This document shows positions 1 to 64,000 of a stretch of DNA of 64,000 nucleotides, piece by piece (positions within the stretch are counted from its first letter, which is position 1; every line of letters begins with the position of its first letter). Below the pieces are notes generated by a model that saw nothing but the letters and a program-made list of their open reading frames with translations, ran no database searches and was not told where the DNA came from. Source of the DNA: Desulfovibrio desulfuricans DSM 642 (lineage in GTDB: Bacteria > Desulfobacterota > Desulfovibrionia > Desulfovibrionales > Desulfovibrionaceae); the NCBI RefSeq assembly GCF_000420465.1, contig NZ_ATUZ01000016.1, forward strand, positions 186,001 to 250,000. Direction: 5' to 3'. The translations under genes and the position numbers were made by a program.

Positions 1-745
1 TGTCCATAAGGCGGTGCAGCAGGCCCAGCTCCGGCAGGGTGAGGCCGTTGGCTTCAAAGCTCGCCATGCGCATGCTCTCGTGCCCATCGAGGCGGCTCTG
101 CATGTCTTCGATGCGCATATGCTCGACGGAAGCGCCGTCCCATCCCTTGATCAGCGATTCTTTAATGGTCAGCTGGGTCAGGCCTTCCTTGCCGGGAAGG
201 CTGACGCTCAGAAAAAAGCTGTGCGCCTTGTCTGCACCCATGAGGTACGTGGCGGCCAGTGCGTCAATGGGGGCTCCGTCAAGAAAACGGGCCACAAGTT
301 CACTCTGGCTGCGCAATTCGTCAATTTCTTCACGCTGCACCGAGCCTCGGGCCTCGGGTGTGCGCAGGGCCAGATTGCGCAGCACGATGTTTTCGGCCAC
401 GGGCATCATGCCCACATCCTTCAGCACCATGGGCCGCAAGGGGGTGTAGGCCAGCAGCATGCGCATGGGAATGCGGAGCGAAACCTCCGCCACTTCATAC
501 GCAAGGGGGCCCTGGGGCGTTTCACCGCGCAGGCGCAGGCCGTACAGCGTCAGGGTGCGCGAAAGGGGCGAAAATTCCACCCTGTCCACCGCGGCCTGCG
601 TGGATATGCCGTCGCCGGAGATGCCGATGCTCTGGATGCCCCTCTGCACCTGCCCCTCCACCAGAGGGCTCAGGCCGAAAAACAGACCCAGAAAACCCGC
701 CGCGATCAGAATCACCACGGCGGCAGGCAAATATGCTTTTTTCAT
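1..745 (-). CDS. Exported/membrane-anchored protein of unknown function (3' end outside window)
   Basis: An open minus-strand frame begins with ATG at 745 and stays open for 248 codons to the window edge, so the C-terminus is missing. The product starts MKKAYLPAAVV and has one hydrophobic segment at about residues 4-24, which reads as an uncleaved signal anchor or a signal peptide. The remainder is a soluble, probably periplasmic domain with no motif I recognise. It follows nadB on the same strand after a 125-bp gap with no clear terminator, so read-through from the NAD operon is possible. The plus-strand frames over this stretch are arginine- and histidine-rich in the way antisense shadows usually are. 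No function is assigned. Confidence 0.75.
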   Translation of the reverse strand, partial: MKKAYLPAAVVILIAAGFLGLFFGLSPLVEGQVQRGIQSIGISGDGISTQAAVDRVEFSPLSRTLTLYGLRLRGETPQGPLAYEVAEVSLRIPMRMLLAYTPLRPMVLKDVGMMPVAENIVLRNLALRTPEARGSVQREEIDELRSQSELVARFLDGAPIDALAATYLMGADKAHSFFLSVSLPGKEGLTQLTIKESLIKGWDGASVEHMRIEDMQSRLDGHESMRMASFEANGLTLPELGLLHRLMD

Positions 746-870
746 TCAGGTTTCTCCAGCTTCAAAACTTCAGTGGGCAAATCGCAGTTGCAGGCATGCG
801 CCGCGCAACGCAGACATTCAGCCGATTTTGCTAAAAAGTGTTCAGGCAAGGGCCGTGGCCGACATGCACT

Positions 871-2469
871 TTAATCCACCCGGTGGTGGCAGCCAATACT
901 TACCTTGTTGCGCAACGCGGCCTGCGTGATGATATACGAGGTCTGCGAGCCGTGGAAAAGATCCACCAGCCGCCGCGATATGCGTGTGCGCTTGTAAAAG
1001 TCGTGGATATGCCGCACAAGGTCGCGCATATCTTCAAAGGCGCGGCGCAGGCGCGCCTCTGTGCGGGCAATGCCCACATAGTTCCACATGGTATTGCGGA
1101 TGTTTGTCCAGTCCTGAGCCACAAGGGCCGGGTCGTCCCTGCGTTCGTCGCCTTCATGTTTCCAGTCGGGGATGGCGGAGGCCAGAGCCTTGGGCAGGCC
1201 GCTTTCGGCCACCACGCGGTGGGCCAGATCCTTGCCGCTGCTCACGCCCCATACCAATGCCTCAAGCAGGGATGTGCTGGCAAGGCGGTTGGCCCCGTGC
1301 AGGCCGGTGCAGGCGCATTCGCCGATGGCGTAGAGTCCGTGCAGCGAGGTGCGGCCATGCACATCGGTGAGTACGCCGCCGCAGAAGTAGTGGGCCGCGG
1401 GCACGACGGGGATGGGCTCCTTGAGGATGTCGATGCCGGCCTCGCGGCACTTTTCGTATACGGTAGGAAAGCGCGTGGGCACGTCCTGCTCCACGCCGCT
1501 CACGTCCAGATAGAGGCAGGGCGCGCCGGTGTGCAGCATCTCGTCCATCATGGCCTGGGCCACCACGTCACGCGGGGCCAGGTCGCCCCTGGGGTCGTGG
1601 TCGAGCATGAAGGCGCGGCCCTTGCTGTCAAGCAGGCGCGCGCCCTCGCCGCGCATGGCCTCGGTAATGAGCGAGCGGCGGTTGCTGCGTTCTTCGTACA
1701 GCGCGGTTGGGTGGAACTGCATGAACTCGAGGTTGGCAAGGTCAACGCCTGCGCGAAAGGCCATGGACATGCCCGTGCCCACGCAGCCGGGCGCGTTGGT
1801 GGAGTGCAGAAACACCTGCCCCACGCCGCCGGTGGCAAGCACTGTCCAGTCCGCGAGGATTGTTTCCGTCTCGCCGGTTTCTTCATTGAGCACGTACGCG
1901 CCGAGGCAGCGGTTGCGCACTTCATATCGGTACTGCGAGGCCTTGGCGTGGTGGTGGCTGGTCAGAAGGTCGATGGCGGCGCGGCGGTGCAGCCGCGTGA
2001 TGCGCGGGTGCGCCAGCACCTGGGCGGTGAGGCCCTCCATGATGGCCCGGCCCGAAAAATCGGCGCAGTGCAGAATGCGCTGGGTGGAATGCCCGCCCTC
2101 GCGCGTGAGGTTGAACGTGCCGTCCTCGTTGCGGTCAAAGGGTACCTGGGCGCGCTTGATGAGCACCTCATCCACGCACTGTGGCCCTTGCGCGCACAGA
2201 AAGCTGACGGCCTTGTTGTAATTATAATTGTGCCCTGCAACCAGAATGTCCTTTTCCAGCGCTGGCGCGTCCGAGGGATGTTCTGGCGTGGGATTTGCCT
2301 GATAGATGATGCCGCCCTGGGCAAGCTCGGAGTTGCCGTCAGCCAGCCGGTCTCCGGCGTTGAGCAGGAGAACGTCGCAGCCGGAATCGGCAAGGGTAAG
2401 TGCAGCGGTGCATCCGGCAACGCCCGAGCCGATGATCAGCACGGGCACATGACGGCGAATAGAATTCAC
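871..2469 (-). CDS. nadB: L-aspartate oxidase
   Basis: Flavoprotein that oxidises L-aspartate to iminoaspartate, the first step of de novo NAD synthesis; the product is passed to NadA. The N-terminus carries the FAD-binding GSGVAGCTAAL motif, followed by NSELAQGGI, FMQFHPTAL and the C-terminal CGGVLTDVHGR and GECACTGLHGANRL blocks typical of the succinate dehydrogenase/fumarate reductase flavoprotein family. Several residues normally tied to aspartate oxidase are present. I chose the GTG at 2469 because GAGG sits 8 bases upstream; a longer frame from a TTG at 2499 would overlap nadA and has no better ribosome site. The protein is 532 residues, usual for NadB. It is the last gene of nadC-nadA-nadB, 10 bp after nadA. 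Confidence 0.95.
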   Translation of the reverse strand: MNSIRRHVPVLIIGSGVAGCTAALTLADSGCDVLLLNAGDRLADGNSELAQGGIIYQANPTPEHPSDAPALEKDILVAGHNYNYNKAVSFLCAQGPQCVDEVLIKRAQVPFDRNEDGTFNLTREGGHSTQRILHCADFSGRAIMEGLTAQVLAHPRITRLHRRAAIDLLTSHHHAKASQYRYEVRNRCLGAYVLNEETGETETILADWTVLATGGVGQVFLHSTNAPGCVGTGMSMAFRAGVDLANLEFMQFHPTALYEERSNRRSLITEAMRGEGARLLDSKGRAFMLDHDPRGDLAPRDVVAQAMMDEMLHTGAPCLYLDVSGVEQDVPTRFPTVYEKCREAGIDILKEPIPVVPAAHYFCGGVLTDVHGRTSLHGLYAIGECACTGLHGANRLASTSLLEALVWGVSSGKDLAHRVVAESGLPKALASAIPDWKHEGDERRDDPALVAQDWTNIRNTMWNYVGIARTEARLRRAFEDMRDLVRHIHDFYKRTRISRRLVDLFHGSQTSYIITQAALRNKVSIGCHHRVD

Positions 2470-2479
2470 GGCGCAAACC

Positions 2480-3526
2480 TCAGTTACCGCAAGCTTCAAG
2501 CATGCGGGTTAGGGAGAGACGGGCGGGGGGGCAGAGGTTCTCCTCAATGTGCAGAGGCGAGGCTGCTCCGGCGGCTACGCTTTGCAGCGTGGTCAGAAGC
2601 TTCTTTTCCGTAACCTTGGCCATGTTGCTGCAAATGGCATGCCCCAGCGGCAGGATGCGGCACTGGCCCGCATGGCGCTCGGCCAGACGGTACACAAGGT
2701 TGTTTTCCGTGCCGACAACAAGGGTCGTGCCCGGTTCTTCGGCGGCTACGCGGGCCGCCTCCTTGATAAGATATGACGTGGAACCAGCGCCGTCGCAGGC
2801 TTCAATGACTTCCTGTCTGCATTCGGGGTGGGCGATGACGCGGCAGCCGGGGTATTCGGCGCGGATAGCTTCCACATCATCGGGTTCAAAGCGCGCGTGG
2901 ATGGCGCAACAGCCGGGCCAGAGCAGCAGCTTGCGGTCAAGGGGCTGGGTTTCTGGCTGTACCAGCCCCGCAGCGCCCACGCGCAGCACATGGCGTTCCT
3001 CTTGGCTGATGCCCAGGGTTTCGGCGGTATTGTTGCCCAGATGCCTGTCGGGCAGAAAGAGCACGCCGTCGCCCTGATCCAGCGCCCAGCGCAGCATGAT
3101 CTTGGCATTGGCCGAGGTGCAGACCGCGCCGCCAAATTCGCCCACCACGGCCTTGAGGGCCAGATCGGTGTTGACGTAAGCCAGCGGAATGATCTTGCGG
3201 CCTGTGGCTGCGAGCTGCTCCAGCACCTTGCGGGCCAGAGGGGCCGGGGTCATGCGCGACATGAGGCAGTCTGCGTCCAGGCTGGGCAGATGCACGCTCT
3301 GGCCGGGCTTTGCCAGCAGGGCCGCGGATTCCCCCATAAAATAGACGCCGCAAAAAACAATGTGGGCCGCGTCAATGCCGGGAACGCGGCGGGCAAGCTC
3401 CAGCGAATCGCCGGTGATGTCGCAGTGGCGCACCACGTTATCGTTCTGGTAGTGATGCCCCATTATACACAGATTCGCGCCAAGCTGTTTTTTCAGGGAT
3501 GCGATTGCAGCGCTTGTGTCTTGCAT
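2480..3526 (-). CDS. nadA: Quinolinate synthase A
   Basis: Iron-sulfur enzyme that condenses iminoaspartate with dihydroxyacetone phosphate to quinolinate. The GHHYQNDNVVRHCDITGDSLELAR region near the N-terminus (shown here only in part: GHHYQ, DITGDSLELAR) and the later GVYFMGESAALL, HPECRQEV and GTENNLVYRL blocks are characteristic of NadA, with cysteines spaced to hold one [4Fe-4S] cluster. The start at 3526 (MQDTSAAI) has GAGGAACC placed just upstream; an in-frame start at 3595 adds 23 unconserved residues. The product is 348 residues, normal for the family. It lies between nadC (188 bp upstream) and nadB (10 bp downstream) on the same strand. Confidence 0.95.
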   Translation of the reverse strand: MQDTSAAIASLKKQLGANLCIMGHHYQNDNVVRHCDITGDSLELARRVPGIDAAHIVFCGVYFMGESAALLAKPGQSVHLPSLDADCLMSRMTPAPLARKVLEQLAATGRKIIPLAYVNTDLALKAVVGEFGGAVCTSANAKIMLRWALDQGDGVLFLPDRHLGNNTAETLGISQEERHVLRVGAAGLVQPETQPLDRKLLLWPGCCAIHARFEPDDVEAIRAEYPGCRVIAHPECRQEVIEACDGAGSTSYLIKEAARVAAEEPGTTLVVGTENNLVYRLAERHAGQCRILPLGHAICSNMAKVTEKKLLTTLQSVAAGAASPLHIEENLCPPARLSLTRMLEACGN

Positions 3527-3714
3527 TTCAGGTTCCTCAGCAGGCAGTATGAAAAAAGAAGTGGCAAATGCGGAATTTTGTTCCGGTGATGTCACTGTGT
3601 TGTCGCAATGTCGCCGTATGGTTGCCGCCGTGGGTCAGCGTGTTGTTTTCACGGCTGGCGGTTTGCGGTGTGTGGGAGTATGGCAGCGGAACGCGGGCAT
3701 GGCTGTTGCTGCGG

Positions 3715-4602
3715 CTACACTGTCAGCAGGGTCATGCTGAAATCTGCCGACACTGCGGAATGGGTCAGACGCCCCACAGAAATAAAATCGGGCCTGCGCG
3801 GCTCGGTGAGCGCAAGGGCACGGATGGTATCCAGCCGCACGCCGCCGCTCACTTCCGTTTCGATGGAGCGGGGCACAAGGGCGAGAGCCTCGGAAAGGCG
3901 CTGGCCGTCCATGTTGTCCATCATGATGCGGTCAGCTTTGGCGGCTACCGCTTCGCGCACATGGGCAAGGGTTCGGCACTCCACCTCGATGGGCGGGCAG
4001 GGCGCGTAATGCGCGCGCAGTTTGGCAACCGCCGCAGTGATGGAACCAGCGGCATCGATGTGGTTGTCTTTGAGCATGAGCATTTCGGTCAGGTTTTTGC
4101 GGTGGTTGTGCCCGCCGCCCGCCTGAACGGCGTACTTTTCGATCCAGCGCAGACCGGGAGTGGTTTTGCGGGTATCGAGCAGACGCACGCCAGTGCCTTC
4201 CAGTTCACGCACATAGCGGGCCGTGAGGTTGGCAATGCCCGAAAGATGGGTGATGAAGTTCAGAATGACGCGCTCGGCCTTGAGCATGGCCGTGGCCGGG
4301 GCCGAGATGTGCGCAACCTCTGTCATGGAGGGCACGGAGGCGGCTTCCCTGACCAGTGCGCGCCACGTAAAAGGCGCGCCGAGGCTTTTGAAAACGGCGC
4401 CAATAACAGGCAGGCCCACAACCAGGGTGTCTTCCTTGGCGCGGATTACGGCGTTCATGGAGGATTCTGGGGCAAAAAGTCCCAGAGCGGTCATTTCAGG
4501 GCCGTCTTCCTCAAGAGCGAGGTCGATGGATTTTTGGAGTAGCCGCTGACCTTCGGGAGAGAAAAATGCGGCCCAGGGCGTGAACATTGCGCTTGTCCCC
4601 AT
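3715..4602 (-). CDS. nadC: Nicotinate-nucleotide pyrophosphorylase (quinolinate phosphoribosyltransferase)
   Basis: Converts quinolinate and PRPP to nicotinate mononucleotide, completing the NadB-NadA-NadC route encoded here. Recognisable blocks are LNFITHLSGIAN, DTRKTTPGLR, VQAGGGHNHR, MLKDNHI, EVECRTLAHV and the C-terminal EVSGGVRLDTI, in the order expected for type II quinolinate phosphoribosyltransferase. The start is uncertain: GTG at 4611, ATG at 4602 and ATG at 4587 are all in frame and none has a strong Shine-Dalgarno; 4602 gives 295 residues. It is the first gene of the minus-strand operon nadC-nadA-nadB. A sigma-70-like promoter is visible about 110 bp upstream. Confidence 0.93.
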   Translation of the reverse strand: MGTSAMFTPWAAFFSPEGQRLLQKSIDLALEEDGPEMTALGLFAPESSMNAVIRAKEDTLVVGLPVIGAVFKSLGAPFTWRALVREAASVPSMTEVAHISAPATAMLKAERVILNFITHLSGIANLTARYVRELEGTGVRLLDTRKTTPGLRWIEKYAVQAGGGHNHRKNLTEMLMLKDNHIDAAGSITAAVAKLRAHYAPCPPIEVECRTLAHVREAVAAKADRIMMDNMDGQRLSEALALVPRSIETEVSGGVRLDTIRALALTEPRRPDFISVGRLTHSAVSADFSMTLLTV

Positions 4603-4712
4603 TTCTTGCACGTGCTAAGTGGAAACTCGCCCGTCAGGGCGCGCGTTGCACACGCTGCAAGACTGTAAATATGGCCCGATTGCGGCGGTTGCCCAATACG
4701 GGTGTGGTGTAA

Positions 4713-4741
4713 TAGATAGAATGCCCCGTGTTTCGCGTCAA
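4713..4741 (-). promoter_or_regulatory. Candidate sigma-70 promoter for nadCAB
   Basis: Read on the minus strand, TTGACG (4741-4736) is followed after 17 bases by TATCTA (4718-4713). This matches the -35 box well and the -10 box partly. It would give a leader of roughly 100 nt before nadC. No NAD-responsive operator that I know was recognised. Confidence 0.4.
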
Positions 4742-5005
4742 GCAGCCGGGACTTCATGAGTTTTTTCACAAGCATGAAGTGCTGGTGACAATCACGCGTT
4801 TTTTGCTTAACAGTCGGCAGTGTTTTGCGGCTGGCTGCCGGGGAAAGGCAAAAAATTACCCCGGATTGCCGTGCCGCCGTTGTGTGCGGGTTTTGGGGCT
4901 GCCATCGGCTGTTGGTCGTGGCGTGGCTTTGCCGCTCCTTGTTGCAGGGTTGCGCCTTGGGCGCGACCATTCCACTTCGGCTACAGACTGGATTAGAGGC
5001 GCGCC
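4742..5005. other. Intergenic region upstream of mgtE
   Basis: No credible gene between nadC and mgtE; the frames here look like random open stretches. The only structure seen is an 8-bp inverted repeat ACTTCATG/CATGAAGT at 4751-4780 with a 14-nt loop that contains a T-run. I do not see the conserved core of a magnesium M-box or ykkC-type leader ahead of mgtE. The mgtE ribosome site (GAGG at about 4996) lies at the end of this stretch. Confidence 0.4.
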
Positions 5006-6457
5006 ATGGCAGATCAGCACAACGACAAATTCCGTACCGATCCTGCGGAACAGCCCGGCAGCGCGCAGCCTCCTGTAGTACCTCCCCACCCTTCGTCTGA
5101 AAAAGACACCCTGCCCCCGGACGCGGCCTCTCTGCTGACTGCGGAGCGGCCTGACGTCCATGCTGAAGATTTTGCCGCGGAATACGCCGATGCCGAGTTT
5201 GTGCATCCGGCTGACATGGCCGACCATCTGGAGAATCTGAGTCTCGAAAAGCAGGTCAGTACCCTGAGCCGCATGTCCAAGGAGGACGCCGCCGAGGCGT
5301 TGGCCGAACTGGACGAGAATATGGCCGTGGATGTGCTGGAAAATCTGGACGACGACGTAGCCGCCCAGATTATCGCCGAGATGTCGCCTGACGACGCCGC
5401 CGACGTGCTGGACGAACTGGACGAGGATCACCGCGACGCCCTGCTGGAAAAGCTCGACCGCGAAGATTCGGAAGAATTGCGCAACCTGCTCAATTTTGAT
5501 CCGGATTCTGCGGGCGGTGTCATGAACACCGAGCTTATTCTGCTGGAAAAGAATTTCACGGCAGATGAAGCTATTGCCCATATCCGCAGCGAAATGGAAG
5601 ACAAGGAAAGCCCCTACTACGCCTACGTGGTGGACGAGCATCAGGTGCTTGTGGGCGTGCTTTCGCTGCGTGACCTCATGCTGGCGCGGCCCGGCACCAT
5701 CGTGGGCGACGCGGTTTCGGGCCAGAGCGTTGTCAGCGTCACCTACGATACGGACGAGCGCGAAGTGGCAAGCCTGCTTTCGCACTACAATTTTATGGCC
5801 ATGCCCGTTGTGGACAACGAGGGGCATATCCTCGGCGTAGTTACCTATGACGACATCATGGACATCATGCACGAAGAAGCCAGCGCCGACATGCTGGGCA
5901 TGGTGGGCGCCGACCCGGAAGAAAGCGTGGATACCCCCTGGCTTGAGAGTGTGCGCAAGCGCCTGCCCTGGCTGTTTGTGAACATGATAAATTCCGCCCT
6001 GTCGGCCTCCGTGGTCTACATGTTCGAGGGCTCCATCGCCCAGATGGCCGTGCTGGCCGTGCTCATGCCCATGGTGGCCAATCAGGCGGGCAATACGGGG
6101 CAGCAGGCTCTGGCGGTGATGATCCGCCAGTTGGCCACAGACCGTTTTGACCAGAAAAAAGCCTGGATGGCCGTGGTGCGCGAGGGCAAGATCGGCATTG
6201 TCACCGGTATGGCCATGGCTGTGGTGGCCTTTTTCGCTGCATGGTGGTTCACGGGCCTGCCCATGGTGGGCGCCGTTATGGGCGGGGCACTCTTGTGCGA
6301 CATGCTTTTGGGTGCTGTGGCCGGCGGCTCCATCCCGCTTATTTTTCGGGCGCTGGGGCGTGACCCCGCGCAGGCTTCAAGCATTTTTCTCACTACCATC
6401 ACCGATGGCGCAGGCTTTTTTATCTTTTTGGGCCTGGCCTCTCTGTTCATTTTATAA
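5006..6457 (+). CDS. mgtE: MgtE-family magnesium channel/transporter
   Basis: Inner-membrane Mg2+ channel gated by cytoplasmic magnesium. The 483-residue product has an acidic N-terminal linker, then the helical MgtE N-domain with its repeated DDAADVLDELDEDHRDALLEKL-like acidic helices (residues about 75-165), a CBS pair (about 170-300, including YAYVVDE and MAMPVVDNEGHILGVVTYDD), and a C-terminal membrane domain of about five helices from residue 320. The pore-lining region includes MPMVANQAGNTGQQ, the Mg2+-binding signature of the family. The ATG at 5006 follows GAGG with suitable spacing. No partner genes are adjacent; the following gene is an orphan response regulator. Confidence 0.95.
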   Translation: MADQHNDKFRTDPAEQPGSAQPPVVPPHPSSEKDTLPPDAASLLTAERPDVHAEDFAAEYADAEFVHPADMADHLENLSLEKQVSTLSRMSKEDAAEALAELDENMAVDVLENLDDDVAAQIIAEMSPDDAADVLDELDEDHRDALLEKLDREDSEELRNLLNFDPDSAGGVMNTELILLEKNFTADEAIAHIRSEMEDKESPYYAYVVDEHQVLVGVLSLRDLMLARPGTIVGDAVSGQSVVSVTYDTDEREVASLLSHYNFMAMPVVDNEGHILGVVTYDDIMDIMHEEASADMLGMVGADPEESVDTPWLESVRKRLPWLFVNMINSALSASVVYMFEGSIAQMAVLAVLMPMVANQAGNTGQQALAVMIRQLATDRFDQKKAWMAVVREGKIGIVTGMAMAVVAFFAAWWFTGLPMVGAVMGGALLCDMLLGAVAGGSIPLIFRALGRDPAQASSIFLTTITDGAGFFIFLGLASLFIL

Positions 6458-6691
6458 AAAATTTGTCACCCTTGGTCTGTTTGAGGGATCATGCCCCTGC
6501 AACGTCGCGGCTGTTACAGGGCAACCTTGCGTTGCCCCGTGTGCTGCATCATAGCCGCTGCGGCTTTGTTGCCGCGCAGTCAGGGCATGGAGGCCTTCCG
6601 GCTTTGTCCCCCATCGCCGGAATCAACGCCAACAGCCGCCGCAGGGGAAGCGGGCCGAAACATCAGCTGCGAGAGCCGCAAAGCCGTGCCA

Positions 6692-7378
6692 ATGGGTGAT
6701 ATTCCGGGCGAGGTCTGCCGCATTTTGCTGGTGGACGATCACAAGCTGCTTATGGAAGGCGTGCGCAGTCTGCTTGCGCCCTACGGGCATCTGCGCGTTG
6801 TGGGCATGGCCCAGAACGGGGGCGAGGCTGTGGCGCTGGCGGCATCCCTGCAACCGCATCTGCTGGTGCTTGACCTTGGCATGCCCGGCATGAACGGCCT
6901 TGAAACAGGGCGCGCCGTGCTTGAGGTGCGGCCCCAGACGCGTATTTTGATCTATACCGGGCATGAAGATCAGCGCTGGCTGCCGGAGCTTATTGATCTG
7001 GGCATCATGGGGCATGTGCGCAAGTCTGAATCGCCCGGCGTGCTGCTGCGTGCCATTGAAAGTGTGCGCGCGGGTGAGATTTATCTGAGTTTTCCCGATC
7101 CGGGCGGGCGTGTGGCGGCCATGCTGCGTCAGCGGCGCGAGGCTGCCGATACTGCGAATGCTGATGCCGGGGCTGATCTGGGGGCGCTTTCGCCCCGCGA
7201 GAAAGAGATTTTTCGTTTGCTGGCTGACGGCATGAGCGTCAAGAGCATCGCTGCGGAGCTGTATATCAGCCCCAAGACTGTGGAAACCCACAAGTACAAT
7301 CTGCTTACCAAGTTGCAGGCCGGGTCTGTGGGGGATTTGGTCAAGATTGCCATCCGGCACGGTCTTGTGAAGGTGTAG
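6692..7378 (+). CDS. NarL/FixJ-type response regulator with LuxR HTH
   Basis: Two-domain DNA-binding response regulator of about 228 residues. The receiver domain (about 8-125) shows the acidic pocket ILLVDDH, the phospho-acceptor in LLVLDLGMPG (D61) and the conserved T in ILIYTGH. The C-terminal LuxR helix-turn-helix is LSPREKEIFRLLADGMSVKSIA (in part) through SPKTVETHKYNL. The frame is open back to 6491, where an ATG lies close behind GAGGG, but the extra 67 residues carry no domain signal; I therefore place the start at 6692 with moderate confidence. There is no histidine kinase next to it, so it is an orphan regulator whose partner must lie elsewhere. Confidence 0.85.
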   Translation: MGDIPGEVCRILLVDDHKLLMEGVRSLLAPYGHLRVVGMAQNGGEAVALAASLQPHLLVLDLGMPGMNGLETGRAVLEVRPQTRILIYTGHEDQRWLPELIDLGIMGHVRKSESPGVLLRAIESVRAGEIYLSFPDPGGRVAAMLRQRREAADTANADAGADLGALSPREKEIFRLLADGMSVKSIAAELYISPKTVETHKYNLLTKLQAGSVGDLVKIAIRHGLVKV

Positions 7379-7407
7379 GGAAGAGGTGTGTGAGAGCTTG
7401 GTGGCGG

Positions 7408-8218
7408 GGTGAGCCTGTCGAGCGCATTTACGCAAACCCGACTTTTACGCCCTGAATGCGTCAGCGCCGGGATTTTGATGCTCACGTACATGAGTACGCT
7501 GCGCTCAAAATCCCGGTGCTTCCTTTTCAGGCCGCAAAAAGCGTATTTTGCAAATTCGCCCAACACCAGTCATCGCCTCCGCATTCGCTCCGGCGAGTTT
7601 AAGGAAGGTAACTCCACGACCAACTCCTGATGGTGGATAGATTTTTCTGACTCGTAATTTATCCGCCTGATCATGGTTGAATGGTAATTGGCGTCATTAC
7701 GAGTAAATTAAAGATGTTGTATATCTTTTTATTTGTTCTTTGACTTGTCCAAGCTTGATGCTGACTGACTGTATGCCCACGAGGCATTAAACGGGAAGGA
7801 AGTATGCTCTGTAGTTAGGCAAGTACTGAGGATGGTTGGCTGAAGCGGATATTGATCGAAGCGAAAGCGGACTATGGCATTTACGCGGCGCGGAGGGAGA
7901 TCACCTGAGCGAGCGGAGCGAGGGAAGGAAGCTTCCGAAGCTATAGCCGCGTTGCCCTCGCCACACGATGAAATTTGGAAAGCCCGTCTTAGGGGGTGCT
8001 TCGGGGGGGATGCAAGGGGGGCCGAGAAGGGGGCGTAGCCCCATAACCGGCCCCACCTTGCCGCGCGCCGCGCAGGCGTCCAAACACCGCCGAAGGGCGG
8101 AATCACATGCCCGAAGGGCAGTAAACTGCTTAAGCCCCACGCGGGGAGGCGAACCCGCGCGCCGCGCAGGCGTCCCAAACTCCGCCGGATGGCGGAATAT
8201 CGTGCCGAAGGGCCGCAC
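7408..8218 (-). repeat. Composite non-coding repeat, copy 1
   Basis: About 800 bp without a credible gene. Read on the minus strand it has three parts. Block B (8218 to about 7870) begins in a GC-rich segment and ends near a CTCCCTCCGCGCCG sequence. A variable centre (about 7870-7640) follows. Block A (about 7635-7408) contains the hairpin described separately. Blocks A and B recur in the same order at 31395-32150 on the plus strand, while the centres differ. Part of block B is also duplicated inside this copy: 8061-8126 and 8155-8218 share GCCGCGCAGGCGTCC and a following CGCCG...GGCGGA unit. The centre contains an inverted repeat ACTCGTAAT/ATTACGAGT around 7650-7705. The small frames here exist because of the repeat and show no ribosome sites worth trusting. 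Confidence 0.8.
7447..7535 (-). ncRNA. Covarying hairpin of the repeat family, copy 1
   Basis: A long imperfect hairpin. The outer arms are CGCCCTGA (7448-7455) and TCAGGCCG (7527-7534), and the inner 16-bp arms are 7463-7478 and 7505-7520 (core CCGGGATTTTGA/TCAAAATCCCGG). The internal loops (ATGCGTC and TCCTTT on the plus strand) and the 26-nt apical part with the GTAC-TCAT-GTAC mini-stem match those of the copies at 28148-28248 and 32012-32100, although the arm sequences differ. Orientation is assigned to match the plus-strand copy. Whether it is transcribed is not visible from sequence. Confidence 0.55.
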
Positions 8219-8386
8219 ACTCCCCCCCACCGACAGGCTAAATCTCTCCCCCCTCTCCTCTGGGGAAATCCCTTAGTCCTTTTTTCACAATTCAGGATTC
8301 TCCTGATAGCACCCAACCCCTTTCCAACCTATTTTGGGCTGAACGTAAATAAACTTGCGTCGGCAAAAGGCCGCAAGGGGGAAACA

Positions 8387-9508
8387 ATGGCTTTTGATTT
8401 CCAAAGAACCCTGAAGAGCGGGGCTGAGAATTTTGTTGTGAAGTTCATTCTGCTGCCCGTGGCACTGTGTCTGTGGCTGGCCTGTCCGGCTTCGGCACAG
8501 GCAGACAAAACGCCTGCGGCTGCACCTGTTGTGAGCGCTCAAACGGAGAACGCCCCGCAGCCCCCGGCATTTGTGGCTGTGGCTGCCGCTGATACTTCGG
8601 TGCAGGCCGCGCCCGCTGAAGCCGCTCCTGCTGCTTCGCAAGCGCCTGAGGCGGTGGCTATAGACAACAATCCGTGGTGGTACTGGCCGCTGGCCCTGCT
8701 GTTCTTCTGTTTTATCCTCGGCGTGATCGCCGTCATGGCTGGTGTGGGCGGCGGCGTTTTGTTTGTGCCGCTGGTGAGCGGGTTTTTCCCCTTCCACCTC
8801 GACTTTGTGCGAGGCGCTGGTCTGCTGGTGGCCCTTGCGGGCGCGCTGGCCGCTGGCCCCGGTCTGTTGCGGCGTAACTTCGCCAATCTGCGCCTGGCTC
8901 TGCCTGTGGCGCTGATTGCCTCGGCTTGCGCCATCGTTGGCGCCATGCTCGGTCTGGCGCTGCCGACTAATATCATTCAGACCTGCCTTGGCGCGACGAT
9001 TCTTGGCATTGCCGTGCTGCTGCTGCTTTCCAAAAACTCAGTACGCCCGGTGGTGACCAAGCAGGATGCCATAGGCCTTGCACTCGGCATGGACGGCGTT
9101 TTTCTTGAACCCAGCACTGGTGAAGTGGTGGAGTGGAAAACTCACCGCACCCTGGCTGGCCTGCTGTTGTTCATCGCCATCGGCATCATGGCTGGCATGT
9201 TCGGCCTTGGCGCTGGCTGGGCCAACGTGCCGGTGCTCAACCTGCTCATGGGCGCGCCCCTCAAGGTGGCCGTGGGCACCTCAAAATTTCTGCTTTCCAT
9301 TACCGACACGTCTGCCGCCTGGGTGTATCTGAACCAGGGCTGCGTTATCCCGCTCATGGCCGTTCCTTCCATCGTTGGCCTCATGCTGGGTTCTGTGGTG
9401 GGTGTGCGGCTGCTTGCCAAGGCCAAGCCCAAGTTCATCCGCTACATGGTTATTGGCGTGCTCTTCTTCTCCGGGGCCAAGGCCCTCATGAAGGGCCTCG
9501 GCTGGTAA
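8387..9508 (+). CDS. TauE/SafE-family anion permease
   Basis: Predicted inner-membrane transporter of the sulfite exporter TauE/SafE family, which move sulfite, sulfonates or related small anions. The 373-residue protein opens with a signal-like segment (FVVKFILLPVALCLWLACPASA), then an alanine/proline-rich periplasmic stretch, then about eight hydrophobic helices. Two copies of the family's glycine-rich turn are seen, AGVGGGVLFVPL and AGMFGLGAGWANVPVL, as expected for its internal duplication. The ATG at 8387 follows AAGGGGGAAAC; the open frame upstream of it lies in the repeat region. It heads a plus-strand cluster with a small membrane protein and five signalling genes, which suggests that its substrate or activity is sensed by the kinases. 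Sulfite as substrate is an inference. Confidence 0.85.
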   Translation: MAFDFQRTLKSGAENFVVKFILLPVALCLWLACPASAQADKTPAAAPVVSAQTENAPQPPAFVAVAAADTSVQAAPAEAAPAASQAPEAVAIDNNPWWYWPLALLFFCFILGVIAVMAGVGGGVLFVPLVSGFFPFHLDFVRGAGLLVALAGALAAGPGLLRRNFANLRLALPVALIASACAIVGAMLGLALPTNIIQTCLGATILGIAVLLLLSKNSVRPVVTKQDAIGLALGMDGVFLEPSTGEVVEWKTHRTLAGLLLFIAIGIMAGMFGLGAGWANVPVLNLLMGAPLKVAVGTSKFLLSITDTSAAWVYLNQGCVIPLMAVPSIVGLMLGSVVGVRLLAKAKPKFIRYMVIGVLFFSGAKALMKGLGW

Positions 9509-9545
9509 TCCGCACCGGATACGCTTGAATAGAAGGGAGAAAACA

Positions 9546-9974
9546 ATGACCACTGATTTGAAACACGACATAAAGGCATCCCCCGCGCAACTGCGCTATG
9601 CAGACACCCTGTTCTATGGCGCGCTGCTGGGCTTTGTGGTAATGCTTGTTACCTACGCGCTCTACGTTTTGGGTGTGCTGACGCCGCAGATTCCTCTGGA
9701 TGAAATGCCGCGCCTCTGGACCCAGAACGCCGCCGCCTACCGCGCGGCGGGCAATATTCCTCAAGGCTGGGGCTGGCTTGCTCTTGTGGGCAAGGGCGAT
9801 ATGTGCAATTTCATTGGTATCGCTTTTCTTGCGGCACTTACCATTTTCTGCTTTGTGCAGCTTGCCATAGGGCTGATACGGCAGAAGCAGTGGATTATGG
9901 CGATCATTGCCGTACTTGAAGTGCTGGTGCTTACCCTTGCGGCTTCGGGCGTTCTGGTGGCTGGCGCTCATTAG
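9546..9974 (+). CDS. Small integral membrane protein, DUF1634-like
   Basis: A 142-residue protein with three hydrophobic segments, at about 25-48, 95-115 and 120-140, separated by a polar loop containing the tryptophan-rich NIPQGWGWLALVGKGDM. The ATG at 9546 follows AGAAGGGAGA at good spacing, 37 bp after the TauE/SafE gene, so the two are probably co-transcribed. Small three-helix proteins of the DUF1634 type are often found next to TauE/SafE permeases, and the size and topology fit. I did not have a family-specific motif to confirm this. A role as an accessory or partner subunit of the permease is an inference. Confidence 0.65.
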   Translation: MTTDLKHDIKASPAQLRYADTLFYGALLGFVVMLVTYALYVLGVLTPQIPLDEMPRLWTQNAAAYRAAGNIPQGWGWLALVGKGDMCNFIGIAFLAALTIFCFVQLAIGLIRQKQWIMAIIAVLEVLVLTLAASGVLVAGAH

Positions 9975-10066
9975 CCGGGATTTTGCCTTACGGGGCCGGG
10001 GAACGTGCCGCCGTGGAGCGGAACCGCACCAGCGGGCTTGACGGCGGCGCAGACCTTGGAGGGCAT

Positions 10067-11827
10067 ATGCTTGCCACGATAAAAAACTACTTCGCGCATC
10101 TGCTGGAAGTTCCGGAGGCAGTGTCTCCGGCCCGTTACCGCTCACTGCGGCGGCTGATGACAGTGCTCATGGTGGCCGTTTCGGTTACGCCGCTACTGCT
10201 GCTTTCGGCCATCAGCCATGTGCAGTACATGCGTACCCTTGAGCGCGAACTGGAAAGCCCGGTATACGCCCTGGCCCGCAAATCGCAGGCGGCGCTGGAA
10301 CTGTACCTTGGCGAGCGTGTTTCCACTGTGAGTTTTCTGGCCCACGCGTATACCTTCAAGGATTTGCTGGACGAGCGAACTCTCAACCGCGTGTTTCTGG
10401 CCCTCAAGAGTGAATATCAGGGCTTTGTGGATATGGGCCTGGTGGACTCGGACGGCCAGCAGGTTGGCTATGTGGGGCCGTACAAGCTCAAGGGCGTGGA
10501 TTACGCGGGCAAGCCATGGCTGCGCGATACCGAGATAAAGGGGCGCTACCTCAGCAACGCAATTCTGGGGTATCGCGGGTATCCGCACCTTGTTGTGGCA
10601 GTGCACAGGCTTGAAGAAAACGGCGTTTCGTGGACGTTGCGCGTGGCCACAGATACCCTGCGCATCCAGCAGGTTGTATCCACCGTTGGGCCGGAGCACG
10701 ACACGGACGTGTTTCTTGTAGACACGGAAGGCGTGCTGCAAACGGATTCCAATCTTTTTGGCAAAGCGCTGGAAAAACTGCCCATGGATTTGCCCCCGGC
10801 CTCGCACGAAACAGTGGTGCGCCGTATTACCGACCCCAAGGGCAGGCAGCTCATGGTGGCCTCGTGCACACTGGCAGGCACGGATTTCATGCTGTTGGCC
10901 GTCAAGCCCACGGAAGACGCCATCCGCCCCTGGCTGGCCCTGCGCACGGAATTGCTGCTGGTCTTGTGCGGCGGCATTGCCCTGATCTTTATGGTTTCGA
11001 ATCTGCTCATGCAGCAGCTTATAAACCGCTTGCAGGCCAGCGATGAACGCCGGGTCGCTGTTTTTGCCCAGATGGAGCACAACCAGAAGCTTTCGTCCAT
11101 CGGGCGGCTGGCTGCGGGCGTGGCCCACGAGGTCAATAATCCGCTGGCCGTCATTTACGAAAAGGCGGGGCTTGCCCAGGATCTTTTGAGCATGGGCAAG
11201 GTGTGCGGCGAGGGCAAGGACAAGGAAAGGCTCTGCGCACTGCTGGAAGGCATTGAAAGCACAGTGGAACGCGCACGAGGCATTACCCACAGGTTGCTGG
11301 GCTTTGCCCGCCGTATGGAAGCCAACCGCCAGGCCCTGCACATAGAAGAAGTTATTTCAGAAACCCTTGGTTTTCTTGAGCGCGAAGCCAAAAATCGGGG
11401 CGTCAAGCTTGAAACGGAACTGCCGCCCAACCTGCCGGAAATTGTGTCGGACCGGGGGCAGTTGCAGCAGGTATTCCTCAATATCGTAGGCAACGCGCTG
11501 GACGCGCTGGCTGGTGGCGAGGGCGGCATGCAGAAACCTCAGGGCGAGGAGCGGTTTGTTAAAATACGCTGCCAAGGCCAGGGCGGACAGATGCTGATAA
11601 GTGTGCAGGACAACGGCAAGGGCATGTCGCCCGAAGTGCTCAGGCATATTTTTGAGCCGTTTTACTCCACCAAAAAAGACAAGGGAACCGGGCTCGGCAT
11701 GTTCATCACCTATGGCATCGTGCGCAAGCTTGGCGGCGAAATTCACGTGCAAAGCGAAGAAGGGCGGGGCAGCACCATAAGCATCACCCTGCCGCTTACT
11801 CCGCCAGATGTCGCGGTGGAGGTGTAG
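10067..11827 (+). CDS. Membrane sensor histidine kinase with double-Cache-like sensor
   Basis: A 586-residue histidine kinase. One membrane helix lies at about 27-47 and another at about 305-330. They enclose a periplasmic region of about 250 residues whose pattern (YVGPYKLKGVDYAGKPW, GYRGYPHLVVAV, DVFLVDTEGVLQTDS) fits a dCache-type sensor. The cytoplasmic part has the H-box AAGVAHEVNNPLAVI (H354), then N, G1 (VQDNGKGM), F (FEPFYSTK) and G2 (GTGLGMFITYGIV) boxes of a complete HATPase domain. The ATG at 10067 follows TTGGAGGGC. The stop nearly touches the next receiver gene, and that gene's ribosome site lies inside this reading frame, so the pair is coupled. Confidence 0.92.
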   Translation: MLATIKNYFAHLLEVPEAVSPARYRSLRRLMTVLMVAVSVTPLLLLSAISHVQYMRTLERELESPVYALARKSQAALELYLGERVSTVSFLAHAYTFKDLLDERTLNRVFLALKSEYQGFVDMGLVDSDGQQVGYVGPYKLKGVDYAGKPWLRDTEIKGRYLSNAILGYRGYPHLVVAVHRLEENGVSWTLRVATDTLRIQQVVSTVGPEHDTDVFLVDTEGVLQTDSNLFGKALEKLPMDLPPASHETVVRRITDPKGRQLMVASCTLAGTDFMLLAVKPTEDAIRPWLALRTELLLVLCGGIALIFMVSNLLMQQLINRLQASDERRVAVFAQMEHNQKLSSIGRLAAGVAHEVNNPLAVIYEKAGLAQDLLSMGKVCGEGKDKERLCALLEGIESTVERARGITHRLLGFARRMEANRQALHIEEVISETLGFLEREAKNRGVKLETELPPNLPEIVSDRGQLQQVFLNIVGNALDALAGGEGGMQKPQGEERFVKIRCQGQGGQMLISVQDNGKGMSPEVLRHIFEPFYSTKKDKGTGLGMFITYGIVRKLGGEIHVQSEEGRGSTISITLPLTPPDVAVEV

Positions 11828-11828
11828 A

Positions 11829-12224
11829 ATGTCATTACGCATCCTTCTGGCTGACGATGAAAAGGAATTTGTCGATACCCTGGCAGAGCGTCTTTCGCTT
11901 CGCGGATTTGCGCCCTATGTGGTTTATGACGGCATCAGCGCCCTCCAGGCCGCCACGCCGGAAAAACCCGATGTTGTGGTGCTTGATCTTTTCATGCCCG
12001 GTCTGTCGGGCGATGAGGTGCTGCGCCGCCTCAAGGTTCTGTATCCTGATTTGCCGATCATCCTGTTGACCGGGCATGAGGCGGTGGACGACAACGGCAC
12101 AAACCCCGTGGCGCAGGCCTTTGCCTGCCTCACCAAGCCGCTGAGTTTCAATGTTTTTCTGGAAACGCTGCAAGCTGCCGTGCGTGAAGGCAAGGAATGC
12201 ACAGCCAACGGAGGCAAGTCATGA
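11829..12224 (+). CDS. Single-domain response regulator
   Basis: A 131-residue protein made of a receiver domain only: acidic pocket ILLADDEKEF, phospho-acceptor in VVVLDLFMPGLSG (D53), ILLTGH and the conserved lysine in ACLTKPLSF. With no output domain it must act by phospho-transfer or protein contact. The start overlaps the regulatory end of the preceding kinase gene (GGAGGTG lies in that gene's last codons), and its stop overlaps the ATG of the next gene by four bases (ATGA at 12221). This implies translational coupling across kinase, receiver and kinase-like protein. Confidence 0.93.
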   Translation: MSLRILLADDEKEFVDTLAERLSLRGFAPYVVYDGISALQAATPEKPDVVVLDLFMPGLSGDEVLRRLKVLYPDLPIILLTGHEAVDDNGTNPVAQAFACLTKPLSFNVFLETLQAAVREGKECTANGGKS

Positions 12225-12886
12225 ATGAAAGTCAGTGCATGGCCCGCTTGCTGGCTTCAGCCGTTCACGACATGCGCAACGTACTGGCCGTGATTCGTGA
12301 ATCTGCCGGGCTGGCGCAGGATCTGGCAACTCTGGCTGGCGGCAAGACTGTTGCCGCGCCGGGGGCAGAGCGGCTTTCATCGGCATTGAGTGAAGTGCAG
12401 CGTTCCATCATTCAGGGGGCGGCCCTTTCCGAAGCCATGGATTTCATGGCTCAGGCTGGGGGCATGGAGCTTGGCAGCGCTGGCCCCTGCGATCTTGCGC
12501 GGGTAAGCCGCAGTTTCTGCCTGCTGGCGGCGCGTCAGGCGCGCGCGGCGCAGATACAGCTGACCAGCGGCGAAACTGAAGAGCCCGTGTGGGCCAATGT
12601 GCCGCCTTTGGCAGTGCTGCGGTCACTGCTTGAAGTGTTTGACCTCTGCGCCTCGGTGGGCGGGCAGGTGAACCTGCGCCTCACCGCCGGACGGCGGCAG
12701 AAGGAAGAAGGCATCATTGTAGAGGCACTGGAAGGTGCCAACCGCGAAATGGCCCTGGCGGCCATGACGGGTAGTCCCATGCTTGACGGCATGCGCCCCG
12801 GTTGGCGCGCCGTGCTTATGCCCTGGCGAGACGCCGGGCCAAGATTTTTCCTTTCCATTTCGGCCTGCGATAGCGAAGGCGAATAA
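12221..12886 (+). CDS. Histidine-kinase-like protein lacking a recognisable ATPase domain
   Basis: A 221-residue protein whose N-terminus resembles a dimerisation/phospho-acceptor helix: SAVHDMRNVLAVIRESAGLAQD, with H16 followed by D and N-R-N in the H-box position. The remaining 170 residues show none of the N, G1, F or G2 boxes of a HATPase domain. The section where the N-box should be reads LAVLRSLLEVFDLCAS, and no DxGxG is found. Two readings are possible: a histidine phosphotransferase of the ChpT kind (H-box helix pair plus degenerate ATPase fold), or a decayed kinase kept as a scaffold. The frame is intact, and the start overlaps the preceding receiver gene. Its position between two single-domain receivers favours a relay role. 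Confidence 0.75.
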   Translation: MNESQCMARLLASAVHDMRNVLAVIRESAGLAQDLATLAGGKTVAAPGAERLSSALSEVQRSIIQGAALSEAMDFMAQAGGMELGSAGPCDLARVSRSFCLLAARQARAAQIQLTSGETEEPVWANVPPLAVLRSLLEVFDLCASVGGQVNLRLTAGRRQKEEGIIVEALEGANREMALAAMTGSPMLDGMRPGWRAVLMPWRDAGPRFFLSISACDSEGE

Positions 12887-12925
12887 CCGGCGCCGGCATG
12901 TTGCCGGGCCTTCAAGGAGTATTCC

Positions 12926-13399
12926 ATGACCAAGGAAGACATCAAAATCCTGCTGGTGGACGACGAAAAGCAGTTTGTGGACACGCTGTCGGAGCGCCTT
13001 GCCATGCGCGGCTTTGAAGCGCAGGTAGCCTATGACGGCCCCGAGGCCCTCAAGGCTGTGGAGCAGCCCACCGATGTTATCGTGCTTGACCTGCGCATGC
13101 CCGGCATGGACGGCTTTGAAGTGCTGCGCAACGTCAAAAAGAGCAATCCGCAGGTTCAGGTCATCATTCTTACGGGCCATGGCGGCGACGCTGAAGAACA
13201 GACCGCCTATCGCATGGGCGCGTACAACTTTCTCAGAAAGCCCATGGACATTGACGAATTGCTCAACAGCATTCGCATGGCCTACCGCGACAAGCTTGAG
13301 AACGCCATGGTGGCTGTTTCTCTGGCCGAAGGCGGGGACTTTGATTCGGCCCGCGATGTTATGAACGAAAAGGACGTGCTGGAAGAGCACGGTAAATAA
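12926..13399 (+). CDS. Single-domain response regulator with C-terminal tail
   Basis: A 157-residue protein: receiver domain with ILLVDDEKQF, the phospho-acceptor in VIVLDLRMPGMDG (D55), IILTGHGG and the conserved lysine in NFLRKPMDI, then a 30-residue tail (LAEGGDFDSARDVMNEKDVLEE) without a DNA-binding fold. The tail resembles those seen on stand-alone receivers of delta-proteobacterial relays. The ATG at 12926 follows AAGGAG. It is closely similar in sequence to the receiver at 11829-12224 (shared EK.FVDTL.ERL..RGF), which suggests duplication within the cluster. Confidence 0.92.
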   Translation: MTKEDIKILLVDDEKQFVDTLSERLAMRGFEAQVAYDGPEALKAVEQPTDVIVLDLRMPGMDGFEVLRNVKKSNPQVQVIILTGHGGDAEEQTAYRMGAYNFLRKPMDIDELLNSIRMAYRDKLENAMVAVSLAEGGDFDSARDVMNEKDVLEEHGK

Positions 13400-13426
13400 G
13401 CGCTGGTGCAGCTTTGGCCGGGGAGG

Positions 13427-13452
13427 GCCGGATGGAGCGCATCCGGCCTGCG
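13427..13452 (+). other. Intercistronic hairpin
   Basis: GGCCGGATG and CATCCGGCC-like arms separated by a short loop form a strong hairpin between the receiver gene and the receiver-kinase gene. No T-run follows, so it looks like an RNA-stability or partial-termination element rather than a full terminator. Confidence 0.4.
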
Positions 13453-13624
13453 GAAAGGGTGTTTCTGCACGAAATGCTCTTGCAGAAATTTGCCCTAACT
13501 CCCTGCCATAAAACAGGCGTTGGCTGGTCTTGCCCGCCGCAAGGCGGCTGGTTCAAGCGTTAATTGCCCCGGAGCGATTTCTTGAAAGTGCCCGGGCGGC
13601 AGCGGTTCGCCATAGGAGTTCGCC

Positions 13625-14839
13625 ATGCGTGTGCTTGTTGTGGATGACGAACCTGCCTTTTCGGAGCCTTTGGCCGAGCGTCTGGCATTGCGGGGCTACG
13701 AAACCGCAACCGCGCAGGATGCCGATGCGGCCCTGGCCGAACTGGCGCGCGGCCCCCGCGACCTCATATTTCTTGATGTGGGGCTGCCGGGTATGGACGG
13801 CGTGGACCTGCTGAAAATTCTGCGCGAGCACTACCCGCAGACCGATGTGGTGATGCTTTCCGGCGCAGGAGATATGGGCAAGGCTGTGCAGGCCATGCGG
13901 CGCGGCGCGCTGAACTGGCTGTCAAAGCCTGTGGGCATGGACGGCATCCTTGCGGAATGCCGCAAAGCGGCGGAACGCGCAGGCGCAAGGCAGGAAGCCG
14001 CCCGTCTGGCCGAGGCAGCCCGCTGGCGCAGCCTTGGCCGGGTAGCGGAAGGTGTGGCCCATGAGGTCAACAATCCGCTGAATATCATGGTGCAGGCCGC
14101 CGGCCTGATCCGTGACTGTCTGGAAGAGCCGGAAGCTGAAGCTTTGCCGGATATCGGCGAAGTACGCGAAGCTGTGGACACCATCAGGACGCAGAGCCTG
14201 CGGGTGCGCGAGATTACGCGCAAGCTGCTTATGGTCGGGCACGGGCTTGACCCCCGCGTTGGCGCGCTTGATGTGGCTGCGGATGTTGCCCAGGTGCTGC
14301 GCCTTCTGCACGAACGCATGGAAAGCGCCCATGTGCGCTGCGATGTACGCGTGCCCCAGGGCGAGGGCGCACCCCGCCCCTTGGGTTCCGCCCCGGAATT
14401 GCAGCAGATATGCCTGCATTTGCTGGAAAACGCGCTGGATGCTCTCAGTGATATTGAATCCGCATCAGGAGCGGCAGAGCGCCCCGGCGGTCTGATTACC
14501 CTGGCCGCCAGCACCAGACGCGATGCGCAGGGGCAGGACTGGTATGACCTTGTGGTGCGCGACAACGGCCCAGGCATCGCGTCCGACATCATGCCGCACA
14601 TATTTGAGCCTTTTTTCAGCACGCGCGCCCTGCAAAGCCCTGTTGCCGCGCATGCATCCGGCGGCAAGACGCTTGGCCGCTACGTGGGCTTGGGGCTTGC
14701 GGTGGCCCGTTCCCTGGCGCACGCCCGGGGCGGAGAGCTGACAGCAGCCAACGCGGCTGATGGCGGTGCAGAATTCTGCCTCAGCCTGCCTCTGGCGGAA
14801 TCTCTGGGGGAACGCCCAACGCCCAAGGTCGAAGCATAG
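13625..14839 (+). CDS. Receiver-histidine kinase hybrid, soluble
   Basis: A 404-residue cytoplasmic protein with the domains in reversed hybrid order. The receiver comes first (VLVVDDEPAF; D51 in LIFLDVGLPGMDG; NWLSKPVGM). The kinase follows, with H-box GVAHEVNNPLNIM (H146) and a HATPase domain with G1 VVRDNGPGI, F-box FEPFFSTR and G2 GLGLAVARSLAH. No membrane helix is present, so input presumably arrives by phosphorylation of the receiver or by protein contact. The ATG at 13625 follows ATAGGAG. It closes a seven-gene plus-strand cluster and is followed by a rho-independent terminator. Confidence 0.92.
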   Translation: MRVLVVDDEPAFSEPLAERLALRGYETATAQDADAALAELARGPRDLIFLDVGLPGMDGVDLLKILREHYPQTDVVMLSGAGDMGKAVQAMRRGALNWLSKPVGMDGILAECRKAAERAGARQEAARLAEAARWRSLGRVAEGVAHEVNNPLNIMVQAAGLIRDCLEEPEAEALPDIGEVREAVDTIRTQSLRVREITRKLLMVGHGLDPRVGALDVAADVAQVLRLLHERMESAHVRCDVRVPQGEGAPRPLGSAPELQQICLHLLENALDALSDIESASGAAERPGGLITLAASTRRDAQGQDWYDLVVRDNGPGIASDIMPHIFEPFFSTRALQSPVAAHASGGKTLGRYVGLGLAVARSLAHARGGELTAANAADGGAEFCLSLPLAESLGERPTPKVEA

Positions 14840-14933
14840 GACTCTGAAATTTTTCATATTGTGCGCGCAATGCCCTGTATCTGACGTTTGCGCCCTGCAT
14901 CACCTCCATGCGCCCCAAGCGTTTACGGTGGAA

Positions 14934-14972
14934 GCCCCTTGCCAAGGGTTCGGCAAGGGGCATTTCTTTTAT
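14934..14972 (+). terminator. Rho-independent terminator after the signalling cluster
   Basis: Arms GCCCCTTGCC (14934-14943) and GGCAAGGGGC (14952-14961) pair perfectly around an 8-nt loop, followed by ATTTCTTTTATT. It lies about 95 bp after the receiver-kinase stop. Confidence 0.8.
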
Positions 14973-14980
14973 TCTAGGCC

Positions 14981-15029
14981 AACACAAAGCCCCTGCCGGA
15001 GGAAAAACCTGCGGCAGGGGCTTTGTGTT
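14981..15029. terminator. Hairpin between convergent genes
   Basis: AACACAAAGCCCCTGCCG (14981-14998) pairs with CGGCAGGGGCTTTGTGTT (15012-15029). It lies between the plus-strand kinase cluster and the minus-strand thioesterase gene and could serve both. The T-tracts are weak on both sides (CTTTGTGTT). Confidence 0.55.
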
Positions 15030-15099
15030 GATGTCGTTGTGCGCTTCGCCCTTGCCTACCTGGCCAGTTGGGCGGGCGCACGCGTGATCAAGAAATGAA

Positions 15100-15495
15100 T
15101 TAATCCGGCAGCAGCACATCGGTCTGAAAACCGGCGGCAACGCACTTGGCAATAAGATCGCCTGAACCATCGTAAATTTTTACGTCATAATTCAGGATAT
15201 GCTTGCCGCTGCGCACCACAAAGGCCTCCGCCGTGAGGGGCGAAACCTTGCCGGGGCGCAGATATTCAATGGTGGTATTCAGGCTTACCACGCCGTAATC
15301 CTTGCCCGCATTGGCGGCAGAGCCAAAAGCCACATCGGCCAGGGCAAAGATGGCCCCGCCGTGGGCCATGCCCATGCCGTTTTTGTGGTTTTCGGTGATA
15401 GGCATGGTTACCTTGGCGTATTCCGGCGTGGCGCTTTCAATGGTCATATCCAGATAGCGCACGAGCTTGTCGTGCTTTTCCACGTAGTTTTTCAT
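15100..15495 (-). CDS. Hotdog-fold acyl-CoA thioesterase (PaaI/YdiI-like)
   Basis: A 131-residue single-domain hotdog protein. The core NHKNGMGMAHGGAIFALADVAFG contains the HGG-(A/x)-IF-ALAD motif of PaaI-type thioesterases, which hydrolyse acyl- or aryl-CoA thioesters in the cytoplasm. The downstream YLRPGKVSPLTAEA strand block also fits the family. Start chosen at 15495 because GGAG lies 7 bases upstream; in-frame starts further upstream (to 15552) add residues unlike the family. The substrate cannot be told from sequence. It stands alone between two terminator regions. Confidence 0.88.
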   Translation of the reverse strand: MKNYVEKHDKLVRYLDMTIESATPEYAKVTMPITENHKNGMGMAHGGAIFALADVAFGSAANAGKDYGVVSLNTTIEYLRPGKVSPLTAEAFVVRSGKHILNYDVKIYDGSGDLIAKCVAAGFQTDVLLPD

Positions 15496-15593
15496 TTCCA
15501 TCTCCACACGTACCCCTTGCTCTGGCGGTTGCGTGAGTTGGCTTTGCCTCAAGGCGCATGCCTTGTTGTCGCACCACCACGCCAGAGTTGGCG

Positions 15594-15626
15594 TTTAAAA
15601 AACCTTGAGAATACACATTCTCAAGG
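15594..15626 (-). terminator. Second terminator after the Tim44-like gene
   Basis: On the minus strand CCTTGAGAAT and ATTCTCAAGG pair around a 4-nt loop and are followed by TTTTTTAAAC. It is the outer of two tandem terminators downstream of the gene ending at 15706. Confidence 0.75.
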
Positions 15627-15642
15627 CTGTTTTGCTCTTATG

Positions 15643-15676
15643 AAAAAACGGGCTGAAGGCCTTGGCTTTCAGCCCG
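15643..15676 (-). terminator. First terminator after the Tim44-like gene
   Basis: On the minus strand CGGGCTGAA and TTCAGCCCG form a GC-rich stem (15676-15649) followed directly by TTTTTTCAT. It lies 30 bp downstream of the Tim44-like stop codon. Confidence 0.85.
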
Positions 15677-15705
15677 CGTTACATCAGTACAAATGCAGAT
15701 ATGGT

Positions 15706-16620
15706 TTATTCTACCTGTTGGATGCCGTCCAGCTTCCAGTTGCCGCCTGTCACAGGGCGCATAAAGTGCCACACTTCGCGCGCAGAGGACGGCGTCTGCT
15801 GGTCAGGGCTTTCACGCAGAAGCACGTCAAAGAACACCTGAGCATACTGCTCCTGACCTTCATCGGCAACACCCAGCAGCTGGGCATTGACCAGCAGAAT
15901 TTCTGTGGTGCTCGGCTTGGGGTCGGCTTCCATCTGTTCGCGCACCGATTTCTGCACGGCCTCGGTGGTGAACTGCGAGATATCGTTCATGTCGCGCTTG
16001 TCCCAGGCCGTCTGCAAACGGGTGTAAGCCATCTTGGCCCCGCGCAGAAATTCATCGGCATCAAAACCGGGAGGCATGGGAATCTGCGGGCCGGGGGTTT
16101 CAGCCTCGCCAGCGCCGCCCTGACCACGCAGGGCATCCCATCCATTGCTCGCACTGTCATTACGCATCATGCCCGCTTCGGGCTGCGCGGTCCGTGCGCC
16201 TTGCGCGCCTGCGGAAGCTTGCGCGGGCCTTTGCGAACCGCGAAAGGCGGCAAAAAGCTTGAGGCCGAGGAAAATCATCAGGCCGATGAGCAGGATATCC
16301 ATAAAGCCGCCGCCAGCAAAGCCGTGACCGCCCAAGAGCGAGCCTATGAGCGTGCCAGCAAGCAGGCCGCCCATGAGGCCACCCATGCCGCCAAACATAC
16401 CGCCGGGCCGCGCGGCGGGGGCCGCCTGTGCCTGAGGCTGAGCGGCGCTGGGCTTATTCTGGAAAGTGGTCTGCGGACGGGGCGCAGGCGTGCTCATAAA
16501 GGGCTTGCTGCCAAAAGAACCACCGCCGCCAAGACGAGCGGCAAGTGCGTCATCGGACAGGGTGAACATGAGCGAACAGCAAAGCAGAACAAGGATCGTC
16601 AAAAAAGCTTTTATTTGCAT
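15706..16620 (-). CDS. Tim44-like domain membrane protein
   Basis: A 304-residue protein with a cleavable signal peptide (AFLTILVLLCCSLMF...ALAA), a glycine-, proline- and alanine-rich low-complexity stretch with repeated GGMFGGMGGLMGGLL, one hydrophobic segment FMDILLIGLMIFLGLKLFAAF (about 108-130), and a C-terminal Tim44-like domain (about 185-304, FLRGAKMAYTRLQTAWDKRD through VWHFMRPVTGG). Bacterial members of this family are membrane-associated and of unclear function; in mitochondria the domain binds membranes and import machinery. The ATG at 16620 has GGGAG 7 bases upstream and is preferred over the ATG at 16626. A single gene, closed by two tandem terminators. Confidence 0.85.
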   Translation of the reverse strand: MQIKAFLTILVLLCCSLMFTLSDDALAARLGGGGSFGSKPFMSTPAPRPQTTFQNKPSAAQPQAQAAPAARPGGMFGGMGGLMGGLLAGTLIGSLLGGHGFAGGGFMDILLIGLMIFLGLKLFAAFRGSQRPAQASAGAQGARTAQPEAGMMRNDSASNGWDALRGQGGAGEAETPGPQIPMPPGFDADEFLRGAKMAYTRLQTAWDKRDMNDISQFTTEAVQKSVREQMEADPKPSTTEILLVNAQLLGVADEGQEQYAQVFFDVLLRESPDQQTPSSAREVWHFMRPVTGGNWKLDGIQQVE

Positions 16621-16833
16621 GAACATCTCCCATAAGGGCGGTGTTGGTCATCTCCATGAGTGGCGATTTGACCGGGTAGTACTTTCTGTACAAGCCCTAT
16701 CTACTATAATCATTATGCAGATTAAGGCAAGTCTGGGTAAAACGCGGCAAGGGGGGCAGTTTTTTGCTCCCTGCGGCGTGGGCGGAAAAGTATTGTGGCA
16801 GGTTTGAATTCAGCAAATCCGGCGGGTTGGGCG

Positions 16834-17589
16834 TTATTTTTGCAGCGAAGTCAGACCGTCAAGAATTGTCCACGGATTGGGAGGGCAGCCGGGAATGTAC
16901 AGATCCACGGGCAGCAGTTCGCTCACGCCTCGGTTGCACTGATCACTCTCGCGGAACAGCCCGCCGGAAATGGCGCAGGCCCCCACGGCAATAACAATGC
17001 GCGGCTGAGGAGTCGCCTTGAAGGTATCAAGCAGGGCCAGCCGCATGTTTTCCGAAACCGGGCCGGTTACGGCAATACCGTCAGCATGGCGGGGCGAGGC
17101 CACAAAATCAATGCCAAAGCGTCCAAGGTCAAACACCAGAGTGGTGAGCACGTTGCTGTCGGCCTCGCAGGCGTTGCAGCCTGCGGCGCTGACCTGCCGC
17201 AGCTTGAGCGAGCGGCGGAACAGGGAAAACCGGGGCGGCGTGGGCTGCTCTGCGAAAGGCTGACCGGGAGCCACCAGCAGGCCCTCGCGGGTAAAGGACG
17301 CCATGCGGTGCTGCCCGGTAAAGGTAAAGGCACCCTTGGGGCAGGCGGCACGGCATGCGCCGCAAAAGGTGCAGCGCCCCATGTCCAGCGTGGGGGTGCC
17401 GTCTTCCGCGCCAGCGGTGGGCAGCAATGCGCCAGCGGGGCAGGCCGCGTAGCAGGCGCGGCACGAGCCGCAGGAAACCTGCGCAAGCTCTGGCCTGCCC
17501 AGATACCTGGGCGAGAGCGTAGGCTGGCGATTGGGGTAATCCAGGGTGCGGTATTTCTGGTGCAGGCGTTCCTTGATAATACGCAGCAT
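16834..17589 (-). CDS. Ferredoxin-small subunit fusion of the hydrogenase-related complex (HyfH + HyfI-like)
   Basis: A 251-residue fusion. Residues about 38-90 hold two [4Fe-4S] motifs, CGSCRACYAACP and CTFCGACRAACP, equivalent to the polyferredoxin subunit (HyfH/HycF/NuoI). Residues about 130-251 resemble the small subunit (HyfI/HycG/NuoB), with AAGCNACEADSN, VGACAISGG and the PGCPP motif providing cysteines for the proximal cluster. In most group 4 hydrogenases and complex I these are separate proteins. The ATG at 17589 follows GAGG with 7-base spacing, 9 bp after the large subunit. It is the last gene of the minus-strand operon and would carry electrons to the membrane arm or the quinone/active-site region. 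Confidence 0.88.
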   Translation of the reverse strand: MLRIIKERLHQKYRTLDYPNRQPTLSPRYLGRPELAQVSCGSCRACYAACPAGALLPTAGAEDGTPTLDMGRCTFCGACRAACPKGAFTFTGQHRMASFTREGLLVAPGQPFAEQPTPPRFSLFRRSLKLRQVSAAGCNACEADSNVLTTLVFDLGRFGIDFVASPRHADGIAVTGPVSENMRLALLDTFKATPQPRIVIAVGACAISGGLFRESDQCNRGVSELLPVDLYIPGCPPNPWTILDGLTSLQK

Positions 17590-17598
17590 GTCAAAGCC

Positions 17599-19146
17599 TC
17601 ACAGATCGTGTCCGCAATACGAGAGATTGAAACTCTTGTTGCAGAGCGGGAAGTCGGAAATCTGGTTGCCGCGCAGGGCCATGGCAAGGCCGGACCAGTT
17701 GTGGAACGAAGGGTCAATGGCTTTGTAGGCCAAAAATTTTCCGTCAGGCCCTGTCACTGCCACATGGCAGATTTCGCCGCGCCAGCCCTCAACCTGCGAT
17801 ACGGCGAGGGTATCGGGCGGAAGGGACGCAAGGGCTTCGGCGTCTGGCTGTTCCGCACGGGGCGGCAGGTTGGCGAGAGTGGAAAGATCCGCCTCGAGCA
17901 GGCGCAGGGAATCGTCAATCTCCTTGCTGCGCACGAGGGTGCGGGCCAGAACGTCGCCCGTTGTTTCAACACGCGGCGCGCAGTCTCTGGTGGGCAGATC
18001 GGCAAGGGGAAAGTGGAAACGCGCGTCAACCTTGAGCCCGCAGGCCCGTGCGGCCATGCCCACCAGGCCGAGATTCTGGGCGCTTTCCCTGCTGACGTAG
18101 CCCGTACCCGTGAGGCGCTCAAGCACGCTCTCGGTATGCAACATCACATCCACAGCGCCGCGCACGTCTCGTCCTGCCGCCTTGATGCGCGCAAGCATGT
18201 CTGCGCAGCCGTCCGCGTCAAGATCGTAGGCCGTGCCGCCGGGGCGCAGCAGCCCCCGGCCAAACCGGTTGCCGCACAGGCAGGCCGTGGTGTTGAGAAA
18301 ATCACCGCGTATGCGGCCATTCCACGAGGCTGTGGGCAAAAAGCCCGTATCCCCGGCAATGGCCCCAAGGTCGCCCGTGTGGTTGGCAAGGCGCTCAAGT
18401 TCAAGGCCCACCCGCCGCAGACGGTGAGCGCGCGGGCCGACAACGCAGCCTGCAAGGCGTTCGACCAGTACGCAATGGGCCGTGGCATGGCCTATGGTTG
18501 TATCGCCTGCGGCGCACTCCAGCAGGGGCAGACAACGGGCAAGCGGGCCGCGCACAAGCATGCGCTCAAGCCCACGGTGTTGATAGCCCAAGGCAATCTC
18601 AAGGTTCAGCACATTTTCGCCGTGGCACTGAAAGCGGAAATGCCCCGGCTCAATAACCCCGGCATGTACGGGGCCAACGGCAACCTCATGAATTTCTTCG
18701 CCTTCAACTCTGTAGAAGGGATAGGGCTGGGCAGCCTGGCCAGGCGCTGCGGCAAGCGAGCCGCCTTCGGCCTGTGTTCTGGCATTGGCTTCGGCAGCGT
18801 CCGGGATGCGGCGCACAGGCTTGAGCCAGGGATGCCCCTCGGGCCGGATGCCCCATTGTTCAAATATTTCGCGTTCAAACAGATGTGTCTGAGGCGTGGC
18901 GGGCGTCATGGAAGCATAGGACTGCAAGGGGGCGGTGCGCATGGCGGCAAGATAGTGCGAACTGTCCTGAGCCAGCACGCAGCACAATCCCGCAGGGGCG
19001 TTTTCGTCCGAAGATTCCGGCAGGCCGAGCAGGGCCAGCAGACGCCAGCCTTCGGCAATGTAGCGGCGCACAAAAGCTCCCAGTTCTTCAACAGAAACAG
19101 GGGGCATGCCCGACAGCGGCACGGTATCGCGGTAATCGAATAGCAT
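17599..19146 (-). CDS. Hydrogenase-related large subunit without Ni ligands (HyfG/Ehr-like)
   Basis: A 515-residue fusion of a 30-kDa-like N-terminal domain (NuoC-like; HLFEREIFEQWGIRPEGHPWLKP at about 90-112) and a 49-kDa-like large subunit (NuoD/HycE-like; NVLNLEIALGYQHRGLE, GLELERLANHTGDLGAIAGDTGF). At the positions where [NiFe] enzymes carry the two CxxC motifs, this protein has ECAAGDTTIGHATA and DPSFHNW. Neither keeps a CxxC pair, so a Ni-Fe site is not expected. That is the hallmark of energy-converting hydrogenase-related (Ehr) complexes. The ATG at 19146 follows GAGAGGG closely; a GTG at 19158 is an alternative. It lies fifth in the operon. Confidence 0.88.
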   Translation of the reverse strand: MLFDYRDTVPLSGMPPVSVEELGAFVRRYIAEGWRLLALLGLPESSDENAPAGLCCVLAQDSSHYLAAMRTAPLQSYASMTPATPQTHLFEREIFEQWGIRPEGHPWLKPVRRIPDAAEANARTQAEGGSLAAAPGQAAQPYPFYRVEGEEIHEVAVGPVHAGVIEPGHFRFQCHGENVLNLEIALGYQHRGLERMLVRGPLARCLPLLECAAGDTTIGHATAHCVLVERLAGCVVGPRAHRLRRVGLELERLANHTGDLGAIAGDTGFLPTASWNGRIRGDFLNTTACLCGNRFGRGLLRPGGTAYDLDADGCADMLARIKAAGRDVRGAVDVMLHTESVLERLTGTGYVSRESAQNLGLVGMAARACGLKVDARFHFPLADLPTRDCAPRVETTGDVLARTLVRSKEIDDSLRLLEADLSTLANLPPRAEQPDAEALASLPPDTLAVSQVEGWRGEICHVAVTGPDGKFLAYKAIDPSFHNWSGLAMALRGNQISDFPLCNKSFNLSYCGHDL

Positions 19147-19205
19147 CGGCCCTCTCACCGTTGGCAGCGCAAAACCCGGCGGGTTTTGGCATCAGCCTTT
19201 GGCGT

Positions 19206-20702
19206 TTACGCGCCTATGAGCGCAGCGGCGCGGTTAAGAAAATTCCACAGCCAGTCGGGAATCCACAGGCCCAGAGTCAGCACGGTCAGCCCCAGCACCA
19301 AAGGCGGCAGGACGCTCAGCACAGGCTCGGAGTTTGCGGGCGGCAGATCCACAGGGCGGTTGCCCTGCACCATGCGCAGTACCGACACGGAAAGCCCCAC
19401 AAATATTATGGCTAGCAGCACCAGATATCCGGCGGAAAGCCAGGGCAGGTCTGCCGCCAGCATGCCCTTGAAGATGAGCAGCTCGCTGACAAAAAGCCCA
19501 AATGGCGGCGACCCGGCCACAGCCAGAAATCCGGCTGTCCACAGGGCCGCCGTGGCGGGCATGGTCCAGCGCATGCCGTGCACGTCGTAGCTGGAATAGG
19601 TGTGGTAGCGGGCAAGAATGTTGCCAGAAAGCAGAAAAAGCATGCACTTGGTGAGCGAATGGCAGACCGCATGCAGCATTGCGCCGGGCACAGCCACGCC
19701 GCCCACGCCTATGCCCAGAGCCAGAATGCCCATGTGCTCAACGCTGGAATAGGCCAGCATGCGCTTGTAGTGGCCTTGCCCCACAATAAAGATGGCGGCT
19801 GTCATGAGCGAAAGAATGCCGAAAAACATGAGCATGCCACCCGAAAGCCCGCCAAGCCCCGCAGCCAGCATGATCTGGTGCCCGCGCAGCATGCCCAGCA
19901 TGGCGCAGTTGAGCAGCGCGCCCGAAAGCAGGGCCGAAACCAGCGAAGGTGCCTGACTGTGCGCATCGGGCAGCCAGTTGTGCAGTGGGGCGAGGCCCAT
20001 CTTGGTACCGTAGCCCACCAGCAGAAAAACAAAGGCCGCCTTGAGCCATGTGGGTTCGGCAAGGGCCGCGTTACGCACAAACCAGCCCACCTGATCCATG
20101 CCGTCTGCTGCGCCAGTGGCGCCTTCCGCACCGTGGAACGACACGGAAAGCAATATGTTGCCCAGAAGAGCCAGGGCAATGCCCACGGAGCATATGATCA
20201 GGTACTTCCAGGTGGCTTCCAGCGAACTCTTGTGACGGTGAAAATAAATGAGCTGTGCGCTGGAAAGCGTGGTCGCCTCAATGCCCACCCACTGCGCGCC
20301 CATATGCGGCGTGATGGTCACAAGCGTCATGGCCCCGAGAAAAAAGCACAGGCAGGCTGTGAAGCGGCGCTCCGGCGCATTGGTGAAGCGCCCGTGATCC
20401 AGAATATTGGTGTGCTCGCCGATGCGTTCTTCTTCCCGCAGGTAATGTACGGCATAGAACGACGCGGCAAGAAACAGCAGACTCGCCAGCATCAGAAACA
20501 GCACGCCCAGAGCATCCGGGGCCAGCAGGCCGCCAAGTTCAGAGGGGGTTTCTCCGCGCGCGACCTTGACGGCAATTGCGGCGGCAAGGGCTGTGTGCGC
20601 CAGTGCCGTGAGCGGCAGGCCGAGGCGGCAGATGACGGCGCGGCCCCAGAGCAGCATGATGCAGCCTGCGCACAGGGGTATGAAAAGAAGTGCTGTCAGC
20701 AT
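19206..20702 (-). CDS. Antiporter-like membrane subunit (HyfF-like)
   Basis: A 498-residue integral membrane protein of the Mrp/NuoL-M-N proton-translocating family, with about 14 hydrophobic helices. Conserved features seen are WVGIEATTLSSA (the glutamate of helix 5), KMGLAPLHNWLPDAHSQAPS (the helix 7-8 lysine and broken helix) and AYSSVEHMGILALG (the helix 12 region). In the hydrogenase-4 and Ehr operons a HyfF-type subunit is a standard member. The start at 20702 has AGGACGAGC upstream. It sits between the HyfE-like gene (9 bp) and the large subunit (59 bp). Confidence 0.9.
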   Translation of the reverse strand: MLTALLFIPLCAGCIMLLWGRAVICRLGLPLTALAHTALAAAIAVKVARGETPSELGGLLAPDALGVLFLMLASLLFLAASFYAVHYLREEERIGEHTNILDHGRFTNAPERRFTACLCFFLGAMTLVTITPHMGAQWVGIEATTLSSAQLIYFHRHKSSLEATWKYLIICSVGIALALLGNILLSVSFHGAEGATGAADGMDQVGWFVRNAALAEPTWLKAAFVFLLVGYGTKMGLAPLHNWLPDAHSQAPSLVSALLSGALLNCAMLGMLRGHQIMLAAGLGGLSGGMLMFFGILSLMTAAIFIVGQGHYKRMLAYSSVEHMGILALGIGVGGVAVPGAMLHAVCHSLTKCMLFLLSGNILARYHTYSSYDVHGMRWTMPATAALWTAGFLAVAGSPPFGLFVSELLIFKGMLAADLPWLSAGYLVLLAIIFVGLSVSVLRMVQGNRPVDLPPANSEPVLSVLPPLVLGLTVLTLGLWIPDWLWNFLNRAAALIGA

Positions 20703-20711
20703 GCGCTCGTC

Positions 20712-21335
20712 CTAATCCCTGAGGCTGCGGAACCGCGCCACGTCAATGGAGGCGAAGGAATCGCTGATATGGTTGATGGCTATGCCCATAACAAACACGG
20801 CCACAAAAACGTCCAGCAGGAGGGCCAGTTCAAACCACACCGTGCCGCCTGTCATGAGCGGTGCGCCCAGCAGAAAGATGCCGTTTTCCGCCACCAGATA
20901 GCCGATGACCTGGGTGATGGCCTTGATGCGCCCCACAATGAGGATAAATCCGCAGAATAATGTTGCCAGCCCTGTGGGCAGCAGCAAAGGCGGATAAAGC
21001 CCCAGCGGCATGACCAGCTTGCCGTCCAGCCAGATGGAAAATACCAGACCGGCCATGCCTGCCAGTACGCCAAAACCCACGCGGCGGGCAGGGCAGATCA
21101 GGGCATCAGCGGGCAGCCGTTTTTGGGTGCGCCACAGCAAACCGGGCAGCAAGGCACCCTTGATCAGCAATACGGCCCCGGCCAGCAGAGCGTGGTCAAG
21201 GCTCAGCAGCAGGGCTGCCAGCAATACGCCCTGGAAGGCGGTCAGCCGCGTCATGCCCGCAACGCGGCGCGTCCCGAGCAGCAGAAAATTGCTCAATACC
21301 AGAAGGAAAAGACAGGACTGCAAAAGCGTGGTCAT
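20712..21335 (-). CDS. HyfE-like membrane subunit
   Basis: A 207-residue membrane protein with about six hydrophobic helices; LLGTRRVAGMTRLTAFQG near the N-terminus and GYLVAENGIFLLGAPL in the middle match the HyfE family (fused NuoK-like unit of hydrogenase 4). The ATG at 21335 has GAGG upstream and overlaps the stop of the preceding HyfC-like gene in an ATGA junction, so the two are translationally coupled. The frame extends further upstream but only through codons antisense to conserved HyfC sequence. Confidence 0.88.
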   Translation of the reverse strand: MTTLLQSCLFLLVLSNFLLLGTRRVAGMTRLTAFQGVLLAALLLSLDHALLAGAVLLIKGALLPGLLWRTQKRLPADALICPARRVGFGVLAGMAGLVFSIWLDGKLVMPLGLYPPLLLPTGLATLFCGFILIVGRIKAITQVIGYLVAENGIFLLGAPLMTGGTVWFELALLLDVFVAVFVMGIAINHISDSFASIDVARFRSLRD

Positions 21336-22279
21336 GGCAACCTCGCCTGGGTCAAAATAAGCGTGAGCATGCCCATGCCCGCTGCTGCGCCCAGCAGGTA
21401 CGGCACACGCTCCATGCGCAGACGGGCCATAATGGATTCCACAATGCCCACAACCACGGCCAGCAGCAGCACAATGCCAAGGCGTACGCCCAGTTGCTCC
21501 CACAGGGGCAGCGCAGGAGTGATCAGACCCGCTATCAGCGCGGCGAAAAACCACAGCTTGAGGGCCGCGCCGTAAAGTATCAGGGCCAGATTGGGGCCGG
21601 AATGGTCAAGCACCATGACCTCATGGATCATGGTCAGTTCAAGGTGCGTGTTGGGGTCGTCCACCGGGATGCGGCAGTTTTCCACCAGCAGCAGCACAAA
21701 AAAGATCACGGGCAGGAGCAGCAGTTCGCCCTTGCCTGTCAGCCATGCCCCGGCGGTCTGCCCGCCAAACATGGTGGAGAGGCTGAAGGCTGTTTCAGTA
21801 CCGTGCCCAAGGCCGAGGCACAGACTCGTGAGCACCATGAGCGCAAGAAAAAATACGGGTTCCGCGAGGGCGGAGAATGTGGCCTCGCGGCTTGCGCCCA
21901 TGCCTTCAAATGCCGAGCCTGTGTCCAGCGCGCCAAGCATGACGGCAAAGCGCCCCATGCCCAGCAGATAGGCTGCCAGCACAAAATCGCCCGCAAAGGC
22001 CAGAGGCGAAACCGCGCCGCCGAGGGGCAGCAGGGCCAGCGCGCAGATTGCGCCTGCCAGGGATATGGAGGGGGCGGCGGCAAATATCCATGTGGATGTG
22101 CGGCTGATCACCTCGCCCTTGCGCAGCAGCTTGGCGATATCATAGTAGGTTTGCAGCACAGGCTTGCCGTGGCGTCCGGCAAATTTGGCCTTGACCCGGT
22201 TGATGATGCCGGGCAGCAGGGGGGCCAGAATCAGGGACAGGGCAAACTGCGTAAGATAGACTGCAAGCCCGGCTTTCAT
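21332..22279 (-). CDS. HyfC/NuoH-like membrane subunit
   Basis: A 315-residue, eight-helix membrane subunit of the NuoH/HyfC/EchB family that links the hydrophilic arm to the ion-pumping subunits. Signature regions are GRHGKPVLQTYYDIAKLLRKGEV (cytoplasmic loop 1), the GMGASREATFSALAEP loop, and VENCRIPVDDPNTHLELTMIHE, which carries the conserved acidic residues. The ATG at 22279 overlaps the HyfB-like stop in an ATGA junction; the longer frame upstream is rejected for that reason. Confidence 0.9.
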   Translation of the reverse strand: MKAGLAVYLTQFALSLILAPLLPGIINRVKAKFAGRHGKPVLQTYYDIAKLLRKGEVISRTSTWIFAAAPSISLAGAICALALLPLGGAVSPLAFAGDFVLAAYLLGMGRFAVMLGALDTGSAFEGMGASREATFSALAEPVFFLALMVLTSLCLGLGHGTETAFSLSTMFGGQTAGAWLTGKGELLLLPVIFFVLLLVENCRIPVDDPNTHLELTMIHEVMVLDHSGPNLALILYGAALKLWFFAALIAGLITPALPLWEQLGVRLGIVLLLAVVVGIVESIMARLRMERVPYLLGAAAGMGMLTLILTQARLP

Positions 22280-24336
22280 GAGTGCAGCCCCCACACAAGC
22301 AGAGCCACCAGAGTGGCGAGAATGTACAAAATATACAGGTGGATTTTGCCGTGCTGGATAACTTTGCAGGCATTGCACAGGGTTTCCACCGCCGTAAACA
22401 GCGGCGTAAACAGGCCGCTGCGCAGGCGGTCGGGCGCAGTGACGCCCAGTTGGCCCCCCTTGGGGAACAATCCTTCATCCAGTTGCAGGCGTGTCTTGAG
22501 GCCCATGACCGGAGCAAAGATTTTTGCCGTGGGTTCGGAGAAAGCCGCGTCCGTATACTGGATGCGTGCAGATCCGCCCTGAAAGCCGCAACCCCATGTG
22601 GGCATGGATTCCACAGTGCGCTTTTTAAGCAGGCAGCGGCGAACAAAAAGGATAATCAGGGCCAGTCCAAGCCCGGCTCCGCCGATTTTTGCCACGGCTG
22701 CAAGGCTTGCATGCGCCTGCGCCAAGCCAGCCAGACCAGCTTGCTGAAATGCCGGGGGCAAGGGCAGGGCGCTTTGCGCCGCCCCTGCTGCCAGATCAAA
22801 AAAACAGGGGGCAGCCAGACCGCCCGCCAGACACACGGCGGCGGGCAGGGTAAGGGGCCAGAGTGTGCGCCAGGAAAGCGGATGCACGCTGGCGGCAAAG
22901 CCGGAACGCGGCTCGCCCAGAAAAGCGATGCCATAGGCCTTGGCGTACAGGGCTGCCGCAAGGCCGCTGATGCAGGCAAGACCCGCCAGAGCCAGCAGCA
23001 GGCCTACCTGACGCTCCACGCCAAAAAGCGCGGGGCCGTCCAGCAGGGAAAGCCCCATCACGAGTTCACCCGCAAATCCGTTAAAAGGCGGCAGGCAGGC
23101 AATGGCCGCTGCGCCTATGGCAAAGGCCGCGCCAAGCAGGGGCAGGCGTTTTTGCAGTCCGCCCAGATGCTGCATGCGCACGGTTCCTGTGGCGTGCAGC
23201 ACTTCGCCTGCGCACAGGAACAGCAGCCCTTTGAATGCAGAGTGGTTGAGCATGTGCAACAGTGCGCCGGAAAATCCCAGAACAGCAATCCACGCATTGC
23301 CGCAGCTCTGGCCAATGAGTCCTGCACCCAGCCCCATGACCATCAGGCCCATGTTTTCCACGCTGGAATAGGCGAGCAGCCTTTTGAGGTTGCTTTGGGC
23401 CGTGGCTTTTAAAATTCCCATGAGGCCGGTGGCAAGGCCCAGCAGAAGCAAAGTCCAGCCCCACCATTCGGGTGTCGCGCCCGCAGGGGCCAGCATGCCC
23501 ACGCTACGGATCATACCGTAAAATCCCGCATTGATCATGGCCCCGGAGAGCAGGGCCGAAACATGGCTTGGCGCGGCAGGGTGCGCTTCGGGCAGCCATA
23601 CATGCAGGGGCGCAAGCCCCGCTTTGGCTCCAAAACCGACCAGAGCCAGCACAAACAGCACCGTGAGCAGGCCGGGGCCGGAATAGCCTTGCGCCTGTTC
23701 AAGCACCCGCGCAAGCACAGCCCCGCCTTGGAGGGCGTCAAGCGAAGTGTCGCCCGTGACCTGCCACAGCAGGGTAAAGAAGGCCATCAGGGCCACTGCG
23801 CCCAGGTGGGCAGCCACAAGGTAAACCCAGGAGGCATCCCGCACCTTGCTGTCGCCGTCATTGAAATCAATAAGAAAGAAGGGCGCCAGCGACATGATTT
23901 CCCACGCCAGCATGAACAGCACGGCATCGCGTGCGGTCATCACAAGGGCAAGGCCGATCAGCAGCATATGAAAAAAGAACCAGTGCGCCGCAAGATTGTG
24001 GCGTTCCGGTTCTTCATGCCGCAAGGCAATGCCGCCCGAGGCGGCGCAGACAAAACCCAGACCAAACACTGGCAGCAAAAACAGGCGGCTCAGGGCGTCC
24101 ATGCCCAGGGCGCAGGATCCCACGGGCAAGGCCAGAGGCAGGCGCAGGCTCTCCTGCCCGGCCCACGGGCCGGAGGAAAGGGCGCACAAACCGACAAAAC
24201 AGCCCGCAAAGGCCCCGATAACGCCAGCCGCATTGGCCGCGCGTCCGGTTGCCTTTGAGGGCGGGCGCACGGCCAGCAGTGCGCACAGGGCGGCTGTTGC
24301 CGCCAATATGCCGATGGCCGTGATAAAAAGGAACAT
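22276..24336 (-). CDS. Antiporter-like membrane subunit (HyfB/NuoL-like)
   Basis: A 686-residue membrane protein with about 16 hydrophobic helices and the NuoL/HyfB blocks: LAWEIMSLAPFFLI (helix 5 glutamate), GFGAKAGLAPLHVWLPEAHPAAPSHVSALLSG, and LAYSSVENMGLMVMGLGAGLIG. A polar loop and extra helix at the C-terminus (from about 560) correspond to the lateral extension seen in long family members. The start at 24336 lies 14 bp after the UDP-glucuronate decarboxylase stop, so read-through from that gene is likely. It is the first of the six complex genes. Confidence 0.9.
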   Translation of the reverse strand: MFLFITAIGILAATAALCALLAVRPPSKATGRAANAAGVIGAFAGCFVGLCALSSGPWAGQESLRLPLALPVGSCALGMDALSRLFLLPVFGLGFVCAASGGIALRHEEPERHNLAAHWFFFHMLLIGLALVMTARDAVLFMLAWEIMSLAPFFLIDFNDGDSKVRDASWVYLVAAHLGAVALMAFFTLLWQVTGDTSLDALQGGAVLARVLEQAQGYSGPGLLTVLFVLALVGFGAKAGLAPLHVWLPEAHPAAPSHVSALLSGAMINAGFYGMIRSVGMLAPAGATPEWWGWTLLLLGLATGLMGILKATAQSNLKRLLAYSSVENMGLMVMGLGAGLIGQSCGNAWIAVLGFSGALLHMLNHSAFKGLLFLCAGEVLHATGTVRMQHLGGLQKRLPLLGAAFAIGAAAIACLPPFNGFAGELVMGLSLLDGPALFGVERQVGLLLALAGLACISGLAAALYAKAYGIAFLGEPRSGFAASVHPLSWRTLWPLTLPAAVCLAGGLAAPCFFDLAAGAAQSALPLPPAFQQAGLAGLAQAHASLAAVAKIGGAGLGLALIILFVRRCLLKKRTVESMPTWGCGFQGGSARIQYTDAAFSEPTAKIFAPVMGLKTRLQLDEGLFPKGGQLGVTAPDRLRSGLFTPLFTAVETLCNACKVIQHGKIHLYILYILATLVALLVWGLHS

Positions 24337-24350
24337 GACTGCCGGAATAC

Positions 24351-25307
24351 CTACGCCAGGCCGTCTTTCAGCTGCTTTTCAAAGTAGGCGATGGTTTTAA
24401 CCAGGCCTTCTTCAAGAGCTACCTTGGGTTCCCAGCCAAGCTTTTCGCGGGCCAGGGTGATGTCGGGCTTGCGCTGCTTGGGGTCATCGCAGGGCAGGGG
24501 TTCGTAAGAAATCACCGACTTGCTGCCGGTCATTTCCACGACCTTTTCGGCCAGTTCGCGGATGGTGAACTCGCCGGGGTTGCCCATGTTCATGGGGCCC
24601 ACAAAATCATCGGGCGAGGCCATGAAGCGGATCATGCACTCCACAAGGTCGTCCACATAGCAGAAGGAGCGGGTCTGGGAGCCATCGCCGTAAATGGTGA
24701 TGGATTCGCCCTTGAGCGCCTGAATGATGAAGTTGGAGACCACGCGCCCATCGTTGGGGTGCATCTTGGGCCCGTAGGTATTGAAGATGCGTCCCACCTT
24801 GATGGGCAGGTTGCCTTGCCGCCAGTAGGCAAAGAACAGGGCTTCGGCGCAGCGCTTGCCTTCATCGTAGCAGGAGCGGATGCCGTTGGGGTTCACATGG
24901 CCCCAGTAGCTTTCCTGCTGCGGATGTACCTCGGGGTCGCCGTACACTTCGCTGGTGGATGCCTGATAAATGCGCGCGCCAAGCCTCTTGGCCAGGCCCA
25001 GCATATTGATGGCGCCGTGGACGCAGGTCTTGATGGTCTGCACCGGGTCGTGCTGATAATGGATGGGCGAGGCCGGGCAGGCCAGATTGTAAATTTCATC
25101 CACCTCTACATAGAGGGGAAATGTCACGTCGTGGCGGATAAGCTCAAACCTGCGGTTATCCATGAGCGCTTCCACGTTGGCGCGTGCGCTGGAAAAGAAA
25201 TTGTCCACGCAGAGCACTTCGTGCCCTTCGTTGAGCAGGCGTTCGCACAGTTGCGAACCCAAAAAGCCGGAACCGCCGGTGACAAGAATGCGTTTGCGGA
25301 GATGCAT
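24351..25307 (-). CDS. UDP-glucuronate decarboxylase (UDP-xylose synthase)
   Basis: Extended short-chain dehydrogenase that converts UDP-glucuronate to UDP-xylose in the cytoplasm, supplying a cell-surface sugar. The 318-residue product has the NAD-binding [10 protein letters not shown] at the N-terminus, [12 protein letters not shown], the catalytic STSEVYG with YxxxK (Y147, K151) and the substrate-binding [20 protein letters not shown]. These are typical of UXS rather than of dTDP-glucose dehydratase. The ATG at 25307 follows GGGGGAA; the frame continues upstream without support. It is divergent from tatD and directly precedes the complex-I-like operon with a 14-bp gap, an odd pairing of functions. 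Confidence 0.9.
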
Positions 25308-25479
25308 GATTCCCCCGAAAAAAGTATAGGAAACCAGTAAAAACTGGCAAATCCCCCAAAGCATAGCCCCATTGCTCGGGCTTTGCAATGGCGGTTGGGT
25401 ACGGGGGTGTCTGCTGCCGGGGTCTTGCCCCTTGCCTTTCGCCTGCGCCCGTTGCTATGTATCGGCCGCGAGGTATACC

Positions 25480-26313
25480 ATGTCGAAAAAATCAGCCGTC
25501 CGCATTGATCCCCTGGCTCTGGCCCTGCCCCTTGCCGGGGTGGACAGCCACGCGCACCTTGATGGTCAGGAATTTGATGCGGATCGCGATGCCGTGCTTG
25601 AACGCGCCCACGCGGCAGGTATTGCGCAGGTGGGCAACGTTTTTTTGGGGCCGGAAGAGTATCATGCCCGCCGGGCTTATTTTGATGCCCACCCCGAAGT
25701 GTTTTTTCTTATGGGCGTGCACCCGTGTGACGGGCAGAACTGCACGCAGGAGCGCCTTGCCGCCATGCGCGCCGCCTTTGCCGAGGACTCCCGCCTCAAG
25801 GCCGTGGGCGAAATCGGTCTGGATTTTTACTGGCCCGATTGTCCGAGGGAAATCCAGTATCAGGCCCTGCGCGATCAGCTTGCTCTGGCGCACGCCGTGG
25901 AGCGCCCGGTGGTCATTCACTGCCGAGATGCAGAGGAAGAAACACTCATGACGCTGGAGGCCGAGGGCTTTGCCGGGTATCCCCTCCTGTGGCACTGCTT
26001 TGGTCAGGGGCCGGAAACCGCGCGGCGCATCTTGCGCAACGGCTGGCACATATCCATTCCCGGCCCGGTCACCTACAAGGCCAATGAGGCCCTGCGCGAG
26101 GCTGTGGCCCTTATCCCCGCCGACCGTCTGCTGCTGGAAACCGATGCCCCCTATCTTGCGCCCCTGCCGTGGCGGGGCAAGCGCAACGAGCCTTCCTATA
26201 CGGTGTTTACCGTGCGGGCCATGGCCGAAGCGCGGGGAGAGAACCCCGAAGATATCTGGCGTACCTGCGGCGACAATGCCCGCCGGTTTTTCGGCCTGCC
26301 AGCGCAGGAATGA
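25480..26313 (+). CDS. TatD-family metal-dependent deoxyribonuclease
   Basis: A 277-residue TIM-barrel hydrolase of the TatD/YcfH family. Metal-binding residues are visible in the expected order: VDSHAHLDG near the N-terminus, GVHPCD, AVGEIGLDFY (bridging glutamate), VVIHCRDAEEE, LLWHCFGQG and LLLETDAPYLAP. TatD proteins are 3'-5' exonucleases or related hydrolases. The ATG at 25480 follows GAGG; upstream in-frame codons are in the UXS promoter region. The final residues GDNARRFFGLP are also typical of the family. It stands alone upstream of the glycine cleavage genes. Confidence 0.93.
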   Translation: MSKKSAVRIDPLALALPLAGVDSHAHLDGQEFDADRDAVLERAHAAGIAQVGNVFLGPEEYHARRAYFDAHPEVFFLMGVHPCDGQNCTQERLAAMRAAFAEDSRLKAVGEIGLDFYWPDCPREIQYQALRDQLALAHAVERPVVIHCRDAEEETLMTLEAEGFAGYPLLWHCFGQGPETARRILRNGWHISIPGPVTYKANEALREAVALIPADRLLLETDAPYLAPLPWRGKRNEPSYTVFTVRAMAEARGENPEDIWRTCGDNARRFFGLPAQE

Positions 26314-26565
26314 TGCCGTGCTGACCCCCGCCAGCCCCGCCCGCGCGGCTGGCCTTGCACGGGTCTGTTCTTGTGTCCACATGGCAGAAGTGATACCATG
26401 TCCAAAGCCGCTCGAAACGGTGGCTTGGTAATGTTTTTGATAAATATTTTCGGTGGTTGTCCGCGCTTGGTACGGCTTGCCGCAGCGCATTGCAGCGGCA
26501 GGGCAGCCTTGGCGCGTCCTCTATAGCGTCAGCGCAAGCTGTTTGCCCAACTTCAAGGAGATTCC

Positions 26566-27648
26566 ATGTCGGATCTGCGTACCCCCCTCACTGCCTGGCA
26601 CGAGGCGCATGGCGCAAAAATGGCCCCCTTTGCCGGGTGGCTTATGCCCATCCAGTATGAGGGTATTATTGTCGAGCATCAGCACACCCGCCAGCATGCA
26701 GGTCTTTTTGACATCTGCCACATGGGCGAATTTCTTATTGAAGGCCCCGGCGCGGACGAAGCCCTGAGCAAGGCCGTGAGCCACAACCTCCAGACCCTTG
26801 CCCCCGGCAAGTGCCGATACGGCTTTTTGCTCAACGAAAAGGGCGGCGTGCTGGACGATGGCATCATCTACCGCTTCGGCCCTGATTCCTTCATGGCCGT
26901 GGTCAACGCCGCCTGCGCCGCCAACGACTTCGCCGTGCTGCGCGCCCGCCTGCCCCAAAGCGTCAAGATGACCGATATTTCCGCAGAAACCGGCAAGATC
27001 GACCTCCAGGGGCCGGAATCTCTGGACGTGCTCGAAAAGCTGCTGGGCCAGAATTTTCATGACCTCGGGTACTTTTGCTTTCGTGAAACCACATGGCAGG
27101 GTTCGCCCCTGCTGGTGAGCCGCACCGGCTACACCGGCGAACTGGGCTACGAGCTGTATATCGCCGCCTCTGAAGCCGAGGCTTTCTGGAACGCCCTGCT
27201 GGCTGACGAACGCGTCAAGCCCATAGGCCTTGGCGCGCGCGATACCCTGCGCCTTGAGGCTGGCCTGCCCCTGTACGGACATGATCTGGATGAGAATCAC
27301 AGCCCCGCAGAAGCCGGTATGGGGCGTATGATGACCAGCACCGCCGACTATGTGGGCCGCGAAGGCGCGCAGAACATTGCCGAAGTGCTGGTGCCTCTGC
27401 GTATTGACGGCCGCCGTGCCGCCCGCCACGGTGATGTGGTCGCCCTTGCTGACGGCACGGAAGTGGGCCACGTGACCAGCGGTTCGTTTGCGCCCTCGCT
27501 GGGTTATGTGATCGCCTTTGCCTGGGTCAAGGCCGCGCATGCCGGGGCCGAAAATTTTGTGGTTCGCGCCGCCAGAACGGAGCTGCCCGCCACGCGGGTT
27601 GAAGCGCCGTTCTACACCGAAGGCACCGCGCGTAAAAAACTGGCCTGA
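26566..27648 (+). CDS. gcvT: Glycine cleavage system T protein (aminomethyltransferase)
   Basis: Transfers the methylene group from aminomethyl-lipoyl GcvH to tetrahydrofolate and releases ammonia. The 360-residue product has the folate-binding blocks FAGWLMPIQY, GLFDICHMGEF, KCRYGFLLNEKGGVLDD, LQGPESLDVL, RTGYTGELGYELY and the C-terminal GHVTSGSFAPSLG, all expected for GcvT. The ATG at 26566 follows AAGGAG. It begins a plus-strand series gcvT-gcvH-gcvPA-gcvPB. The 250 bp upstream show no glycine riboswitch core that I can recognise. The L protein is not in the window. Confidence 0.95.
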   Translation: MSDLRTPLTAWHEAHGAKMAPFAGWLMPIQYEGIIVEHQHTRQHAGLFDICHMGEFLIEGPGADEALSKAVSHNLQTLAPGKCRYGFLLNEKGGVLDDGIIYRFGPDSFMAVVNAACAANDFAVLRARLPQSVKMTDISAETGKIDLQGPESLDVLEKLLGQNFHDLGYFCFRETTWQGSPLLVSRTGYTGELGYELYIAASEAEAFWNALLADERVKPIGLGARDTLRLEAGLPLYGHDLDENHSPAEAGMGRMMTSTADYVGREGAQNIAEVLVPLRIDGRRAARHGDVVALADGTEVGHVTSGSFAPSLGYVIAFAWVKAAHAGAENFVVRAARTELPATRVEAPFYTEGTARKKLA

Positions 27649-27745
27649 TACGGTCATTGATCTGTGCGGGCCGCATCCCACGGCACCTCACGCAGAACAG
27701 CGTAATTTTTATAACGATTGAACCCAATTTTTCAGGAGTTTGCAC

Positions 27746-28132
27746 ATGGCTACCAATCCCGCCGATATTCTGTACAGCACCAGCCACGAATGGACCCGCA
27801 TTGAAGGGGACGAGGCCGTCATCGGCATCACCAGCTTTGCCCAGGAATCCCTTGGTGATATCACCTACGTGGAACTGCCCCCCGTGGGCGACCAGCTTTC
27901 TGAAGACAAGGAATTCGGCTCTGTGGAATCGGTCAAGGCCGCCAGCGACCTGATTTCTCCCGTTTCGGGCGAAGTGATAGCCGTGAACGAAGCTCTGGAA
28001 AACACCCCCGAGCTTTGCAACAGCGACCCCTTTGGCGAGGGCTGGATTGTGCGCGTCAAGCTGGCCCACAAACCCGGCGGTCTGCTGGACGCGGCGGCTT
28101 ACGAGGCTCATTGCGCCACCGAAAAGCATTAA
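27746..28132 (+). CDS. gcvH: Glycine cleavage system H protein (lipoyl carrier)
   Basis: A 128-residue lipoyl-domain carrier that shuttles the aminomethyl group between GcvP, GcvT and the L protein. The lipoylated lysine is K64 in [12 protein letters not shown], embedded in the usual context [13 protein letters not shown] and [14 protein letters not shown]. The ATG at 27746 has GGAG upstream; an in-frame ATG two codons earlier is less well placed. It lies 97 bp after gcvT. The 347-bp gap to gcvPA is unusual for a gcv operon and contains a structured hairpin. Confidence 0.95.
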
Positions 28133-28147
28133 TCCGTCATGCGTGTT

Positions 28148-28248
28148 TTTTCGGTTCCGGCTGCGTCAGACAATTTTTTTATTCCGGTCGAGTACCTAAG
28201 AGTACACTCCCTGCATAAAAAAATCGTCTTCCTTGCCGGAACCGAAAA
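28148..28248 (-). ncRNA. Covarying hairpin of the repeat family, copy 3 (in the gcvH-gcvPA gap)
   Basis: A 101-nt hairpin. The outer arms TTTTCGGTTCCGGC (28148-28161) and GCCGGAACCGAAAA (28235-28248) pair perfectly over 14 bp. The inner arms (28168-28182 and 28215-28229) pair over 15 bp with one A-C mismatch, which is a G-U pair on the minus strand. The internal loops are TGCGTC on one side and TCCTT on the other, and the apical part contains GTAC repeats. On the minus strand CAAGGA and TGACGCA occupy the same internal-loop positions as in the copies at 7447-7535 and 32012-32100. There is no T-run on either side, so it is not an ordinary terminator. Confidence 0.6.
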
Positions 28249-28479
28249 TCCACGGCATGCCGTTTGACGTGGGTAGCGCAGTTTAACCAAGTTACCCATG
28301 TATGATTTTGGGCTGCCTGCGCGCTGGCAAACTTTTGCACCGAGTGTGTAACAGCCTGAAATTTTTCCTTTCGCACCGGCTGGAGCAGCGTCGTACAACG
28401 GCGGGTTCCAGCCGGAGTCCCTTTCACAGCGGCTGCCGTCGCACAAGCGGTACAACGTGTCCGGCGGCAAGGAGCTAGT
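28249..28479 (+). other. Leader region upstream of gcvPA
   Basis: About 230 bp with no credible gene. It contains an interrupted inverted repeat around CACCGGCTGGAGC...GTTCCAGCCGG (about 28374-28411), which could form a stem, and ends with AAGGAG ahead of gcvPA. No known riboswitch core was recognised. Confidence 0.35.
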
Positions 28480-29811
28480 ATGCCATACATTCCCCATACG
28501 CCGGAAGAGTTGCATGAAATGCTCTCCGTAGTTGGCGTGCGCAGTCTGGATGAGCTTTTTTCCGACATCCCGTCCAGCATGCGCCCCCAGAGCTTTGATC
28601 TGCCCAAGGGGCAGAGCGAGGCCGCCGTCTGCAGACACTTTGAAGAGCTGGCAGCCAAAAACTGCCCCGGTCATGTGTCCTTTCTCGGCGCAGGCTTTTA
28701 TAACCACGACATCCCCAAGGCTGTGGACGCGCTTTCTGGCCGCAGCGAATTTTACACCGCCTACACGCCCTATCAGGCAGAATGCTCACAGGGCACCTTG
28801 CAGGCCATTTTTGAGTTCCAGACCGCCGTCAGCCGTCTGCTGGAAATGGATTGCGGCAATGCCTCCGTGTATGACGGCGGCACCGCCATTTTTGAAGCCG
28901 CCATGATGGCTGTGCGCTCCACGCGCCGCCGCGTGCTGGTGGTGGACGAAGCCGTCAACCCCATCTGGCGCTCCATGCTGGAGGCCTATGTTTCGAGCCT
29001 TGATCTGGAAATCAAGACCGTACCCCAGCAGAATGGTTGCAGCGATATGGACGCCCTCATGGCTGCCACCGACACTACATGCGCTGCCGTCATTGTGCAG
29101 AATCCCAACTTCTTCGGCGCAGTGGCGGACTACACGGCCCTGTTTGCCAAGGCCCGTTCCAACAAGGCCTTTGGCGTCATCTCCGTGTATCCGGTCATGC
29201 AGTCCGTTCTTAAAACCCCTGGCGAAATGGGGGCTGACGTGGCCGTGGCCGAAGGCCAGAGCCTTGGCATGAACCTCTCGTTCGGCGGCCCCTACCTCGG
29301 GCTCATGGCCTGCCGCAAGGAACACATCCGCCAGTTCCCCGGCCGCATTGTGGGCCGCACCACCGATGTGGACGGCAAAACCGGCTACGTGCTGACCCTG
29401 CAAGCCCGCGAGCAGCACATCCGCCGCGCCAAGGCCACATCCAACATTTGCTCCAATCAGGCTCTCTGCGCCCTGCGCTCGCTCATCCACATGAGCCTGC
29501 TTGGCCCGCAGGGCCTCACCCGCGTGGCCGAAAACAACATGGCTCTTGCCCGCTACGCTGTGGAGCGCCTCACCGCCCTCAAGGGTGTGGAACTGCTCAA
29601 CAGCGCCCCCTACGGCTCGGAAGTGGCCCTGCGCCTGCCCATGCCCGCTGCTGAAGTGGTCAAGGCCATGACGCAGAAGGGTGTCGTGCCCGGCTATCCG
29701 CTGGGCCATCATTATCCCGGCATGGAAAACGTGCTGCTGCTCTCGTGCACCGAGGCCAACAACCGCACCCAGATAGACAAGCTGGCCGAAATCATGGGAG
29801 GTCTGCTGTGA
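28480..29811 (+). CDS. gcvPA: Glycine dehydrogenase (decarboxylating) subunit 1
   Basis: The N-terminal half of the P protein in its split, two-subunit form; with GcvPB it decarboxylates glycine using PLP. The 443-residue protein has SFLGAGFYNHDIPKAVD, TAYTPYQAECSQGTLQA, GNASVYDGGTAIFEA, NPNFFGAVAD and NICSNQALCALR, all diagnostic of gcvPA. The subunit itself lacks the PLP lysine, as expected. The ATG at 28480 follows AAGGAG. Its stop overlaps the GTG start of gcvPB (GTGA), giving translational coupling for a 1:1 complex. Confidence 0.95.
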   Translation: MPYIPHTPEELHEMLSVVGVRSLDELFSDIPSSMRPQSFDLPKGQSEAAVCRHFEELAAKNCPGHVSFLGAGFYNHDIPKAVDALSGRSEFYTAYTPYQAECSQGTLQAIFEFQTAVSRLLEMDCGNASVYDGGTAIFEAAMMAVRSTRRRVLVVDEAVNPIWRSMLEAYVSSLDLEIKTVPQQNGCSDMDALMAATDTTCAAVIVQNPNFFGAVADYTALFAKARSNKAFGVISVYPVMQSVLKTPGEMGADVAVAEGQSLGMNLSFGGPYLGLMACRKEHIRQFPGRIVGRTTDVDGKTGYVLTLQAREQHIRRAKATSNICSNQALCALRSLIHMSLLGPQGLTRVAENNMALARYAVERLTALKGVELLNSAPYGSEVALRLPMPAAEVVKAMTQKGVVPGYPLGHHYPGMENVLLLSCTEANNRTQIDKLAEIMGGLL

Positions 29812-31256
29812 AAACCATTTTCGCCAAATCCGTTTCTGGGCGCACAGCCTGCTGCCTGAACAGCGACGCCCCCAAGGCTGAGGCCATGTTGCCCGCAGAC
29901 CTGCTGCGCAAAAAAGCTCCCCGTCTGCCCGAATGCTCGGAACTGGACGTGGTGCGTCACTTCACCCAGCTTTCGCAACTCAACTACAGCGTGGACGCCA
30001 ATTTCTATCCTCTTGGCTCCTGCACCATGAAGTACAACCCCAAGTTCATGGAATACGTGGCGGCGCTGCCGGGCTTTACTCACCTGCACCCCATGATGGC
30101 CCAGCTTGAGGGCGGTGCCGACTGCGCCCAGGGCGCGCTGCAATGCCTGTATGAAGCCGAGAATCTGCTCTGCGAACTCACGGGCATGAAGGCCTTTACC
30201 TTCCAGCCCATGGCCGGGGCCAACGGCGAATTCACCGGCGTAAAGCTCATTGCCGCCTATCACAAGGCCAAGGGACGCAACCGCAAAAAGATGCTCATTC
30301 CCGATGCGGCCCACGGCACCAACCCTGCCTCCGCCGCCCTTGCCGGATTTGACACCATCAACATCGAATCACGCGACGGCATGGTGGATCCCGAAGCCAT
30401 TGTGGCTGCCATTGCCGAACATGGAGAAGATGTGGCGGGCCTCATGATGACCTGCCCCAACACCCTCGGCCTCATGGAAGTGCACTTGCCCCGCATCGTT
30501 GCCGAACTGCGCAAAGTCGATGCCTTGCTGTACTACGACGGCGCGAACATGAACGCCATCATGGGAAAAATACGCATGGGCGATGTGGGCTTTGACGTGG
30601 TACACCTCAACGTGCACAAAACCCTGGCCACCCCGCACGGCGGCGGCGGCCCCGGCGCTGGCCCCGTGGGCGTTACCGACCGTCTGCTGCCCTTTATGCC
30701 CGCCCCGCGCGTGGCAAAGCATCCTGACGGGCGTTTCTTCCTCGATTACAACCTGCCGCAGACCATCGGCCCCATCGGCCCCTTCTACGGCAGCTTTGGC
30801 GTGGTCATCAAAGCCCTGGCCTACATGCTGCGCCTCGGCGGCGAAGGCCTCACCCGCGCCTCTGAATACGCCGTGCTCAACGCCAACTACCTCAAGAAAA
30901 AACTTGAGGACGTGCTGGAGATTCCCTTCAAGGATCGTTTTTGCGCGCACGAATTCGTGGCCTCCGCACCGCAGGGTCTGCGCGCTCTGGATATCGCCAA
31001 GGCCTTGCTGCAACGTGGCATTCACGCGCCTACCATCTACTTCCCGCTTATCGTACACGAGTGCCTCATGGCCGAGCCCACGGAGACGGAAAGCAAGGAA
31101 ACTCTGGACGGTTACGTTGAAGCCCTGAAGGAGATCATCCTCACGGGCAAGGCTGATCCGCAGTCCCTTCAGGAACTGCCCACCAACCTGCCCGTGCGCC
31201 GTCTGGATGAAACCGCCGCCGCGCGTCAGATGGTGCTGACGGAAGATATGGGATAG
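29808..31256 (+). CDS. gcvPB: Glycine dehydrogenase (decarboxylating) subunit 2
   Basis: The C-terminal half of the split P protein, carrying PLP. The 482-residue product has PLGSCTMKYNPK, FQPMAGANGEF, PDAAHGTNPASA, DVVHLNVHKTLATPHGGG (with the PLP-binding lysine) and YGSFGVVIKALAYM. The GTG start at 29808 is set by GGGAGGT just upstream and by the GTGA overlap with gcvPA; an in-frame ATG at 29745 lies inside gcvPA. It ends the glycine cleavage series. A GC hairpin without a T-run follows at 31265-31291. Confidence 0.95.
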   Translation: MKTIFAKSVSGRTACCLNSDAPKAEAMLPADLLRKKAPRLPECSELDVVRHFTQLSQLNYSVDANFYPLGSCTMKYNPKFMEYVAALPGFTHLHPMMAQLEGGADCAQGALQCLYEAENLLCELTGMKAFTFQPMAGANGEFTGVKLIAAYHKAKGRNRKKMLIPDAAHGTNPASAALAGFDTINIESRDGMVDPEAIVAAIAEHGEDVAGLMMTCPNTLGLMEVHLPRIVAELRKVDALLYYDGANMNAIMGKIRMGDVGFDVVHLNVHKTLATPHGGGGPGAGPVGVTDRLLPFMPAPRVAKHPDGRFFLDYNLPQTIGPIGPFYGSFGVVIKALAYMLRLGGEGLTRASEYAVLNANYLKKKLEDVLEIPFKDRFCAHEFVASAPQGLRALDIAKALLQRGIHAPTIYFPLIVHECLMAEPTETESKETLDGYVEALKEIILTGKADPQSLQELPTNLPVRRLDETAAARQMVLTEDMG

Positions 31257-31264
31257 AGATAATT

Positions 31265-31291
31265 GGGGGCAGGGGGCTGTCCCCTGCCCCC
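31265..31291 (+). terminator. GC hairpin after gcvPB
   Basis: GGGGGCAGGGG and CCCCTGCCCCC pair around a 5-nt loop nine bases after the gcvPB stop. A purine/A-rich run rather than a T-run follows, so intrinsic termination would be weak on the plus strand. An RNA 3'-end protecting role is also possible. Confidence 0.5.
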
Positions 31292-31394
31292 AAACCCCCA
31301 TCCCGCAAAAAAAACTTTTATTACGGGCCTTGGCTGACGCTGAGGTCTGTTTTTTTTGTTATCGGGTTGAGGCGAAATTTTTTTGTTTGAATGT

Positions 31395-32150
31395 CCTTTG
31401 GGTACGATATTCCGCCCTCAGGCGGAGTTTGGGACGCCTGCGCGGCGCGCGGCAAGGTGGGGCCGGTTATGGGGCTACGCCCCCTTCTCGGCCCCCCTTG
31501 CATCCCCCCCGAAGCACCCCCTGAGGTTTTCAGCTTCCACAAAATTGCGAGGGCAACGCGGCCATAGCTGCGGGAGCTTCCTTCACTCGCTGCACTCGTT
31601 CAGGTGATCTCCCTCCGCGCCGTGTTAATGCCAGAGTACGCTTTTGCGTTGAGTCGAACTCCGTTTCAGCCGGACACAACGAATAACTGTGACGTTGCAG
31701 TGCGTCCTTTTAATTTGACAATTGGAGGTTTCGGTTAGCCCACAGTCAGATATGCAAAGTTTTTTTCAGCGGGCTGAGGCAAGCGCCGCCGACATATAGC
31801 TGAAATCACAAAAGCGGGGTGAAATAGTTCGCGAGGTATGGGAGTAGAGACAGTATTGAATTTTATTCGGCCAGGATAAGGCGGATGAACTACGCGTAAC
31901 TGGAACTCGGCTCGCCATCAGGAGCTGGTCGTGAAGTCGCCTTCCTTAGACTCGCCGGAGCGTAGCGGAGGCGATGGTTGGTGTTGGGTGAATTTGCAAA
32001 ATACGGTTTTTGCGGTCTGACAAGGAAAAATCCAGTTTTTAAGCGCAGCGTACTTGTGTACGTGAGCATTAAAAACTGGATTTTGACGCATTCAGTCCGT
32101 AAAAGTCGGGTTTGCGTAAATCAGCCGGACAGGCTCACCCACACCCATCA
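31395..32150 (+). repeat. Composite non-coding repeat, copy 2
   Basis: About 755 bp with the same arrangement as 7408-8218, in the opposite chromosomal orientation. Block B lies at 31395-31650 and matches copy 1 closely in a GC-rich segment (for example GGCAAGGTGGGGCCGG and CAGGTGATCTCCCTCCG). A centre of about 250 bp (31650-31880) resembles copy 1 only at its edges. Block A lies at about 31880-32150 (for example GTGTTGGGTGAATTTGC and AAAAGTCGGGTTTGCG). Short frames here encode peptides similar to those of copy 1 but without ribosome sites, and they change most within the hairpin arms. I read the element as non-coding. Confidence 0.8.
32012..32100 (+). ncRNA. Covarying hairpin of the repeat family, copy 2
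   Basis: The inner arms AAAATCCAGTTTTTAA (32027-32042) and TTAAAAACTGGATTTT (32069-32084) form 16 perfect pairs. The outer arms around 32012-32020 and 32092-32100 (CTGA/TCAG core) pair with one mismatch. The internal loops are CAAGGA and TGACGCAT, and the 26-nt apical part contains GTAC-TTGT-GTAC. The apical part differs from copy 1 at two positions only, while the arms are unrelated in sequence but still complementary. Confidence 0.6.
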
Positions 32151-32176
32151 TAAAGGAAACATACCTGCTTGAATTT

Positions 32177-33325
32177 TCAGGCCATCTCTTCAACCACTCC
32201 CGCAGCCAGCACGCGGCCTTCTTCGTCATAAACCGCTGCCACCTGACCGGGAGCCGTAGGAAACTGCGGTTCAGCCAGCATAATGCGCAGACACGGATCC
32301 TCAACCTGTACACGTGCCGGGCAGGGGCGCTGCCGATGCCGCAGCCGTACAAGCAACCTGTCAGGCCAAAGATGAGGCGGCAATGCGACATTTGCTGGCC
32401 CTGTCACGCAGGTGCGTATGCCCAGCAAAGCACGCGGCCCAACCACAAGGCTGTTGGTCTCGCTATCCTTGGTCAGCACAAAAAGCGGCTCAGTATGGGC
32501 AATGCCAAGGCCCTTGCGCTGCCCCTCCGTATAGCGCCACAGCCCTTTGTGTCGAGCGATTTCGCGTCTGTTACCCTCAGCGTCCTGCAATAGCACTGGC
32601 CCCGGCCCCGGTGCGATGGTGCCCGCCGCCTGCCAGTGCCGCTCCAGAAATGGACGGTAGGCCTCGGCGGCAGACATGCCAGCCTGCGCCACGGGCGGGG
32701 CAAAACAGATATCCTGGCTCTCGGACGGCAGGGGAACTGCCAACCCGGCAGCCGCCACAACGGCGCGGGTTTGTTCCTTGTTCTGCCCGTAAAGCGGAAA
32801 CAGGGCGCGACTCAGCCGCTGACGCGGCACAAGGCTGAGAAAATAACTCTGATCCTTGGCGGCATCCGCAGCGGCGGCAAGCAGGGGATAGGTTTCGGAA
32901 GTTTCATCCTCGCCAGCCCGTTGGGGCACGTCCGAGCCGGGAACAAGGCGGGCATAATGCCCAGTGGCAAGCTTGTCCGCACCAAGAGCAAGGGCGGTGT
33001 CGAGCAGCACGCCAAACTTGATGGCCCTGTTGCAGTATGCGCAGGGGTTGGGTGTGCGGCCCTGCGCATAGGCTGCGGCAAAGGGGGTCAGCACTTCGCG
33101 CTGAAAGGCTTCGCGCAGGTCGGCCACATGCAGGGGAACCCCAAGCGTGGCGCAGGCTTCGGCCAGCCCTGCGGGGGCAACGGTTGGGCCGTCTGGCAAA
33201 AAAAGACCGTGCAGGGCCAAAACGCGAAAGCCCGCATTGTGCAGCATAACCACTGCGCACAGGCTGTCCACGCCGCCGCTCACGGCAACGGCCACGGTTG
33301 GGCTATGTATATGAGGGGCGTTCAT
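32177..33325 (-). CDS. mnmA: tRNA-specific 2-thiouridylase
   Basis: Thiolates U34 of Lys, Glu and Gln tRNAs in the cytoplasm using ATP and a sulfur relay. The 382-residue product has the PP-loop VAVSGGVDS (residues 13-21), PNPCAYCNRAIKFG with the first active cysteine (C98), ATGHYAR, KDQSYFLS, and SQDICF with the second active cysteine (C207). A C-terminal beta-barrel follows. The ATG at 33325 has GGGAG upstream; the open frame to 33442 is proline-rich and unlike the family. It is downstream of and co-directional with the ABC transporter genes, after a gap of about 140 bp. Confidence 0.93.
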   Translation of the reverse strand: MNAPHIHSPTVAVAVSGGVDSLCAVVMLHNAGFRVLALHGLFLPDGPTVAPAGLAEACATLGVPLHVADLREAFQREVLTPFAAAYAQGRTPNPCAYCNRAIKFGVLLDTALALGADKLATGHYARLVPGSDVPQRAGEDETSETYPLLAAAADAAKDQSYFLSLVPRQRLSRALFPLYGQNKEQTRAVVAAAGLAVPLPSESQDICFAPPVAQAGMSAAEAYRPFLERHWQAAGTIAPGPGPVLLQDAEGNRREIARHKGLWRYTEGQRKGLGIAHTEPLFVLTKDSETNSLVVGPRALLGIRTCVTGPANVALPPHLWPDRLLVRLRHRQRPCPARVQVEDPCLRIMLAEPQFPTAPGQVAAVYDEEGRVLAAGVVEEMA

Positions 33326-33466
33326 GGGCTTGGTCACTCCCTTGTTGTTGTCGCCGTGGAGGGCGGAGCTGTTGACGCAGCACATAAGGGATGGCGGGAA
33401 AGAGGGAGGGGGAGGCATGACAGGAGGAACCCTTGCGGGCAAAGGTTCCTCCTGCCCAAAAGCGAA

Positions 33467-34213
33467 CTACAGAATCTGATTCAGGAACTGCCGCAGGCGC
33501 GGATGGCGGGGGGCAGTGAAAAGCATTTCAGGCTTGCCCATTTCCACAATCTGGCCCTGATCCATAAAAATGAGGCGGTCGGCGACCGTGCGCGCAAAGC
33601 CCATTTCGTGGGTTACGCAAACCATTGTCATGCCTTCTTCTGCCAGCTTCACCATAACGTCCAGCACTTCGCCCACCATTTCGGGGTCAAGGGCTGATGT
33701 AGGCTCGTCAAAGAGCATGATGGAGGGCTGCATGGCCAGAGCGCGCGCAATGGCAACACGCTGCTGCTGCCCGCCCGAAAGCATGGCAGGGTACACATTG
33801 GCCTTGTCGCTGATGCCTACCTTTTTGAGCAGACCCAGAGCGCGGGCATCGGCTTCTTCGCGCGAAAGTTTGCGCAGATGGCGTGGCGCAAGAGTAAGAT
33901 TCTCCAGCACGGTCTTGTGCGGAAAAAGGTTGAACTGCTGAAAAACCATGCCCAGGTTCTGGCGCATCTCGTTGATGTTGTTCTCATCGCTCTGGATATC
34001 CTGCCCCTGAACGATGATGCTGCCCTGGTCTATCTGTTCCAGTCTGTTGATGGAACGCAACAGGGTAGACTTGCCGGAGCCGGAAGGGCCGATAATAACC
34101 ACACGTTCGCCGGGAGCAATATCCAGACTTACATCCTGCAAGGCAGGCAGCGAGCCGAAGTACTTCCAGACGTGATTGATGGAGATAATGGGGGCGGCGC
34201 TATTTTCCGTCAT
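33467..34213 (-). CDS. Polar amino-acid ABC transporter ATP-binding protein (GlnQ-like)
   Basis: A 248-residue ATPase subunit of a PAAT-family importer. The Walker A motif is GPSGSGKST (42-50), the Q-loop region [20 protein letters not shown], the signature LSGGQQQR, Walker [13 protein letters not shown], and the switch histidine lies in VCVTHEMGF. These are typical of GlnQ/GltL/HisP. The start overlaps the permease gene by 14 bases, so both are translated from one message. Order on the minus strand is binding protein 2, binding protein 1, permease, ATPase. Confidence 0.93.
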
Positions 34214-35000
34214 AGTAATTCAGCCTGGATTCCATGATGCTCACAGCCTTGGAGAGCACAAGAGTGATAATGAGATACATAATTGCCACTATGGTGTAGG
34301 TCTCAAAATACAGGTAGGTGGTGCCCACAAAGCTGCGCGCGCGTTGCATGATGTCCGGCACGGCCATGATGGATACAAGCGAGGTATCCTTGAGCATGGC
34401 GATGCATTCGTTGCCCACGGGGGGCAGAATGGTGCGCATGGCCTGGGGCAGCACCACAAGGCGCATGGTCTGGTAGCGGTTGAAGCCCAGTGAACGCGCG
34501 GCTTCTGTCTGGCCCTTGTTGATGGCAGTGATGCCCGCGCGGAACACTTCGCCCATGTAAGCGCCGTAGCAAAAACTGATGGCGACAACCGCAGATGTCA
34601 CGCCGCTCACCTGCACAAAGCGCGAGAGGGCGTAGTAGATGTAAAATATCTGCACAAGCAGTGGGATGCCGCGTATCACTTCCACATAGGTGGAGGCGAT
34701 GAGGTTTATGAGGCGGTTGTCCGAAATGCGACCAAGACCTGTGAGCAGCCCCAGCGGCACCGCGCAGCAGATGGAAAGCAAGGTGATCCTGAATGTGATC
34801 AGTACACCGTCCGGCAGGTAAAGCAGAATGCGCAGGTATGGCTCGGGCCAGAGCGTGCAGAGGGTAAACAGGGTGCCGAGCGCGCCCACCAGGGCGATAG
34901 ACCATGCGTTTATCAGGCGCCATTCACGCGGGTCGGGGATGGATGCGCCATCCGTGACCATAATGATGTTGCCTTTGCTTCCATCTTTTTTATCGTGCAT
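34200..35000 (-). CDS. Polar amino-acid ABC transporter permease
   Basis: A 266-residue permease with five to six membrane helices and the HisM/GlnP-type EAA loop [28 protein letters not shown] (partly quoted: [14 protein letters not shown]). One helix precedes residue 50 ([18 protein letters not shown]), and a start at 35000 has AAGGAC upstream. One permease type only is present, so the transporter is likely a homodimer in the membrane. The 172-bp gap before it contains a hairpin that may lower its expression relative to the binding proteins. Confidence 0.92.
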
Positions 35001-35121
35001 CGCAGTCCTTCATGACAAGGCGTTTAAGGCTGGCAGCAGGGCGGCAGGCTGCCATGCCGGGATGCCGCGGGTTATAACGGGCTGGCCCTGTGGTGTAAGG
35101 CATTGCCCTGGTTTATGCAAT

Positions 35122-35147
35122 GGCTTCCGGGCAAAAGCCCGGAAGCC
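35122..35147 (-). other. Intercistronic hairpin between binding protein and permease genes
   Basis: GGCTTCCGGGC and GCCCGGAAGCC pair perfectly around four bases. No T-run follows on the minus strand. Such stems between binding-protein and membrane-component genes commonly protect the upstream message, and that role is inferred here. Confidence 0.5.
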
Positions 35148-35172
35148 ACCAAAATATCACAAGAAAAGAAAA

Positions 35173-35916
35173 CTATTTGGAAGCGCCCATCCACTTCTTG
35201 AGCAACTGGGCTTCCACGCCGGATGCTTTCACATCCTTGATGCCCTTGTTCAGTTTTTCCACCAGGTCCTTGCGGCCCTTGCGCACGGTAAAGCCGTAGT
35301 ATTCCTTTTCTTCAGTCTTGAAGGAAATGTTCAGCTTGCCAGCGGTGTCGGCCTTTTTGTTGACGTAGTAGAGCGCAACCGGATCATCGCAGATAACGGC
35401 GTCAAGGCGGCCGCCCAGCATGTCCTGAATGGCAAGGCCCACATCGTCGTATTCCTTGAGGTCAACAGCCACGCCAGCCTTGCGGATAACAAACACGCCG
35501 GTAGTGCCGATCTGGCCGCCGACCTTCTTGCCCTGGAGGTCAGCCAGGCTCTTGATGCTCTTGCCAGCGGGCAGCACAACGGCCTGGGCAACTTCATAAT
35601 AAGGATCAGAGAAGTCAAACTGTTTTTGACGTTCTTCAGTGATAGTGGTGGCGGCAGCCACGATGTCGTACTGTCCGGTGGCTACGCCGCCGAAAATGCC
35701 GTCCCAGGCGATGTTGCGCACATCAACCTCAAAACCGGCGGCCTTGCCAACGGCAGTGATGAAGTCCACATCAAAGCCAATGGGCTGCTTGTTGGCGTCC
35801 AGCATTTCCATGGGGGGCCAGGTGCAGTCGGTGGCCACAATGAATTTTTCAGCAGCCATGGCCTGGCCGCACAAAAGGGAAACGGCAACCAGGGCCAGCA
35901 ACAGACGACGGATCAT
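35173..35916 (-). CDS. Periplasmic amino-acid binding protein 1
   Basis: A 247-residue solute-binding protein of the bacterial SBP family 3, with a signal peptide (LLLALVAVSLLCGQAMA) cleaved before AEKF. Family features are DCTWPPMEM (ligand pocket), GFDVDFITAVGK, WDGIFGGVATGQYDIV, GKKVGGQIGTTG and the aspartate in VICDDPVALYY. The ATG at 35916 follows AAGGAG. About 80 percent of the mature sequence matches the neighbouring paralogue at 35981-36724; differences fall in the region GFDVDFITAV versus GFSTDYLRAM and near the C-terminus. The ligand is probably a polar amino acid but cannot be read. Confidence 0.92.
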   Translation of the reverse strand: MIRRLLLALVAVSLLCGQAMAAEKFIVATDCTWPPMEMLDANKQPIGFDVDFITAVGKAAGFEVDVRNIAWDGIFGGVATGQYDIVAAATTITEERQKQFDFSDPYYEVAQAVVLPAGKSIKSLADLQGKKVGGQIGTTGVFVIRKAGVAVDLKEYDDVGLAIQDMLGGRLDAVICDDPVALYYVNKKADTAGKLNISFKTEEKEYYGFTVRKGRKDLVEKLNKGIKDVKASGVEAQLLKKWMGASK

Positions 35917-35935
35917 GTCCACTCCTTAAAATACG

Positions 35936-35968
35936 GCGGGGCGCCCAGGACAAGCCCGAACGCCCCGC
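35936..35968 (-). other. Hairpin between the two binding-protein genes
   Basis: GCGGGGCG (35936-35943) and CGCCCCGC (35961-35968) pair around a 17-nt loop in the 64-bp gap between the paralogous genes. No T-run is present, so a stability or attenuation element is more likely than a terminator. Confidence 0.45.
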
Positions 35969-35980
35969 GAAAACGGAACG

Positions 35981-36724
35981 TTAGTTGGATTTACCAAGCC
36001 ACTTTTCAGCAATTTTGCGGTCTTCGCCAGAAGCCTTCACAGCGGCAATGCCCTTGTTCAGCTTTTCCACCAGGTCCTTGCGGCCCTTGCGGACGGTGAA
36101 GCCATAGTATTCCTTTTCGTCGGCCTTGAACGAAATGTTCAGCTTGCCGGCGGTGTCAGGCTTTTTGTTCACATAGTACATGGCAACCGGATCATCGCAG
36201 ATAACGGCGTCAAGACGGCCGCCCACGAGATCCTGAATGGCCAGGCCCACATCGTCATATTCCTTGATATCCGCGCTGACATTGGCCTTGCGCATAACAA
36301 AGATGCCGGTGGTGCCGATCTGGCCGCCGACCTTCTTGCCCTTGAGGTCCGCCAGAGTCTTGATGCTCTTGCCAGCGGGCAGTACCACGGCCTGAACCAC
36401 TTCATAGTAAGGAGCGGAGAAGTCAAACTGCTTTTCACGCTCGGGGGTGATGGTCACCGAGGAAGCTACGATGTCGTACTGGCCGGTGGCCACACCGCCA
36501 AAAATGCCGTCCCACGCGATGTTGCGCACTTCAACCTCAAAGCCTGCGGCTTTGCCCATGGCGCGGAGGTAGTCGGTGGAGAAGCCTTCAGGCTGCTTGT
36601 TGGCGTCCAGCATTTCCATGGGGGGCCATGTGCAGTCGCTGGCCACAACGAATTTTTCGGCGGCAGCCGCCGGCCCGCAGAGCAGGGCAAGGGTAATCAG
36701 GGCAAGAATAACACGGCGAAACAT
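35981..36724 (-). CDS. Periplasmic amino-acid binding protein 2 (tandem paralogue)
   Basis: A 247-residue SBP family 3 protein with signal peptide (VILALITLALLCGPAAA) before AEKF and the same architecture and length as the neighbour at 35173-35916. Conserved pocket residues are shared; GFSTDYLRAMGK and DIVASSVTITPE differ. The ATG at 36724 follows GGAGG. As the promoter-proximal gene of the operon it may be the more abundant of the two. A single permease/ATPase pair serves both, so the pair would widen the ligand range or provide dosage. Confidence 0.92.
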   Translation of the reverse strand: MFRRVILALITLALLCGPAAAAEKFVVASDCTWPPMEMLDANKQPEGFSTDYLRAMGKAAGFEVEVRNIAWDGIFGGVATGQYDIVASSVTITPEREKQFDFSAPYYEVVQAVVLPAGKSIKTLADLKGKKVGGQIGTTGIFVMRKANVSADIKEYDDVGLAIQDLVGGRLDAVICDDPVAMYYVNKKPDTAGKLNISFKADEKEYYGFTVRKGRKDLVEKLNKGIAAVKASGEDRKIAEKWLGKSN

Positions 36725-36972
36725 AGGACCTCCTAACCAGGTTTTATGATTCAGGCCCGCCGCTGTATGCGTCATGGGGGACGCCTGCGCCGTAATCAAG
36801 TGGCCGTAATCACTGAAAACGGCTACAGGCTGCGGCGGTCCGTGGTTCGCCGGTAAGCGCGGGGTGCACCAGTAGGGCGGGCTACCAACCAGAAAAGAGC
36901 GTCTTACTTTTTAGCGTTGGCGGCTCCCGGCGTCAAGCGCTTCGGGCCGTTGGGCCGACAGTTTGCGGGTAT

Positions 36973-37656
36973 TTACCACGCATTTCCGGGGGCTGGGCCT
37001 TCTTCTTCGTCGTCAGGGGTTTTTTCAGGGGCGGGCGGCGCGGCATGCGCGGTGCGGACAATGGGGGGTGTGGGCACTACAGCAATGGGCTGGTCGTCCA
37101 CTTCATCAGCGCGCTCGTCGCGCAGGGCCTGCTGCAAAAACCAGTCTTCGCGGATGCGCCAGGATGCCGCAGCCGTGTATGCGGGCGAAGAATAGCCCAC
37201 AGAAAGCACCAAGGTGCGGCGGGCATGTTCCTGCAGGCGGATGAGCAGGGGGGTAAAGTCCGCATCGCCGGAAAGAATGATGAATTCGTCAAAGTGGGTG
37301 GAGTGGGAGAGGTCGTCCATGCAGTCCATCACCAGATGGATATCGGTGCTGGTCTTGCCGCGGGTGGTCAGCGGCGGGCAGTCCACCACCTGGAATGCGC
37401 TGCGGATGAATGGATTGCGGTATTCCTGATAGCGCTGGGGGTTCAGGTAGCACATGCGTTTGAGGATGCGGCGGCGCACGCCTTCGCCGTACAGAATGCG
37501 CAGCGCATGGTTTTCAATCCAGCGCACCCACCGGTATGGAACAGAGCCAAAGGCCCTGGCCGCCTCGGGGTCAATTTCAAGAAAGCGGGTGTAAATATTG
37601 TCGAAGTCAACGTAAAGTGCACTGAATACTTCGTCAAAACCGGTAAATCTGGCCAT
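36973..37656 (-). CDS. NYN/LabA-like domain protein (putative RNase)
   Basis: A 227-residue protein with an N-terminal NYN domain of the PIN-like fold. Metal-binding acidic residues are placed as in LabA/DUF88 proteins: ALYVDFDNIY near the N-terminus, KTSTDIHLVMDCMDD, and EFIILSGDADFTPLLIRLQE. The remaining 40 residues form a proline- and acid-rich tail (PPAPEKTPDDEEEG). Members are metal-dependent RNases or RNA-binding proteins. The ATG at 37656 follows GAGG. It stands alone, divergent from the O-antigen ligase-like gene; its target is unknown. Confidence 0.85.
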   Translation of the reverse strand: MARFTGFDEVFSALYVDFDNIYTRFLEIDPEAARAFGSVPYRWVRWIENHALRILYGEGVRRRILKRMCYLNPQRYQEYRNPFIRSAFQVVDCPPLTTRGKTSTDIHLVMDCMDDLSHSTHFDEFIILSGDADFTPLLIRLQEHARRTLVLSVGYSSPAYTAAASWRIREDWFLQQALRDERADEVDDQPIAVVPTPPIVRTAHAAPPAPEKTPDDEEEGPAPGNAW

Positions 37657-37803
37657 ATTGTACCTCAATGGTGAAATAATTTATCGCAAAAGTATATTTT
37701 GCCTGTTTCCCTAATGCAAGGACTTTACTGCTACTTGAATTTATGCCCGCCAACGGATACATCTTGCGCCATGATCTGTATCCAAACAAAGGGCGCATGA
37801 GCT

Positions 37804-39156
37804 GTGCTGAATATATTTAATGAAGCAAAAAAACGGGGTTTGAACGTACGGGAGCGCCTGCTTTGCGTGCTGTGCAATCCGTCTGATGTGCAGTGGAGCC
37901 GTTGCCTTTTCTGGTCGTTCTGGATTTCGCTGGCCTCCTTTCCCATAGGGTACGGCGCGCGTGAGGTCTTGCCAGTCATCTGCTTTATTTTTCTGTTGCT
38001 CTTTTATCGCTACAACTGGACAGAAAGCGTTTTGCACAGGCTTGATGCGCGCCCGCTTTTTTATTGTCTGTGGGCCATGATCGGCATTGGCGTGTTTTTT
38101 TCAGAAAACATGTGGACTTCGCTTCTCCACGCGGGCACAGGCATCAACAAGGGTTTTATTCTGCCGTTCATCGGCATGGAATGCGTGCGGAGCGAAAAAG
38201 ACCTGCGCCGCCTTGTGTGGGCCTGCGTGCTGGCCTGCTTCTGGGAAGGGCTGGACGGCCTGCATCAGGCGCTGACCGGCACGGATTTCATCATGGGCTA
38301 CGCTCTTAATGCGGGCAGGCTCACGGGGAGCCTCGGCGATTATACCGTGGGCAACTACATAGCCCTGGCGCTCATTCCTGCCTTTTCCCTCTGGTTTATC
38401 CTACGCCGCGCCCTCTCGCCTGCGGCTTCGGCCCTGCTGTGGTTTGCAACGCTCTGGCCCGCGTTTTTTCTGCTGATTGGCGCAAGCAGCCGCAGCGGCG
38501 CGCTGGCTGTGGCTGTTTCCTTTGGTTTGTGGGTGCTGCTGCGCGGAGGCCGTGGACGCTTCAAACTTGCCGTGGGCTCGCTGGGGATTCTGCTGGTTGT
38601 GCTCGTGCTTCAGGGGCGGGCCGGGCTGGGCGCGGTGGAGAGCGATGGCCGCTGGAGCCTGTGGCATCTGGCATGGCAGGTGTTTTGCGAGCATCCCTGG
38701 CTGGGAGCCGGAGCGGGCCGTTATAACGAGGCCTTCCGCGCGCTCGGCCTTACGCCTGAAAAAGACGTTATCACCATCAGCCATCCGCACAACCTTTATC
38801 TGGATATGCTGTACGCGCACGGTATTGTTGGCTTTGTGCTGGGCATGATTTTTCTGCTGGGCTTCATCTGGTGGGGCTACAAGCGTATACGCCCGCGCCT
38901 GCTGGCAGAGCTTGAAAGCAAAAGCCCCAGCAACTACTGGCGCATGACCGCCTGGTTCTGGATCGGTTTTGGCGGTTGGCTGGTCAATGGTATCTTTGGG
39001 CATGATTTTTACCGCATCTGGTGGCTGGGGCTTGCCATGAGCCACCTTGGGGTCATGATCGGGGCTGTGGTCAACGGGCTGGATGCCGCACCCGAAGACC
39101 TGGCCGAGCAGGCGCGCCAGGATGGGGCCGCAGCGGTGGGCAAAACATTTTTTTAA
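37804..39156 (+). CDS. O-antigen ligase/polymerase-like membrane protein
   Basis: A 450-residue membrane protein with about 11 hydrophobic helices. The large periplasmic loop contains WQVFCEHPWLGAGAGRYNEAF and ISHPHNLYLDMLYAHGIVG. This order, GxGxGxY followed by an H-N-x-Y/L motif, is characteristic of the Wzy/WaaL (O-antigen ligase) superfamily, which joins or polymerises O-polysaccharide on the periplasmic face. The start is a GTG at 37804 with only a weak ribosome site; earlier codons are out of frame with stops. A strong terminator follows at 39183. No other LPS gene is adjacent. Confidence 0.85.
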   Translation: MLNIFNEAKKRGLNVRERLLCVLCNPSDVQWSRCLFWSFWISLASFPIGYGAREVLPVICFIFLLLFYRYNWTESVLHRLDARPLFYCLWAMIGIGVFFSENMWTSLLHAGTGINKGFILPFIGMECVRSEKDLRRLVWACVLACFWEGLDGLHQALTGTDFIMGYALNAGRLTGSLGDYTVGNYIALALIPAFSLWFILRRALSPAASALLWFATLWPAFFLLIGASSRSGALAVAVSFGLWVLLRGGRGRFKLAVGSLGILLVVLVLQGRAGLGAVESDGRWSLWHLAWQVFCEHPWLGAGAGRYNEAFRALGLTPEKDVITISHPHNLYLDMLYAHGIVGFVLGMIFLLGFIWWGYKRIRPRLLAELESKSPSNYWRMTAWFWIGFGGWLVNGIFGHDFYRIWWLGLAMSHLGVMIGAVVNGLDAAPEDLAEQARQDGAAAVGKTFF

Positions 39157-39182
39157 ACAGCCTCATACGAGCAAACGATAAT

Positions 39183-39224
39183 GCGGTTACGCGCGCACTG
39201 TGCGCGTAACCGCAAAACTTTTTT
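39183..39224 (+). terminator. Rho-independent terminator after the O-antigen ligase-like gene
   Basis: GCGGTTACGCGC and GCGCGTAACCGC pair around a 7-nt loop (39183-39213), followed by AAAACTTTTTT. It also lies at the end of the convergent thyX gene. Confidence 0.85.
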
Positions 39225-39246
39225 GCAAGCCTTGTGGGGAAAAGTC

Positions 39247-40041
39247 TTACTGATCGGTAAAGTCTTCCGCGCTGGTCTGCTGCCCGCCATGCGAGCGCAG
39301 CATTTCAAGCGCCTGCTCCTTGGTGAGTACGCGGCCCACACACCGGGCGTGCTGGCGCTTGTTTTCCGGGCAATAGCCCATCTGCACGCAGCTTGGGCCA
39401 GCTCCTGCAAAGAGGTCGGACGCGGCCTTGCGGCAAAGGCGCAGCATCTGCCACGCCAGATGGCGTATTTCGTGCTGGGCATTGCGGCAGCAGCGGATGG
39501 CAAACCAGTCAAGCAGGGCGTGGGCATTCATGCCGATGATGGCCTTGAATTCCGTGGCCTGAGGCTTCAGGTAGCGCAAATCTTCTTCTGGCAGTCCTGC
39601 GTCAAGGCCCGCATCATACCACTGCCGTGAAATGTCAGCCAGATCGTGCCCGCTGAGGGTTGCCGTGTGCCCGTCGGGCAGGGTCACCTGCGCGGAAAAT
39701 TCGGCCACGCTGCGCGGATATACCACGGAATAGCGGCGCTTGCCCCCCAGTTCCGCCCGCCCGGACTTGATGAGGTACGAGGCCAGCCGCTTGCGTACAA
39801 GCTGGGTTTCTGTAACGCGCGAATAACCCTCAACGCCAAAGAGAAAAAAGTCGAACTCAAGCGCGGCCCTGTGGCCGGAATCGAGAATATTCTGCACGAT
39901 CTGGCGCGAGTAGGGCGAGGCCACAATTTCTTCCAGATCGCGCTCGCTGCGCACAAATCGGGCGGCGATATCCGTGTAGATTTTTCCGCCGCCTGCCAGC
40001 AGCACAACCTTGCCGTTGCCAGTGTATTTTTCGTCAAGCAT
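39247..40041 (-). CDS. thyX: FAD-dependent thymidylate synthase
   Basis: Makes dTMP from dUMP using methylene-tetrahydrofolate and NADPH through FAD. The 264-residue product has the ThyX pattern: SRVTETQLVRKRLASYLIKSGR, corresponding to the RHR-x7-S motif, then PQATEFKAIIGMNAHALLDWFAIRCCRNAQHEIRHLAWQM (partly quoted) with the Q-H-E-I-R-H active-site helix. The second residue of the motif is lysine (R83-K84-R85, S93) where histidine is usual. The ATG at 40041 follows GGAG. Its end is close to the terminator at 39183-39224. No thyA is in the window. Confidence 0.92.
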   Translation of the reverse strand: MLDEKYTGNGKVVLLAGGGKIYTDIAARFVRSERDLEEIVASPYSRQIVQNILDSGHRAALEFDFFLFGVEGYSRVTETQLVRKRLASYLIKSGRAELGGKRRYSVVYPRSVAEFSAQVTLPDGHTATLSGHDLADISRQWYDAGLDAGLPEEDLRYLKPQATEFKAIIGMNAHALLDWFAIRCCRNAQHEIRHLAWQMLRLCRKAASDLFAGAGPSCVQMGYCPENKRQHARCVGRVLTKEQALEMLRSHGGQQTSAEDFTDQ

Positions 40042-40241
40042 GGATACTCCGCCTCACATCTAGAACATTTAACACTTGAAATGCCCGCTTACGGCAGGCA
40101 AAGCCTGCCTGCTCTCAGGTCTGTAAAACAGAGGCAGACTATAGGGCAAAGCACCTCTGCGGGCAAGGTCGCGGGCCGCGCCGCGCAAGGCGCGGATAAA
40201 CCGAAAAAGTCCCGCCCTGCGCGGGTATTTGGGGCGACATC

Positions 40242-40270
40242 TTGACATGGAGCGGGCAACACGCCAGAGT
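40242..40270 (+). promoter_or_regulatory. Candidate promoter for trpB
   Basis: TTGACA (40242-40247) is followed after 17 bases by CAGAGT (40265-40270), a perfect -35 box with a poor -10 box. The 331-bp gap between thyX and trpB has no gene. A short upstream stem around CCCGCCCTGCGCGGG is present. No leader peptide with tryptophan codons was recognised. Confidence 0.3.
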
Positions 40271-40372
40271 GACGGAGTTTTTTGAGATGCCGCCGCCGGA
40301 TGACCTTTCATAGGCTGAACTCCGCGCAGGCCGCAGATATTCGCAGAAACCCAGCATGAAGAAGGAGATCGC

Positions 40373-41584
40373 ATGAGCCAGCATTCCGCCCCCTACGGCA
40401 TTCCTGACAGCAAGGGCTTTTTTGGGGCCTACGGCGGGCAGTTCGTACCCGAGCCTCTCAAGGCCCGTCTGGACGAAGTGGCCGAAGCCATGAAGGCCGC
40501 CGAGGCGGATCCGTCCTTCCAGAACGAGCTGGATTATCTTTGCTCCCACTACACGGGGCGGCCCAATCCTGTATTCCACTGCGCCAATCTGAGCCGTCAC
40601 CTTGGCGGCGCGCAGATATGGCTCAAGCGCGAAGATCTCAACCATCTGGGCGCGCACAAGATCAACAATACCCTTGGGCAGTGCCTGCTGGCAAAGCGCA
40701 TGGGCAAAAAGCGCGTTATTGCAGAAACCGGCGCAGGCCAGCACGGTGTCGCCACAGCCGCCACAGCGGCCCTGATGGGGCTGGAATGCACCATCTGCAT
40801 GGGTGAAGTGGATATGGAGCGCCAGCACCTCAATGTTATACGCATGGAGATGCTCGGTTCGCGCGTGGTGGCTGCCAAGAGCGGTCAGCGTACCCTCAAG
40901 GAAGCTGTGGACGAGGCTCTGGGCAAATGGATTGAAGACCCGGAAATGTTCTATGTGCTTGGTTCTGCCGTTGGCCCGCACCCGTATCCTTACATGGTGC
41001 GCGTTTTTCAGTCTGTGGTGGGGCGCGAGGCCCGCGCCCAGATGCTGACCGAAACTGGCCGCCTGCCCGATGCCTGCCTTGGCTGCGTGGGCGGTGGTTC
41101 CAACGCCATTGGCCTGTTTGCGGGTTTTCTTGACGATGCGGACGTGCGCCTTTTGGGCGTGGAACCCGGCGGTCGCGGCAACAGCTACGGTGAACATGCC
41201 GCATCCCTCTGTCTGGGCGAACCCGGCGTCATGCACGGTTTTAATTCCTACATGATCAAGGACCCCGCGGGCGAGGCGGGCGAAGTGTATTCCATCTCCG
41301 CCGGGCTTGATTATCCCTCTGTGGGGCCGGAACACGCCCTGCTCAAGGATATGGGCCGCGCCGAATACGTAAGCGTGACAGACAAGGAAGCCCTGGACGC
41401 ATTTTTTGCCCTTTCGCGGCATGAAGGCATCATCCCGGCGCTGGAATCTTCCCACGCGCTGGCCCATGCCATGAAGATGGCCCCCGGCATGCCTGTGGAC
41501 GGCATTTTGCTGGTGAACCTCTCTGGCCGTGGCGACAAGGACGTGGCCCAGGTTGCCGAAATGATGCAGAAGGGCCTGATTTAG
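40373..41584 (+). CDS. trpB: Tryptophan synthase beta subunit
   Basis: PLP enzyme that joins indole and L-serine to give tryptophan. The 403-residue product has FGAYGGQFVPEPL at the N-terminus, the PLP lysine K96 in LNHLGAHKINN, AETGAGQHGVATA, the phosphate-binding GCVGGGSNAIG, and SHALAHA near the C-terminus. These place it in the standard TrpB1 group. The ATG at 40373 follows AAGGAG. No trpA is adjacent and no other trp gene is in the window, so it may be transcribed alone or be a second copy. Confidence 0.93.
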   Translation: MSQHSAPYGIPDSKGFFGAYGGQFVPEPLKARLDEVAEAMKAAEADPSFQNELDYLCSHYTGRPNPVFHCANLSRHLGGAQIWLKREDLNHLGAHKINNTLGQCLLAKRMGKKRVIAETGAGQHGVATAATAALMGLECTICMGEVDMERQHLNVIRMEMLGSRVVAAKSGQRTLKEAVDEALGKWIEDPEMFYVLGSAVGPHPYPYMVRVFQSVVGREARAQMLTETGRLPDACLGCVGGGSNAIGLFAGFLDDADVRLLGVEPGGRGNSYGEHAASLCLGEPGVMHGFNSYMIKDPAGEAGEVYSISAGLDYPSVGPEHALLKDMGRAEYVSVTDKEALDAFFALSRHEGIIPALESSHALAHAMKMAPGMPVDGILLVNLSGRGDKDVAQVAEMMQKGLI

Positions 41585-41718
41585 GGTAATTCTTAAAATG
41601 CTCAGGCGGCTGCGTGAGCAGACGCCCGCCAGTTTTGCAGGAGGAGCGCGGGGGATGGAAGCTTTTTGGCTTTTTCCCCCGCACTTGCTTTTTTTCTTTA
41701 ACTCCCCATTCTTTTGTT

Positions 41719-43608
41719 ATGCAGAAGCCCGAATCATCCAGCATTCCCCTTACTCCCGGCGTTTACCTGTACAAGGACGCCAAGGGCCGCATCATCTATG
41801 TGGGCAAGGCGCGCGTGCTGCGCCGCCGGGTGCTCTCCTATTTTCGGCCAGAAGGCCTGCCCGCCAAAACGCGGGCCATGCTTTCGCATGCCGAGAGCAT
41901 TGAGTACCTGACCACCACCACGGAAAAAGAGGCCCTGCTGCTGGAAGCCAGTTGCATCAAAAAGCACAGGCCGCACTACAACATCGTGCTGCGCGACGAC
42001 AAGCAGTACGTGCTTTTTCGCATCAATCCCAAGCATCCCTTTCCCCGGCTGGAAATCGTGCGGCAGGCGCGGCGTGATGGCGCGCGCTATTTTGGCCCGT
42101 TCACGTCCGCTCTGGCGGCGCGTGAAACGTGGAAGCTCATCCACCGGGCCTTTGCCCTGCGGCGCTGCACCGACAAGGCCATGAAAAACCGTGTGCGCCC
42201 CTGCCTGTATCACTTTATGGGGCAATGCCCCGCGCCCTGCATGGGCATGGTGACATCGCAGGAATATAACGAAAACGTGCGCAAGGTAACGGATCTGCTC
42301 CAGGGGCGCTCCGCCGAGCTGCTTGGCGGGCTGCGCTCTGCCATGGAACAGGCCGCCGAAAAACTGGAATTTGAAAGGGCCGCCAGCCTGCGCGACCAGA
42401 TCCGCGCAGTGGAAAGCACGGTTGAACGGCAGGCCGCCGTGCTGCCCGGCGGCGGCGACATGGACGTGGTGGGCCTGTTCTCTGCGGACAAGGGGCTGGC
42501 ACTGGGGCTTATCTTTGTGCGCAACGGGGCGGTGACTGACGGGCGGGCTTTTTACTGGTCGGGCCTGACCTTTGAAGACGCGCCGGAGCTTTTGTGGTCG
42601 TTCATGGGGCAGTATTACAGCCAGGCCACGCCGCCCCCGCGCATCCTGCTGCCCTGGATCCCCGCCGATCAGGAAGAGGCGCCGGGGGAAGAGGGCGACA
42701 GGGCAACTGGCGAAAACGGGCAGGCAGGCGAAAGCGGCGCATCGACCCGCGAGACTCTGGAGCAGACTCTTGCCGATCGCCGGGGCGGAGCCGTGCGCAT
42801 TGTGCCGCCGCAAAATGCGGGCGACAACCAGCTCATCGACCTTGCGCAATCCAACGCGCGGGAGGAAGCCCGCCGTCAGGAACAGAAAACGGATCAGAAT
42901 ATTCTGGAGCGTCTGGCAAAAGCCCTGCACCTGCCCGGCCCGCCCATGCGCATTGAATGCGTGGATGTGTCCCACACCGGCGGGCAACAGACCCGCGTGG
43001 GCATGGTTGTTTTTGAAGATGGCAAGCCCGAACGTTCGCAGTACCGGGCCTATGCCATGCCCGACAGCGGGGATGACTACGCAACCCTGTATGCCTGGGT
43101 GGCGCGCAGGCTTGAGAGCGGCCCGCCGTGGCCGGATTTGCTGCTCATAGACGGCGGGCGCGGGCAGCTCGGCTCCGTGCAGCGTGCCCTGCGCGAGGCA
43201 GGGCAGGAAGACCTGTTTGCTCTGGCTGCTATTGCCAAGGCCAGGGATGAAGAGGGCCATGCCGACCGCCGCGCTGGCAATGTGGCTGACAGAATTTTTG
43301 TGCCCAACCGCGCAAATCCGCTGCCCCTGCGCGAGGGTGGCCCGGAGCTGCTGTTTTTGCAGAACGTGCGCGACAACACCCACCGCTTTGCCATTGGGCG
43401 ACACCGTCGGGCGCGGCAGGGTGCTGCCCTGTCTGGCGAGCTGATGCGCCTGCCGGGCATCGGCCCTGCCACGGCGCGTTTGCTCTGGGACAACTTCGGC
43501 AGTGTTGAGGCCATGCGGGCCGCAGGGGTGGAGGATTTGTGCAAGATTCCCGGCATCGGCCCTGCCAAGGCCGCCCTGCTGCGCGAAAAGCTGCGCGGTC
43601 TCGATTGA
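41719..43608 (+). CDS. uvrC: Excinuclease ABC subunit C
   Basis: Dual-incision endonuclease of nucleotide excision repair. The 629-residue product has the GIY-YIG domain (PGVYLYKDAKGRIIYVGKA), the UVR motif (AEKLEFERAASLRDQI), an RNase H-like domain (IECVDVSHTGG, LLLIDGGRGQL) and two C-terminal HhH motifs (LPGIGPATARLL, IPGIGPAKAALL). The ATG at 41719 has no good Shine-Dalgarno; an earlier GTG at 41614 would add 35 unconserved residues. An acidic, glycine-rich insert (about 313-345) between the UVR and nuclease parts makes it slightly longer than usual. A terminator follows at 43641. Confidence 0.94.
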   Translation: MQKPESSSIPLTPGVYLYKDAKGRIIYVGKARVLRRRVLSYFRPEGLPAKTRAMLSHAESIEYLTTTTEKEALLLEASCIKKHRPHYNIVLRDDKQYVLFRINPKHPFPRLEIVRQARRDGARYFGPFTSALAARETWKLIHRAFALRRCTDKAMKNRVRPCLYHFMGQCPAPCMGMVTSQEYNENVRKVTDLLQGRSAELLGGLRSAMEQAAEKLEFERAASLRDQIRAVESTVERQAAVLPGGGDMDVVGLFSADKGLALGLIFVRNGAVTDGRAFYWSGLTFEDAPELLWSFMGQYYSQATPPPRILLPWIPADQEEAPGEEGDRATGENGQAGESGASTRETLEQTLADRRGGAVRIVPPQNAGDNQLIDLAQSNAREEARRQEQKTDQNILERLAKALHLPGPPMRIECVDVSHTGGQQTRVGMVVFEDGKPERSQYRAYAMPDSGDDYATLYAWVARRLESGPPWPDLLLIDGGRGQLGSVQRALREAGQEDLFALAAIAKARDEEGHADRRAGNVADRIFVPNRANPLPLREGGPELLFLQNVRDNTHRFAIGRHRRARQGAALSGELMRLPGIGPATARLLWDNFGSVEAMRAAGVEDLCKIPGIGPAKAALLREKLRGLD

Positions 43609-43640
43609 TTGCCGCAGTGCGTCATTGACGACTGCTCACA

Positions 43641-43665
43641 AAAAAAGCCCCGAAAGGGGCTTTTT
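43641..43665. terminator. Bidirectional terminator between uvrC and the DUF3298-like gene
   Basis: AAAAAAGCCCC-GAAA-GGGGCTTTTT forms a stem with A/T tracts on both sides, so it can serve the plus-strand uvrC and the minus-strand gene that ends at 43696. Confidence 0.85.
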
Positions 43666-43695
43666 GCATATATGAGCGCGTTACGGCGAGGGGCG

Positions 43696-44688
43696 TTATT
43701 TGCCCCAGAGCAGCATCAGGGGATGCGCTGGCTGGAGTTCTTCAATGGGGATCTCCACCTTCTGCGCGCCAGCCATGCCAGGGGCCACCTGATAGGGCTG
43801 AAAGTTGATGCGTATGCCAGAGGGCGTCAGGGTCAGGCTGGCGAAGTTTTCCGGCACGGGATTAAGGCCTGTGCGCAGGTACTGCTCCTGACGCATGCCG
43901 CCCAGACGCTGGAAAAGCTCCCTGCGCGACCGTGCGGACATGATGGCAAGGGCCGCGTCCGGATCTTCAAAAATATCCACCAGCCCCAGGCGCTGGCCTG
44001 TCAGCAGGCTGTAGTTCAGGGTCATGATGTCCAGATTGCCCTGTGCGCCGCCCGTGTATGTCCAGACTTCAAAGGTGATGCTCAGCGCCTTGTCCGAAGG
44101 ATGGCTTAGAGAATAGGAACACCACAGTTCAGGAACCGGGCGGTTGCCATCCGGGTACAGACCGGGCGAATTGAAGGTTTCTTCAAAGGCGTTGGCAATG
44201 CCCGTGGCCCATTCGCGGATATTGGCGTCCACAGCGCGAATGCCCAGCGAGGGATAGCTGAGGTTGATATCCGGTTTGCCCTCCCGGTTGGTGCGCACGA
44301 TCTGGTGTTCAATGATGCCAAGGCGGCGCGAACCGGAAATAATGGCTGCCGCAGTCTTTTCGTCGGCTTTTTCCACAGCTTTCGGCGCGGGCGCGGCATC
44401 TGCCGCGGCAGGGGTGTCCGCTGCGGCAGAGGTGTCTTTGTCCGCATTGGCCGGGAGCTGAGGGGGCTGGCCTGCGCCCGCATTGGGGTCGGCAGCGGCC
44501 AGCGAAGTGGGAGGCGCGTCCGCGGAATCCTTGCGGGCCGGTATTATTTTAATGCCCTGGACTGGAGTTTCAGCTTTAAGTGATCCCGCTGCCTGCACTT
44601 CAGGCAGACGGGCAGCAAGGGCGGCCTGCGCGCATGCCAGCAGCGGCAAAAGCAGAAGCAGAAAAAAGACTAAGCGGGGCATATTCAT
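43696..44688 (-). CDS. Exported protein with DUF3298-like domain
   Basis: A 330-residue protein with a signal peptide (LVFFLLLLLPLLACAQAALA), an alanine/proline/aspartate-rich linker of about 80 residues, and a C-terminal domain from about 130. It contains INLSYPSLGIRAVDANI, SYSLSHPSDKALSITFEVWTYTGGAQGN, the pattern of DUF4163/DUF3298 domains found in RsiV and PdaC-like proteins. It ends INFQPYQVAPGMAGAQKVEIP, typical of DUF3298. The function is not known here; a cell-envelope role is inferred. The start is 44688, with an ATG two codons later as an alternative. A terminator lies downstream. Confidence 0.8.
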   Translation of the reverse strand: MNMPRLVFFLLLLLPLLACAQAALAARLPEVQAAGSLKAETPVQGIKIIPARKDSADAPPTSLAAADPNAGAGQPPQLPANADKDTSAAADTPAAADAAPAPKAVEKADEKTAAAIISGSRRLGIIEHQIVRTNREGKPDINLSYPSLGIRAVDANIREWATGIANAFEETFNSPGLYPDGNRPVPELWCSYSLSHPSDKALSITFEVWTYTGGAQGNLDIMTLNYSLLTGQRLGLVDIFEDPDAALAIMSARSRRELFQRLGGMRQEQYLRTGLNPVPENFASLTLTPSGIRINFQPYQVAPGMAGAQKVEIPIEELQPAHPLMLLWGK

Positions 44689-44785
44689 CCATTGTAGCGG
44701 TCAGAAAAGTCTGGCCGACGGGGTTTTGCGGCAAAGCCCGCATGTGCAGGCACAGGAACACATGCGGGCGGTAAATACAATAGCT

Positions 44786-46006
44786 TTAAACCTTGAATCC
44801 TTCACGCAGGCGCAGAAGGCCGCGCCAGTTTCTGAGCAGCAGCACTGCCGCCAGCACCAGATACACCTGCGCAAAGAAATAGTGCAGGCGTAAAGGATCG
44901 TGCGCAAGCCCCAGCAGGGCTTCAACCTGGGTGTCGTAGAGCGGCGAGAGCAGCTGGGCTGCAAACAGGATGAACAGCCACAGGGCCTCGCGTACATGCA
45001 GGCGCAGATCCACCAGCAGGGCCACGGCAAAAAGGGACTGCCCGGCGGTCAGTAGTATTTCCTGAAACTGGTGAGTGTCAAGGTTTATGGAAGGTGAAAG
45101 CGAGCCAGATGACGCGGCGTAGACACCAGGGATCATGCCCACAAGCAGGGTCCACTGGTTCAGCTTGGACGAAAGCAGGCTGCCCAGAGCCAGCGAAGCA
45201 TTGCCCCGTGCGGCAAACATGAGGGCAATGATGAATTCGGGCGACTCCGAGGCAAGAGGCGCAAGCCACTGCACCAGCAAAAATTCGTTGATGCCCAACA
45301 GTTTTCCGCTGGCAACCAGACTTTCACTGAAGGGTTCGGCATTGCACAAAATGACCAGCGCTGAAAAAAGGAAAATAAGAATAACGCTGCGCAGGCGCAC
45401 CTTTTTGGCAAAATGGGCCAGCAGGGCTGCGGGGCCCTCGGGTTCTTCCTCTTCCACGGGTCTGCGGGCGATAATGCAGATGTACCAGATATAGATGCCC
45501 AGCAGCACTACGCCGTCAACCCAGGTCAGCGAACCCTTGAGCGGAATAAACAGGGCGTAAATGGTCGCCAGGCCGAGAAAGAGCACGTCTGTGCGTTTGT
45601 CGTCCGGCAGGGAAACGCCCGAATGGAAACGTCTGGCAAAAACAAGCACAATGGACGACCAGCCCACGCCGATGAGCAGCCTGTTGGCCCCGGTCATGTT
45701 GGCAATGGCGTAGTGGGAGTATGCGCTCTCGGGGTGCTGGCCCGCCATCCAGGTAAAGTACATGTCCACAGCGTATTCGGGCAGCACTGCGATAAAGGCC
45801 ACAACAGCCACGGCTACAGCCTGCGGAATATCCATCTGGGCGACTTCGCACGCCCAGGTGAGCAGAAAGGACGCACCCAGAATGGCCATGCCCGAGAGCA
45901 GGGCCACCAGAAGCGGCGAAACGTCAGGGTGCAGAAAACGCAGCCCAATGCCTGGCAGGGTCATGCCCACGGCAATGATGTAGGGGCGCAGTGCGCGAAT
46001 GGTCAT
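44786..46006 (-). CDS. CaCA-superfamily cation exchanger
   Basis: A 406-residue membrane protein with about 11 helices and the two inverted sodium/calcium exchanger repeats: VAVVAFIAVLPEYAVDMYF (with a P-E motif) in the first half and WLAPLASESPEFIIALMF in the second, each carrying the glutamate that binds cations in the alpha repeats. A polar, glutamate-rich loop at about 195-205 (EEEEPEG) separates the halves. The ATG at 46006 follows AAGGAG. Directly upstream is a yybP-ykoY riboswitch, so the cation is likely Mn2+, not only Ca2+. Confidence 0.88.
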   Translation of the reverse strand: MTIRALRPYIIAVGMTLPGIGLRFLHPDVSPLLVALLSGMAILGASFLLTWACEVAQMDIPQAVAVAVVAFIAVLPEYAVDMYFTWMAGQHPESAYSHYAIANMTGANRLLIGVGWSSIVLVFARRFHSGVSLPDDKRTDVLFLGLATIYALFIPLKGSLTWVDGVVLLGIYIWYICIIARRPVEEEEPEGPAALLAHFAKKVRLRSVILIFLFSALVILCNAEPFSESLVASGKLLGINEFLLVQWLAPLASESPEFIIALMFAARGNASLALGSLLSSKLNQWTLLVGMIPGVYAASSGSLSPSINLDTHQFQEILLTAGQSLFAVALLVDLRLHVREALWLFILFAAQLLSPLYDTQVEALLGLAHDPLRLHYFFAQVYLVLAAVLLLRNWRGLLRLREGFKV

Positions 46007-46019
46007 GCTGTTCTCCTTA

Positions 46020-46152
46020 AAAAGAAAAAAGACCTTGGCGATGTAACGCCAAGGTCTCACTAATCGGCTATACCGACGGCGACACCAGGCCATGAGGCCA
46101 TGCTGTTGATGTCGCCAGGGTTTCGAGAACCCAGTTACTCCCCTTGAGCCGC
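46020..46152 (-). promoter_or_regulatory. yybP-ykoY (Mn2+) riboswitch with overlapping terminator
   Basis: On the minus strand the leader has AAGGGGAGTAA (46148-46138 region), then CTGGCGACATCAACAG, and near its 3' end TTAGTGAGACCTTGG. These are the conserved elements of the yybP-ykoY motif (5' GGGGAGUA, 3' GAGACC). The P1 stem (CAAGG/CCTTG) and the terminator share CCTTGG: AGACCTTGGCG and CGCCAAGGTCT (46057-46030) pair around a six-nt loop and are followed by TTTTTTCTTTTT. P1 pairing and terminator pairing exclude each other, consistent with Mn2+-induced antitermination upstream of the cation exchanger at 44786-46006. The aptamer identity rests on recognised sequence blocks, not on a covariance search. 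Confidence 0.85.
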
Positions 46153-46362
46153 TAAAATAGACGTTGTTCATCGTGCTGTCAACAACGTCGCCAGGCGTTC
46201 AGCGGCTTGCAGCGCCGCAAAATCGGGGGGCACAGGCTTTGCTGCCTGAACCCTGCGCCGCAATGTTGCAAGCGGGCAGGCGGCACTTGCCAGTATGGGT
46301 GCCTGCGGCTAAAGTGGCGGTGAATTATGTGCCGGTGTTACCGGTCAGCCTAGGAGCTTTTT

Positions 46363-47637
46363 GTGAATATTACTTGTCCGCGTTGCGGTTTCAGCCGCGA
46401 ATTGCCCGCCGATCGTCTGCCTTCCAAGGCAGTTATAGCCACATGTCCGCACTGTGCATGCCGATTCCGTCTGGTTCCCGGCGTTGGCGTCATGGATGTT
46501 TTGTCCGAGCCGGAACACCCCGTTGAAAATCCTGCGCACAGTGGTGATTCCGAAGCCGCCGCTGCGCGGCCTGAAAATTTGGGTGCGGAAGAGCATGGGC
46601 GGGGAGCCTGGCAGTCGGGCGATGATGATCCATTGCCCCCTGGGGCCATTGTTCCCGGTCATTCCGCGCAGAAACCCTCCCGTGCTGAAGACGAGCGGGG
46701 CGAGAGCCGTGAACCCGCGCAAAAGCCGCAGTCTGGCAGAAAATTTCCTCAGGCGGATACTGGGGAAGAAAGGCATATCGGTAATCTGTGGGGGCTGCTG
46801 GGCGGCAAAAATATTTTTGGCCAGCGTGTCGATAAGAGCAGTGAAAAACGCGCTGGCGACCGGGATGACGACAATCAGCAGAAACGCAACTCGCAGCGCG
46901 GGCTTTTTGGCCCGGCTGACGATGATGCTGATGACAGCCGTAATGCCAGCGCGGCCTATGCGCGTGAATCCTCGCGTTTTGAAAACGACCGCGAAGACAA
47001 TCAGGACGATGGGCAGCACGGCCCAGCCAATCCCTGGGAGGCCGCGCCTGAGCCGGATGGCTGGATACCCGCCTTTTATCACACCTGTATGCGGGTCATG
47101 TTTGGCGCGCACAACTTTTTTGCCCATATGCGGGCGGAATCCTCGCAGGTGCGGCCACTGGTGTTCTATCTGATAATCAGCGTCATTCAGGTTGTTATCG
47201 AAAGGGTGTGGTCGGGCATCTTTCTTTCCCTCATGGCGCCCAGCGCCGCTTCTGACCCCGAGCTGGAAAAAATGCTCATTCTGCTTTCGCCCCAGCTCAG
47301 CCTGCCCATGACCATCCTGATCAAAACAGGCGTTTCTGTCGTGCAGCTCTATGTGCTGACGGCGCTGATGCATTTTACCTATGGCTTCATAACGGGCAAA
47401 AAGCCCGAATTCTCGCTGGTGTTTCAGGTGGCGGCCTATGCGGCAGCACCCTCGCTGCTGTGCGTGGTGCCCTTGCTGGGCTCCATAGTGGGCTTCATCT
47501 GGATGATCGCCTGCGTCCTTGTGGGGTGCCGCACGGTTCTTAATCTTACGTGGCCGCAGACCTTCATGGGCTTTGCTCCTGTTGTGCTGCTGCTCGCGCC
47601 GCTGTTGTTGCAGGTGATGAAGGCTGCCCAATTCTGA
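46363..47637 (+). CDS. Zinc-ribbon and Yip1-like membrane protein
   Basis: A 424-residue protein. The N-terminus has a zinc ribbon, CPRCGF (residues 5-10) and CPHCACRF (28-35). A long polar, low-complexity linker (about 45-235) rich in aspartate, glutamine and arginine follows, then a C-terminal membrane domain with about five helices (about 255-424), including VRPLVFYLIISVIQVV and SLVFQVAAYAAAPSLL, similar to Yip1-type domains. The start is GTG at 46363, supported by TAGGAG upstream. Function unknown. It is the first gene of a three-gene plus-strand group with the small protein and lipoprotein that follow. Confidence 0.8.
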   Translation: MNITCPRCGFSRELPADRLPSKAVIATCPHCACRFRLVPGVGVMDVLSEPEHPVENPAHSGDSEAAAARPENLGAEEHGRGAWQSGDDDPLPPGAIVPGHSAQKPSRAEDERGESREPAQKPQSGRKFPQADTGEERHIGNLWGLLGGKNIFGQRVDKSSEKRAGDRDDDNQQKRNSQRGLFGPADDDADDSRNASAAYARESSRFENDREDNQDDGQHGPANPWEAAPEPDGWIPAFYHTCMRVMFGAHNFFAHMRAESSQVRPLVFYLIISVIQVVIERVWSGIFLSLMAPSAASDPELEKMLILLSPQLSLPMTILIKTGVSVVQLYVLTALMHFTYGFITGKKPEFSLVFQVAAYAAAPSLLCVVPLLGSIVGFIWMIACVLVGCRTVLNLTWPQTFMGFAPVVLLLAPLLLQVMKAAQF

Positions 47638-47645
47638 GGATTGCC

Positions 47646-47990
47646 ATGGCCCGCTTTTGGCGAAGAATTGCGCTATTCTGGCATGAATTTCGCAGTTGTC
47701 GTAAATATGGCGCAAGCATCAGGCCAGACACCATTCGCGCCAAGGCCGAAGACCTTGGGCATCTGGCGGAACTGGCCGGAAGAAGCATTGCGCTGACGGA
47801 AGCGGAATCGCTCCATCTGGTTCAGCTGGAGCGGGAAATGCGCAGCCTTGTGCAGATGACCCGCCAGACCTCGTTTTGCACCATCCCGGCAGAAAAACGC
47901 CGCGATCTGCACGACAGCCTGGCGCAAGCCAGGGAAAAGCTGCTCGATTCCATGCAAAACGCATGTCTGGCCTCGGAGAAAACGCAATGA
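47646..47990 (+). CDS. Small protein of unknown function
   Basis: A 114-residue basic, helical protein without membrane segments or metal motifs. The ATG at 47646 is 8 bp after the previous stop and has GAGG upstream; the open frame before it lies inside the upstream gene. The final codons overlap the next ATG in an ATGA junction. I recognise no family; it probably acts with its neighbours. Confidence 0.75.
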   Translation: MARFWRRIALFWHEFRSCRKYGASIRPDTIRAKAEDLGHLAELAGRSIALTEAESLHLVQLEREMRSLVQMTRQTSFCTIPAEKRRDLHDSLAQAREKLLDSMQNACLASEKTQ

Positions 47991-48769
47991 ACCATCTGTA
48001 TATCCGGTTTTGTGGCTTGGGCGGCGCGGGGTCGCGCCAGCGCGGGCCTCTTGCGCTGGCGCTAGTCACAGCTACAATTCTGGCAACGCTTTTGTTTACA
48101 CTCCTCGGCGGCTGCTCTTCGCCGCCAGACGACAGCCACAGGTCTGTGAGCGTCACTGGCGATTTCGGCACGCCTTTTCAGTTTCAGATAAACAACTTTG
48201 TGCGCCGTCAGCCTCCTGCCATTTACGTGGCGCCGCAGATGGTTTTGGGGCGGCGACCCCGCGCCCTGTTCGTACCCTTGCGTGCCACGCAGCAGATAGC
48301 CAATGCCGTGAGCTTCAGCGAGATGCTTTCGCGGCAGGTCTGGCAGGTCTGGCTTTCGCTCAATGCCTTTCAGGCCCTTGAGTATGCGCCGCAGGGCGCG
48401 CCGTACGAACCCTCCCGCGCCATAGCCCTGGCCCGCCAGCGCGGCGCGGAAATGGTGGTCGGGGGGTACATCAATCACTACATGGACGGCGGCAGCACTG
48501 GCTCCAGTTCGCTTTCGCTGGCTATGGAGGTGTATGACGCGCGTTCCGGCACCTTGCTCTGGTCCATGGCGCAGGGCGGGCTGATGGAAGCCCGGCAGGT
48601 GCATGATTTTTATCTTTTCTCCATCAGGGAGCGCAATCCCGGCGACCCCTCGGGCTTTATCGCCCGCTCGCTGGCATGGGATATGGGCCGCGAAGTTCTG
48701 GCCTGGGTTGACCCTTCGTCCAAGGAAAAGTCGTTCTGGGATACGGTGTTTGGCACAAAGGCTTTTTAG
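47987..48769 (+). CDS. Putative outer-membrane lipoprotein
   Basis: A 260-residue protein with an N-terminal hydrophobic segment (LALALVTATILATLLFTLL) and a lipobox LGGCSS, so it is likely a lipoprotein anchored through the cysteine. The body has a mix of strand-like blocks (AIYVAPQMVLGRRPRALFVPL, GAEMVVGGYINHYMDGG) that resemble GNA1162-like lipoproteins (family DUF799) in length and position, but I could not confirm this. The ATG overlaps the preceding gene by ATGA. It closes a three-gene group. Confidence 0.8.
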   Translation: MNHLYIRFCGLGGAGSRQRGPLALALVTATILATLLFTLLGGCSSPPDDSHRSVSVTGDFGTPFQFQINNFVRRQPPAIYVAPQMVLGRRPRALFVPLRATQQIANAVSFSEMLSRQVWQVWLSLNAFQALEYAPQGAPYEPSRAIALARQRGAEMVVGGYINHYMDGGSTGSSSLSLAMEVYDARSGTLLWSMAQGGLMEARQVHDFYLFSIRERNPGDPSGFIARSLAWDMGREVLAWVDPSSKEKSFWDTVFGTKAF

Positions 48770-49232
48770 GAGTATCAATCCGTTGCCGTCCCTCATATGA
48801 CGCAGGGATTGTACCTTTTTGAACTTTTGCGGAGTGGGTAACGGTAGTTCCAGGCCCTCTTTGTGATTTAGTTCCCTGTGCCAAGGCGAATACTGCAAAA
48901 AAATTGGGCAGATAAGGTCTGAGGCACTGCGTTGCCATTCTGTGTTTCCGTCTTTTCGGCGAGGCTGTGTTGTCGCCGCCGATATGCTACAGCCCGCCAT
49001 GCGGGCTTTGCCGTCAAGCTGGAGCGGGGCAGTGATGTCCCGCTCCTAACTTTTTGAGTCGTAAGGAAAAAGCTCTGTTTGACGAAGCTATTGTCACAGG
49101 GTAAGTAATAAGAAATACTAGGGCTGTTCACTCCGTCACAAGCAGCTTGCGCGTTGCGTCACCGCGGCCGCGTCTGTCTTGGCTTCGGCCTTTTGCCAGC
49201 AAAAGGCCGCGTAGGTATGCGGGAACAGTTCC
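48770..49232 (+). other. Non-coding gap with one terminator-like hairpin
   Basis: About 460 bp with no credible gene. A hairpin GGAGCGGG...CCCGCTCC (49021-49046) is followed by TAACTTTTT and could terminate transcription from the lipoprotein gene, although it lies 250 bp downstream of it. A short GCCCGC/GCGGGC stem is found at about 48991-49006. Just before the next gene, AAGGCCGCGTAGGTATGCGGGAAC holds only weak ribosome-site options. Confidence 0.45.
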
Positions 49233-52200
49233 TTGCCGATCATTCCCCCAATGGATTTGGCTGAATGGGAAGCGGCAGAAAGGAGATCCGCCGTGTGCGC
49301 GAAGATGCAAGGTCTTTATTTTGACAAGCAGGACAGGGACATCCTGGCTCTGGTCAACCGTATTCTGGAATCCGACGGCAAACAGTCGGACACATTTCTT
49401 TTTGATCCCAGCCTGCACCCGCACGGCATCAAGGAACTGGTGGCCTCGCCTGTTTCGCGCATGGCGTATGCCGTCATAAACCTGCTGCGCAACCTTCAGA
49501 CAGGCCGCACACAGGCTCGGGACCGTCTGCTTGCCCTCAAGACCCTGTATGATGAAGTGCTCAACAGCGCCCATTCGGCCCTGCGGCGCAACACCGCGCG
49601 CGCCCTCATGCAGATCATGAAGAGCATGGTGCGTGCCCACGGCAACCAGCTTGAGCAGCTCAAGCTGGCTCACGATTTTCGCCGCACCGTGCAGGGAACG
49701 CCGCGCGTGGTGCGCCGTATGCTTGCGCGCTATCATCTGCCTGAAATGCCCGAAAGCTGGAATCAGCTTGCCTTTGACGACCATGTGTATGATGCCAACA
49801 CCAAGGGGCGCAAAACACCCACCCATCTGATCATGGACGCATGGATCAAGGGTATGCGTTCCCTTACTGTTGCCTATGAATACTGGGTGCAGCCCGAGGC
49901 CGCGCGCGAAATCCTGCGCGCAGCGGAAATCACCGGCATCGGCGTGCGTATCGGTCTGGAATTTCATCTGCCTTTTTACGGGCGCTTCATTAGTCTGTTC
50001 TGGATTCCTCGTGGCTTCAGCTCCAACGAGGATTTTCTGGAGTTTTTGCACAGCCCCAAGGTTGCCGAGCTCATGAAGAGGGGCCGCGAGGTGCTGCGTT
50101 GGCGTCGTGAACGCGTGCTTGAAAGCCTTGCGCTCTGGAACGAAATCCAGCGTCCGCAGCTTGAAGCCCAGTGGGGAGTCCCTGTGCCGGAACTGACCGG
50201 CGAGGGCTTTTCGCGGCATGTGGGCCGGGGGCAGGCCTCTGGCCTGCACCTTGCCGAGGCGCTGCATGCGCATGTGCAGCCCTCGCTACGTGAACGCGCA
50301 GCCCTGTTGCTTGAGAGCGATAGCGAAGAGGCCAGGGCCGAGCTGGTTTTTCTGGACAGCCTGAGCGCTGAATACATTGCCGACCACTGGCTTTCGCCCC
50401 AGGAACACCCGGAAATGCCCGACCTCAACAAGCCCTGCGCGCACGGCGACCTGCCGCCGCTCATGCAGCTCTCTGTGGGCGACATTACCCGAGAGCTTTC
50501 TGAACTGAACCCCGGCTACCGCCTTGTGCTGAGCACCAAGGGGCTGAGCGTGGAAGACGTGGCGGAGCTTTTGTGGGACAGCCGGGGCAGCATCAGCCAT
50601 CTGGAAATTTTCAACATGCGCGGCTGGATGGAAGGCAAGCACTCCTGCCTCAAGGCCATCAGCGAGTTGCAGCAGGCCCTCAATGAAGGGCTTGGCCCGC
50701 GTGTGAAGCAGATGATCCGCACGATGGTGCGCCGCATGAGCACCCAGGATGAGGAGCGCGCGGCGAAGTTCCGCCATATTCTGCACAACGTGCCGAAATT
50801 GTGGGAGCACTATCGCAACAAGCCCCTTGGTTCACGCCTTGGCACAAGCTCGGTGAGCCGCGATTCCTACGGCATGGGTTTTGTGCTGCGCGAAACCCTG
50901 CCCGCACGCAGCCGCAAATTTTACGCAAGGGATCAAAAACAGCCGGATATTCCCGTTTGTTCGCCGGTTGAAGAATGCGTGCGTTACAGCAAACCCCGCA
51001 ATCCTTCGCCCTGGCAAAAGGCCTTGCGCCTGCTACGCCATCTGCCCGGCTGCCGCCATCTGGGTATGGAACGCCAGTCTGTCTGGAAGACCGCCAGCGT
51101 GGACTTTCGCATCTGCACCAAGGGCAACGTGCTCAATCTTGGCGGCTTGAGCCTTGCCTGCGGCAACGGCCTGCTGGGCAAAACCTGCGAAAAGGGCAGC
51201 AGCGAACCTCTGGGGCCAGCCTATTTTAACAGTTTTGTGAGCAACTGCCTCAAGGTGCTCATGGGCTTCTGCCCGGCGTTTTTCTCCTTTATGTACACGC
51301 AGAACTGGTGGTTCCTCGCCTGGTGCGGCACCTTTATCTGGTTTGGCATTACGGGATTCCGCAACGTGGTGCAGATGGTCATGGCTGCCAAGGGGGCAAC
51401 GCGTTCCACGCTCATTCACTGGAAAGATCAGGTCAACGTGAGCCGCTTGTGCGATTCGCTCATGTTCACGGGCTTTTCGGTGCTGCTGCTCGAAATGCTG
51501 GTGCGTGTGCTGCTGCTCGACAAAACCCTCGGCATTACTGCGGCCCAAGACCCCTGGGTGGTGTTTGGCGTGCTCAGCCTTGTTAACGGCATTTATTTGT
51601 GTGCGCACAATGTGTTTCGCGGTTTTCCCAAAGAAGCGTCCATCGGCAATCTGTTCCGCAGCCTTCTGGCCATCCCGGTGTCGTCGCTGTACAACTGGGT
51701 GCTGTATCAGATGGCCTTTCTGCTGGGGGTGGATAACCCGGCCATGTATCTTGTGCCGAGCGCTGCGGTTATTTCCAAGATGGCCTCGGATTCGGTTGCC
51801 GCTCTCATTGAAGGGTATGCCGACAGCCAGGTGAACCTGCGCATGCGCAGATGGGATTATCGCAGCAAACTTGCCAATGTTTTTGACTGCTACACGCGCC
51901 TGGAATTGCTGTTTCCTGACGAAGACGCTCTTATCAAACTGGCAAAATCCGGCGGCTTGCAGGGCAGCGGCGGGGTGATGGGCAAGGAGCTTGAACGGGC
52001 TTTCATCATTAACGCCCTTGACCTCATGTATATATGGTTCTATCAGCCCCGCGCGCAGGATGCCTTCCGGCAGATTGCCAGGGCCATGCCCGAGGCTGAC
52101 CGCAACGTGCTTGCGCGGGCGCAGCTTGTGCTGACGCGTGAGCGAGAGGTCAGCCAGATGCTGGTGGACGGACTGCTTGGACGTAATTTTTCCCGGCCAC

Positions 52201-52292
52201 TGGCTTTTTACCTTGATAAGCGTAAAGAATATCTGAGGCGGTTAAGCCGTCTGTGCCGTCCCGGAAAGATGCGGGAACCGGGAACATTCTGA
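49233..52292 (+). CDS. Large membrane protein of unknown function (1019 residues)
   Basis: An intact 1019-codon frame with a codon pattern like its neighbours. The start is uncertain: a TTG at 49233 has GGGAAC upstream, and an ATG at 49251 has none. Residues 1-660 are soluble; a segment THLIMDAWIKGMRSLTVAYEYW followed by ITGIGVRIGLEFHLPFYGRF looks like two strand-helix units of a TIM- or PHP-type barrel, but no complete metal site was found. Four to five hydrophobic helices lie at about 670-690, 692-712, 740-765, 775-795 and 811-832, in the C-terminal half. About 185 soluble residues follow. I know no family for it. Confidence 0.8.
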   Translation: MPIIPPMDLAEWEAAERRSAVCAKMQGLYFDKQDRDILALVNRILESDGKQSDTFLFDPSLHPHGIKELVASPVSRMAYAVINLLRNLQTGRTQARDRLLALKTLYDEVLNSAHSALRRNTARALMQIMKSMVRAHGNQLEQLKLAHDFRRTVQGTPRVVRRMLARYHLPEMPESWNQLAFDDHVYDANTKGRKTPTHLIMDAWIKGMRSLTVAYEYWVQPEAAREILRAAEITGIGVRIGLEFHLPFYGRFISLFWIPRGFSSNEDFLEFLHSPKVAELMKRGREVLRWRRERVLESLALWNEIQRPQLEAQWGVPVPELTGEGFSRHVGRGQASGLHLAEALHAHVQPSLRERAALLLESDSEEARAELVFLDSLSAEYIADHWLSPQEHPEMPDLNKPCAHGDLPPLMQLSVGDITRELSELNPGYRLVLSTKGLSVEDVAELLWDSRGSISHLEIFNMRGWMEGKHSCLKAISELQQALNEGLGPRVKQMIRTMVRRMSTQDEERAAKFRHILHNVPKLWEHYRNKPLGSRLGTSSVSRDSYGMGFVLRETLPARSRKFYARDQKQPDIPVCSPVEECVRYSKPRNPSPWQKALRLLRHLPGCRHLGMERQSVWKTASVDFRICTKGNVLNLGGLSLACGNGLLGKTCEKGSSEPLGPAYFNSFVSNCLKVLMGFCPAFFSFMYTQNWWFLAWCGTFIWFGITGFRNVVQMVMAAKGATRSTLIHWKDQVNVSRLCDSLMFTGFSVLLLEMLVRVLLLDKTLGITAAQDPWVVFGVLSLVNGIYLCAHNVFRGFPKEASIGNLFRSLLAIPVSSLYNWVLYQMAFLLGVDNPAMYLVPSAAVISKMASDSVAALIEGYADSQVNLRMRRWDYRSKLANVFDCYTRLELLFPDEDALIKLAKSGGLQGSGGVMGKELERAFIINALDLMYIWFYQPRAQDAFRQIARAMPEADRNVLARAQLVLTREREVSQMLVDGLLGRNFSRPLAFYLDKRKEYLRRLSRLCRPGKMREPGTF

Positions 52293-52501
52293 CGCCATTG
52301 CGGTTGCAGTTGGCGCCAGGAAGCCAGATATAGACCAAACGGCAGCAAGAGAACAGCTGATGCCTGCTGCGCAGGCATCAGCTGAATAATCATACGGCGG
52401 GCGCGGGCATTTGCCTTTGCGTCGGGCACAGGGCGCTCCTGCCTGACAGGCAGCGCCAGTACACACCGGAAGTATGGGAACGACGCGGTTCCCGTCTTCA
52501 A

Positions 52502-52538
52502 ACCACCGTTGCAGGTTCGCCTGCTTCGGTGGTTTTTT
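52502..52538 (+). terminator. Terminator after the 1019-residue protein
   Basis: ACCACCG (52502-52508) and CGGTGGT (52527-52533) pair, with an inner GCAGG/CCTGC stem and a CGAA-like loop region, followed by TTTTTGTTG. It lies 210 bp after the stop. Confidence 0.65.
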
Positions 52539-52638
52539 GTTGTTGTGGAAAAGTACAATGCAAAACGGTTAGTCATCTGTTTTTTCACGGTTTTATTTTA
52601 AGCGGGTGCATTGTGTGGTCAATCAATCAATGGTGTGC

Positions 52639-52682
52639 TTGTGCAAAAAATAATTTTACACTCTAGTTGATTGTGCAAAAAA
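52639..52682 (+). promoter_or_regulatory. Direct repeat upstream of adh, candidate operator
   Basis: TTGTGCAAAAAA occurs at 52639-52650 and again at 52671-52682, 32 bp apart (three DNA turns), in an AT-rich region of about 230 bp. A possible promoter lies downstream (TTGCAT near 52741, then TATATT about 15 bases on, shorter than ideal). The repeat half resembles the TTGTG halves of Rex or CRP-like sites but lacks their palindromic partner. The regulator is not identified. Confidence 0.45.
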
Positions 52683-52845
52683 GAACTTTTGAATGTGAAA
52701 CTAAAAGGAAAAAAAGAACTAACTAAATGCTTTGTTATGCTTGCATTGGTTTTTTATATGGTATATTTTTTCCCACAGGAGTCTTTCATACTTACGACAG
52801 AGCATTTCACACTAATATCGTTCTGTATAACAAAAGGAGTTACGA

Positions 52846-54045
52846 ATGAGTACGGATCTTAAGAGCATGCATATGGGTCAGATCACCTCGTTCTTTATCC
52901 CTAACGTCACCCTGGTGGGCGAGGGATGTTCCAAAGAGATTCCTGCTCGATTGAAGAGCATCAATGGTGCGAAGCCGCTGGTTGTAACTGACCAGGGTAT
53001 CGTTAATGCCGGTATCCTTAAAGTGATCACCGACATCCTTGATGCCGCCAAGATGAAGTATGCCATATACGATAAGACCATCCCGAACCCCACGGACAAA
53101 AACGTTGCAGAAGCTTTTGAGCTGTACAAAAAGGAAAAGTGCGACAGCATCGTTACCCTTGGCGGCGGCAGCTCGCATGACTGCGGCAAGGGCGTAGGCT
53201 TTTTGGCTGGCAACGGTGGCAAGATTCATGACTATGAAGGCGTGGACAAGTCCAAAAAGCCCTTCCCCCCGTATGTTGCTGTTAATACCACCGCAGGCAC
53301 CGCCTCTGAAATGACGCGTTTCTGCATTATCACCGATACCTCCCGCAAGGTGAAAATGGCCATTGTTGACTGGCGCTGTACCCCCAGCGTGGCCATTGAC
53401 GATCCCGTTCTGATGATGGGTATGCCCCCGGCCCTGACCGCGGCCACCGGCATGGACGCCCTGACCCACGCTGTGGAAGCCTATGTTTCCACCGCCGCCA
53501 CGCCCATGACCGATGCCTGCGCTGAAAAGGCCATGGAATACATCAACCGTTATCTGCGCCGCGCCGTTGCCAACGGCCGGGACAAGGAAGCCCGCGAAGG
53601 CATGTGCTATGCCCAGTATCTGGCTGGTATGGCTTTCAACAACGCCAGCCTCGGTCACGTGCATGCCATGGCTCACCAGCTTGGCGGCTTCTATGACCTG
53701 CCCCACGGCGAATGCAACGCCATCCTGCTGCCCCATGTGTGCGAATACAACCGCATCTCCAGCCGCCGTCGCTTTGGCCGCATTGCCCAGCTCCTGGGCG
53801 AACTCACCCAGGGCATCAGCGCTGACGAAGCCTCGCGCAAAGCCATCACCGCCATCAACATCCTGTCCAAGGACGTGGGTATCCCTGATGGCCTGGTCGC
53901 CCTTGGCAAGAAGTATGGCAAGGAAGTACGCGAAGCCGATATTCCCACCATGACCGCCAACGCCCAGAAGGACGCATGCGGCCTTACCAACCCCCGCTCC
54001 ATGACGGATGCGGCTGTGGCGGCTATCTACAAGGCGGCCCTGTAA
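52846..54045 (+). CDS. Iron-containing alcohol dehydrogenase
   Basis: A 399-residue group III (iron-dependent) alcohol dehydrogenase that oxidises primary alcohols with NAD(P)+. The N-terminal Rossmann part has TLGGGSSHDCGK, and the C-terminal metal domain has FCIITDTS, ALTAATGMDALTHAVEAY and HVHAMAHQLGGFYDLPHG, which hold the conserved Asp and His ligands. The ATG at 52846 follows AAAGGAG with good spacing. Codon usage is biased toward frequent codons, consistent with high expression. It stands alone behind an AT-rich promoter region, as expected for the abundant ethanol dehydrogenase of Desulfovibrio. Confidence 0.95.
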   Translation: MSTDLKSMHMGQITSFFIPNVTLVGEGCSKEIPARLKSINGAKPLVVTDQGIVNAGILKVITDILDAAKMKYAIYDKTIPNPTDKNVAEAFELYKKEKCDSIVTLGGGSSHDCGKGVGFLAGNGGKIHDYEGVDKSKKPFPPYVAVNTTAGTASEMTRFCIITDTSRKVKMAIVDWRCTPSVAIDDPVLMMGMPPALTAATGMDALTHAVEAYVSTAATPMTDACAEKAMEYINRYLRRAVANGRDKEAREGMCYAQYLAGMAFNNASLGHVHAMAHQLGGFYDLPHGECNAILLPHVCEYNRISSRRRFGRIAQLLGELTQGISADEASRKAITAINILSKDVGIPDGLVALGKKYGKEVREADIPTMTANAQKDACGLTNPRSMTDAAVAAIYKAAL

Positions 54046-54123
54046 TACAGTGTCCTCCAGAATGTAGGCCGTTTGCCTGATGCCCCCCGGTGGGACAGGC
54101 CTGTGGCAGACATCGCGGTATGA

Positions 54124-54153
54124 AAAACGGCGCGGGCTTTCCGCGCCGTTTTT
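54124..54153 (+). terminator. Terminator after adh
   Basis: AAAACGGCGCGG and CCGCGCCGTTTT pair around GCTTT-like loop (54124-54152) with TTTTTC at the end. A strong rho-independent terminator. Confidence 0.85.
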
Positions 54154-54264
54154 CTTGCTTTTTGCGTTGTGGTTTACGCCCCGCCCCGCTCCGTGTGCCG
54201 TGTTTCAGCTCCGCGTATCTGACAGCGGTATGAAATGAAAAACTGCGTGGCTTTGCTCCATAAC

Positions 54265-54299
54265 AAAAAAAAGCGGCATGGAATCCATGCCGCTTTTTG
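54265..54299 (-). terminator. Terminator after yedF
   Basis: AAAAAGCGGCATGGA and TCCATGCCGCTTTTT pair almost perfectly. On the minus strand it is followed by a TTTTTTTT run, placing it 36 bp downstream of the yedF stop. Confidence 0.85.
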
Positions 54300-54334
54300 C
54301 GTGTTAAGGCAGCCCATGCCCGAGGGGCAGAGGC

Positions 54335-54940
54335 TCAGGGACGGATGACTTTGTCTGCCAGGTCAAGGCTGGTGACAATATCAAGCATGTTTGAGGTATC
54401 GCCCACTTGCTTGGCTTCCAGCAGGCTAAAGTGCGCAAGGCAGGTGCCGCATACAAGCACAGAAACGCCATCGGCTGCCATCTTTTTCAGGGCGTCCAGC
54501 GCAGGGCCAGGGTGGGATGCCAGTTTGACGCCGCCGTTGATCAGCACAATACGCCACAGGCGAGGGCCAAGCTCCGGCAGGGTTGCCACAAAATTGCCCA
54601 TAAGTTTTGCGCCCAACCCGTCATCGCCACGGCCAATGGTCTCAGTGGTGATGAGTACCAGCGTCCGGTTGGTTTCGCCCCGCGGGCGGGAAGCTTCCGT
54701 AGCCTGCTGCGGGGCGGATGCCGCAGATTCACCAGCACTTGCCGTGATGCGCCAGCAGTCGGGGCCTTCCTGGCTGGCGGCAACAGTAAAGCCGCGGCCT
54801 TCCAGAAAACGCCGCACGTTTTCCCGTGCGGGTTCATTGTCTACCAGCACTTCAAGGGCGTTTGTTCCTGCTGCCAGGGCGTCGCGGGTGCGCATGACGG
54901 GCTGGGGGCAGGCCAGCCCTCTGCAATCAAATTGTTCCAT
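54335..54940 (-). CDS. yedF: YedF: TusA-like plus DsrE-like sulfurtransferase-family protein
   Basis: A 201-residue two-domain protein. The first 75 residues are a TusA/SirA domain with the CPxP motif in CRGLACPQPVMR (sulfur-carrying cysteine). The remainder is a DsrE/DsrF-like domain (VLITTETIGRGDDGLG, VLVCGTCLAHF). This fusion matches the YedF family that co-occurs with selenium metabolism. The ATG at 54940 follows GGAG; a start six codons earlier (54958) is less likely. It is divergent from the chemoreceptor gene. Confidence 0.9.
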   Translation of the reverse strand: MEQFDCRGLACPQPVMRTRDALAAGTNALEVLVDNEPARENVRRFLEGRGFTVAASQEGPDCWRITASAGESAASAPQQATEASRPRGETNRTLVLITTETIGRGDDGLGAKLMGNFVATLPELGPRLWRIVLINGGVKLASHPGPALDALKKMAADGVSVLVCGTCLAHFSLLEAKQVGDTSNMLDIVTSLDLADKVIRP

Positions 54941-54986
54941 GAATATTCTCCTGTTCATGATATATGAGATTTACAACTATTAGGGG

Positions 54987-55013
54987 TAAGGGTAGTTAGA
55001 AAAAAGCCGATAA
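54987..55013 (+). promoter_or_regulatory. Sigma-28 (FliA)-type promoter for the chemoreceptor gene
   Basis: TAAG at 54987-54990 (TAAGGGTA) is followed after 15 bases by GCCGATAA at 55006-55013, an exact match to the FliA -10 consensus with the expected spacing (TAAA-N15-GCCGATAA). The start codon at 55039 lies 26 bp downstream. Confidence 0.8.
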
Positions 55014-55038
55014 GCAAGATAAACTAAGGTAGGCATAT

Positions 55039-56709
55039 ATGGGCATTGCGCTTCAGGTAGTAATCATTGCCGCTTTGGGCGGTTTAGCCGTTTTGGGCGG
55101 TATACAGGGTATGAGCTGGCTGGTGGTCGGCATTATTTTTGTCTGTGCCGGTGCAAACATCTGGCTCTGGCTGAGTGGGCGTTCCCGTGCTGCCCATCTG
55201 GCGCAGTATCTGGACGTTCAGGCAGCAGCGCCAGCTGCTGATGGCGATGTGGAACAGCGGGCCATGCAGTGCATTGAAAGCCTGCGCGAAACGCTGAAAA
55301 CCAAGGCGGACGCCCAGGTTGTGGAATCCTTGCAGGCGCAGAACAGCGAACTTGCCAAGCAGCTCAAGGAATCTGAGGAACTTGTCGTAACTTTGCGCAA
55401 GCGGCGTGAAAAGGGCGTTATTGCCCTGCACAAGGCCCATGCGGTGTGCACCAGACTTTCTGGCGACATGCGCAAGCTTGCCAGCCTCATTACGGACGTA
55501 AACGGCGGCGTTGCCGTGCAGCGCGACAGACTTGTGGAAACAGGCGCGGCTATGGAGCGCGTGGCAGATTCTGCCAGTCAGGCCTCCCTGCGTGTGCGTG
55601 AACTCTCGGAGAACGCCCAGAATTCAAGCGCCAGCGCCGCCACGGGCGAGCAGGAAGTGGAAGGCGCAGTTGGCTCCATTGACAGTGTGCGTGACACCAT
55701 CGTGCAACTCAAGGAAGCCATGGCTGGGCTGGGCGAAAAAGCCAGCAATATCGGTCAGGTCATGAGCGTCATCAACGAAGTTGCTGATCAGACCAATCTG
55801 CTGGCCCTCAATGCCGCCATTGAAGCGGCGCGCGCTGGCGAGGCCGGGCGCGGATTTGCCGTGGTAGCCGACGAGGTGCGCAAGCTGGCTGAAAAAACCA
55901 TGGGTGCCACCAAGGAAGTCGAGGAGGCCGTAAAGGCCATTCAGGATGAAACACGGCGCAATGTGCTGACTGTGGACAAGGCCGCTCAACTGAGCGTGGA
56001 CGCTGCAGACAAGGCCACCAATGCCGGTGATGTGATGCGTGCTATTCTGCAAAGTATGGCGGATACCGCCGGGCACCTCGCCAGCATCGCCGCCGGTGCC
56101 GCTGAGCAGTCCGAGCAGAGCGCCGGAACCAGCGGCGCTCTGGAAGAAGTGCGTTGTGTGGCGGAAAGCACCTCAAAAAATATGGAAATGTTTACGGCCT
56201 CGCTGCTGACGTTTCAGAGCGGCATGGAAGAGCTGGATATGATCGTCAACGCGCTTGTTTCAGGCGACTATGATCAGGCCACCTCCGACAAGTTTGTGGA
56301 GTGGACGCCCAAGCTCGAACTGCACGTGCCCCTGGTGGACAGGGAACACAAGCTGCTGGTGGAGTATATCAACGAACTGCATCAGGCCATGACGCATAAC
56401 AAGCCCGCCTCCGAAATGATCGGTGTGCTCAAGAAACTGCGCGACTACACGGCCACCCACTTTGGTGATGAAGAAAGGCTGTTCAATGTTCCCGCCTACA
56501 AGGCCGCAGCGGAACACATGAAGATCCATAAGAAGTTTGTTGCCAAGCTGGATGAGGTGGAAGAGCAGTTGCGCATGGGTACCGCCACCGTGAGCATGGA
56601 TTTGCTGACCTTCCTCAAGGATTGGCTGGTGCAGCACATCATGGGCACTGACCCCACCTATCTGCCCTACCTCAAGCCCGAGGACAAGGAACCCGCGAAA
56701 ACGCGGTAG
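55039..56709 (+). CDS. Methyl-accepting chemotaxis protein with C-terminal hemerythrin domain
   Basis: A 556-residue membrane chemoreceptor. Two hydrophobic helices lie near the N-terminus (about 4-24 and 28-48) with almost no periplasmic loop, so sensing is cytoplasmic. A long coiled coil and the signalling hairpin ([20 protein letters not shown]) follow. The C-terminus (about 430-545) is a hemerythrin domain with diiron ligand histidines in [31 protein letters not shown] and VQHIMGTD, resembling DcrH of Desulfovibrio, which senses oxygen or redox state. The ATG at 55039 has AGGTAGG upstream. It has a sigma-28-like promoter and a terminator at its end. Confidence 0.93.
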
Positions 56710-56734
56710 TCATAAAAATCGAAGATGTTTTGTG

Positions 56735-56770
56735 CAAGCAAAGAAGCCCCGAAAGGGGTTTCTTTGCTTG
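56735..56770 (+). terminator. Terminator after the chemoreceptor gene
   Basis: CAAGCAAAGAAGCCCC and GGGGTTTCTTTGCTTG pair around GAAA, ending with TTGTG. A second stem (GGGGCC...GGCCCC, about 56785-56825) follows in the gap. Confidence 0.8.
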
Positions 56771-56968
56771 TGTGCAGGGCTTGCAGAAAAAGGGGCCGTC
56801 ACGCCGGGCTTGCGTGATGGCCCCTGTGCGCAGGTGGCGCGTCAGACTACTATCTGTTGTTGCCCAGTTTCACTGGGGCTTACTGCCATCTTTTGAAGCT
56901 GAGATAAAATTTCAGGGTAGGACTGTGAAAGGCCACTGCCTCACAAAACATCCCGATGCCGGTCTGCC

Positions 56969-58723
56969 CTATGCGGGCCAGCTGCCCTCGCGCAGCCTGC
57001 GCATGCCTTCCTCTCCCACATAGCGGCGCAACTGTTTGTCGGGCGCGTTGAGCAGATCCACCACCAGCAGGGCATCAAGGGTGCCAAAGGTTCTGTCTTC
57101 GTGAAAGGCAGCAATGCGCCCGCCCAGTTGCAGGTAGTGTTTGAAAAGTATGGGCAGGGTGCGCCCGCCCTCCATCTGCCGCACCAGCGCGTTGACGGAT
57201 TTGTAATCAAGGTGCTGGGCAAAGGGCAGTTCTTCGCGCAGTTTGCGGGGCTGTTTGCCACGTACCATGCTTGCCAGGGGGGTATCCCAATGGCGCAGGC
57301 GCAGGTGCCGCCAGAGCAGGTCTACCGATTGCGGGCGATAGTTGAGGCCAATGCTGGCAGGGCCAAAAAGAGTACGCACGCCATTGCGCAGGGCCATTTG
57401 CCCAATGCCCTTCCACAGCAGAAGCAGGGGCGTGTAATCGCGCTGGTATTCGGGGCAGACGAAGGCGCGCCCCAGTTCCAGTGCATTACCGCACTGGCGG
57501 AAAAATTCCGGCTCGTATTCAAAGAGCGAGGCCGTATAGAGGCGCTTTTTGTCATACTGCCAGGTTCCTTCTGGTCGCACCACGCGTGCCCGGTATGAAC
57601 CGGCAATGTTTTTGCCTTCTTCGTCCATGAGCAGAAGGTGTGAATACAGGGGGTCGTAGCGGTCAGTATCCCGCGCCTGCCCCGATCCTTCACCCAGCGC
57701 GCGGAAGGCCTCTTCGCGCCTTCTGGTCAGTTCGTCCAGCAGCAGGGGCGATTCGTCGCCCTCAAGCAGATAGACGCAGTAGCGGCCTTCGCGGGCCAGC
57801 ATGCGGTTTTCCGGCAGGGCGGCAAGGCTGACCATTATATCCATCTTGGCAGCGGCAGGGGCCAGGGGCTGGCAGTTGGCTGCGTGCCCGGCTGCGCCGT
57901 GTTCAGAGCCAAGGGCAGAACGGCAAAGCCCCAGACAGTGGGTGCGCTGCTCATGGTTCAGCCCCGTCAGAATTTCTGCGGGGATGGCCTCGCCCACAAT
58001 CATGCGGGCAGTGCTGCCCCGTTGTCTGAACAAGGTATTGGGCAACAGGGCCTCGCCCACGTTCTCCTTGAGCGCTGTTGCGGCGATAAAGAGGGGATTC
58101 TGCCGCACGGACATATGCAGGGGAACAAAATTCAGGCCGGTGATATCTGCATTGCGACCGCCAAGCCTGCTGAGCAGGCGTGACCATGGCTGCTCTGCAA
58201 TGCCGCGCCCCAATTGCCAGCGGGCCACGCGCCCGGAAGGGAAAATACCCAGTGCGCCGCCCGACCGCAGGTGGGTTATGGCTGTGCGCAGCACTGCGGC
58301 GTTGGCGGCTGCGCCGCCTGAAAGATTCAGGGGCAGCAGCATGGGGGCAAGCTGCGCCAGTTGGGGAATGCGCAGCAAGGCATCGCTGGCAAGAATTTTG
58401 AGATCTGGACGTGCCTTGCCGCAGAGGGCAGCAAGCATCAACCCTTCAAGCGCGCCGGAGGGATGGTTGGCAAAAAGCACCACCGGCCCTCGGGCAGGGA
58501 TGCGCTCCAGATCGCCGCGCAGGCATTCCGTACGCACATCCAGCGCGGTGAGGCAGGCGGTGGCAAAGGTTTGAGGGTCGCCGCACTGGGGCAGTGTGTC
58601 GGCCATTTTTTCCAACCGGGCAAAACCCGAAAGCTGACGGGCCAGAGCGCGGGCCAGCCGCCCGACGCTTCTGACCAGCGGACGGCCAGGTGCAAGGGGT
58701 AAAATATCAGCATTGCCGGGCAT
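56969..58723 (-). CDS. Two-domain acyltransferase, OlsF-like (ornithine lipid synthesis)
   Basis: A 584-residue soluble fusion. The N-terminal half (to about 290) is a lysophospholipid O-acyltransferase-type domain with NHPSGALEG (H87; the extended HPxGxxE variant of the HX4D motif), GIFPSGR and VPLHMS. The C-terminal half (about 310-584) is a GNAT-like domain of the OlsB/hemolysin-related family (YDPLYSHLLLMDE, ELGRAFVCPEYQRD, LFGPASIGLNY). The same order occurs in OlsF, which N-acylates ornithine and O-acylates lyso-ornithine lipid. The function is inferred from domain order. The start at 58723 has GGAG upstream. No other lipid gene is adjacent. Confidence 0.78.
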   Translation of the reverse strand: MPGNADILPLAPGRPLVRSVGRLARALARQLSGFARLEKMADTLPQCGDPQTFATACLTALDVRTECLRGDLERIPARGPVVLFANHPSGALEGLMLAALCGKARPDLKILASDALLRIPQLAQLAPMLLPLNLSGGAAANAAVLRTAITHLRSGGALGIFPSGRVARWQLGRGIAEQPWSRLLSRLGGRNADITGLNFVPLHMSVRQNPLFIAATALKENVGEALLPNTLFRQRGSTARMIVGEAIPAEILTGLNHEQRTHCLGLCRSALGSEHGAAGHAANCQPLAPAAAKMDIMVSLAALPENRMLAREGRYCVYLLEGDESPLLLDELTRRREEAFRALGEGSGQARDTDRYDPLYSHLLLMDEEGKNIAGSYRARVVRPEGTWQYDKKRLYTASLFEYEPEFFRQCGNALELGRAFVCPEYQRDYTPLLLLWKGIGQMALRNGVRTLFGPASIGLNYRPQSVDLLWRHLRLRHWDTPLASMVRGKQPRKLREELPFAQHLDYKSVNALVRQMEGGRTLPILFKHYLQLGGRIAAFHEDRTFGTLDALLVVDLLNAPDKQLRRYVGEEGMRRLREGSWPA

Positions 58724-58834
58724 GGGGATTCTCCTGTGCTTGGGCTGGGCATGCGCGTGAGGGCGCATACTCGGCTGGTTCCGTTTTCTGCGCGTCGTAG
58801 TGCGCCGATCCTGGCGATGGTAACATGCTGGAGT

Positions 58835-59230
58835 TTAACAGTATTCGGCGCAGACTTCCTGAGGAAGCGGCGTTGCCTTCATCTGGATCATATTTGTGCG
58901 CATGTCGTTTTCAATGTTCTGCTGGCATTCGCAGCAGCGGGTCGCCCCTGGGGCGGCCATAAGGCGGGCAAGGGGAATATCCTCGCCGCATTCTTCGCAG
59001 CGGCGGGGGCCGCCGTGCCGCAGGAGCGCCACAAGGCTCTGGAGTTCACGGATGCGTTGGGAACTGCGGCGGGCGCTGCAATGGGCTATGTGGGCCGCCT
59101 CAAGGTGGCTGGCCGCGTCCAGTTCGTCCGCGCAGTGCTGGGCCTGAAAAACATCGCGCAGCAGGGTGAGACGGTGCATTTCTTCGTTCAGTTCGCCCTG
59201 AAGACGCTGCAAAGTGTGCAAATTGTCCAT
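58835..59230 (-). CDS. DksA/TraR-family zinc-finger protein
   Basis: A 131-residue protein with an N-terminal coiled-coil (about 1-70) and a C4 zinc finger CEECGEDIP...CCECQ at about 78-103, the DksA/TraR arrangement. Such proteins bind the secondary channel of RNA polymerase and alter promoter response, sometimes with ppGpp. The acidic tip in DksA (DxxDxA) is not clearly present, so activity may differ. The ATG at 59230 has AAGGAGG upstream. It is divergent from the YheO/DauR-type regulator. Confidence 0.85.
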   Translation of the reverse strand: MDNLHTLQRLQGELNEEMHRLTLLRDVFQAQHCADELDAASHLEAAHIAHCSARRSSQRIRELQSLVALLRHGGPRRCEECGEDIPLARLMAAPGATRCCECQQNIENDMRTNMIQMKATPLPQEVCAEYC

Positions 59231-59402
59231 GTCTGCCTCCTTCGGAGAATTTCCGATGGTTGAACTGTTGCTCTTGGGGCATCATGATTGTGCTGGTTTG
59301 CGTTATGGTGACGCCCATGTGAATTTGTGCGTCATGTTGGCGGCAAAGTGGTGGAGCCGGGGCCTGTGTTTTCTGAACAGATTCAGCTCAGGGGAAGATT
59401 TG

Positions 59403-59431
59403 TTGACAGGGGGGTATTTGTGCAATAATTT
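59403..59431 (+). promoter_or_regulatory. Sigma-70 promoter for the DauR-type regulator
   Basis: TTGACA (59403-59408), 17-base spacer, TAATTT (59426-59431): full -35 match and 4 of 6 at -10. The start codon GTG at 59478 lies 46 bp downstream. Confidence 0.65.
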
Positions 59432-59477
59432 TCTCATGCATATAATTTATCATCATGATGTAGCCAGGGAGGAAGTT

Positions 59478-60149
59478 GTGTCCGAATATAGAAAGCCCTC
59501 AACGTTAGAGCGGTTTATCCCCATTGTGGACTTTCTGGGCGCTTTTTTGGGTGCTGACTGTGAAGTTGTGCTGCACGATGCCACCAGGCCGGACAGCTCC
59601 GTGCTTGCGATAGCCAACAGCCATATAAGCGGACGCCGCGTGGGATCGCCCATTACCGATATGGCGTTACGCCTTATCAAGGACGGCACCTGGATGACCG
59701 CGCCTTTTATTACGGGCTATAAAACGCAGAGCAAGGACGGCCGTCAGCTTCATTCGGCAACGTATTTTATCCGTGAAGACGATGGTTCATTGGCTGGGAT
59801 GTTATGCCTCAACATGGATGCGGCCCCGCTGATTGAGGCGCGCGATCTGCTTGATCGCTTCATATCGCGGGCGCGAATGGAAAAGCCCAGGTCGGACGCT
59901 GAAAATGGACATCCTCTTGAAACATTTGCTGAATCGCTGGAAGACCTGACCAGCAGTATTATCCAGCAAGCGGTGAATGGCGCGGATATTCCGCCGGATC
60001 GCATGACGGCAGATGAAAAAATAGCTATTGTACGCACCCTTAACGAAAAAGGCGTGTTTTTGCTTAAAGGCGCTGTGGCGGTTGTGGCGCGTCATCTGGC
60101 AGCGTCAGAGGCCACCGTTTACAGGTATTTGCAGCGGGTTTCTTCCTGA
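59478..60149 (+). CDS. YheO/DauR-type transcriptional regulator (PAS_6 + HTH)
   Basis: A 223-residue regulator. The N-terminal two thirds resemble the YheO-like PAS domain (VVLHDATRPDSSVLAIANSHISGR, GRQLHSATYFIREDDGSLAGMLCLNMD) and the C-terminus the HTH_22 helix-turn-helix (KIAIVRTLNEKGVFLLKGAV, HLAASEATVYRYLQ), as in YheO and the D-arginine regulator DauR. The start is GTG at 59478, set by GGGAGG; the open frame to 59214 is rejected. It precedes ridA, an amino-acid transporter and a cysteine desulfidase and is likely their regulator. Confidence 0.88.
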   Translation: MSEYRKPSTLERFIPIVDFLGAFLGADCEVVLHDATRPDSSVLAIANSHISGRRVGSPITDMALRLIKDGTWMTAPFITGYKTQSKDGRQLHSATYFIREDDGSLAGMLCLNMDAAPLIEARDLLDRFISRARMEKPRSDAENGHPLETFAESLEDLTSSIIQQAVNGADIPPDRMTADEKIAIVRTLNEKGVFLLKGAVAVVARHLAASEATVYRYLQRVSS

Positions 60150-60184
60150 GGGTGTTTTCTGGGGTATGATTTTTTTCTATCACA

Positions 60185-60214
60185 TTGACAAAAAATTATT
60201 ATCAAGATAATTTT
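60185..60214 (+). promoter_or_regulatory. Sigma-70 promoter and overlapping palindrome upstream of ridA
   Basis: TTGACA (60185-60190), 17-base spacer and TAATTT (60208-60213) form a strong promoter. The inverted repeat AAAATTAT/ATAATTTT (60192-60199 and 60207-60214, 7-nt spacer) fills the spacer and overlaps the -10, a layout suited to repression. The adjacent DauR-type protein is the obvious candidate binder. Confidence 0.65.
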
Positions 60215-60312
60215 ATTTCACTGCGATAGCTGTGCTTGCAGGGCGTATGGTCTCCTTAACGGGGCAGCGCAAAACATCTTGTTTTAACAACTTGTTAAGG
60301 AGAATCCGTCAA

Positions 60313-60687
60313 ATGTCTCAGCGTATTGCAACGGAAAAGGCCCCGGCAGCCATTGGCCCGTACTCTCAGGGGATGGTCTGCGGCACCCTTCTTTTTACAT
60401 CCGGCCAGATACCCGTTGATCCTTCCACCAAGGCTGTGCCCGATGATGTGGCTGCCCAGGCCCGTCAGTCGCTGGAAAACGTCAAGGCCGTTGTAGAAGC
60501 TGGCGGCAGCAGCATGGACCGCGTGGTAAAAACTACGGTGTTCCTGGCTGACATGGGTGATTTCGCCGCTGTAAACCAGGTGTACTCCACCTATTTTGCA
60601 GAGCCTTTTCCTGCCCGGAGTTGCGTACAGGTAGCGGCCTTGCCTCTTGGAGTAAGGGTCGAGATTGAAGCAATCGCCGTCCTGTAG
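60313..60687 (+). CDS. ridA: RidA-family imine/enamine deaminase
   Basis: A 124-residue RidA (YjgF/YER057c/UK114) protein that hydrolyses reactive enamines and imines such as 2-aminoacrylate to keto acids and ammonia. The conserved GPYSQG near residue 16, GQIPVDP, and the C-terminal PARSCVQVAALPLGVRVEIEAIA with the catalytic arginine (in PARS) are present. The ATG at 60313 follows AAGGAG at slightly long spacing. It is transcribed from the promoter at 60185, before the transporter and cysteine desulfidase, whose product would be its substrate. Confidence 0.93.
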   Translation: MSQRIATEKAPAAIGPYSQGMVCGTLLFTSGQIPVDPSTKAVPDDVAAQARQSLENVKAVVEAGGSSMDRVVKTTVFLADMGDFAAVNQVYSTYFAEPFPARSCVQVAALPLGVRVEIEAIAVL

Positions 60688-60763
60688 ACGTAAGTGGGCT
60701 TAGCTGTCTGAGCATCGGCGGCATGGGGCCGCTGAACGGTACTTCATCGTCAGGAGACACCAC

Positions 60764-61948
60764 ATGTCCAAGAGCAAGAACGAATTCGGCCTTATCCTCA
60801 AGCTGCTGGCAGGCATTGTCATTGGCGCACTGATCGGTTTTGCGGCCAATGAAAATGTCATGCAGGTTGTAATGTCTCTCAAGTATGTTCTGGGCCAGAT
60901 AATCTTTTACACCGTGCCGCTCGTTATCATTGCGTTTATTGCGCCTGCCATTACCCGGCTTGGACAGAATGCCAGCCGCATGTTGATTGCGGCGCTGGTC
61001 ATTGCTTACATTTCTTCAGTAGGCGCGGCCACCATGTCTTGCCTCGCCGGATACGCCATCATTCCCCATTTGTCCGTTCCCACGGCGGTGGCCGCCCTGC
61101 ATCCTCTGCCCGATGTGCTCTTCAAGCTGGATATCCCGCCGGTCATGCCGGTCATGACAGCCTTGGTAACGGCTATTCTCATTGGCATAGCATCGCTGTG
61201 GACACGCGCTGAAATCATGGTGCGCCTGCTGGACGAGCTGGAAGCTATCATGCTCAAGATCGTGAGCAACGTGGTCATTCCCCTGCTGCCGCTCTTTATT
61301 GCCGCCACCTTTGCCGGACTTGCCTACGAAGGTAGCCTCACGCGGCAGCTTCCCGTATTCTTGAAAGTTATCATCCTTGTGTTGCTCGGGCACTACATCT
61401 GGCTTGCCGTGCTGTACTCCATTGCCGGTATTGTGTCTGGTCGCAATCCCCTTGAGGTACTGCGCCACTATGGCCCGGCCTACCTTACTGCTGTTGGCAC
61501 CATGTCCAGCGCGGCCACTCTGCCGGTTTCCCTTTCTTGCGCATCGCGATCTTCCGTGCTTTCCAAAGAAATGGTGGAGTTCGCCGTGCCCCTTGGGGCG
61601 ACAATCCATCTCTGCGGCTCTGTGCTGACGGAAACTTTTTTTGCCATGACTATTTCCATGTTGCTGTATGGTTATTTGCCCAGCCCGGCGACAATGGCGG
61701 TGTTCATTGCCCTGTTTGGGGTGTTCGCCATCGGTGCTCCGGGCGTGCCTGGCGGTACAGTAATGGCTTCGCTTGGCATTGTGGTGAGCGTGCTTGGTTT
61801 TGATCCTGCCGGGGTGGCCTTGCTGCTTGCCATATTTGCCCTTCAGGACAGCTTTGGCACAGCCTGCAACGTTACCGGCGATGGCGCAATGGCCCTGATG
61901 CTGGAAGGTCTTTTCAACCGGTCAAAAGGCAAGGTCAGCCAAGCCTGA
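60764..61948 (+). CDS. SDF-family (dicarboxylate/amino acid:cation) symporter
   Basis: A 394-residue membrane transporter of the DAACS/SDF family with about eight membrane segments and two re-entrant loops. The serine-rich motif appears as GTMSSAATLPVS and the C-terminal substrate-binding loop as DSFGTACNVTGDGAMAL. The first acts as HP1 and the second is the N-x-x-G-D type region. The ATG at 60764 follows GGAG. It lies 76 bp after ridA and 47 bp before the desulfidase gene; its substrate is plausibly cysteine, serine or a related amino acid. Substrate is inferred only. Confidence 0.88.
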   Translation: MSKSKNEFGLILKLLAGIVIGALIGFAANENVMQVVMSLKYVLGQIIFYTVPLVIIAFIAPAITRLGQNASRMLIAALVIAYISSVGAATMSCLAGYAIIPHLSVPTAVAALHPLPDVLFKLDIPPVMPVMTALVTAILIGIASLWTRAEIMVRLLDELEAIMLKIVSNVVIPLLPLFIAATFAGLAYEGSLTRQLPVFLKVIILVLLGHYIWLAVLYSIAGIVSGRNPLEVLRHYGPAYLTAVGTMSSAATLPVSLSCASRSSVLSKEMVEFAVPLGATIHLCGSVLTETFFAMTISMLLYGYLPSPATMAVFIALFGVFAIGAPGVPGGTVMASLGIVVSVLGFDPAGVALLLAIFALQDSFGTACNVTGDGAMALMLEGLFNRSKGKVSQA

Positions 61949-61995
61949 AAATCATGAATATAACAACCCCCTGCAATAAATGCGAGGAAGTATAC

Positions 61996-63279
61996 ATGCC
62001 CAATTCCCAATGGCCCAGTTTTATTGAACTGCTGCATAAGGAAGTAGTGCCCGCTCTAGGCTGCACTGAGCCAGTAGCTGTGGCGCTGGCTGCTGCCCAT
62101 GCCGTTGAGGCCCTGGGTTGCCAGCCCGAGAACATAAAGGTGCTCGTTAGCGGTAATTTGCTGAAAAACGGCATGGGCGTTGGTGTGCCCGGTACAGGCG
62201 CCACGGGCATGAATATTGCCGCTGCTGTTGGGGCGATTGGCGGAAAGGCAGCGCGCGGGCTTGAAGTGCTGGCGGAGCTTACGTCCGGGCAGGCCGAAGC
62301 TGGACGCCGCATGGTCGAAGCGGGCCGTGTCCATGTGGGCATTGCCGAAGGCTCGCCCCTGCTGTACGCGGAAGTTCTCGTGGAAGGCGGGGGGCATACA
62401 GGCCGGGCCGTGCTTGAGCATGAGCACACCAACATTGTGCGTATTGAGCGCGATGGCAAAGTGCTGTTCAGCCGTGAACAGCCAGATGGCGCAGCAACTG
62501 CAAAAAGTGACGAGTGGCCGCTGTCCATTGCCGCCATTCACGAGTTTGCCACGCAGGCGCCTCTTGAAGACATCAGCTTTATTCTTGAAGCAGCGAGGCT
62601 CAACGAAGCGGTGGCTCTGGAAGGCTTGGCCCGGGAATACGGCCTTCAGGTGGGACGCACCATTGATGGCAATATCCGCAAGCATCTCATGTCCGACGAC
62701 GTGACCACCCTGGCGGTCAAACTGACGGCTGCCGCTTCCGATGCACGCATGGACGGCGTGATGATGCCTGTGATGAGCAATTCCGGGAGCGGGAATCAGG
62801 GCATAACCTGCACCATGCCGGTGGTGGCCTTTGCCATGCGGCTGGAAGCAGGCAACGAGGCCCTGGCAAGGGCACTGATCATGAGCCACCTTACCTCAAT
62901 TCACGTCAAGCATCGTCTGGGGCGGCTTTCGGCTTTATGCGGCGCTACGGTTGCCAGCATGGCCTCCGCCTGCGGTATTGTAATGCTGCTGGGCGGCGGG
63001 ATAGAGCAGATTGACCGCACCATCCGCAATATGGTGGGCAACGTGGCGGGCATGATCTGCGATGGCGCCAAGACCGGTTGCGCCATGAAGGTTGCTTCGG
63101 CGGTGGGTGCGGGCGTGCAATCTGCCATGCTGGCTATGGATGGTATGGGCGTAACCCGCAATGAAGGTATTGTTGAAGACGATATTGAACAATGCATTGC
63201 CAATCTGGCCCGGCTGGGCTGCGACGGTATGGCTCAGGCCGACCGCGTGGTGCTGGACATCATGGTGGCGAAAAGCTGA
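61996..63279 (+). CDS. L-cysteine desulfidase (CdsB/CyuA-like, UPF0597)
   Basis: A 427-residue member of the iron-sulfur serine dehydratase-alpha-like family UPF0597, which converts cysteine to H2S, ammonia and pyruvate through 2-aminoacrylate. Near the N-terminus VPALGCTEPVAVALA, and later SNSGSGNQGI, LSALCGATVASMASACG and MICDGAKTGCAMKVASA hold the conserved cysteines expected to bind a [4Fe-4S] cluster. The ATG at 61996 has GAGG upstream; an in-frame ATG at 61954 is less likely. It is the last gene of the group. In a sulfate reducer it yields sulfide independently of sulfate. Confidence 0.9.
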   Translation: MPNSQWPSFIELLHKEVVPALGCTEPVAVALAAAHAVEALGCQPENIKVLVSGNLLKNGMGVGVPGTGATGMNIAAAVGAIGGKAARGLEVLAELTSGQAEAGRRMVEAGRVHVGIAEGSPLLYAEVLVEGGGHTGRAVLEHEHTNIVRIERDGKVLFSREQPDGAATAKSDEWPLSIAAIHEFATQAPLEDISFILEAARLNEAVALEGLAREYGLQVGRTIDGNIRKHLMSDDVTTLAVKLTAAASDARMDGVMMPVMSNSGSGNQGITCTMPVVAFAMRLEAGNEALARALIMSHLTSIHVKHRLGRLSALCGATVASMASACGIVMLLGGGIEQIDRTIRNMVGNVAGMICDGAKTGCAMKVASAVGAGVQSAMLAMDGMGVTRNEGIVEDDIEQCIANLARLGCDGMAQADRVVLDIMVAKS

Positions 63280-63332
63280 GTTTGCTGTAGCGGCATTCCC
63301 TCAGTAGCAAAAGGCCAGAACTGAGCGGCAAG

Positions 63333-63393
63333 GGTCCCTTCCTGTCGTTGCCTTTACCAATCATGGATAGGGTGCGTGGAAGGGGCCTTTTTT
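63333..63393 (+). terminator. Terminator after the cysteine desulfidase gene
   Basis: GGTCCCTTCC (63333-63342) pairs with GGAAGGGGCC (63378-63387, one G-T pair) across a 35-nt loop and is followed by TTTTTT. Confidence 0.7.
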
Positions 63394-63456
63394 GTGATGC
63401 GGTAAATCCGCAATCTGTTCAATAAGTTCTGGCTGCTTTGCCGACTTCAGCACACA

Positions 63457-63487
63457 AAAGCCCGCCCCGCAATGCGGGACGGGCTTT
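63457..63487 (-). terminator. Terminator after pdxT
   Basis: On the minus strand AAAGCCCG and CGGGCTTT (63487-63457), with an inner CCCGC/GCGGG stem, are followed by TTGTG. It lies 35 bp after the pdxT stop. Confidence 0.75.
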
Positions 63488-63521
63488 ATATCAGGCTTTA
63501 CCGGCGGATTGCCGCAGCGGC

Positions 63522-64000
63522 CTACTTGCCGCAGAAGGACAGAAAGTAGCTGTGCATGCGCGTGTCTGGCGTAAGCTCGGGGTGGAAGGACGTGGCCAGA
63601 ATATTGTTCTGGCGCACGGCTACCGCCTGACCGTCAACCTCAGCCAGCACCTTTACACCCGCGCCCACGCCGGTAATGACAGGAGCGCGAATGAAAACAG
63701 CCGGGAGGGGGTCTGCCCCGATCTCAGGTATGCTCAGATTGGTTTCAAAACTGTCCACCTGCCTGCCAAAGGCGTTGCGGCGCACGGTGGCGTCAAGCAC
63801 GCCGAGGCGGGGCTGGTCCGAGTTTTCAATGTCGCGGCACAGCAGTATAAGCCCGGCGCAACTGCCGTAAACGGGCATGCCGTCGAGTATGCGCTGGCGC
63901 AGGGGCTCAAGCATGTTCCATTCATTAAGCAGTTTGCCGATGGTGGTGCTTTCGCCGCCGGGAATGATCAGGGCATCGATGCCCTCAATATCCTTGAGCT
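63522..64000 (-). CDS. pdxT: Pyridoxal 5'-phosphate synthase glutaminase subunit (5' end outside window)
   Basis: The C-terminal 159 residues of PdxT, which supplies ammonia from glutamine to PdxS for PLP synthesis. Readable blocks are IIPGGESTTIGKLL, the nucleophile region GSCAGLILL (cysteine in CAG), LGVLDATVRRNAFGRQ, and the catalytic histidine-glutamate pair in TSFHPELTPDTR. The gene begins beyond 64000 on the minus strand; the usual neighbour pdxS would be upstream of it. A terminator lies at 63457-63487. Confidence 0.95.
   Translation of the reverse strand, partial: LKDIEGIDALIIPGGESTTIGKLLNEWNMLEPLRQRILDGMPVYGSCAGLILLCRDIENSDQPRLGVLDATVRRNAFGRQVDSFETNLSIPEIGADPLPAVFIRAPVITGVGAGVKVLAEVDGQAVAVRQNNILATSFHPELTPDTRMHSYFLSFCGK

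Follow-up and report, generated by a model that had tools for sequence, protein, structure and literature searches.

Integron attC sites are read by the folded shape of their bottom strand and by its extrahelical bases, their stems vary freely, and the bottom strand is the one that folds better. GTAG REPs and REPINs, which are mobilised by RAYT, are non-autonomous hairpins with many intergenic copies, recognised by their fold and an unpaired tag. The IS630-type MITEs, namely RUP, NEMIS/Correia and ERIC, are ∼100–160 bp long, insert at a TA target and form long RNA hairpins that are co-transcribed with their neighbours; in ERIC, the direction of insertion matters for the effect on the upstream mRNA (PMC2229807). 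The CGTC REPs measure 20–40 bp, with a stem of 8–9 bp, a loop of 4–5 nt and a single tag at the end, and their description mentions neither Desulfovibrio nor Lentisphaerae (Di Nocera et al., 2013, PMC3733652).

The window, which denotes the whole stretch of 64,000 nucleotides analysed here, contains three hairpins that the first-pass annotation had placed at 7447–7535, 28148–28248 and 32012–32100. Both their presence and the order of parts that it had described as common to them were confirmed. The apical GTAC-N4-6-GTAC was found in all three, and the internal loop noted as AAGGA against TGACGCA proved to be the antisense reading of TGCGTC(A) against TCCTT. Each hairpin folded well beyond its dinucleotide shuffles (z from -6.6 to -9.5), with none of 200 shuffles being equal. 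The features of the region are as follows:

6491–7378, + strand: LuxR-type response regulator gene, upstream of copy 1 (Pfam Response_reg and GerE)
7407–8217, + strand: larger repeat, with ∼15 copies genome-wide, that has a class-1 hairpin close to its left end
7434–7549, + strand: class-1 hairpin, copy 1 (R1 covariance match 87.6 bits, E 4.9e-21)
27740–28132, + strand: gcvH, glycine cleavage H protein, upstream of copy 2 (Pfam GCV_H)
28130–28132, + strand: TAA stop codon of gcvH; the hairpin is in gene (sense) orientation
28139–28258, + strand: class-2 hairpin, copy 2, core 28148–28248 (R1 covariance match 120.8 bits, E 1e-30; fold z -7.3/-9.5 for the two strands)
28162–28167, + strand: left side of the internal loop, unpaired TGCGTC (per-base conservation 80–98%, 76 copies)
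28186–28211, + strand: apex GGTCGAGTAC-N6-GTACACTCCC with mismatches T.C, C.T and A.A (from the fold and the 76-copy consensus; identical apex in Lentisphaerae)
28230–28234, + strand: right side of the internal loop, unpaired TCCTT (per-base conservation 89–98%, 76 copies)
28480–29811, + strand: gcvP subunit 1, downstream of copy 2 (Pfam GDC-P)
31395–32140, - strand: second window copy of the larger repeat, inverted (inverted repeats I1–I5)
31998–32113, - strand: class-1 hairpin, copy 3 (R1 covariance match 87.7 bits, E 4.7e-21)
32177–33442, - strand: mnmA-like tRNA thiouridylase gene, upstream of copy 3 on the strand of copy 3 (Pfam tRNA_Me_trans domains)

Rather than being independent singletons, copies 1 and 3 belong to inverted copies of one ∼750–810-bp repeat (84% over 176 nt in I1) and differ chiefly in the inner stem. 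Copy 2 represents a second, stand-alone class outside this repeat, located between gcvH and gcvP and starting 1–7 nt past the gcvH stop codon. Outwards from the core, the structure continues into a conserved TTTTG/CAAAA pairing block and a second asymmetric loop of the CGTC/TCCAT type, and class 2 has an additional outermost stem, which is variable in sequence yet complementary.

The covariance-model search proposed in the first-pass annotation was performed with a model of the core (R1; ∼120 model positions, 36 pairs) and retrieved 39 copies in this genome, which reveals a family far larger than the one seen in the window. Of 199 genomes sampled from the order, 61 contained matches to the model, patchily distributed across five families, and copies with the same apex were present in some gut Lentisphaerae. 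Copy number was uneven, ranging from tens in some genomes to at least 88 copies in both G007 and G017 and 0 in many congeners, and the hairpins were absent from close relatives. Copies were also present in records of Nitratidesulfovibrio oxamicus and Desulfovibrio sp. A2. The full elements are 100–200 nt long and mainly intergenic, in agreement with the earlier argument against coding, and form same-direction tandem arrays at polA of G042 and at L221. That no named family applies was likewise borne out: the Rfam covariance models gave no gathering-level match in the window and only sub-threshold, chance-level matches (seven loci) at a relaxed threshold, while a search of open-licence papers by motif and topic found none describing these hairpins. 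The three hairpins are members of a large and apparently undescribed family of dispersed DNA repeats that, in sulfate-reducing bacteria and in some Lentisphaerae of the gut, lie at the ends of genes.

Covariation was analysed in two alignments. In the MAFFT alignment of 21 copies (A1), with a structure hand-drawn from the fold of one row, both sides had changed in 24 of the 36 pairs, and the covariation score of 0.414 compared with 0.132 for shuffled alignments and with no more than 0.17 when the registers were slid. The 76-copy alignment (A3), which was fitted to the covariance model and is biased towards it, presented pairing-preserving double changes in 33/36 pairs (574 cells against 171 shuffled) and a score of 0.519 against 0.158. 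The unpaired bases GCGTC/TCCTT and TC..A/A..TC were 73–98% conserved across these 76 copies, and the Lentisphaerae copies displayed the same architecture with covariation of their own in 22 of 32 pairs. This large excess of paired substitutions, together with the conserved unpaired bases, supports what had been claimed from the three copies, namely compensatory change of the arms and selection acting on a folded RNA or DNA. What is preserved seems to be the folded shape and not the sequence. Selection is not the sole possible source of the pairing, as there seems to be a contribution from gene conversion between copies.

The copies often start exactly at a stop codon and point in the direction of the gene. 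Open reading frames ending 40–75 nt from the apex were in sense orientation in 38 cases and antisense in 10 (24 and 5 in an independent set), the stops at hairpins were TAG or TAA in 35/37 cases (95%) against 163/277 (59%) in the background (p ∼6e-6), and CTAG was found at 15/37 hairpin stops (41%) against 26/277 (9%; p ∼6e-6) and, at polA, at 9/9 occupied against 1/18 unoccupied sites (p 2e-6); the copies are related, so that the p-values for orientation and from the Fisher tests assume more independence than there is. Orthologous copies occupied the same stop codons of polA, gcvH, pgk and an aminotransferase gene in several species. The gcvH–gcvP spacer carries a hairpin in G000 and G013, and one with unrelated stems in the near relative G058, while in G005 and G015 the spacer is 20 nt long. 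The hairpin is missing from this spacer in G068, which was considered as a pre-insertion empty site and rejected, since the gap lies between short ATGC direct repeats and looks like a deletion. Among the compared loci, none showed an insertion together with a clean empty site. The ends of one subfamily in G017 read TA|G...C|TA, and many, not all, of the G017 copies have TA on both sides; flanks often show TG or CA on one side, and from the flanks a target-site duplication is suggested.

A mobilising enzyme was sought among the two usual types. RAYT (Y1_Tnp, PF01797) had no match in G000, G004, G007, G011, G017 and G023, which carry from 14 to at least 88 hairpins each, and was rejected as the mobiliser given its absence from these genomes. 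The same applies to IS630: its DDE_3 domain (PF13358) is absent from most hairpin-rich genomes, being found in 2 of ∼22 hairpin-bearing congeners against ∼14 of 23 hairpin-free ones, which is, if anything, an anticorrelation. A pattern search for an autonomous element with the same ends in G017, G021, G023 and G000 found none of IS length, only single ends or pairs of ends ∼70–200 bp apart. Beside the hairpins, only orthologous neighbours recurred, and no linked enzyme was found.

The explanation we favour, at roughly even confidence, is that the hairpins are non-autonomous, REP- or MITE-like long-hairpin repeats whose shape and unpaired tags are conserved and which probably act at transcript 3' ends. 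Each copy folds into an imperfect hairpin whose stems, interrupted by short asymmetric loops, run up to a fixed apex, and the stem sequence is largely free provided that the arms pair. The recognised part would be the unpaired bases, CGTC against TCC-T and TC..A against A..TC at the apex. The hairpins have probably been mobile in the past: new copies would settle at TA, with CTAG preferred, and so often at the stop codons TAG and TAA, and would be kept mainly in the gene direction with the hairpin starting a few bases at most from the stop codon. The hairpin would then make up the 3' end of the transcribed message, where it probably affects processing, decay or the 3' end itself.

A purely selfish DNA is a possible, if rather doubtful, alternative. 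Here, a folded single strand, probably the antisense one, would be the substrate of a putative enzyme that, in the manner of REP or attC systems, reads the shape of the hairpin and its unpaired bases, with no RNA function and with a sense bias arising from insertion or loss. The antisense strand folded better in 75/76, 15/15 and 73/73 copies, and in 74/76 with DNA parameters, which fits poorly with a role of the sense RNA. G-T and A-C pairs were about equally frequent outside columns 15 and 16, therefore wobble does not single out sense RNA either. The tandem arrays and the patchy copy number also agree with selfish DNA, which nevertheless leaves the copies abutting stop codons in the gene direction unexplained and lacks Y1/RAYT and IS630 genes in most hairpin-rich genomes. 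Another view, that of an old and vertically inherited 3'-UTR regulatory RNA that is useful at each locus, has little or no mobility and lets its stems drift under pairing, appears improbable. It would account for the orthologous copies at shared stops and for the 78 G007-type copies, where diversity was 0.047 at 137 positions against 0.31 in the paired mid-stem, even though the flanks of orthologous copies were only 82–87% identical. However, the distribution among congeners is strongly patchy and their copy numbers differ widely, the near relative G058 has unrelated stems at gcvH–gcvP, and the dependence on CTAG at polA resembles the choice of a target.

We consider it quite improbable that a DDE transposase (of the IS630, IS5 or a similar type) cross-mobilises these elements as ordinary MITEs by recognising their terminal inverted repeats at TA, with the hairpin as a mere by-product. 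The TA/CTAG targets, the terminal inverted repeats within subfamilies and the analogy to RUP, NEMIS and ERIC (PMC2229807) point this way, but the terminal arms vary freely within one genome and it is the interior loops that stay constant, whereas a transposase reading the termini would need the opposite. The absence of the IS630 transposase, the DDE type covered here, from most hairpin-rich genomes and the outcome of the IS-length element search also speak against it. A mutational origin, in which both arms are rewritten together, either through template switching inside the hairpin or through gene conversion between copies, is very improbable as the explanation of the complementary arms. In its favour, the orthologous pair L192/L404, with flanks 93–94% identical, differs at 4/10 mid-stem pairs, all compensated; ordinary substitution would not be this fast, and another copy is likely to have replaced one of the two. 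Template switching inside a hairpin would, however, remove the asymmetric loops, and no part is better conserved than these; moreover, 15/65 copies had a single mid-stem mismatch, as stepwise compensation predicts, and the pairing is conserved across phyla. Intrinsic terminators, to which we assign almost no probability, would suit the position directly past stop codons. The first-pass annotation had named ordinary terminators, or recent duplicates lacking an excess of paired substitutions, as results that would overturn it, and both failed: that excess is large, the copies read have no terminator-like T tract after the hairpin, and the hairpin at 28148 was unmarked by the terminator scan and lies inside the gcvH–gcvP gene pair.

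A further reading, which we rate as rather unlikely, is a cross-phylum superfamily of shape-addressed mobile hairpins. A putative enzyme, distinct from RAYT and IS630, would read the non-canonical loops of one folded strand (GA/GA and AAGGA/GACGC in antisense), ignore the stem sequence and place copies at CTAG stop codons in the gene direction, and the hairpins would fall outside known RNA families. With nearly free stem sequences, and with pairing and a few unpaired bases conserved across distant phyla, the family lends itself to asking what it is that reads a hairpin. The rule of placement (sense direction, stop codon with CTAG), together with the absence of the two usual transposase types, makes a new mobiliser or a 3'-end RNA function directly testable. 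By our rough estimate, the intergenic regions affected in these genomes probably number in the thousands.

Compared with the known systems, the family may resemble attC, in that its antisense strand is the more stable one (75/76); unlike attC, it shows neither core sites nor cassette structure, and no RYYYAAC/GTTRRRY boxes stand out in the 76-copy consensus. With GTAG REPs and REPINs it shares non-autonomous hairpins in many intergenic copies and, probably, recognition by fold and unpaired tag; it differs in lacking RAYT/Y1 in the six hairpin-rich genomes, and its 76-copy consensus has no conserved GTAG in an element of 100–200 nt, against a 20–40 bp palindrome with the tag at its foot. The IS630-type MITEs have the TA preference, the long hairpin and a similar size in common with it, whereas here the terminal arms are unconserved between copies, the interior loops are conserved, and IS630 genes are absent from most hairpin-rich genomes. 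The likeness to the CGTC REPs, which is a lead and not a test, comprises dispersed palindromes with CGTC unpaired on one side, complementary stem variation, a first pair that is often A-T, an unpaired CCA-like tail, a location mostly downstream of genes and no known dedicated transposase (PMC3733652). In those REPs the unpaired CGTC lies 5' of the stem and the CCA-like tail 3' of it, whereas GCGTC against TCCTT and CGTC against TCCAT are conserved here inside a longer hairpin, often twice, with a fixed apex. Dispersed palindromes are common in bacteria and usually defined by their sequence; in this family, the stem sequence is almost free, and it is the pairing, along with a few unpaired bases, that is maintained.

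The three hairpins reported in the first-pass annotation are present in the window, and on both strands their folds are far more stable than those of shuffled sequence. They form two classes, which share the order CTTTT, mid-stem, TGCGTC(A), inner stem, apex, inner stem, TCCTT, mid-stem and CAAAA.

7407-8217: first window copy of a ~750-810-bp repeat
7447-7535: copy 1, class 1, near one end of that repeat
28148-28248: copy 2, class 2, a stand-alone hairpin with its own outermost stem
31395-32140, strand opposite to 7407-8217: second window copy of the repeat
32012-32100: copy 3, class 1, near one end of the second repeat

Copies of the longer repeat were alignable across most of their length. 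A search with copy 1 revealed about 15 related places in the window's own genome, and copy 2 returned a further set. Downstream of class-1 copies, including at window 7566-7605, lies a small additional hairpin (TCGCC-TCCGC..GCTCC-GGCGA, then TTTAAGGAAGG), whose stem was changed in the relative G007 (CCGTCT/AGACGG) with its loop constant. Two class-1 loci of the window's genome were irregular: at L015 (G000:C18:61153-61442) the apex is interrupted by a ~155-bp insert with its own hairpins, and L004 (G000:C14:349312-349382), adjoining a full copy, shows the flanks with no hairpin between them, query 1-33 running straight into 114-145. The window also holds ~700-bp direct copies in a coding region (35217-35916 and 36025-36724; 79-87% identical, 808 bp apart).

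Twenty-one copies were aligned with MAFFT, the structure being taken from the fold of one row, and double-sided changes were observed in 24 of 36 pairs. A covariance model was built from this alignment and matched 39 copies in the window's own genome. A second alignment drew 76 copies from across many Desulfovibrionales. It was fitted to the model and is biased towards it; here 33/36 pairs presented double changes. The covariation score was 0.414 for the 21 copies (0.132 in shuffles, at most 0.17 in slid registers) and 0.519 for the 76 (0.158 shuffled), and the annotation's claim that the stems change together was supported by 574 double-change cells in the 76-copy alignment versus 171 shuffled, figures that are strong but are not probabilities, because shuffling does not remove the relatedness of the copies. 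The best-conserved bases were the unpaired ones: GCGTC (81-98%), TCCTT (89-98%) and, at the apex, T and C (97-98%) and A (73-84%).

Within one lineage, 78 G007-type copies had a mean diversity of 0.047 across 137 positions, against 0.31 in both arms of the 10-bp mid-stem. The 65 readable copies displayed 36 distinct mid-stems, perfectly paired in 45 and with a single mismatch in 15; the single mismatches fit stepwise compensation. Orthologous copies in other species presented paired swaps between flanks 82-94% identical, in one case at 4 of 10 pairs (flanks 93-94%). This one fast swap suggests that gene conversion, with copies replacing each other, also contributes.

Among open frames 100 codons or longer that end 40-75 nt from the apex, 38 ran in the hairpin direction and 10 in the opposite one, although half of these ten depend on a TAA within the element itself; 40 further loci in other genomes gave 24 versus 5. 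Many stop codons are the element's first bases (TA|G). TAG/TAA stops made up 35/37 at hairpins versus 163/277 elsewhere, and CTAG stops 15/37 versus 26/277 (each p ~6e-6, treating as independent copies that are not fully so). At the polA stop, read in 27 congeners, nine carried a hairpin or deletion derivative, all at CTAG and the hairpins with quite different outer stems; CTAG occurred at 1 of the 18 sites lacking one. At the gcvH site, home of copy 2, the same hairpin occurs in G013 and one with unrelated stems in G058; a short spacer is present in G005 and G015. The hairpin is missing in G068, where the gap lies between ATGC repeats, looks like a deletion and is therefore not a proven empty site. 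Tandem one-direction arrays were also seen, at the polA 3' end of G042 (L353, 152-bp period) and, similarly, at L221 (148 bp) and L235 (150 bp).

The antisense strand, opposite to the upstream gene, folded more stably in 75/76 copies, 15/15 Lentisphaerae copies and 73/73 G007-type copies, and in 74/76 with DNA parameters. This is because TC/TC and CGTC/TCCTT become GA/GA and AAGGA/GACGC there and two C-A mismatches turn into wobble pairs; outside those columns wobble pairs favoured no strand. The strand evidence is thus split, as gene direction points to the sense strand and folding energy to the antisense.

The model matched 12 of 41 near relatives, most congeners having zero, with at least 88 matches each in G007 and G017; order-wide, it matched 61/199 sampled genomes, in 19/43 genera and five families. 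In G017 a subfamily has GGAC/GTCC replacing the apical GTAC/GTAC. Other repeated palindromes, GGGGGAGGGACCCTTTTGCAAAAGGGTCCCTCCCCCAC and TAGAGCATTTAAC..GTTAAATGCTCTA, frequently adjoin G017 hairpins (L140, L142, L148, L154, L165). An exact apex scan (GGTCGAGTAC-N2-10-GTACACTCCCT) found at least 120 stretches; among the matches listed, Desulfovibrio predominated, followed by gut Lentisphaerae, with single records in Thiomicrorhabdus, Verrucomicrobia, Bacillota and Clostridia; one viral contig carries the apex too. The isolated odd records may be contamination, because most of the records overall are metagenome bins. Lentisphaerae copies were spread over many contigs, with longer stems, different spacing and double changes in 22/32 predicted pairs (15 copies). 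Some copies in Lentisphaerae, Thiomicrorhabdus and a Bacillota bin lie just 3' of tRNA genes, after 23S rRNA or beside 5S rRNA (L181, L204, L218, L215, L188).

We favour a non-autonomous hairpin repeat preserved by its shape and unpaired tags. It would insert at TA/CTAG, be kept at the ends of messages in the same orientation as the gene, and probably affect the message 3' end. No Y1 transposase (RAYT) was found in six hairpin-bearing genomes, the richest included, and no IS630 transposase in most hairpin-rich genomes; no longer element sharing the hairpin ends was found in G017, G021, G023 or G000, and no gene recurred beside the hairpins.

Membership in either of the two nearest published kinds fails on size, free terminal arms or the missing transposase. 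One comprises TA-targeting MITEs such as ERIC, whose reported effects on upstream mRNA depend on direction (PMC2229807). The other comprises the CGTC REPs (PMC3733652), which lack a known transposase; their unpaired CGTC and CCA-like tail have possible counterparts in the GCGTC/TCCTT and CGTC/TCCAT loops, which in the present family lie inside a longer hairpin.

Follow-up and report, generated by a model that had tools for sequence, protein, structure and literature searches.

Which reaction can be expected of a complex I-like enzyme whose hydrogenase-type large subunit carries no nickel ligands? The question is raised by an operon in the window, i.e. the whole analysed stretch of 64,000 nucleotides from Desulfovibrio desulfuricans DSM 642 (contig NZ_ATUZ01000016.1, positions 186,001 to 250,000). 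Ehr complexes are already known as Ni-free relatives of hydrogenases and complex I, and recent papers label them function-unknown or non-functional. In the open-licence literature we found no description of Ehr in Desulfovibrio, no biochemistry on any Ehr complex (charge-coupled redox included) and no published link between Ehr and the PTS. New here is the evidence for a rebuilt, conserved pocket and for a frequent HTH-PTS-EIIA neighbour in other bacteria.

The operon and its family

The operon consists of six tightly coupled genes (16834-24336, minus strand) with intergenic gaps of -4, -4, 9, 59 and 9 nt. The original prediction of six coupled Hyf-like genes holds at these positions, the HyfH- and HyfI-like parts being one ferredoxin-NuoB fusion. 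The genes, together with the one upstream, are as follows.

24351..25307, minus strand: NAD-dependent epimerase/decarboxylase gene, 14 nt upstream of EhrB (Pfam)
22276..24336, minus strand: EhrB, HyfB/NuoL-like antiporter-type membrane subunit, 686 aa (NCBIfam HyfB 5e-149; Pfam Proton_antipo_M 2.5e-51)
21332..22279, minus strand: EhrC, HyfC/NuoH-like membrane anchor (Pfam NADHdh 1.9e-29), with an ATGA overlap with EhrB
20712..21335, minus strand: EhrE, HyfE-like membrane subunit, 207 aa (NCBIfam hydrogenase 4 membrane subunit 6e-12)
19206..20702, minus strand: EhrF, HyfF/NuoM/N-like antiporter-type subunit (NCBIfam HyfF 2e-102)
17599..19146, minus strand: EhrL (HyfG-like), fusion of a NuoC-like N-terminus with a NuoD/hydrogenase large-subunit domain, 515 aa (PF00346 3.6e-30; PF00329 6e-5)
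16834..17589, minus strand: EhrS, ferredoxin domain fused to a NuoB/HyfI-like domain (PF01058 2.4e-25 and Fer4 families)

Five of the six Ehr genes have Pfam matches between 1e-25 and 1e-51, which place homology far above chance; for EhrE the NCBIfam family is the sole match. EhrL residues are numbered from ATG 19146, the most likely start codon because in genome G087 this ATG is preceded by an in-frame stop. For the G087 large subunit, what looked like an in-frame TAA falls outside the gene, and the terminal stops in HyfC of G102 and G040 fall outside their genes. The epimerase/decarboxylase gene, which adjoins the Ehr operon in a number of genomes from the same genus and from Desulfovibrio, is likely to be on the same transcript and is not part of the Ehr complex. 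A promoter and terminator scan of the operon gave scores little above those of shuffled sequence.

Ehr complexes were found in many bacterial phyla, with at least 583 confirmed candidates in one scan. The tree was built from a set in which G. sulfurreducens GSU0739-45 and the Desulfotomaculum ruminis EhrL, reported to have four Cys (PMC3569383), were left out. All 50 Cys-less large subunits form one clade (support 100/99) that contains no Cys-bearing row, and with Nuo as root this clade arises inside a Cys-bearing grade as the sister of E. coli HycE/HyfG. EhrL of the window falls outside the Cys-bearing hydrogenase clades and shares clade A with the Geobacter argillaceus and Geomonas Ehr (99/97). 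Since it is placed with Geobacter-type Ehr, it belongs to the known Ehr family and is neither a hydrogenase nor a new type of system. The proposed Ehr membership is borne out by tree, motifs and operon composition, Mrp/antiporter-like and NuoH-like membrane subunits being encoded together in one operon.

The former metal site and the paths leading to it

Three features of EhrL were located by alignment.

18499..18510, minus strand: A213-G-D-T216, replacing the first CxxC
17602..17640, minus strand: N503-L515 (NKSFNLSYCGHDL), replacing the DPCxSCTER region, with S509 and G512 at Ni-cysteine positions
18649..18651, minus strand: E166, equivalent of the MbhL proton-relay glutamate E21 (PMC7684303), invariant in every Ehr row

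The large subunit had been described as devoid of Ni-binding cysteines, and so it proved: C1-C4 of MbhL/HycE correspond to A213, T216, S509 and G512, the RxCGxC and DPCxxC ligands of group 4 NiFe hydrogenases are absent, and no alternative alignment with Ehr and group 4 hydrogenases gives Cys ligands. The same ligands are missing from 50 of 50 Cys-less rows. DPSFHNW had been taken for the second CxxC position, which needs correction; it lies about 30 residues upstream and aligns with RAATYANW of HycE and REPTFPN of MbhL. The second position is the C-terminal NKSFNLSYCGHDL (SFNLSYCGHDL), whose one Cys is not a ligand. Because the Ni ligands are lost, hydrogen turnover, earlier called unlikely, is excluded at the NiFe site; HypD was not found in 17 of the 47 Ehr hosts.

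The peptide at the former metal site is the most conserved stretch of EhrL, with a mean conservation of 0.91 for residues 495-515 versus 0.63 in the remainder of the domain. Eighty named Ehr loci were collected with two peptide patterns, which alone would be no proof that those peptides are conserved; loci collected by whole-protein similarity show the same peptide conservation. This is evidence, at the level of sequence, that the old metal site has been rebuilt into a different conserved polar pocket (GDT/S and NKSFNxSYxGxDL). The best PDB match of EhrL, both by sequence and by fold, is E. coli HycE (structure 7z0s). The AlphaFold model has low confidence over residues 159-167 and 505-515, so it does not give the pocket geometry.

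EhrS retains all of its Fe-S cysteines (12/12): two 4Fe-4S sites in the ferredoxin domain (C40-C83) and, by Cys alignment, a hydrogenase-type proximal cluster with four Cys (C138xxC141, C205 and C235) and CxxC spacing. In the related clade C the small subunit has no ferredoxin domain, and in another Ehr subclade this domain has lost cluster ligands; therefore, electron entry through it is not universal. Within the membrane arm, the Lys/Glu residues of complex I antiporter subunits are present in EhrB (E146, K238, E424) and EhrF (E142, K234, E407), the NuoM K265 position being N in both. EhrC retains the channel acids E140, D207 and E214. Coupling could be altered, as NuoH E216 and E218 are N and H in EhrC and EhrE has nothing equivalent to NuoK E36/E72.

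We consider it probable that Ehr is a ferredoxin-fed, redox-driven ion pump which reduces some acceptor at the rebuilt pocket. Reduced ferredoxin, or another low-potential donor, would pass electrons into the ferredoxin domain of EhrS, from where they would run over two 4Fe-4S clusters and the fully Cys-ligated proximal 4Fe-4S cluster to the EhrL pocket. This pocket, which would once have held NiFe and would now be lined by GDT/S and NKSFNxSYxGxDL, would still have its protons supplied or taken away by the conserved glutamate. Reduction of the acceptor there would drive H+ (or Na+) through the HyfC/E/F/B arm, and the reaction may also reverse, yielding reduced ferredoxin. A ferredoxin-linked proton or sodium pump, as first suggested, would be compatible with the Fe-S and ion-channel residues that are kept. 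The genes themselves show all cluster ligands, the greater part of the channel residues, the loss of the Ni ligands, purifying selection and a conserved pocket; the donor (ferredoxin), the kind of acceptor, the direction and the ion are what we infer.

Candidate acceptors and genomic neighbourhood

Among 50 operon-adjacent genes from many phyla no redox partner recurs, be it an operon-encoded formate dehydrogenase, a flavoprotein or another, which makes Ehr look like a self-contained complex that takes its electrons from a soluble donor. Flanking gene cluster 0 was dropped because its members resemble shadow ORFs antisense to the core genes; the remaining flanking clusters are mainly shadow ORFs or unrelated genes. 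An HTH-PTS-EIIA gene often directly precedes the Ehr operon across phyla and is absent in this window. In the host, probably a sulfate reducer, there are four POR_N-family loci, of which three are strong matches.

The acceptor could be menaquinone, reduced in the former NiFe pocket by a ferredoxin:menaquinone oxidoreductase resembling 11-subunit complex I. This reading, to which we give a minor share of the probability, draws on the complex I fold and chamber by homology, on the futalosine-pathway menaquinone genes of the host, and on MqnA/D or MenD in 28 of 47 Ehr hosts. However, the quinone residues H38 and Y87 of Nqo4 are I165 and G214 in EhrL, invariantly so in clades A-C, and two Nuo loci are already present in the host, neither with NuoEFG detected next to it. 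Furthermore, neither MqnA/D nor MenD was detected in 19 of the 47 hosts, including 3/3 Elusimicrobia and 3/3 spirochaetes, though these are mostly draft genomes. A quinone acceptor is thus less likely, and quinone is probably not the universal Ehr acceptor.

An FDH-Ehr formate-oxidising ion pump has been proposed for Margulisbacteria (PMC6349859), and Ehr-bearing Saganbacteria have fdhA and nuoEF-like regions. Geobacter proteomics also hints at a formate link, the Ehr subunits of G. sulfurreducens being more abundant on formate (PMC7894505). We regard this link as improbable here, as formate dehydrogenase recurs neither in the 50 adjacent genes nor in conserved flanking clusters, and the operon has no HyfA/HycB-like linker. 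Equally small is the chance of a sulfane or polysulfide reductase acting like Pyrococcus MBS, a solved complex I relative from which NiFe catalysis and the quinone residues have likewise disappeared, even in a probable sulfate reducer: MBS needs a shortened proximal-cluster loop with one Fe lacking a Cys ligand, whereas Ehr has a four-Cys site, and the E21 equivalent lost in MBS is kept in every Ehr row.

Still less probable is a redox-gated or non-redox ion antiporter or sensor with a regulatory rather than catalytic peripheral arm; there is no known acceptor site, and an HTH-EIIA regulator gene is often adjacent in other genomes, but a complete Fe-S chain to a pocket with a retained proton path would make little sense without electron transfer. 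That Ehr is a non-functional hydrogenase relic on which selection has been relaxed, as one paper claims for Geobacter (PMC13194489), accounts for the loss of the sole known catalytic site and is scarcely credible; it is rejected for this lineage, since a dN/dS of 0.016-0.11 in 6/6 genes (against three same-genus genomes), similar to that of neighbouring control genes, denotes purifying selection, and the genes have no internal stops, conservation of the peptide at the former metal site is strong and operon order is intact across many phyla.

Beyond the ion pump that we favour, Ehr might tentatively be taken as a catalytic class of its own within the complex I superfamily (not a hydrogenase, quinone reductase or sulfane reductase), in which a rebuilt, highly conserved NiFe-pocket site acts on an unrecognised substrate and which is tied to PEP or sugar status in many phyla via the adjacent HTH-PTS-EIIA. 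A site rebuilt and under selection, a proton relay that is kept, a quinone that is probably non-universal and the EIIA neighbour together provide residues, hosts and a regulatory hypothesis for finding the Ehr reaction. If found, this reaction would close a gap in the account of how other complex I-like pumps arose from hydrogenases.

Comparison with known systems

As in Geobacter EhrA-L-S, the operon has no Ni ligands, a Hyf-type membrane arm and only ferredoxin and NuoB parts for electron input. Unlike other Ehr, the Desulfovibrio subclade of the window has a single HyfB copy, upstream of C, and lacks the HTH-EIIA gene common elsewhere. The closest Cys-bearing sister is E. coli Hyc/Hyf (formate hydrogenlyase/hydrogenase-4), with which subunits B, C, E, F, G, H and I of Hyf are shared; in contrast to it, the Ehr operon has no Ni cysteines, HyfA, HyfD or C-terminal extension, and H and I are fused.

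Complex I and 11-subunit Nuo share homologues of NuoH, NuoL/M/N, NuoCD, NuoB and NuoI as well as key antiporter residues with Ehr, which differs in having no quinone residues H38/Y87 (I165 and G214), no NuoA/J or NuoEFG, and a proximal cluster with CxxC (C138xxC141) in place of the tandem CC of NuoB. Pyrococcus furiosus MBS (PMC7684303) is, like Ehr, a complex I relative that has neither NiFe catalysis nor the quinone residues. MBS has two residual large-subunit cysteines, no E21 equivalent and a three-Cys proximal cluster, and Ehr is the opposite on each.

Operon structure and phylogenetic placement

The six genes lie on the minus strand (24336-16834) in the order HyfB-, HyfC-, HyfE-, HyfF-, HyfG- and HyfH/I-like, with intergenic gaps of -4, -4, 9, 59 and 9 nt, and an epimerase/decarboxylase gene is found 14 nt ahead of the first. 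Five subunits were strongly identified using Pfam and NCBIfam, while the HyfE-like subunit was matched by NCBIfam only (6e-12). The HyfG-like gene, encoding the large subunit EhrL, has the fused NuoC-NuoD architecture of HycE, and the product of the last gene consists of a two-cluster ferredoxin domain fused to a NuoB-like domain. Further features of the window are:

11808-14839, plus strand: several two-component signalling genes in a row
13625-14839, plus strand: last gene of that row, a response regulator-histidine kinase fusion
26566-31256, plus strand: putative operon (gcvT, gcvH, two gcvP), which reads like a glycine cleavage operon from ORF translations inspected by eye

The original prediction assigned the operon to the energy-converting hydrogenase-related complexes (Ehr). 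A maximum-likelihood tree of 60 rows supports this assignment, placing EhrL in clade A together with Ehr from Geobacter argillaceus and Geomonas. Clades A-D, all without Ni cysteines, form a single branch (100/99) having HycE/HyfG as its sister (100/96). The system is of a known kind and the window operon is a further member. Rooted with NuoD, the tree indicates that Ehr is derived from Cys-bearing group 4 hydrogenases, and a single loss of the Ni cysteines would be sufficient to explain the sampled rows, long branches being present at some joins. Desulfovibrionaceae Ehr occupies more than one position within clade A, which suggests horizontal transfer. Ehr was found in 8 of 9 sampled genomes of the genus and 47 of 149 of the family; in the phylum sample 71 of 297 match at E <= 1e-35, a figure which takes in some distant Cys-bearing hydrogenases.

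The former metal site

In alignments of EhrL with E. coli HycE/HyfG, Pyrococcus MbhL, the true hydrogenases of the same genome and Thermus Nqo4, the places of the four Ni ligands are taken by A213, T216, S509 and G512, so the predicted lack of a NiFe site holds. The motif DPSFHNW had been misplaced as the second metal site; it aligns with RAATYANW of HycE, approximately 30 residues upstream, and DPCxSCTER corresponds instead to NLSYCGHDL at the extreme C-terminus.

Ehr has been called non-functional and drifting (PMC13194489). This is contradicted, at least for the lineage of the window, as all six genes show dN/dS of 0.016-0.11 in comparison with three same-genus genomes (similar to neighbouring genes), no internal stops were found in this comparison, and the peptide at the old metal site is conserved. 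Peptide 495-515 has a mean conservation of 0.91 in clades A-C, versus 0.63 in the remainder of the domain (p ~1e-6); about one third of these rows came from a scan in which a portion of the peptide served as one of two patterns, and the same conservation is seen in rows retrieved by whole-protein similarity.

In other Desulfobacterota, three HyfG/HycE-type large subunits (L077, G325:C26; L076, G157:C1; and G196:C202) have in-frame TGA at the first N-terminal Ni-ligand cysteine (ERIUGIC) or both (ERIUGIU), with DPCFSCTER intact. Selenocysteine is probable in these group 4 hydrogenases, possibly double; SelA is present in G157 and G325.

Hosts and companion genes

No recurring redox partner was found among 50 operon-adjacent genes from many phyla, and the simplest idea is therefore a soluble donor entering via the fused ferredoxin domain. 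In the related clade C operons (L063-L072) the small subunit of ~170-190 aa has no ferredoxin domain, so electron entry must differ there. The window's host encodes POR_N-family proteins and futalosine-pathway genes. Its 3.4-Mb genome (G000; contigs C13, C11 and C16) carries five complex-I-superfamily loci (L081-L084 and the window): two Nuo loci, neither with NuoEFG found next to it, Ech-like and Hyf/Coo-like group 4 hydrogenases, both with Cys ligands, and Ehr.

Among 47 other Ehr hosts, HypD was not found in 17 and neither MqnA/D nor MenD above cut-off in 19 (Elusimicrobia 3/3, spirochaetes 3/3); no completeness values accompany these genomes, many of them metagenome bins, so that single absences mean little. 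UbiA-type transferases, a broad family, occur in 44. The quinone-gene pattern agrees with Ehr-bearing Riflemargulisbacteria, where no quinone pathway was found (PMC6349859).

An HTH_17-PTS_EIIA_2 fusion gene is present at 61 of 108 Ehr loci (Planctomycetota, Verrucomicrobiota, Myxococcota, Spirochaetota, Acidobacteriota and others), 57 having the same orientation as the operon and 44 being immediate neighbours of its first gene. The fusion gene occurs with clades B and C as well, and none was detectable in the window's genome. Of 49 aligned copies, 46 retain the EIIA phospho-histidine. Two such genes are associated with a single operon, inside it or next to it, in L185, L188 and related Verrucomicrobiota loci, and the surroundings of the phospho-site are altered in some of them. 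A glyceraldehyde-3-phosphate dehydrogenase (PRK08289 type) is directly downstream in a few Desulfuromonadia(-like) loci (L095, L097, L147, L156); together these neighbours hint at control by PEP or glycolytic status. No published Ehr-PTS link was found in the open-licence part of the literature.

Proposed pump and comparison with known complexes

The B and F subunits retain the TM5 Glu, TM7 Lys and TM12 Glu, and the C subunit three channel acids, with NuoH E216 and E218 replaced by N and H; ion translocation by the membrane arm is plausible. Our best estimate, held with moderate confidence, is a ferredoxin-driven ion pump which would reduce some acceptor in the rebuilt pocket. The AlphaFold model of EhrL (mean pLDDT 83) adopts the fold of HycE, with 7z0s_E as best PDB match (TM 0.80), and confidence is low at precisely the two site loops.

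E166, equivalent to MbhL E21, is invariant across all Ehr rows and is G in NuoD rows. The quinone-site residues H38 and Y87 of Nqo4 are I165 and G214, and the proximal cluster retains its full set of four cysteines in the CxxC spacing of hydrogenases, whereas complex I has adjacent CC. Proton delivery and electron relay thus look hydrogenase-like, but the centre of reaction is neither NiFe nor the known quinone site. In MBH, E21 is described as a key residue in proton reduction, and it is missing from MBS (PMC7684303); Ehr differs from MBS both in retaining this glutamate and in its four-cysteine, hydrogenase-type proximal cluster.
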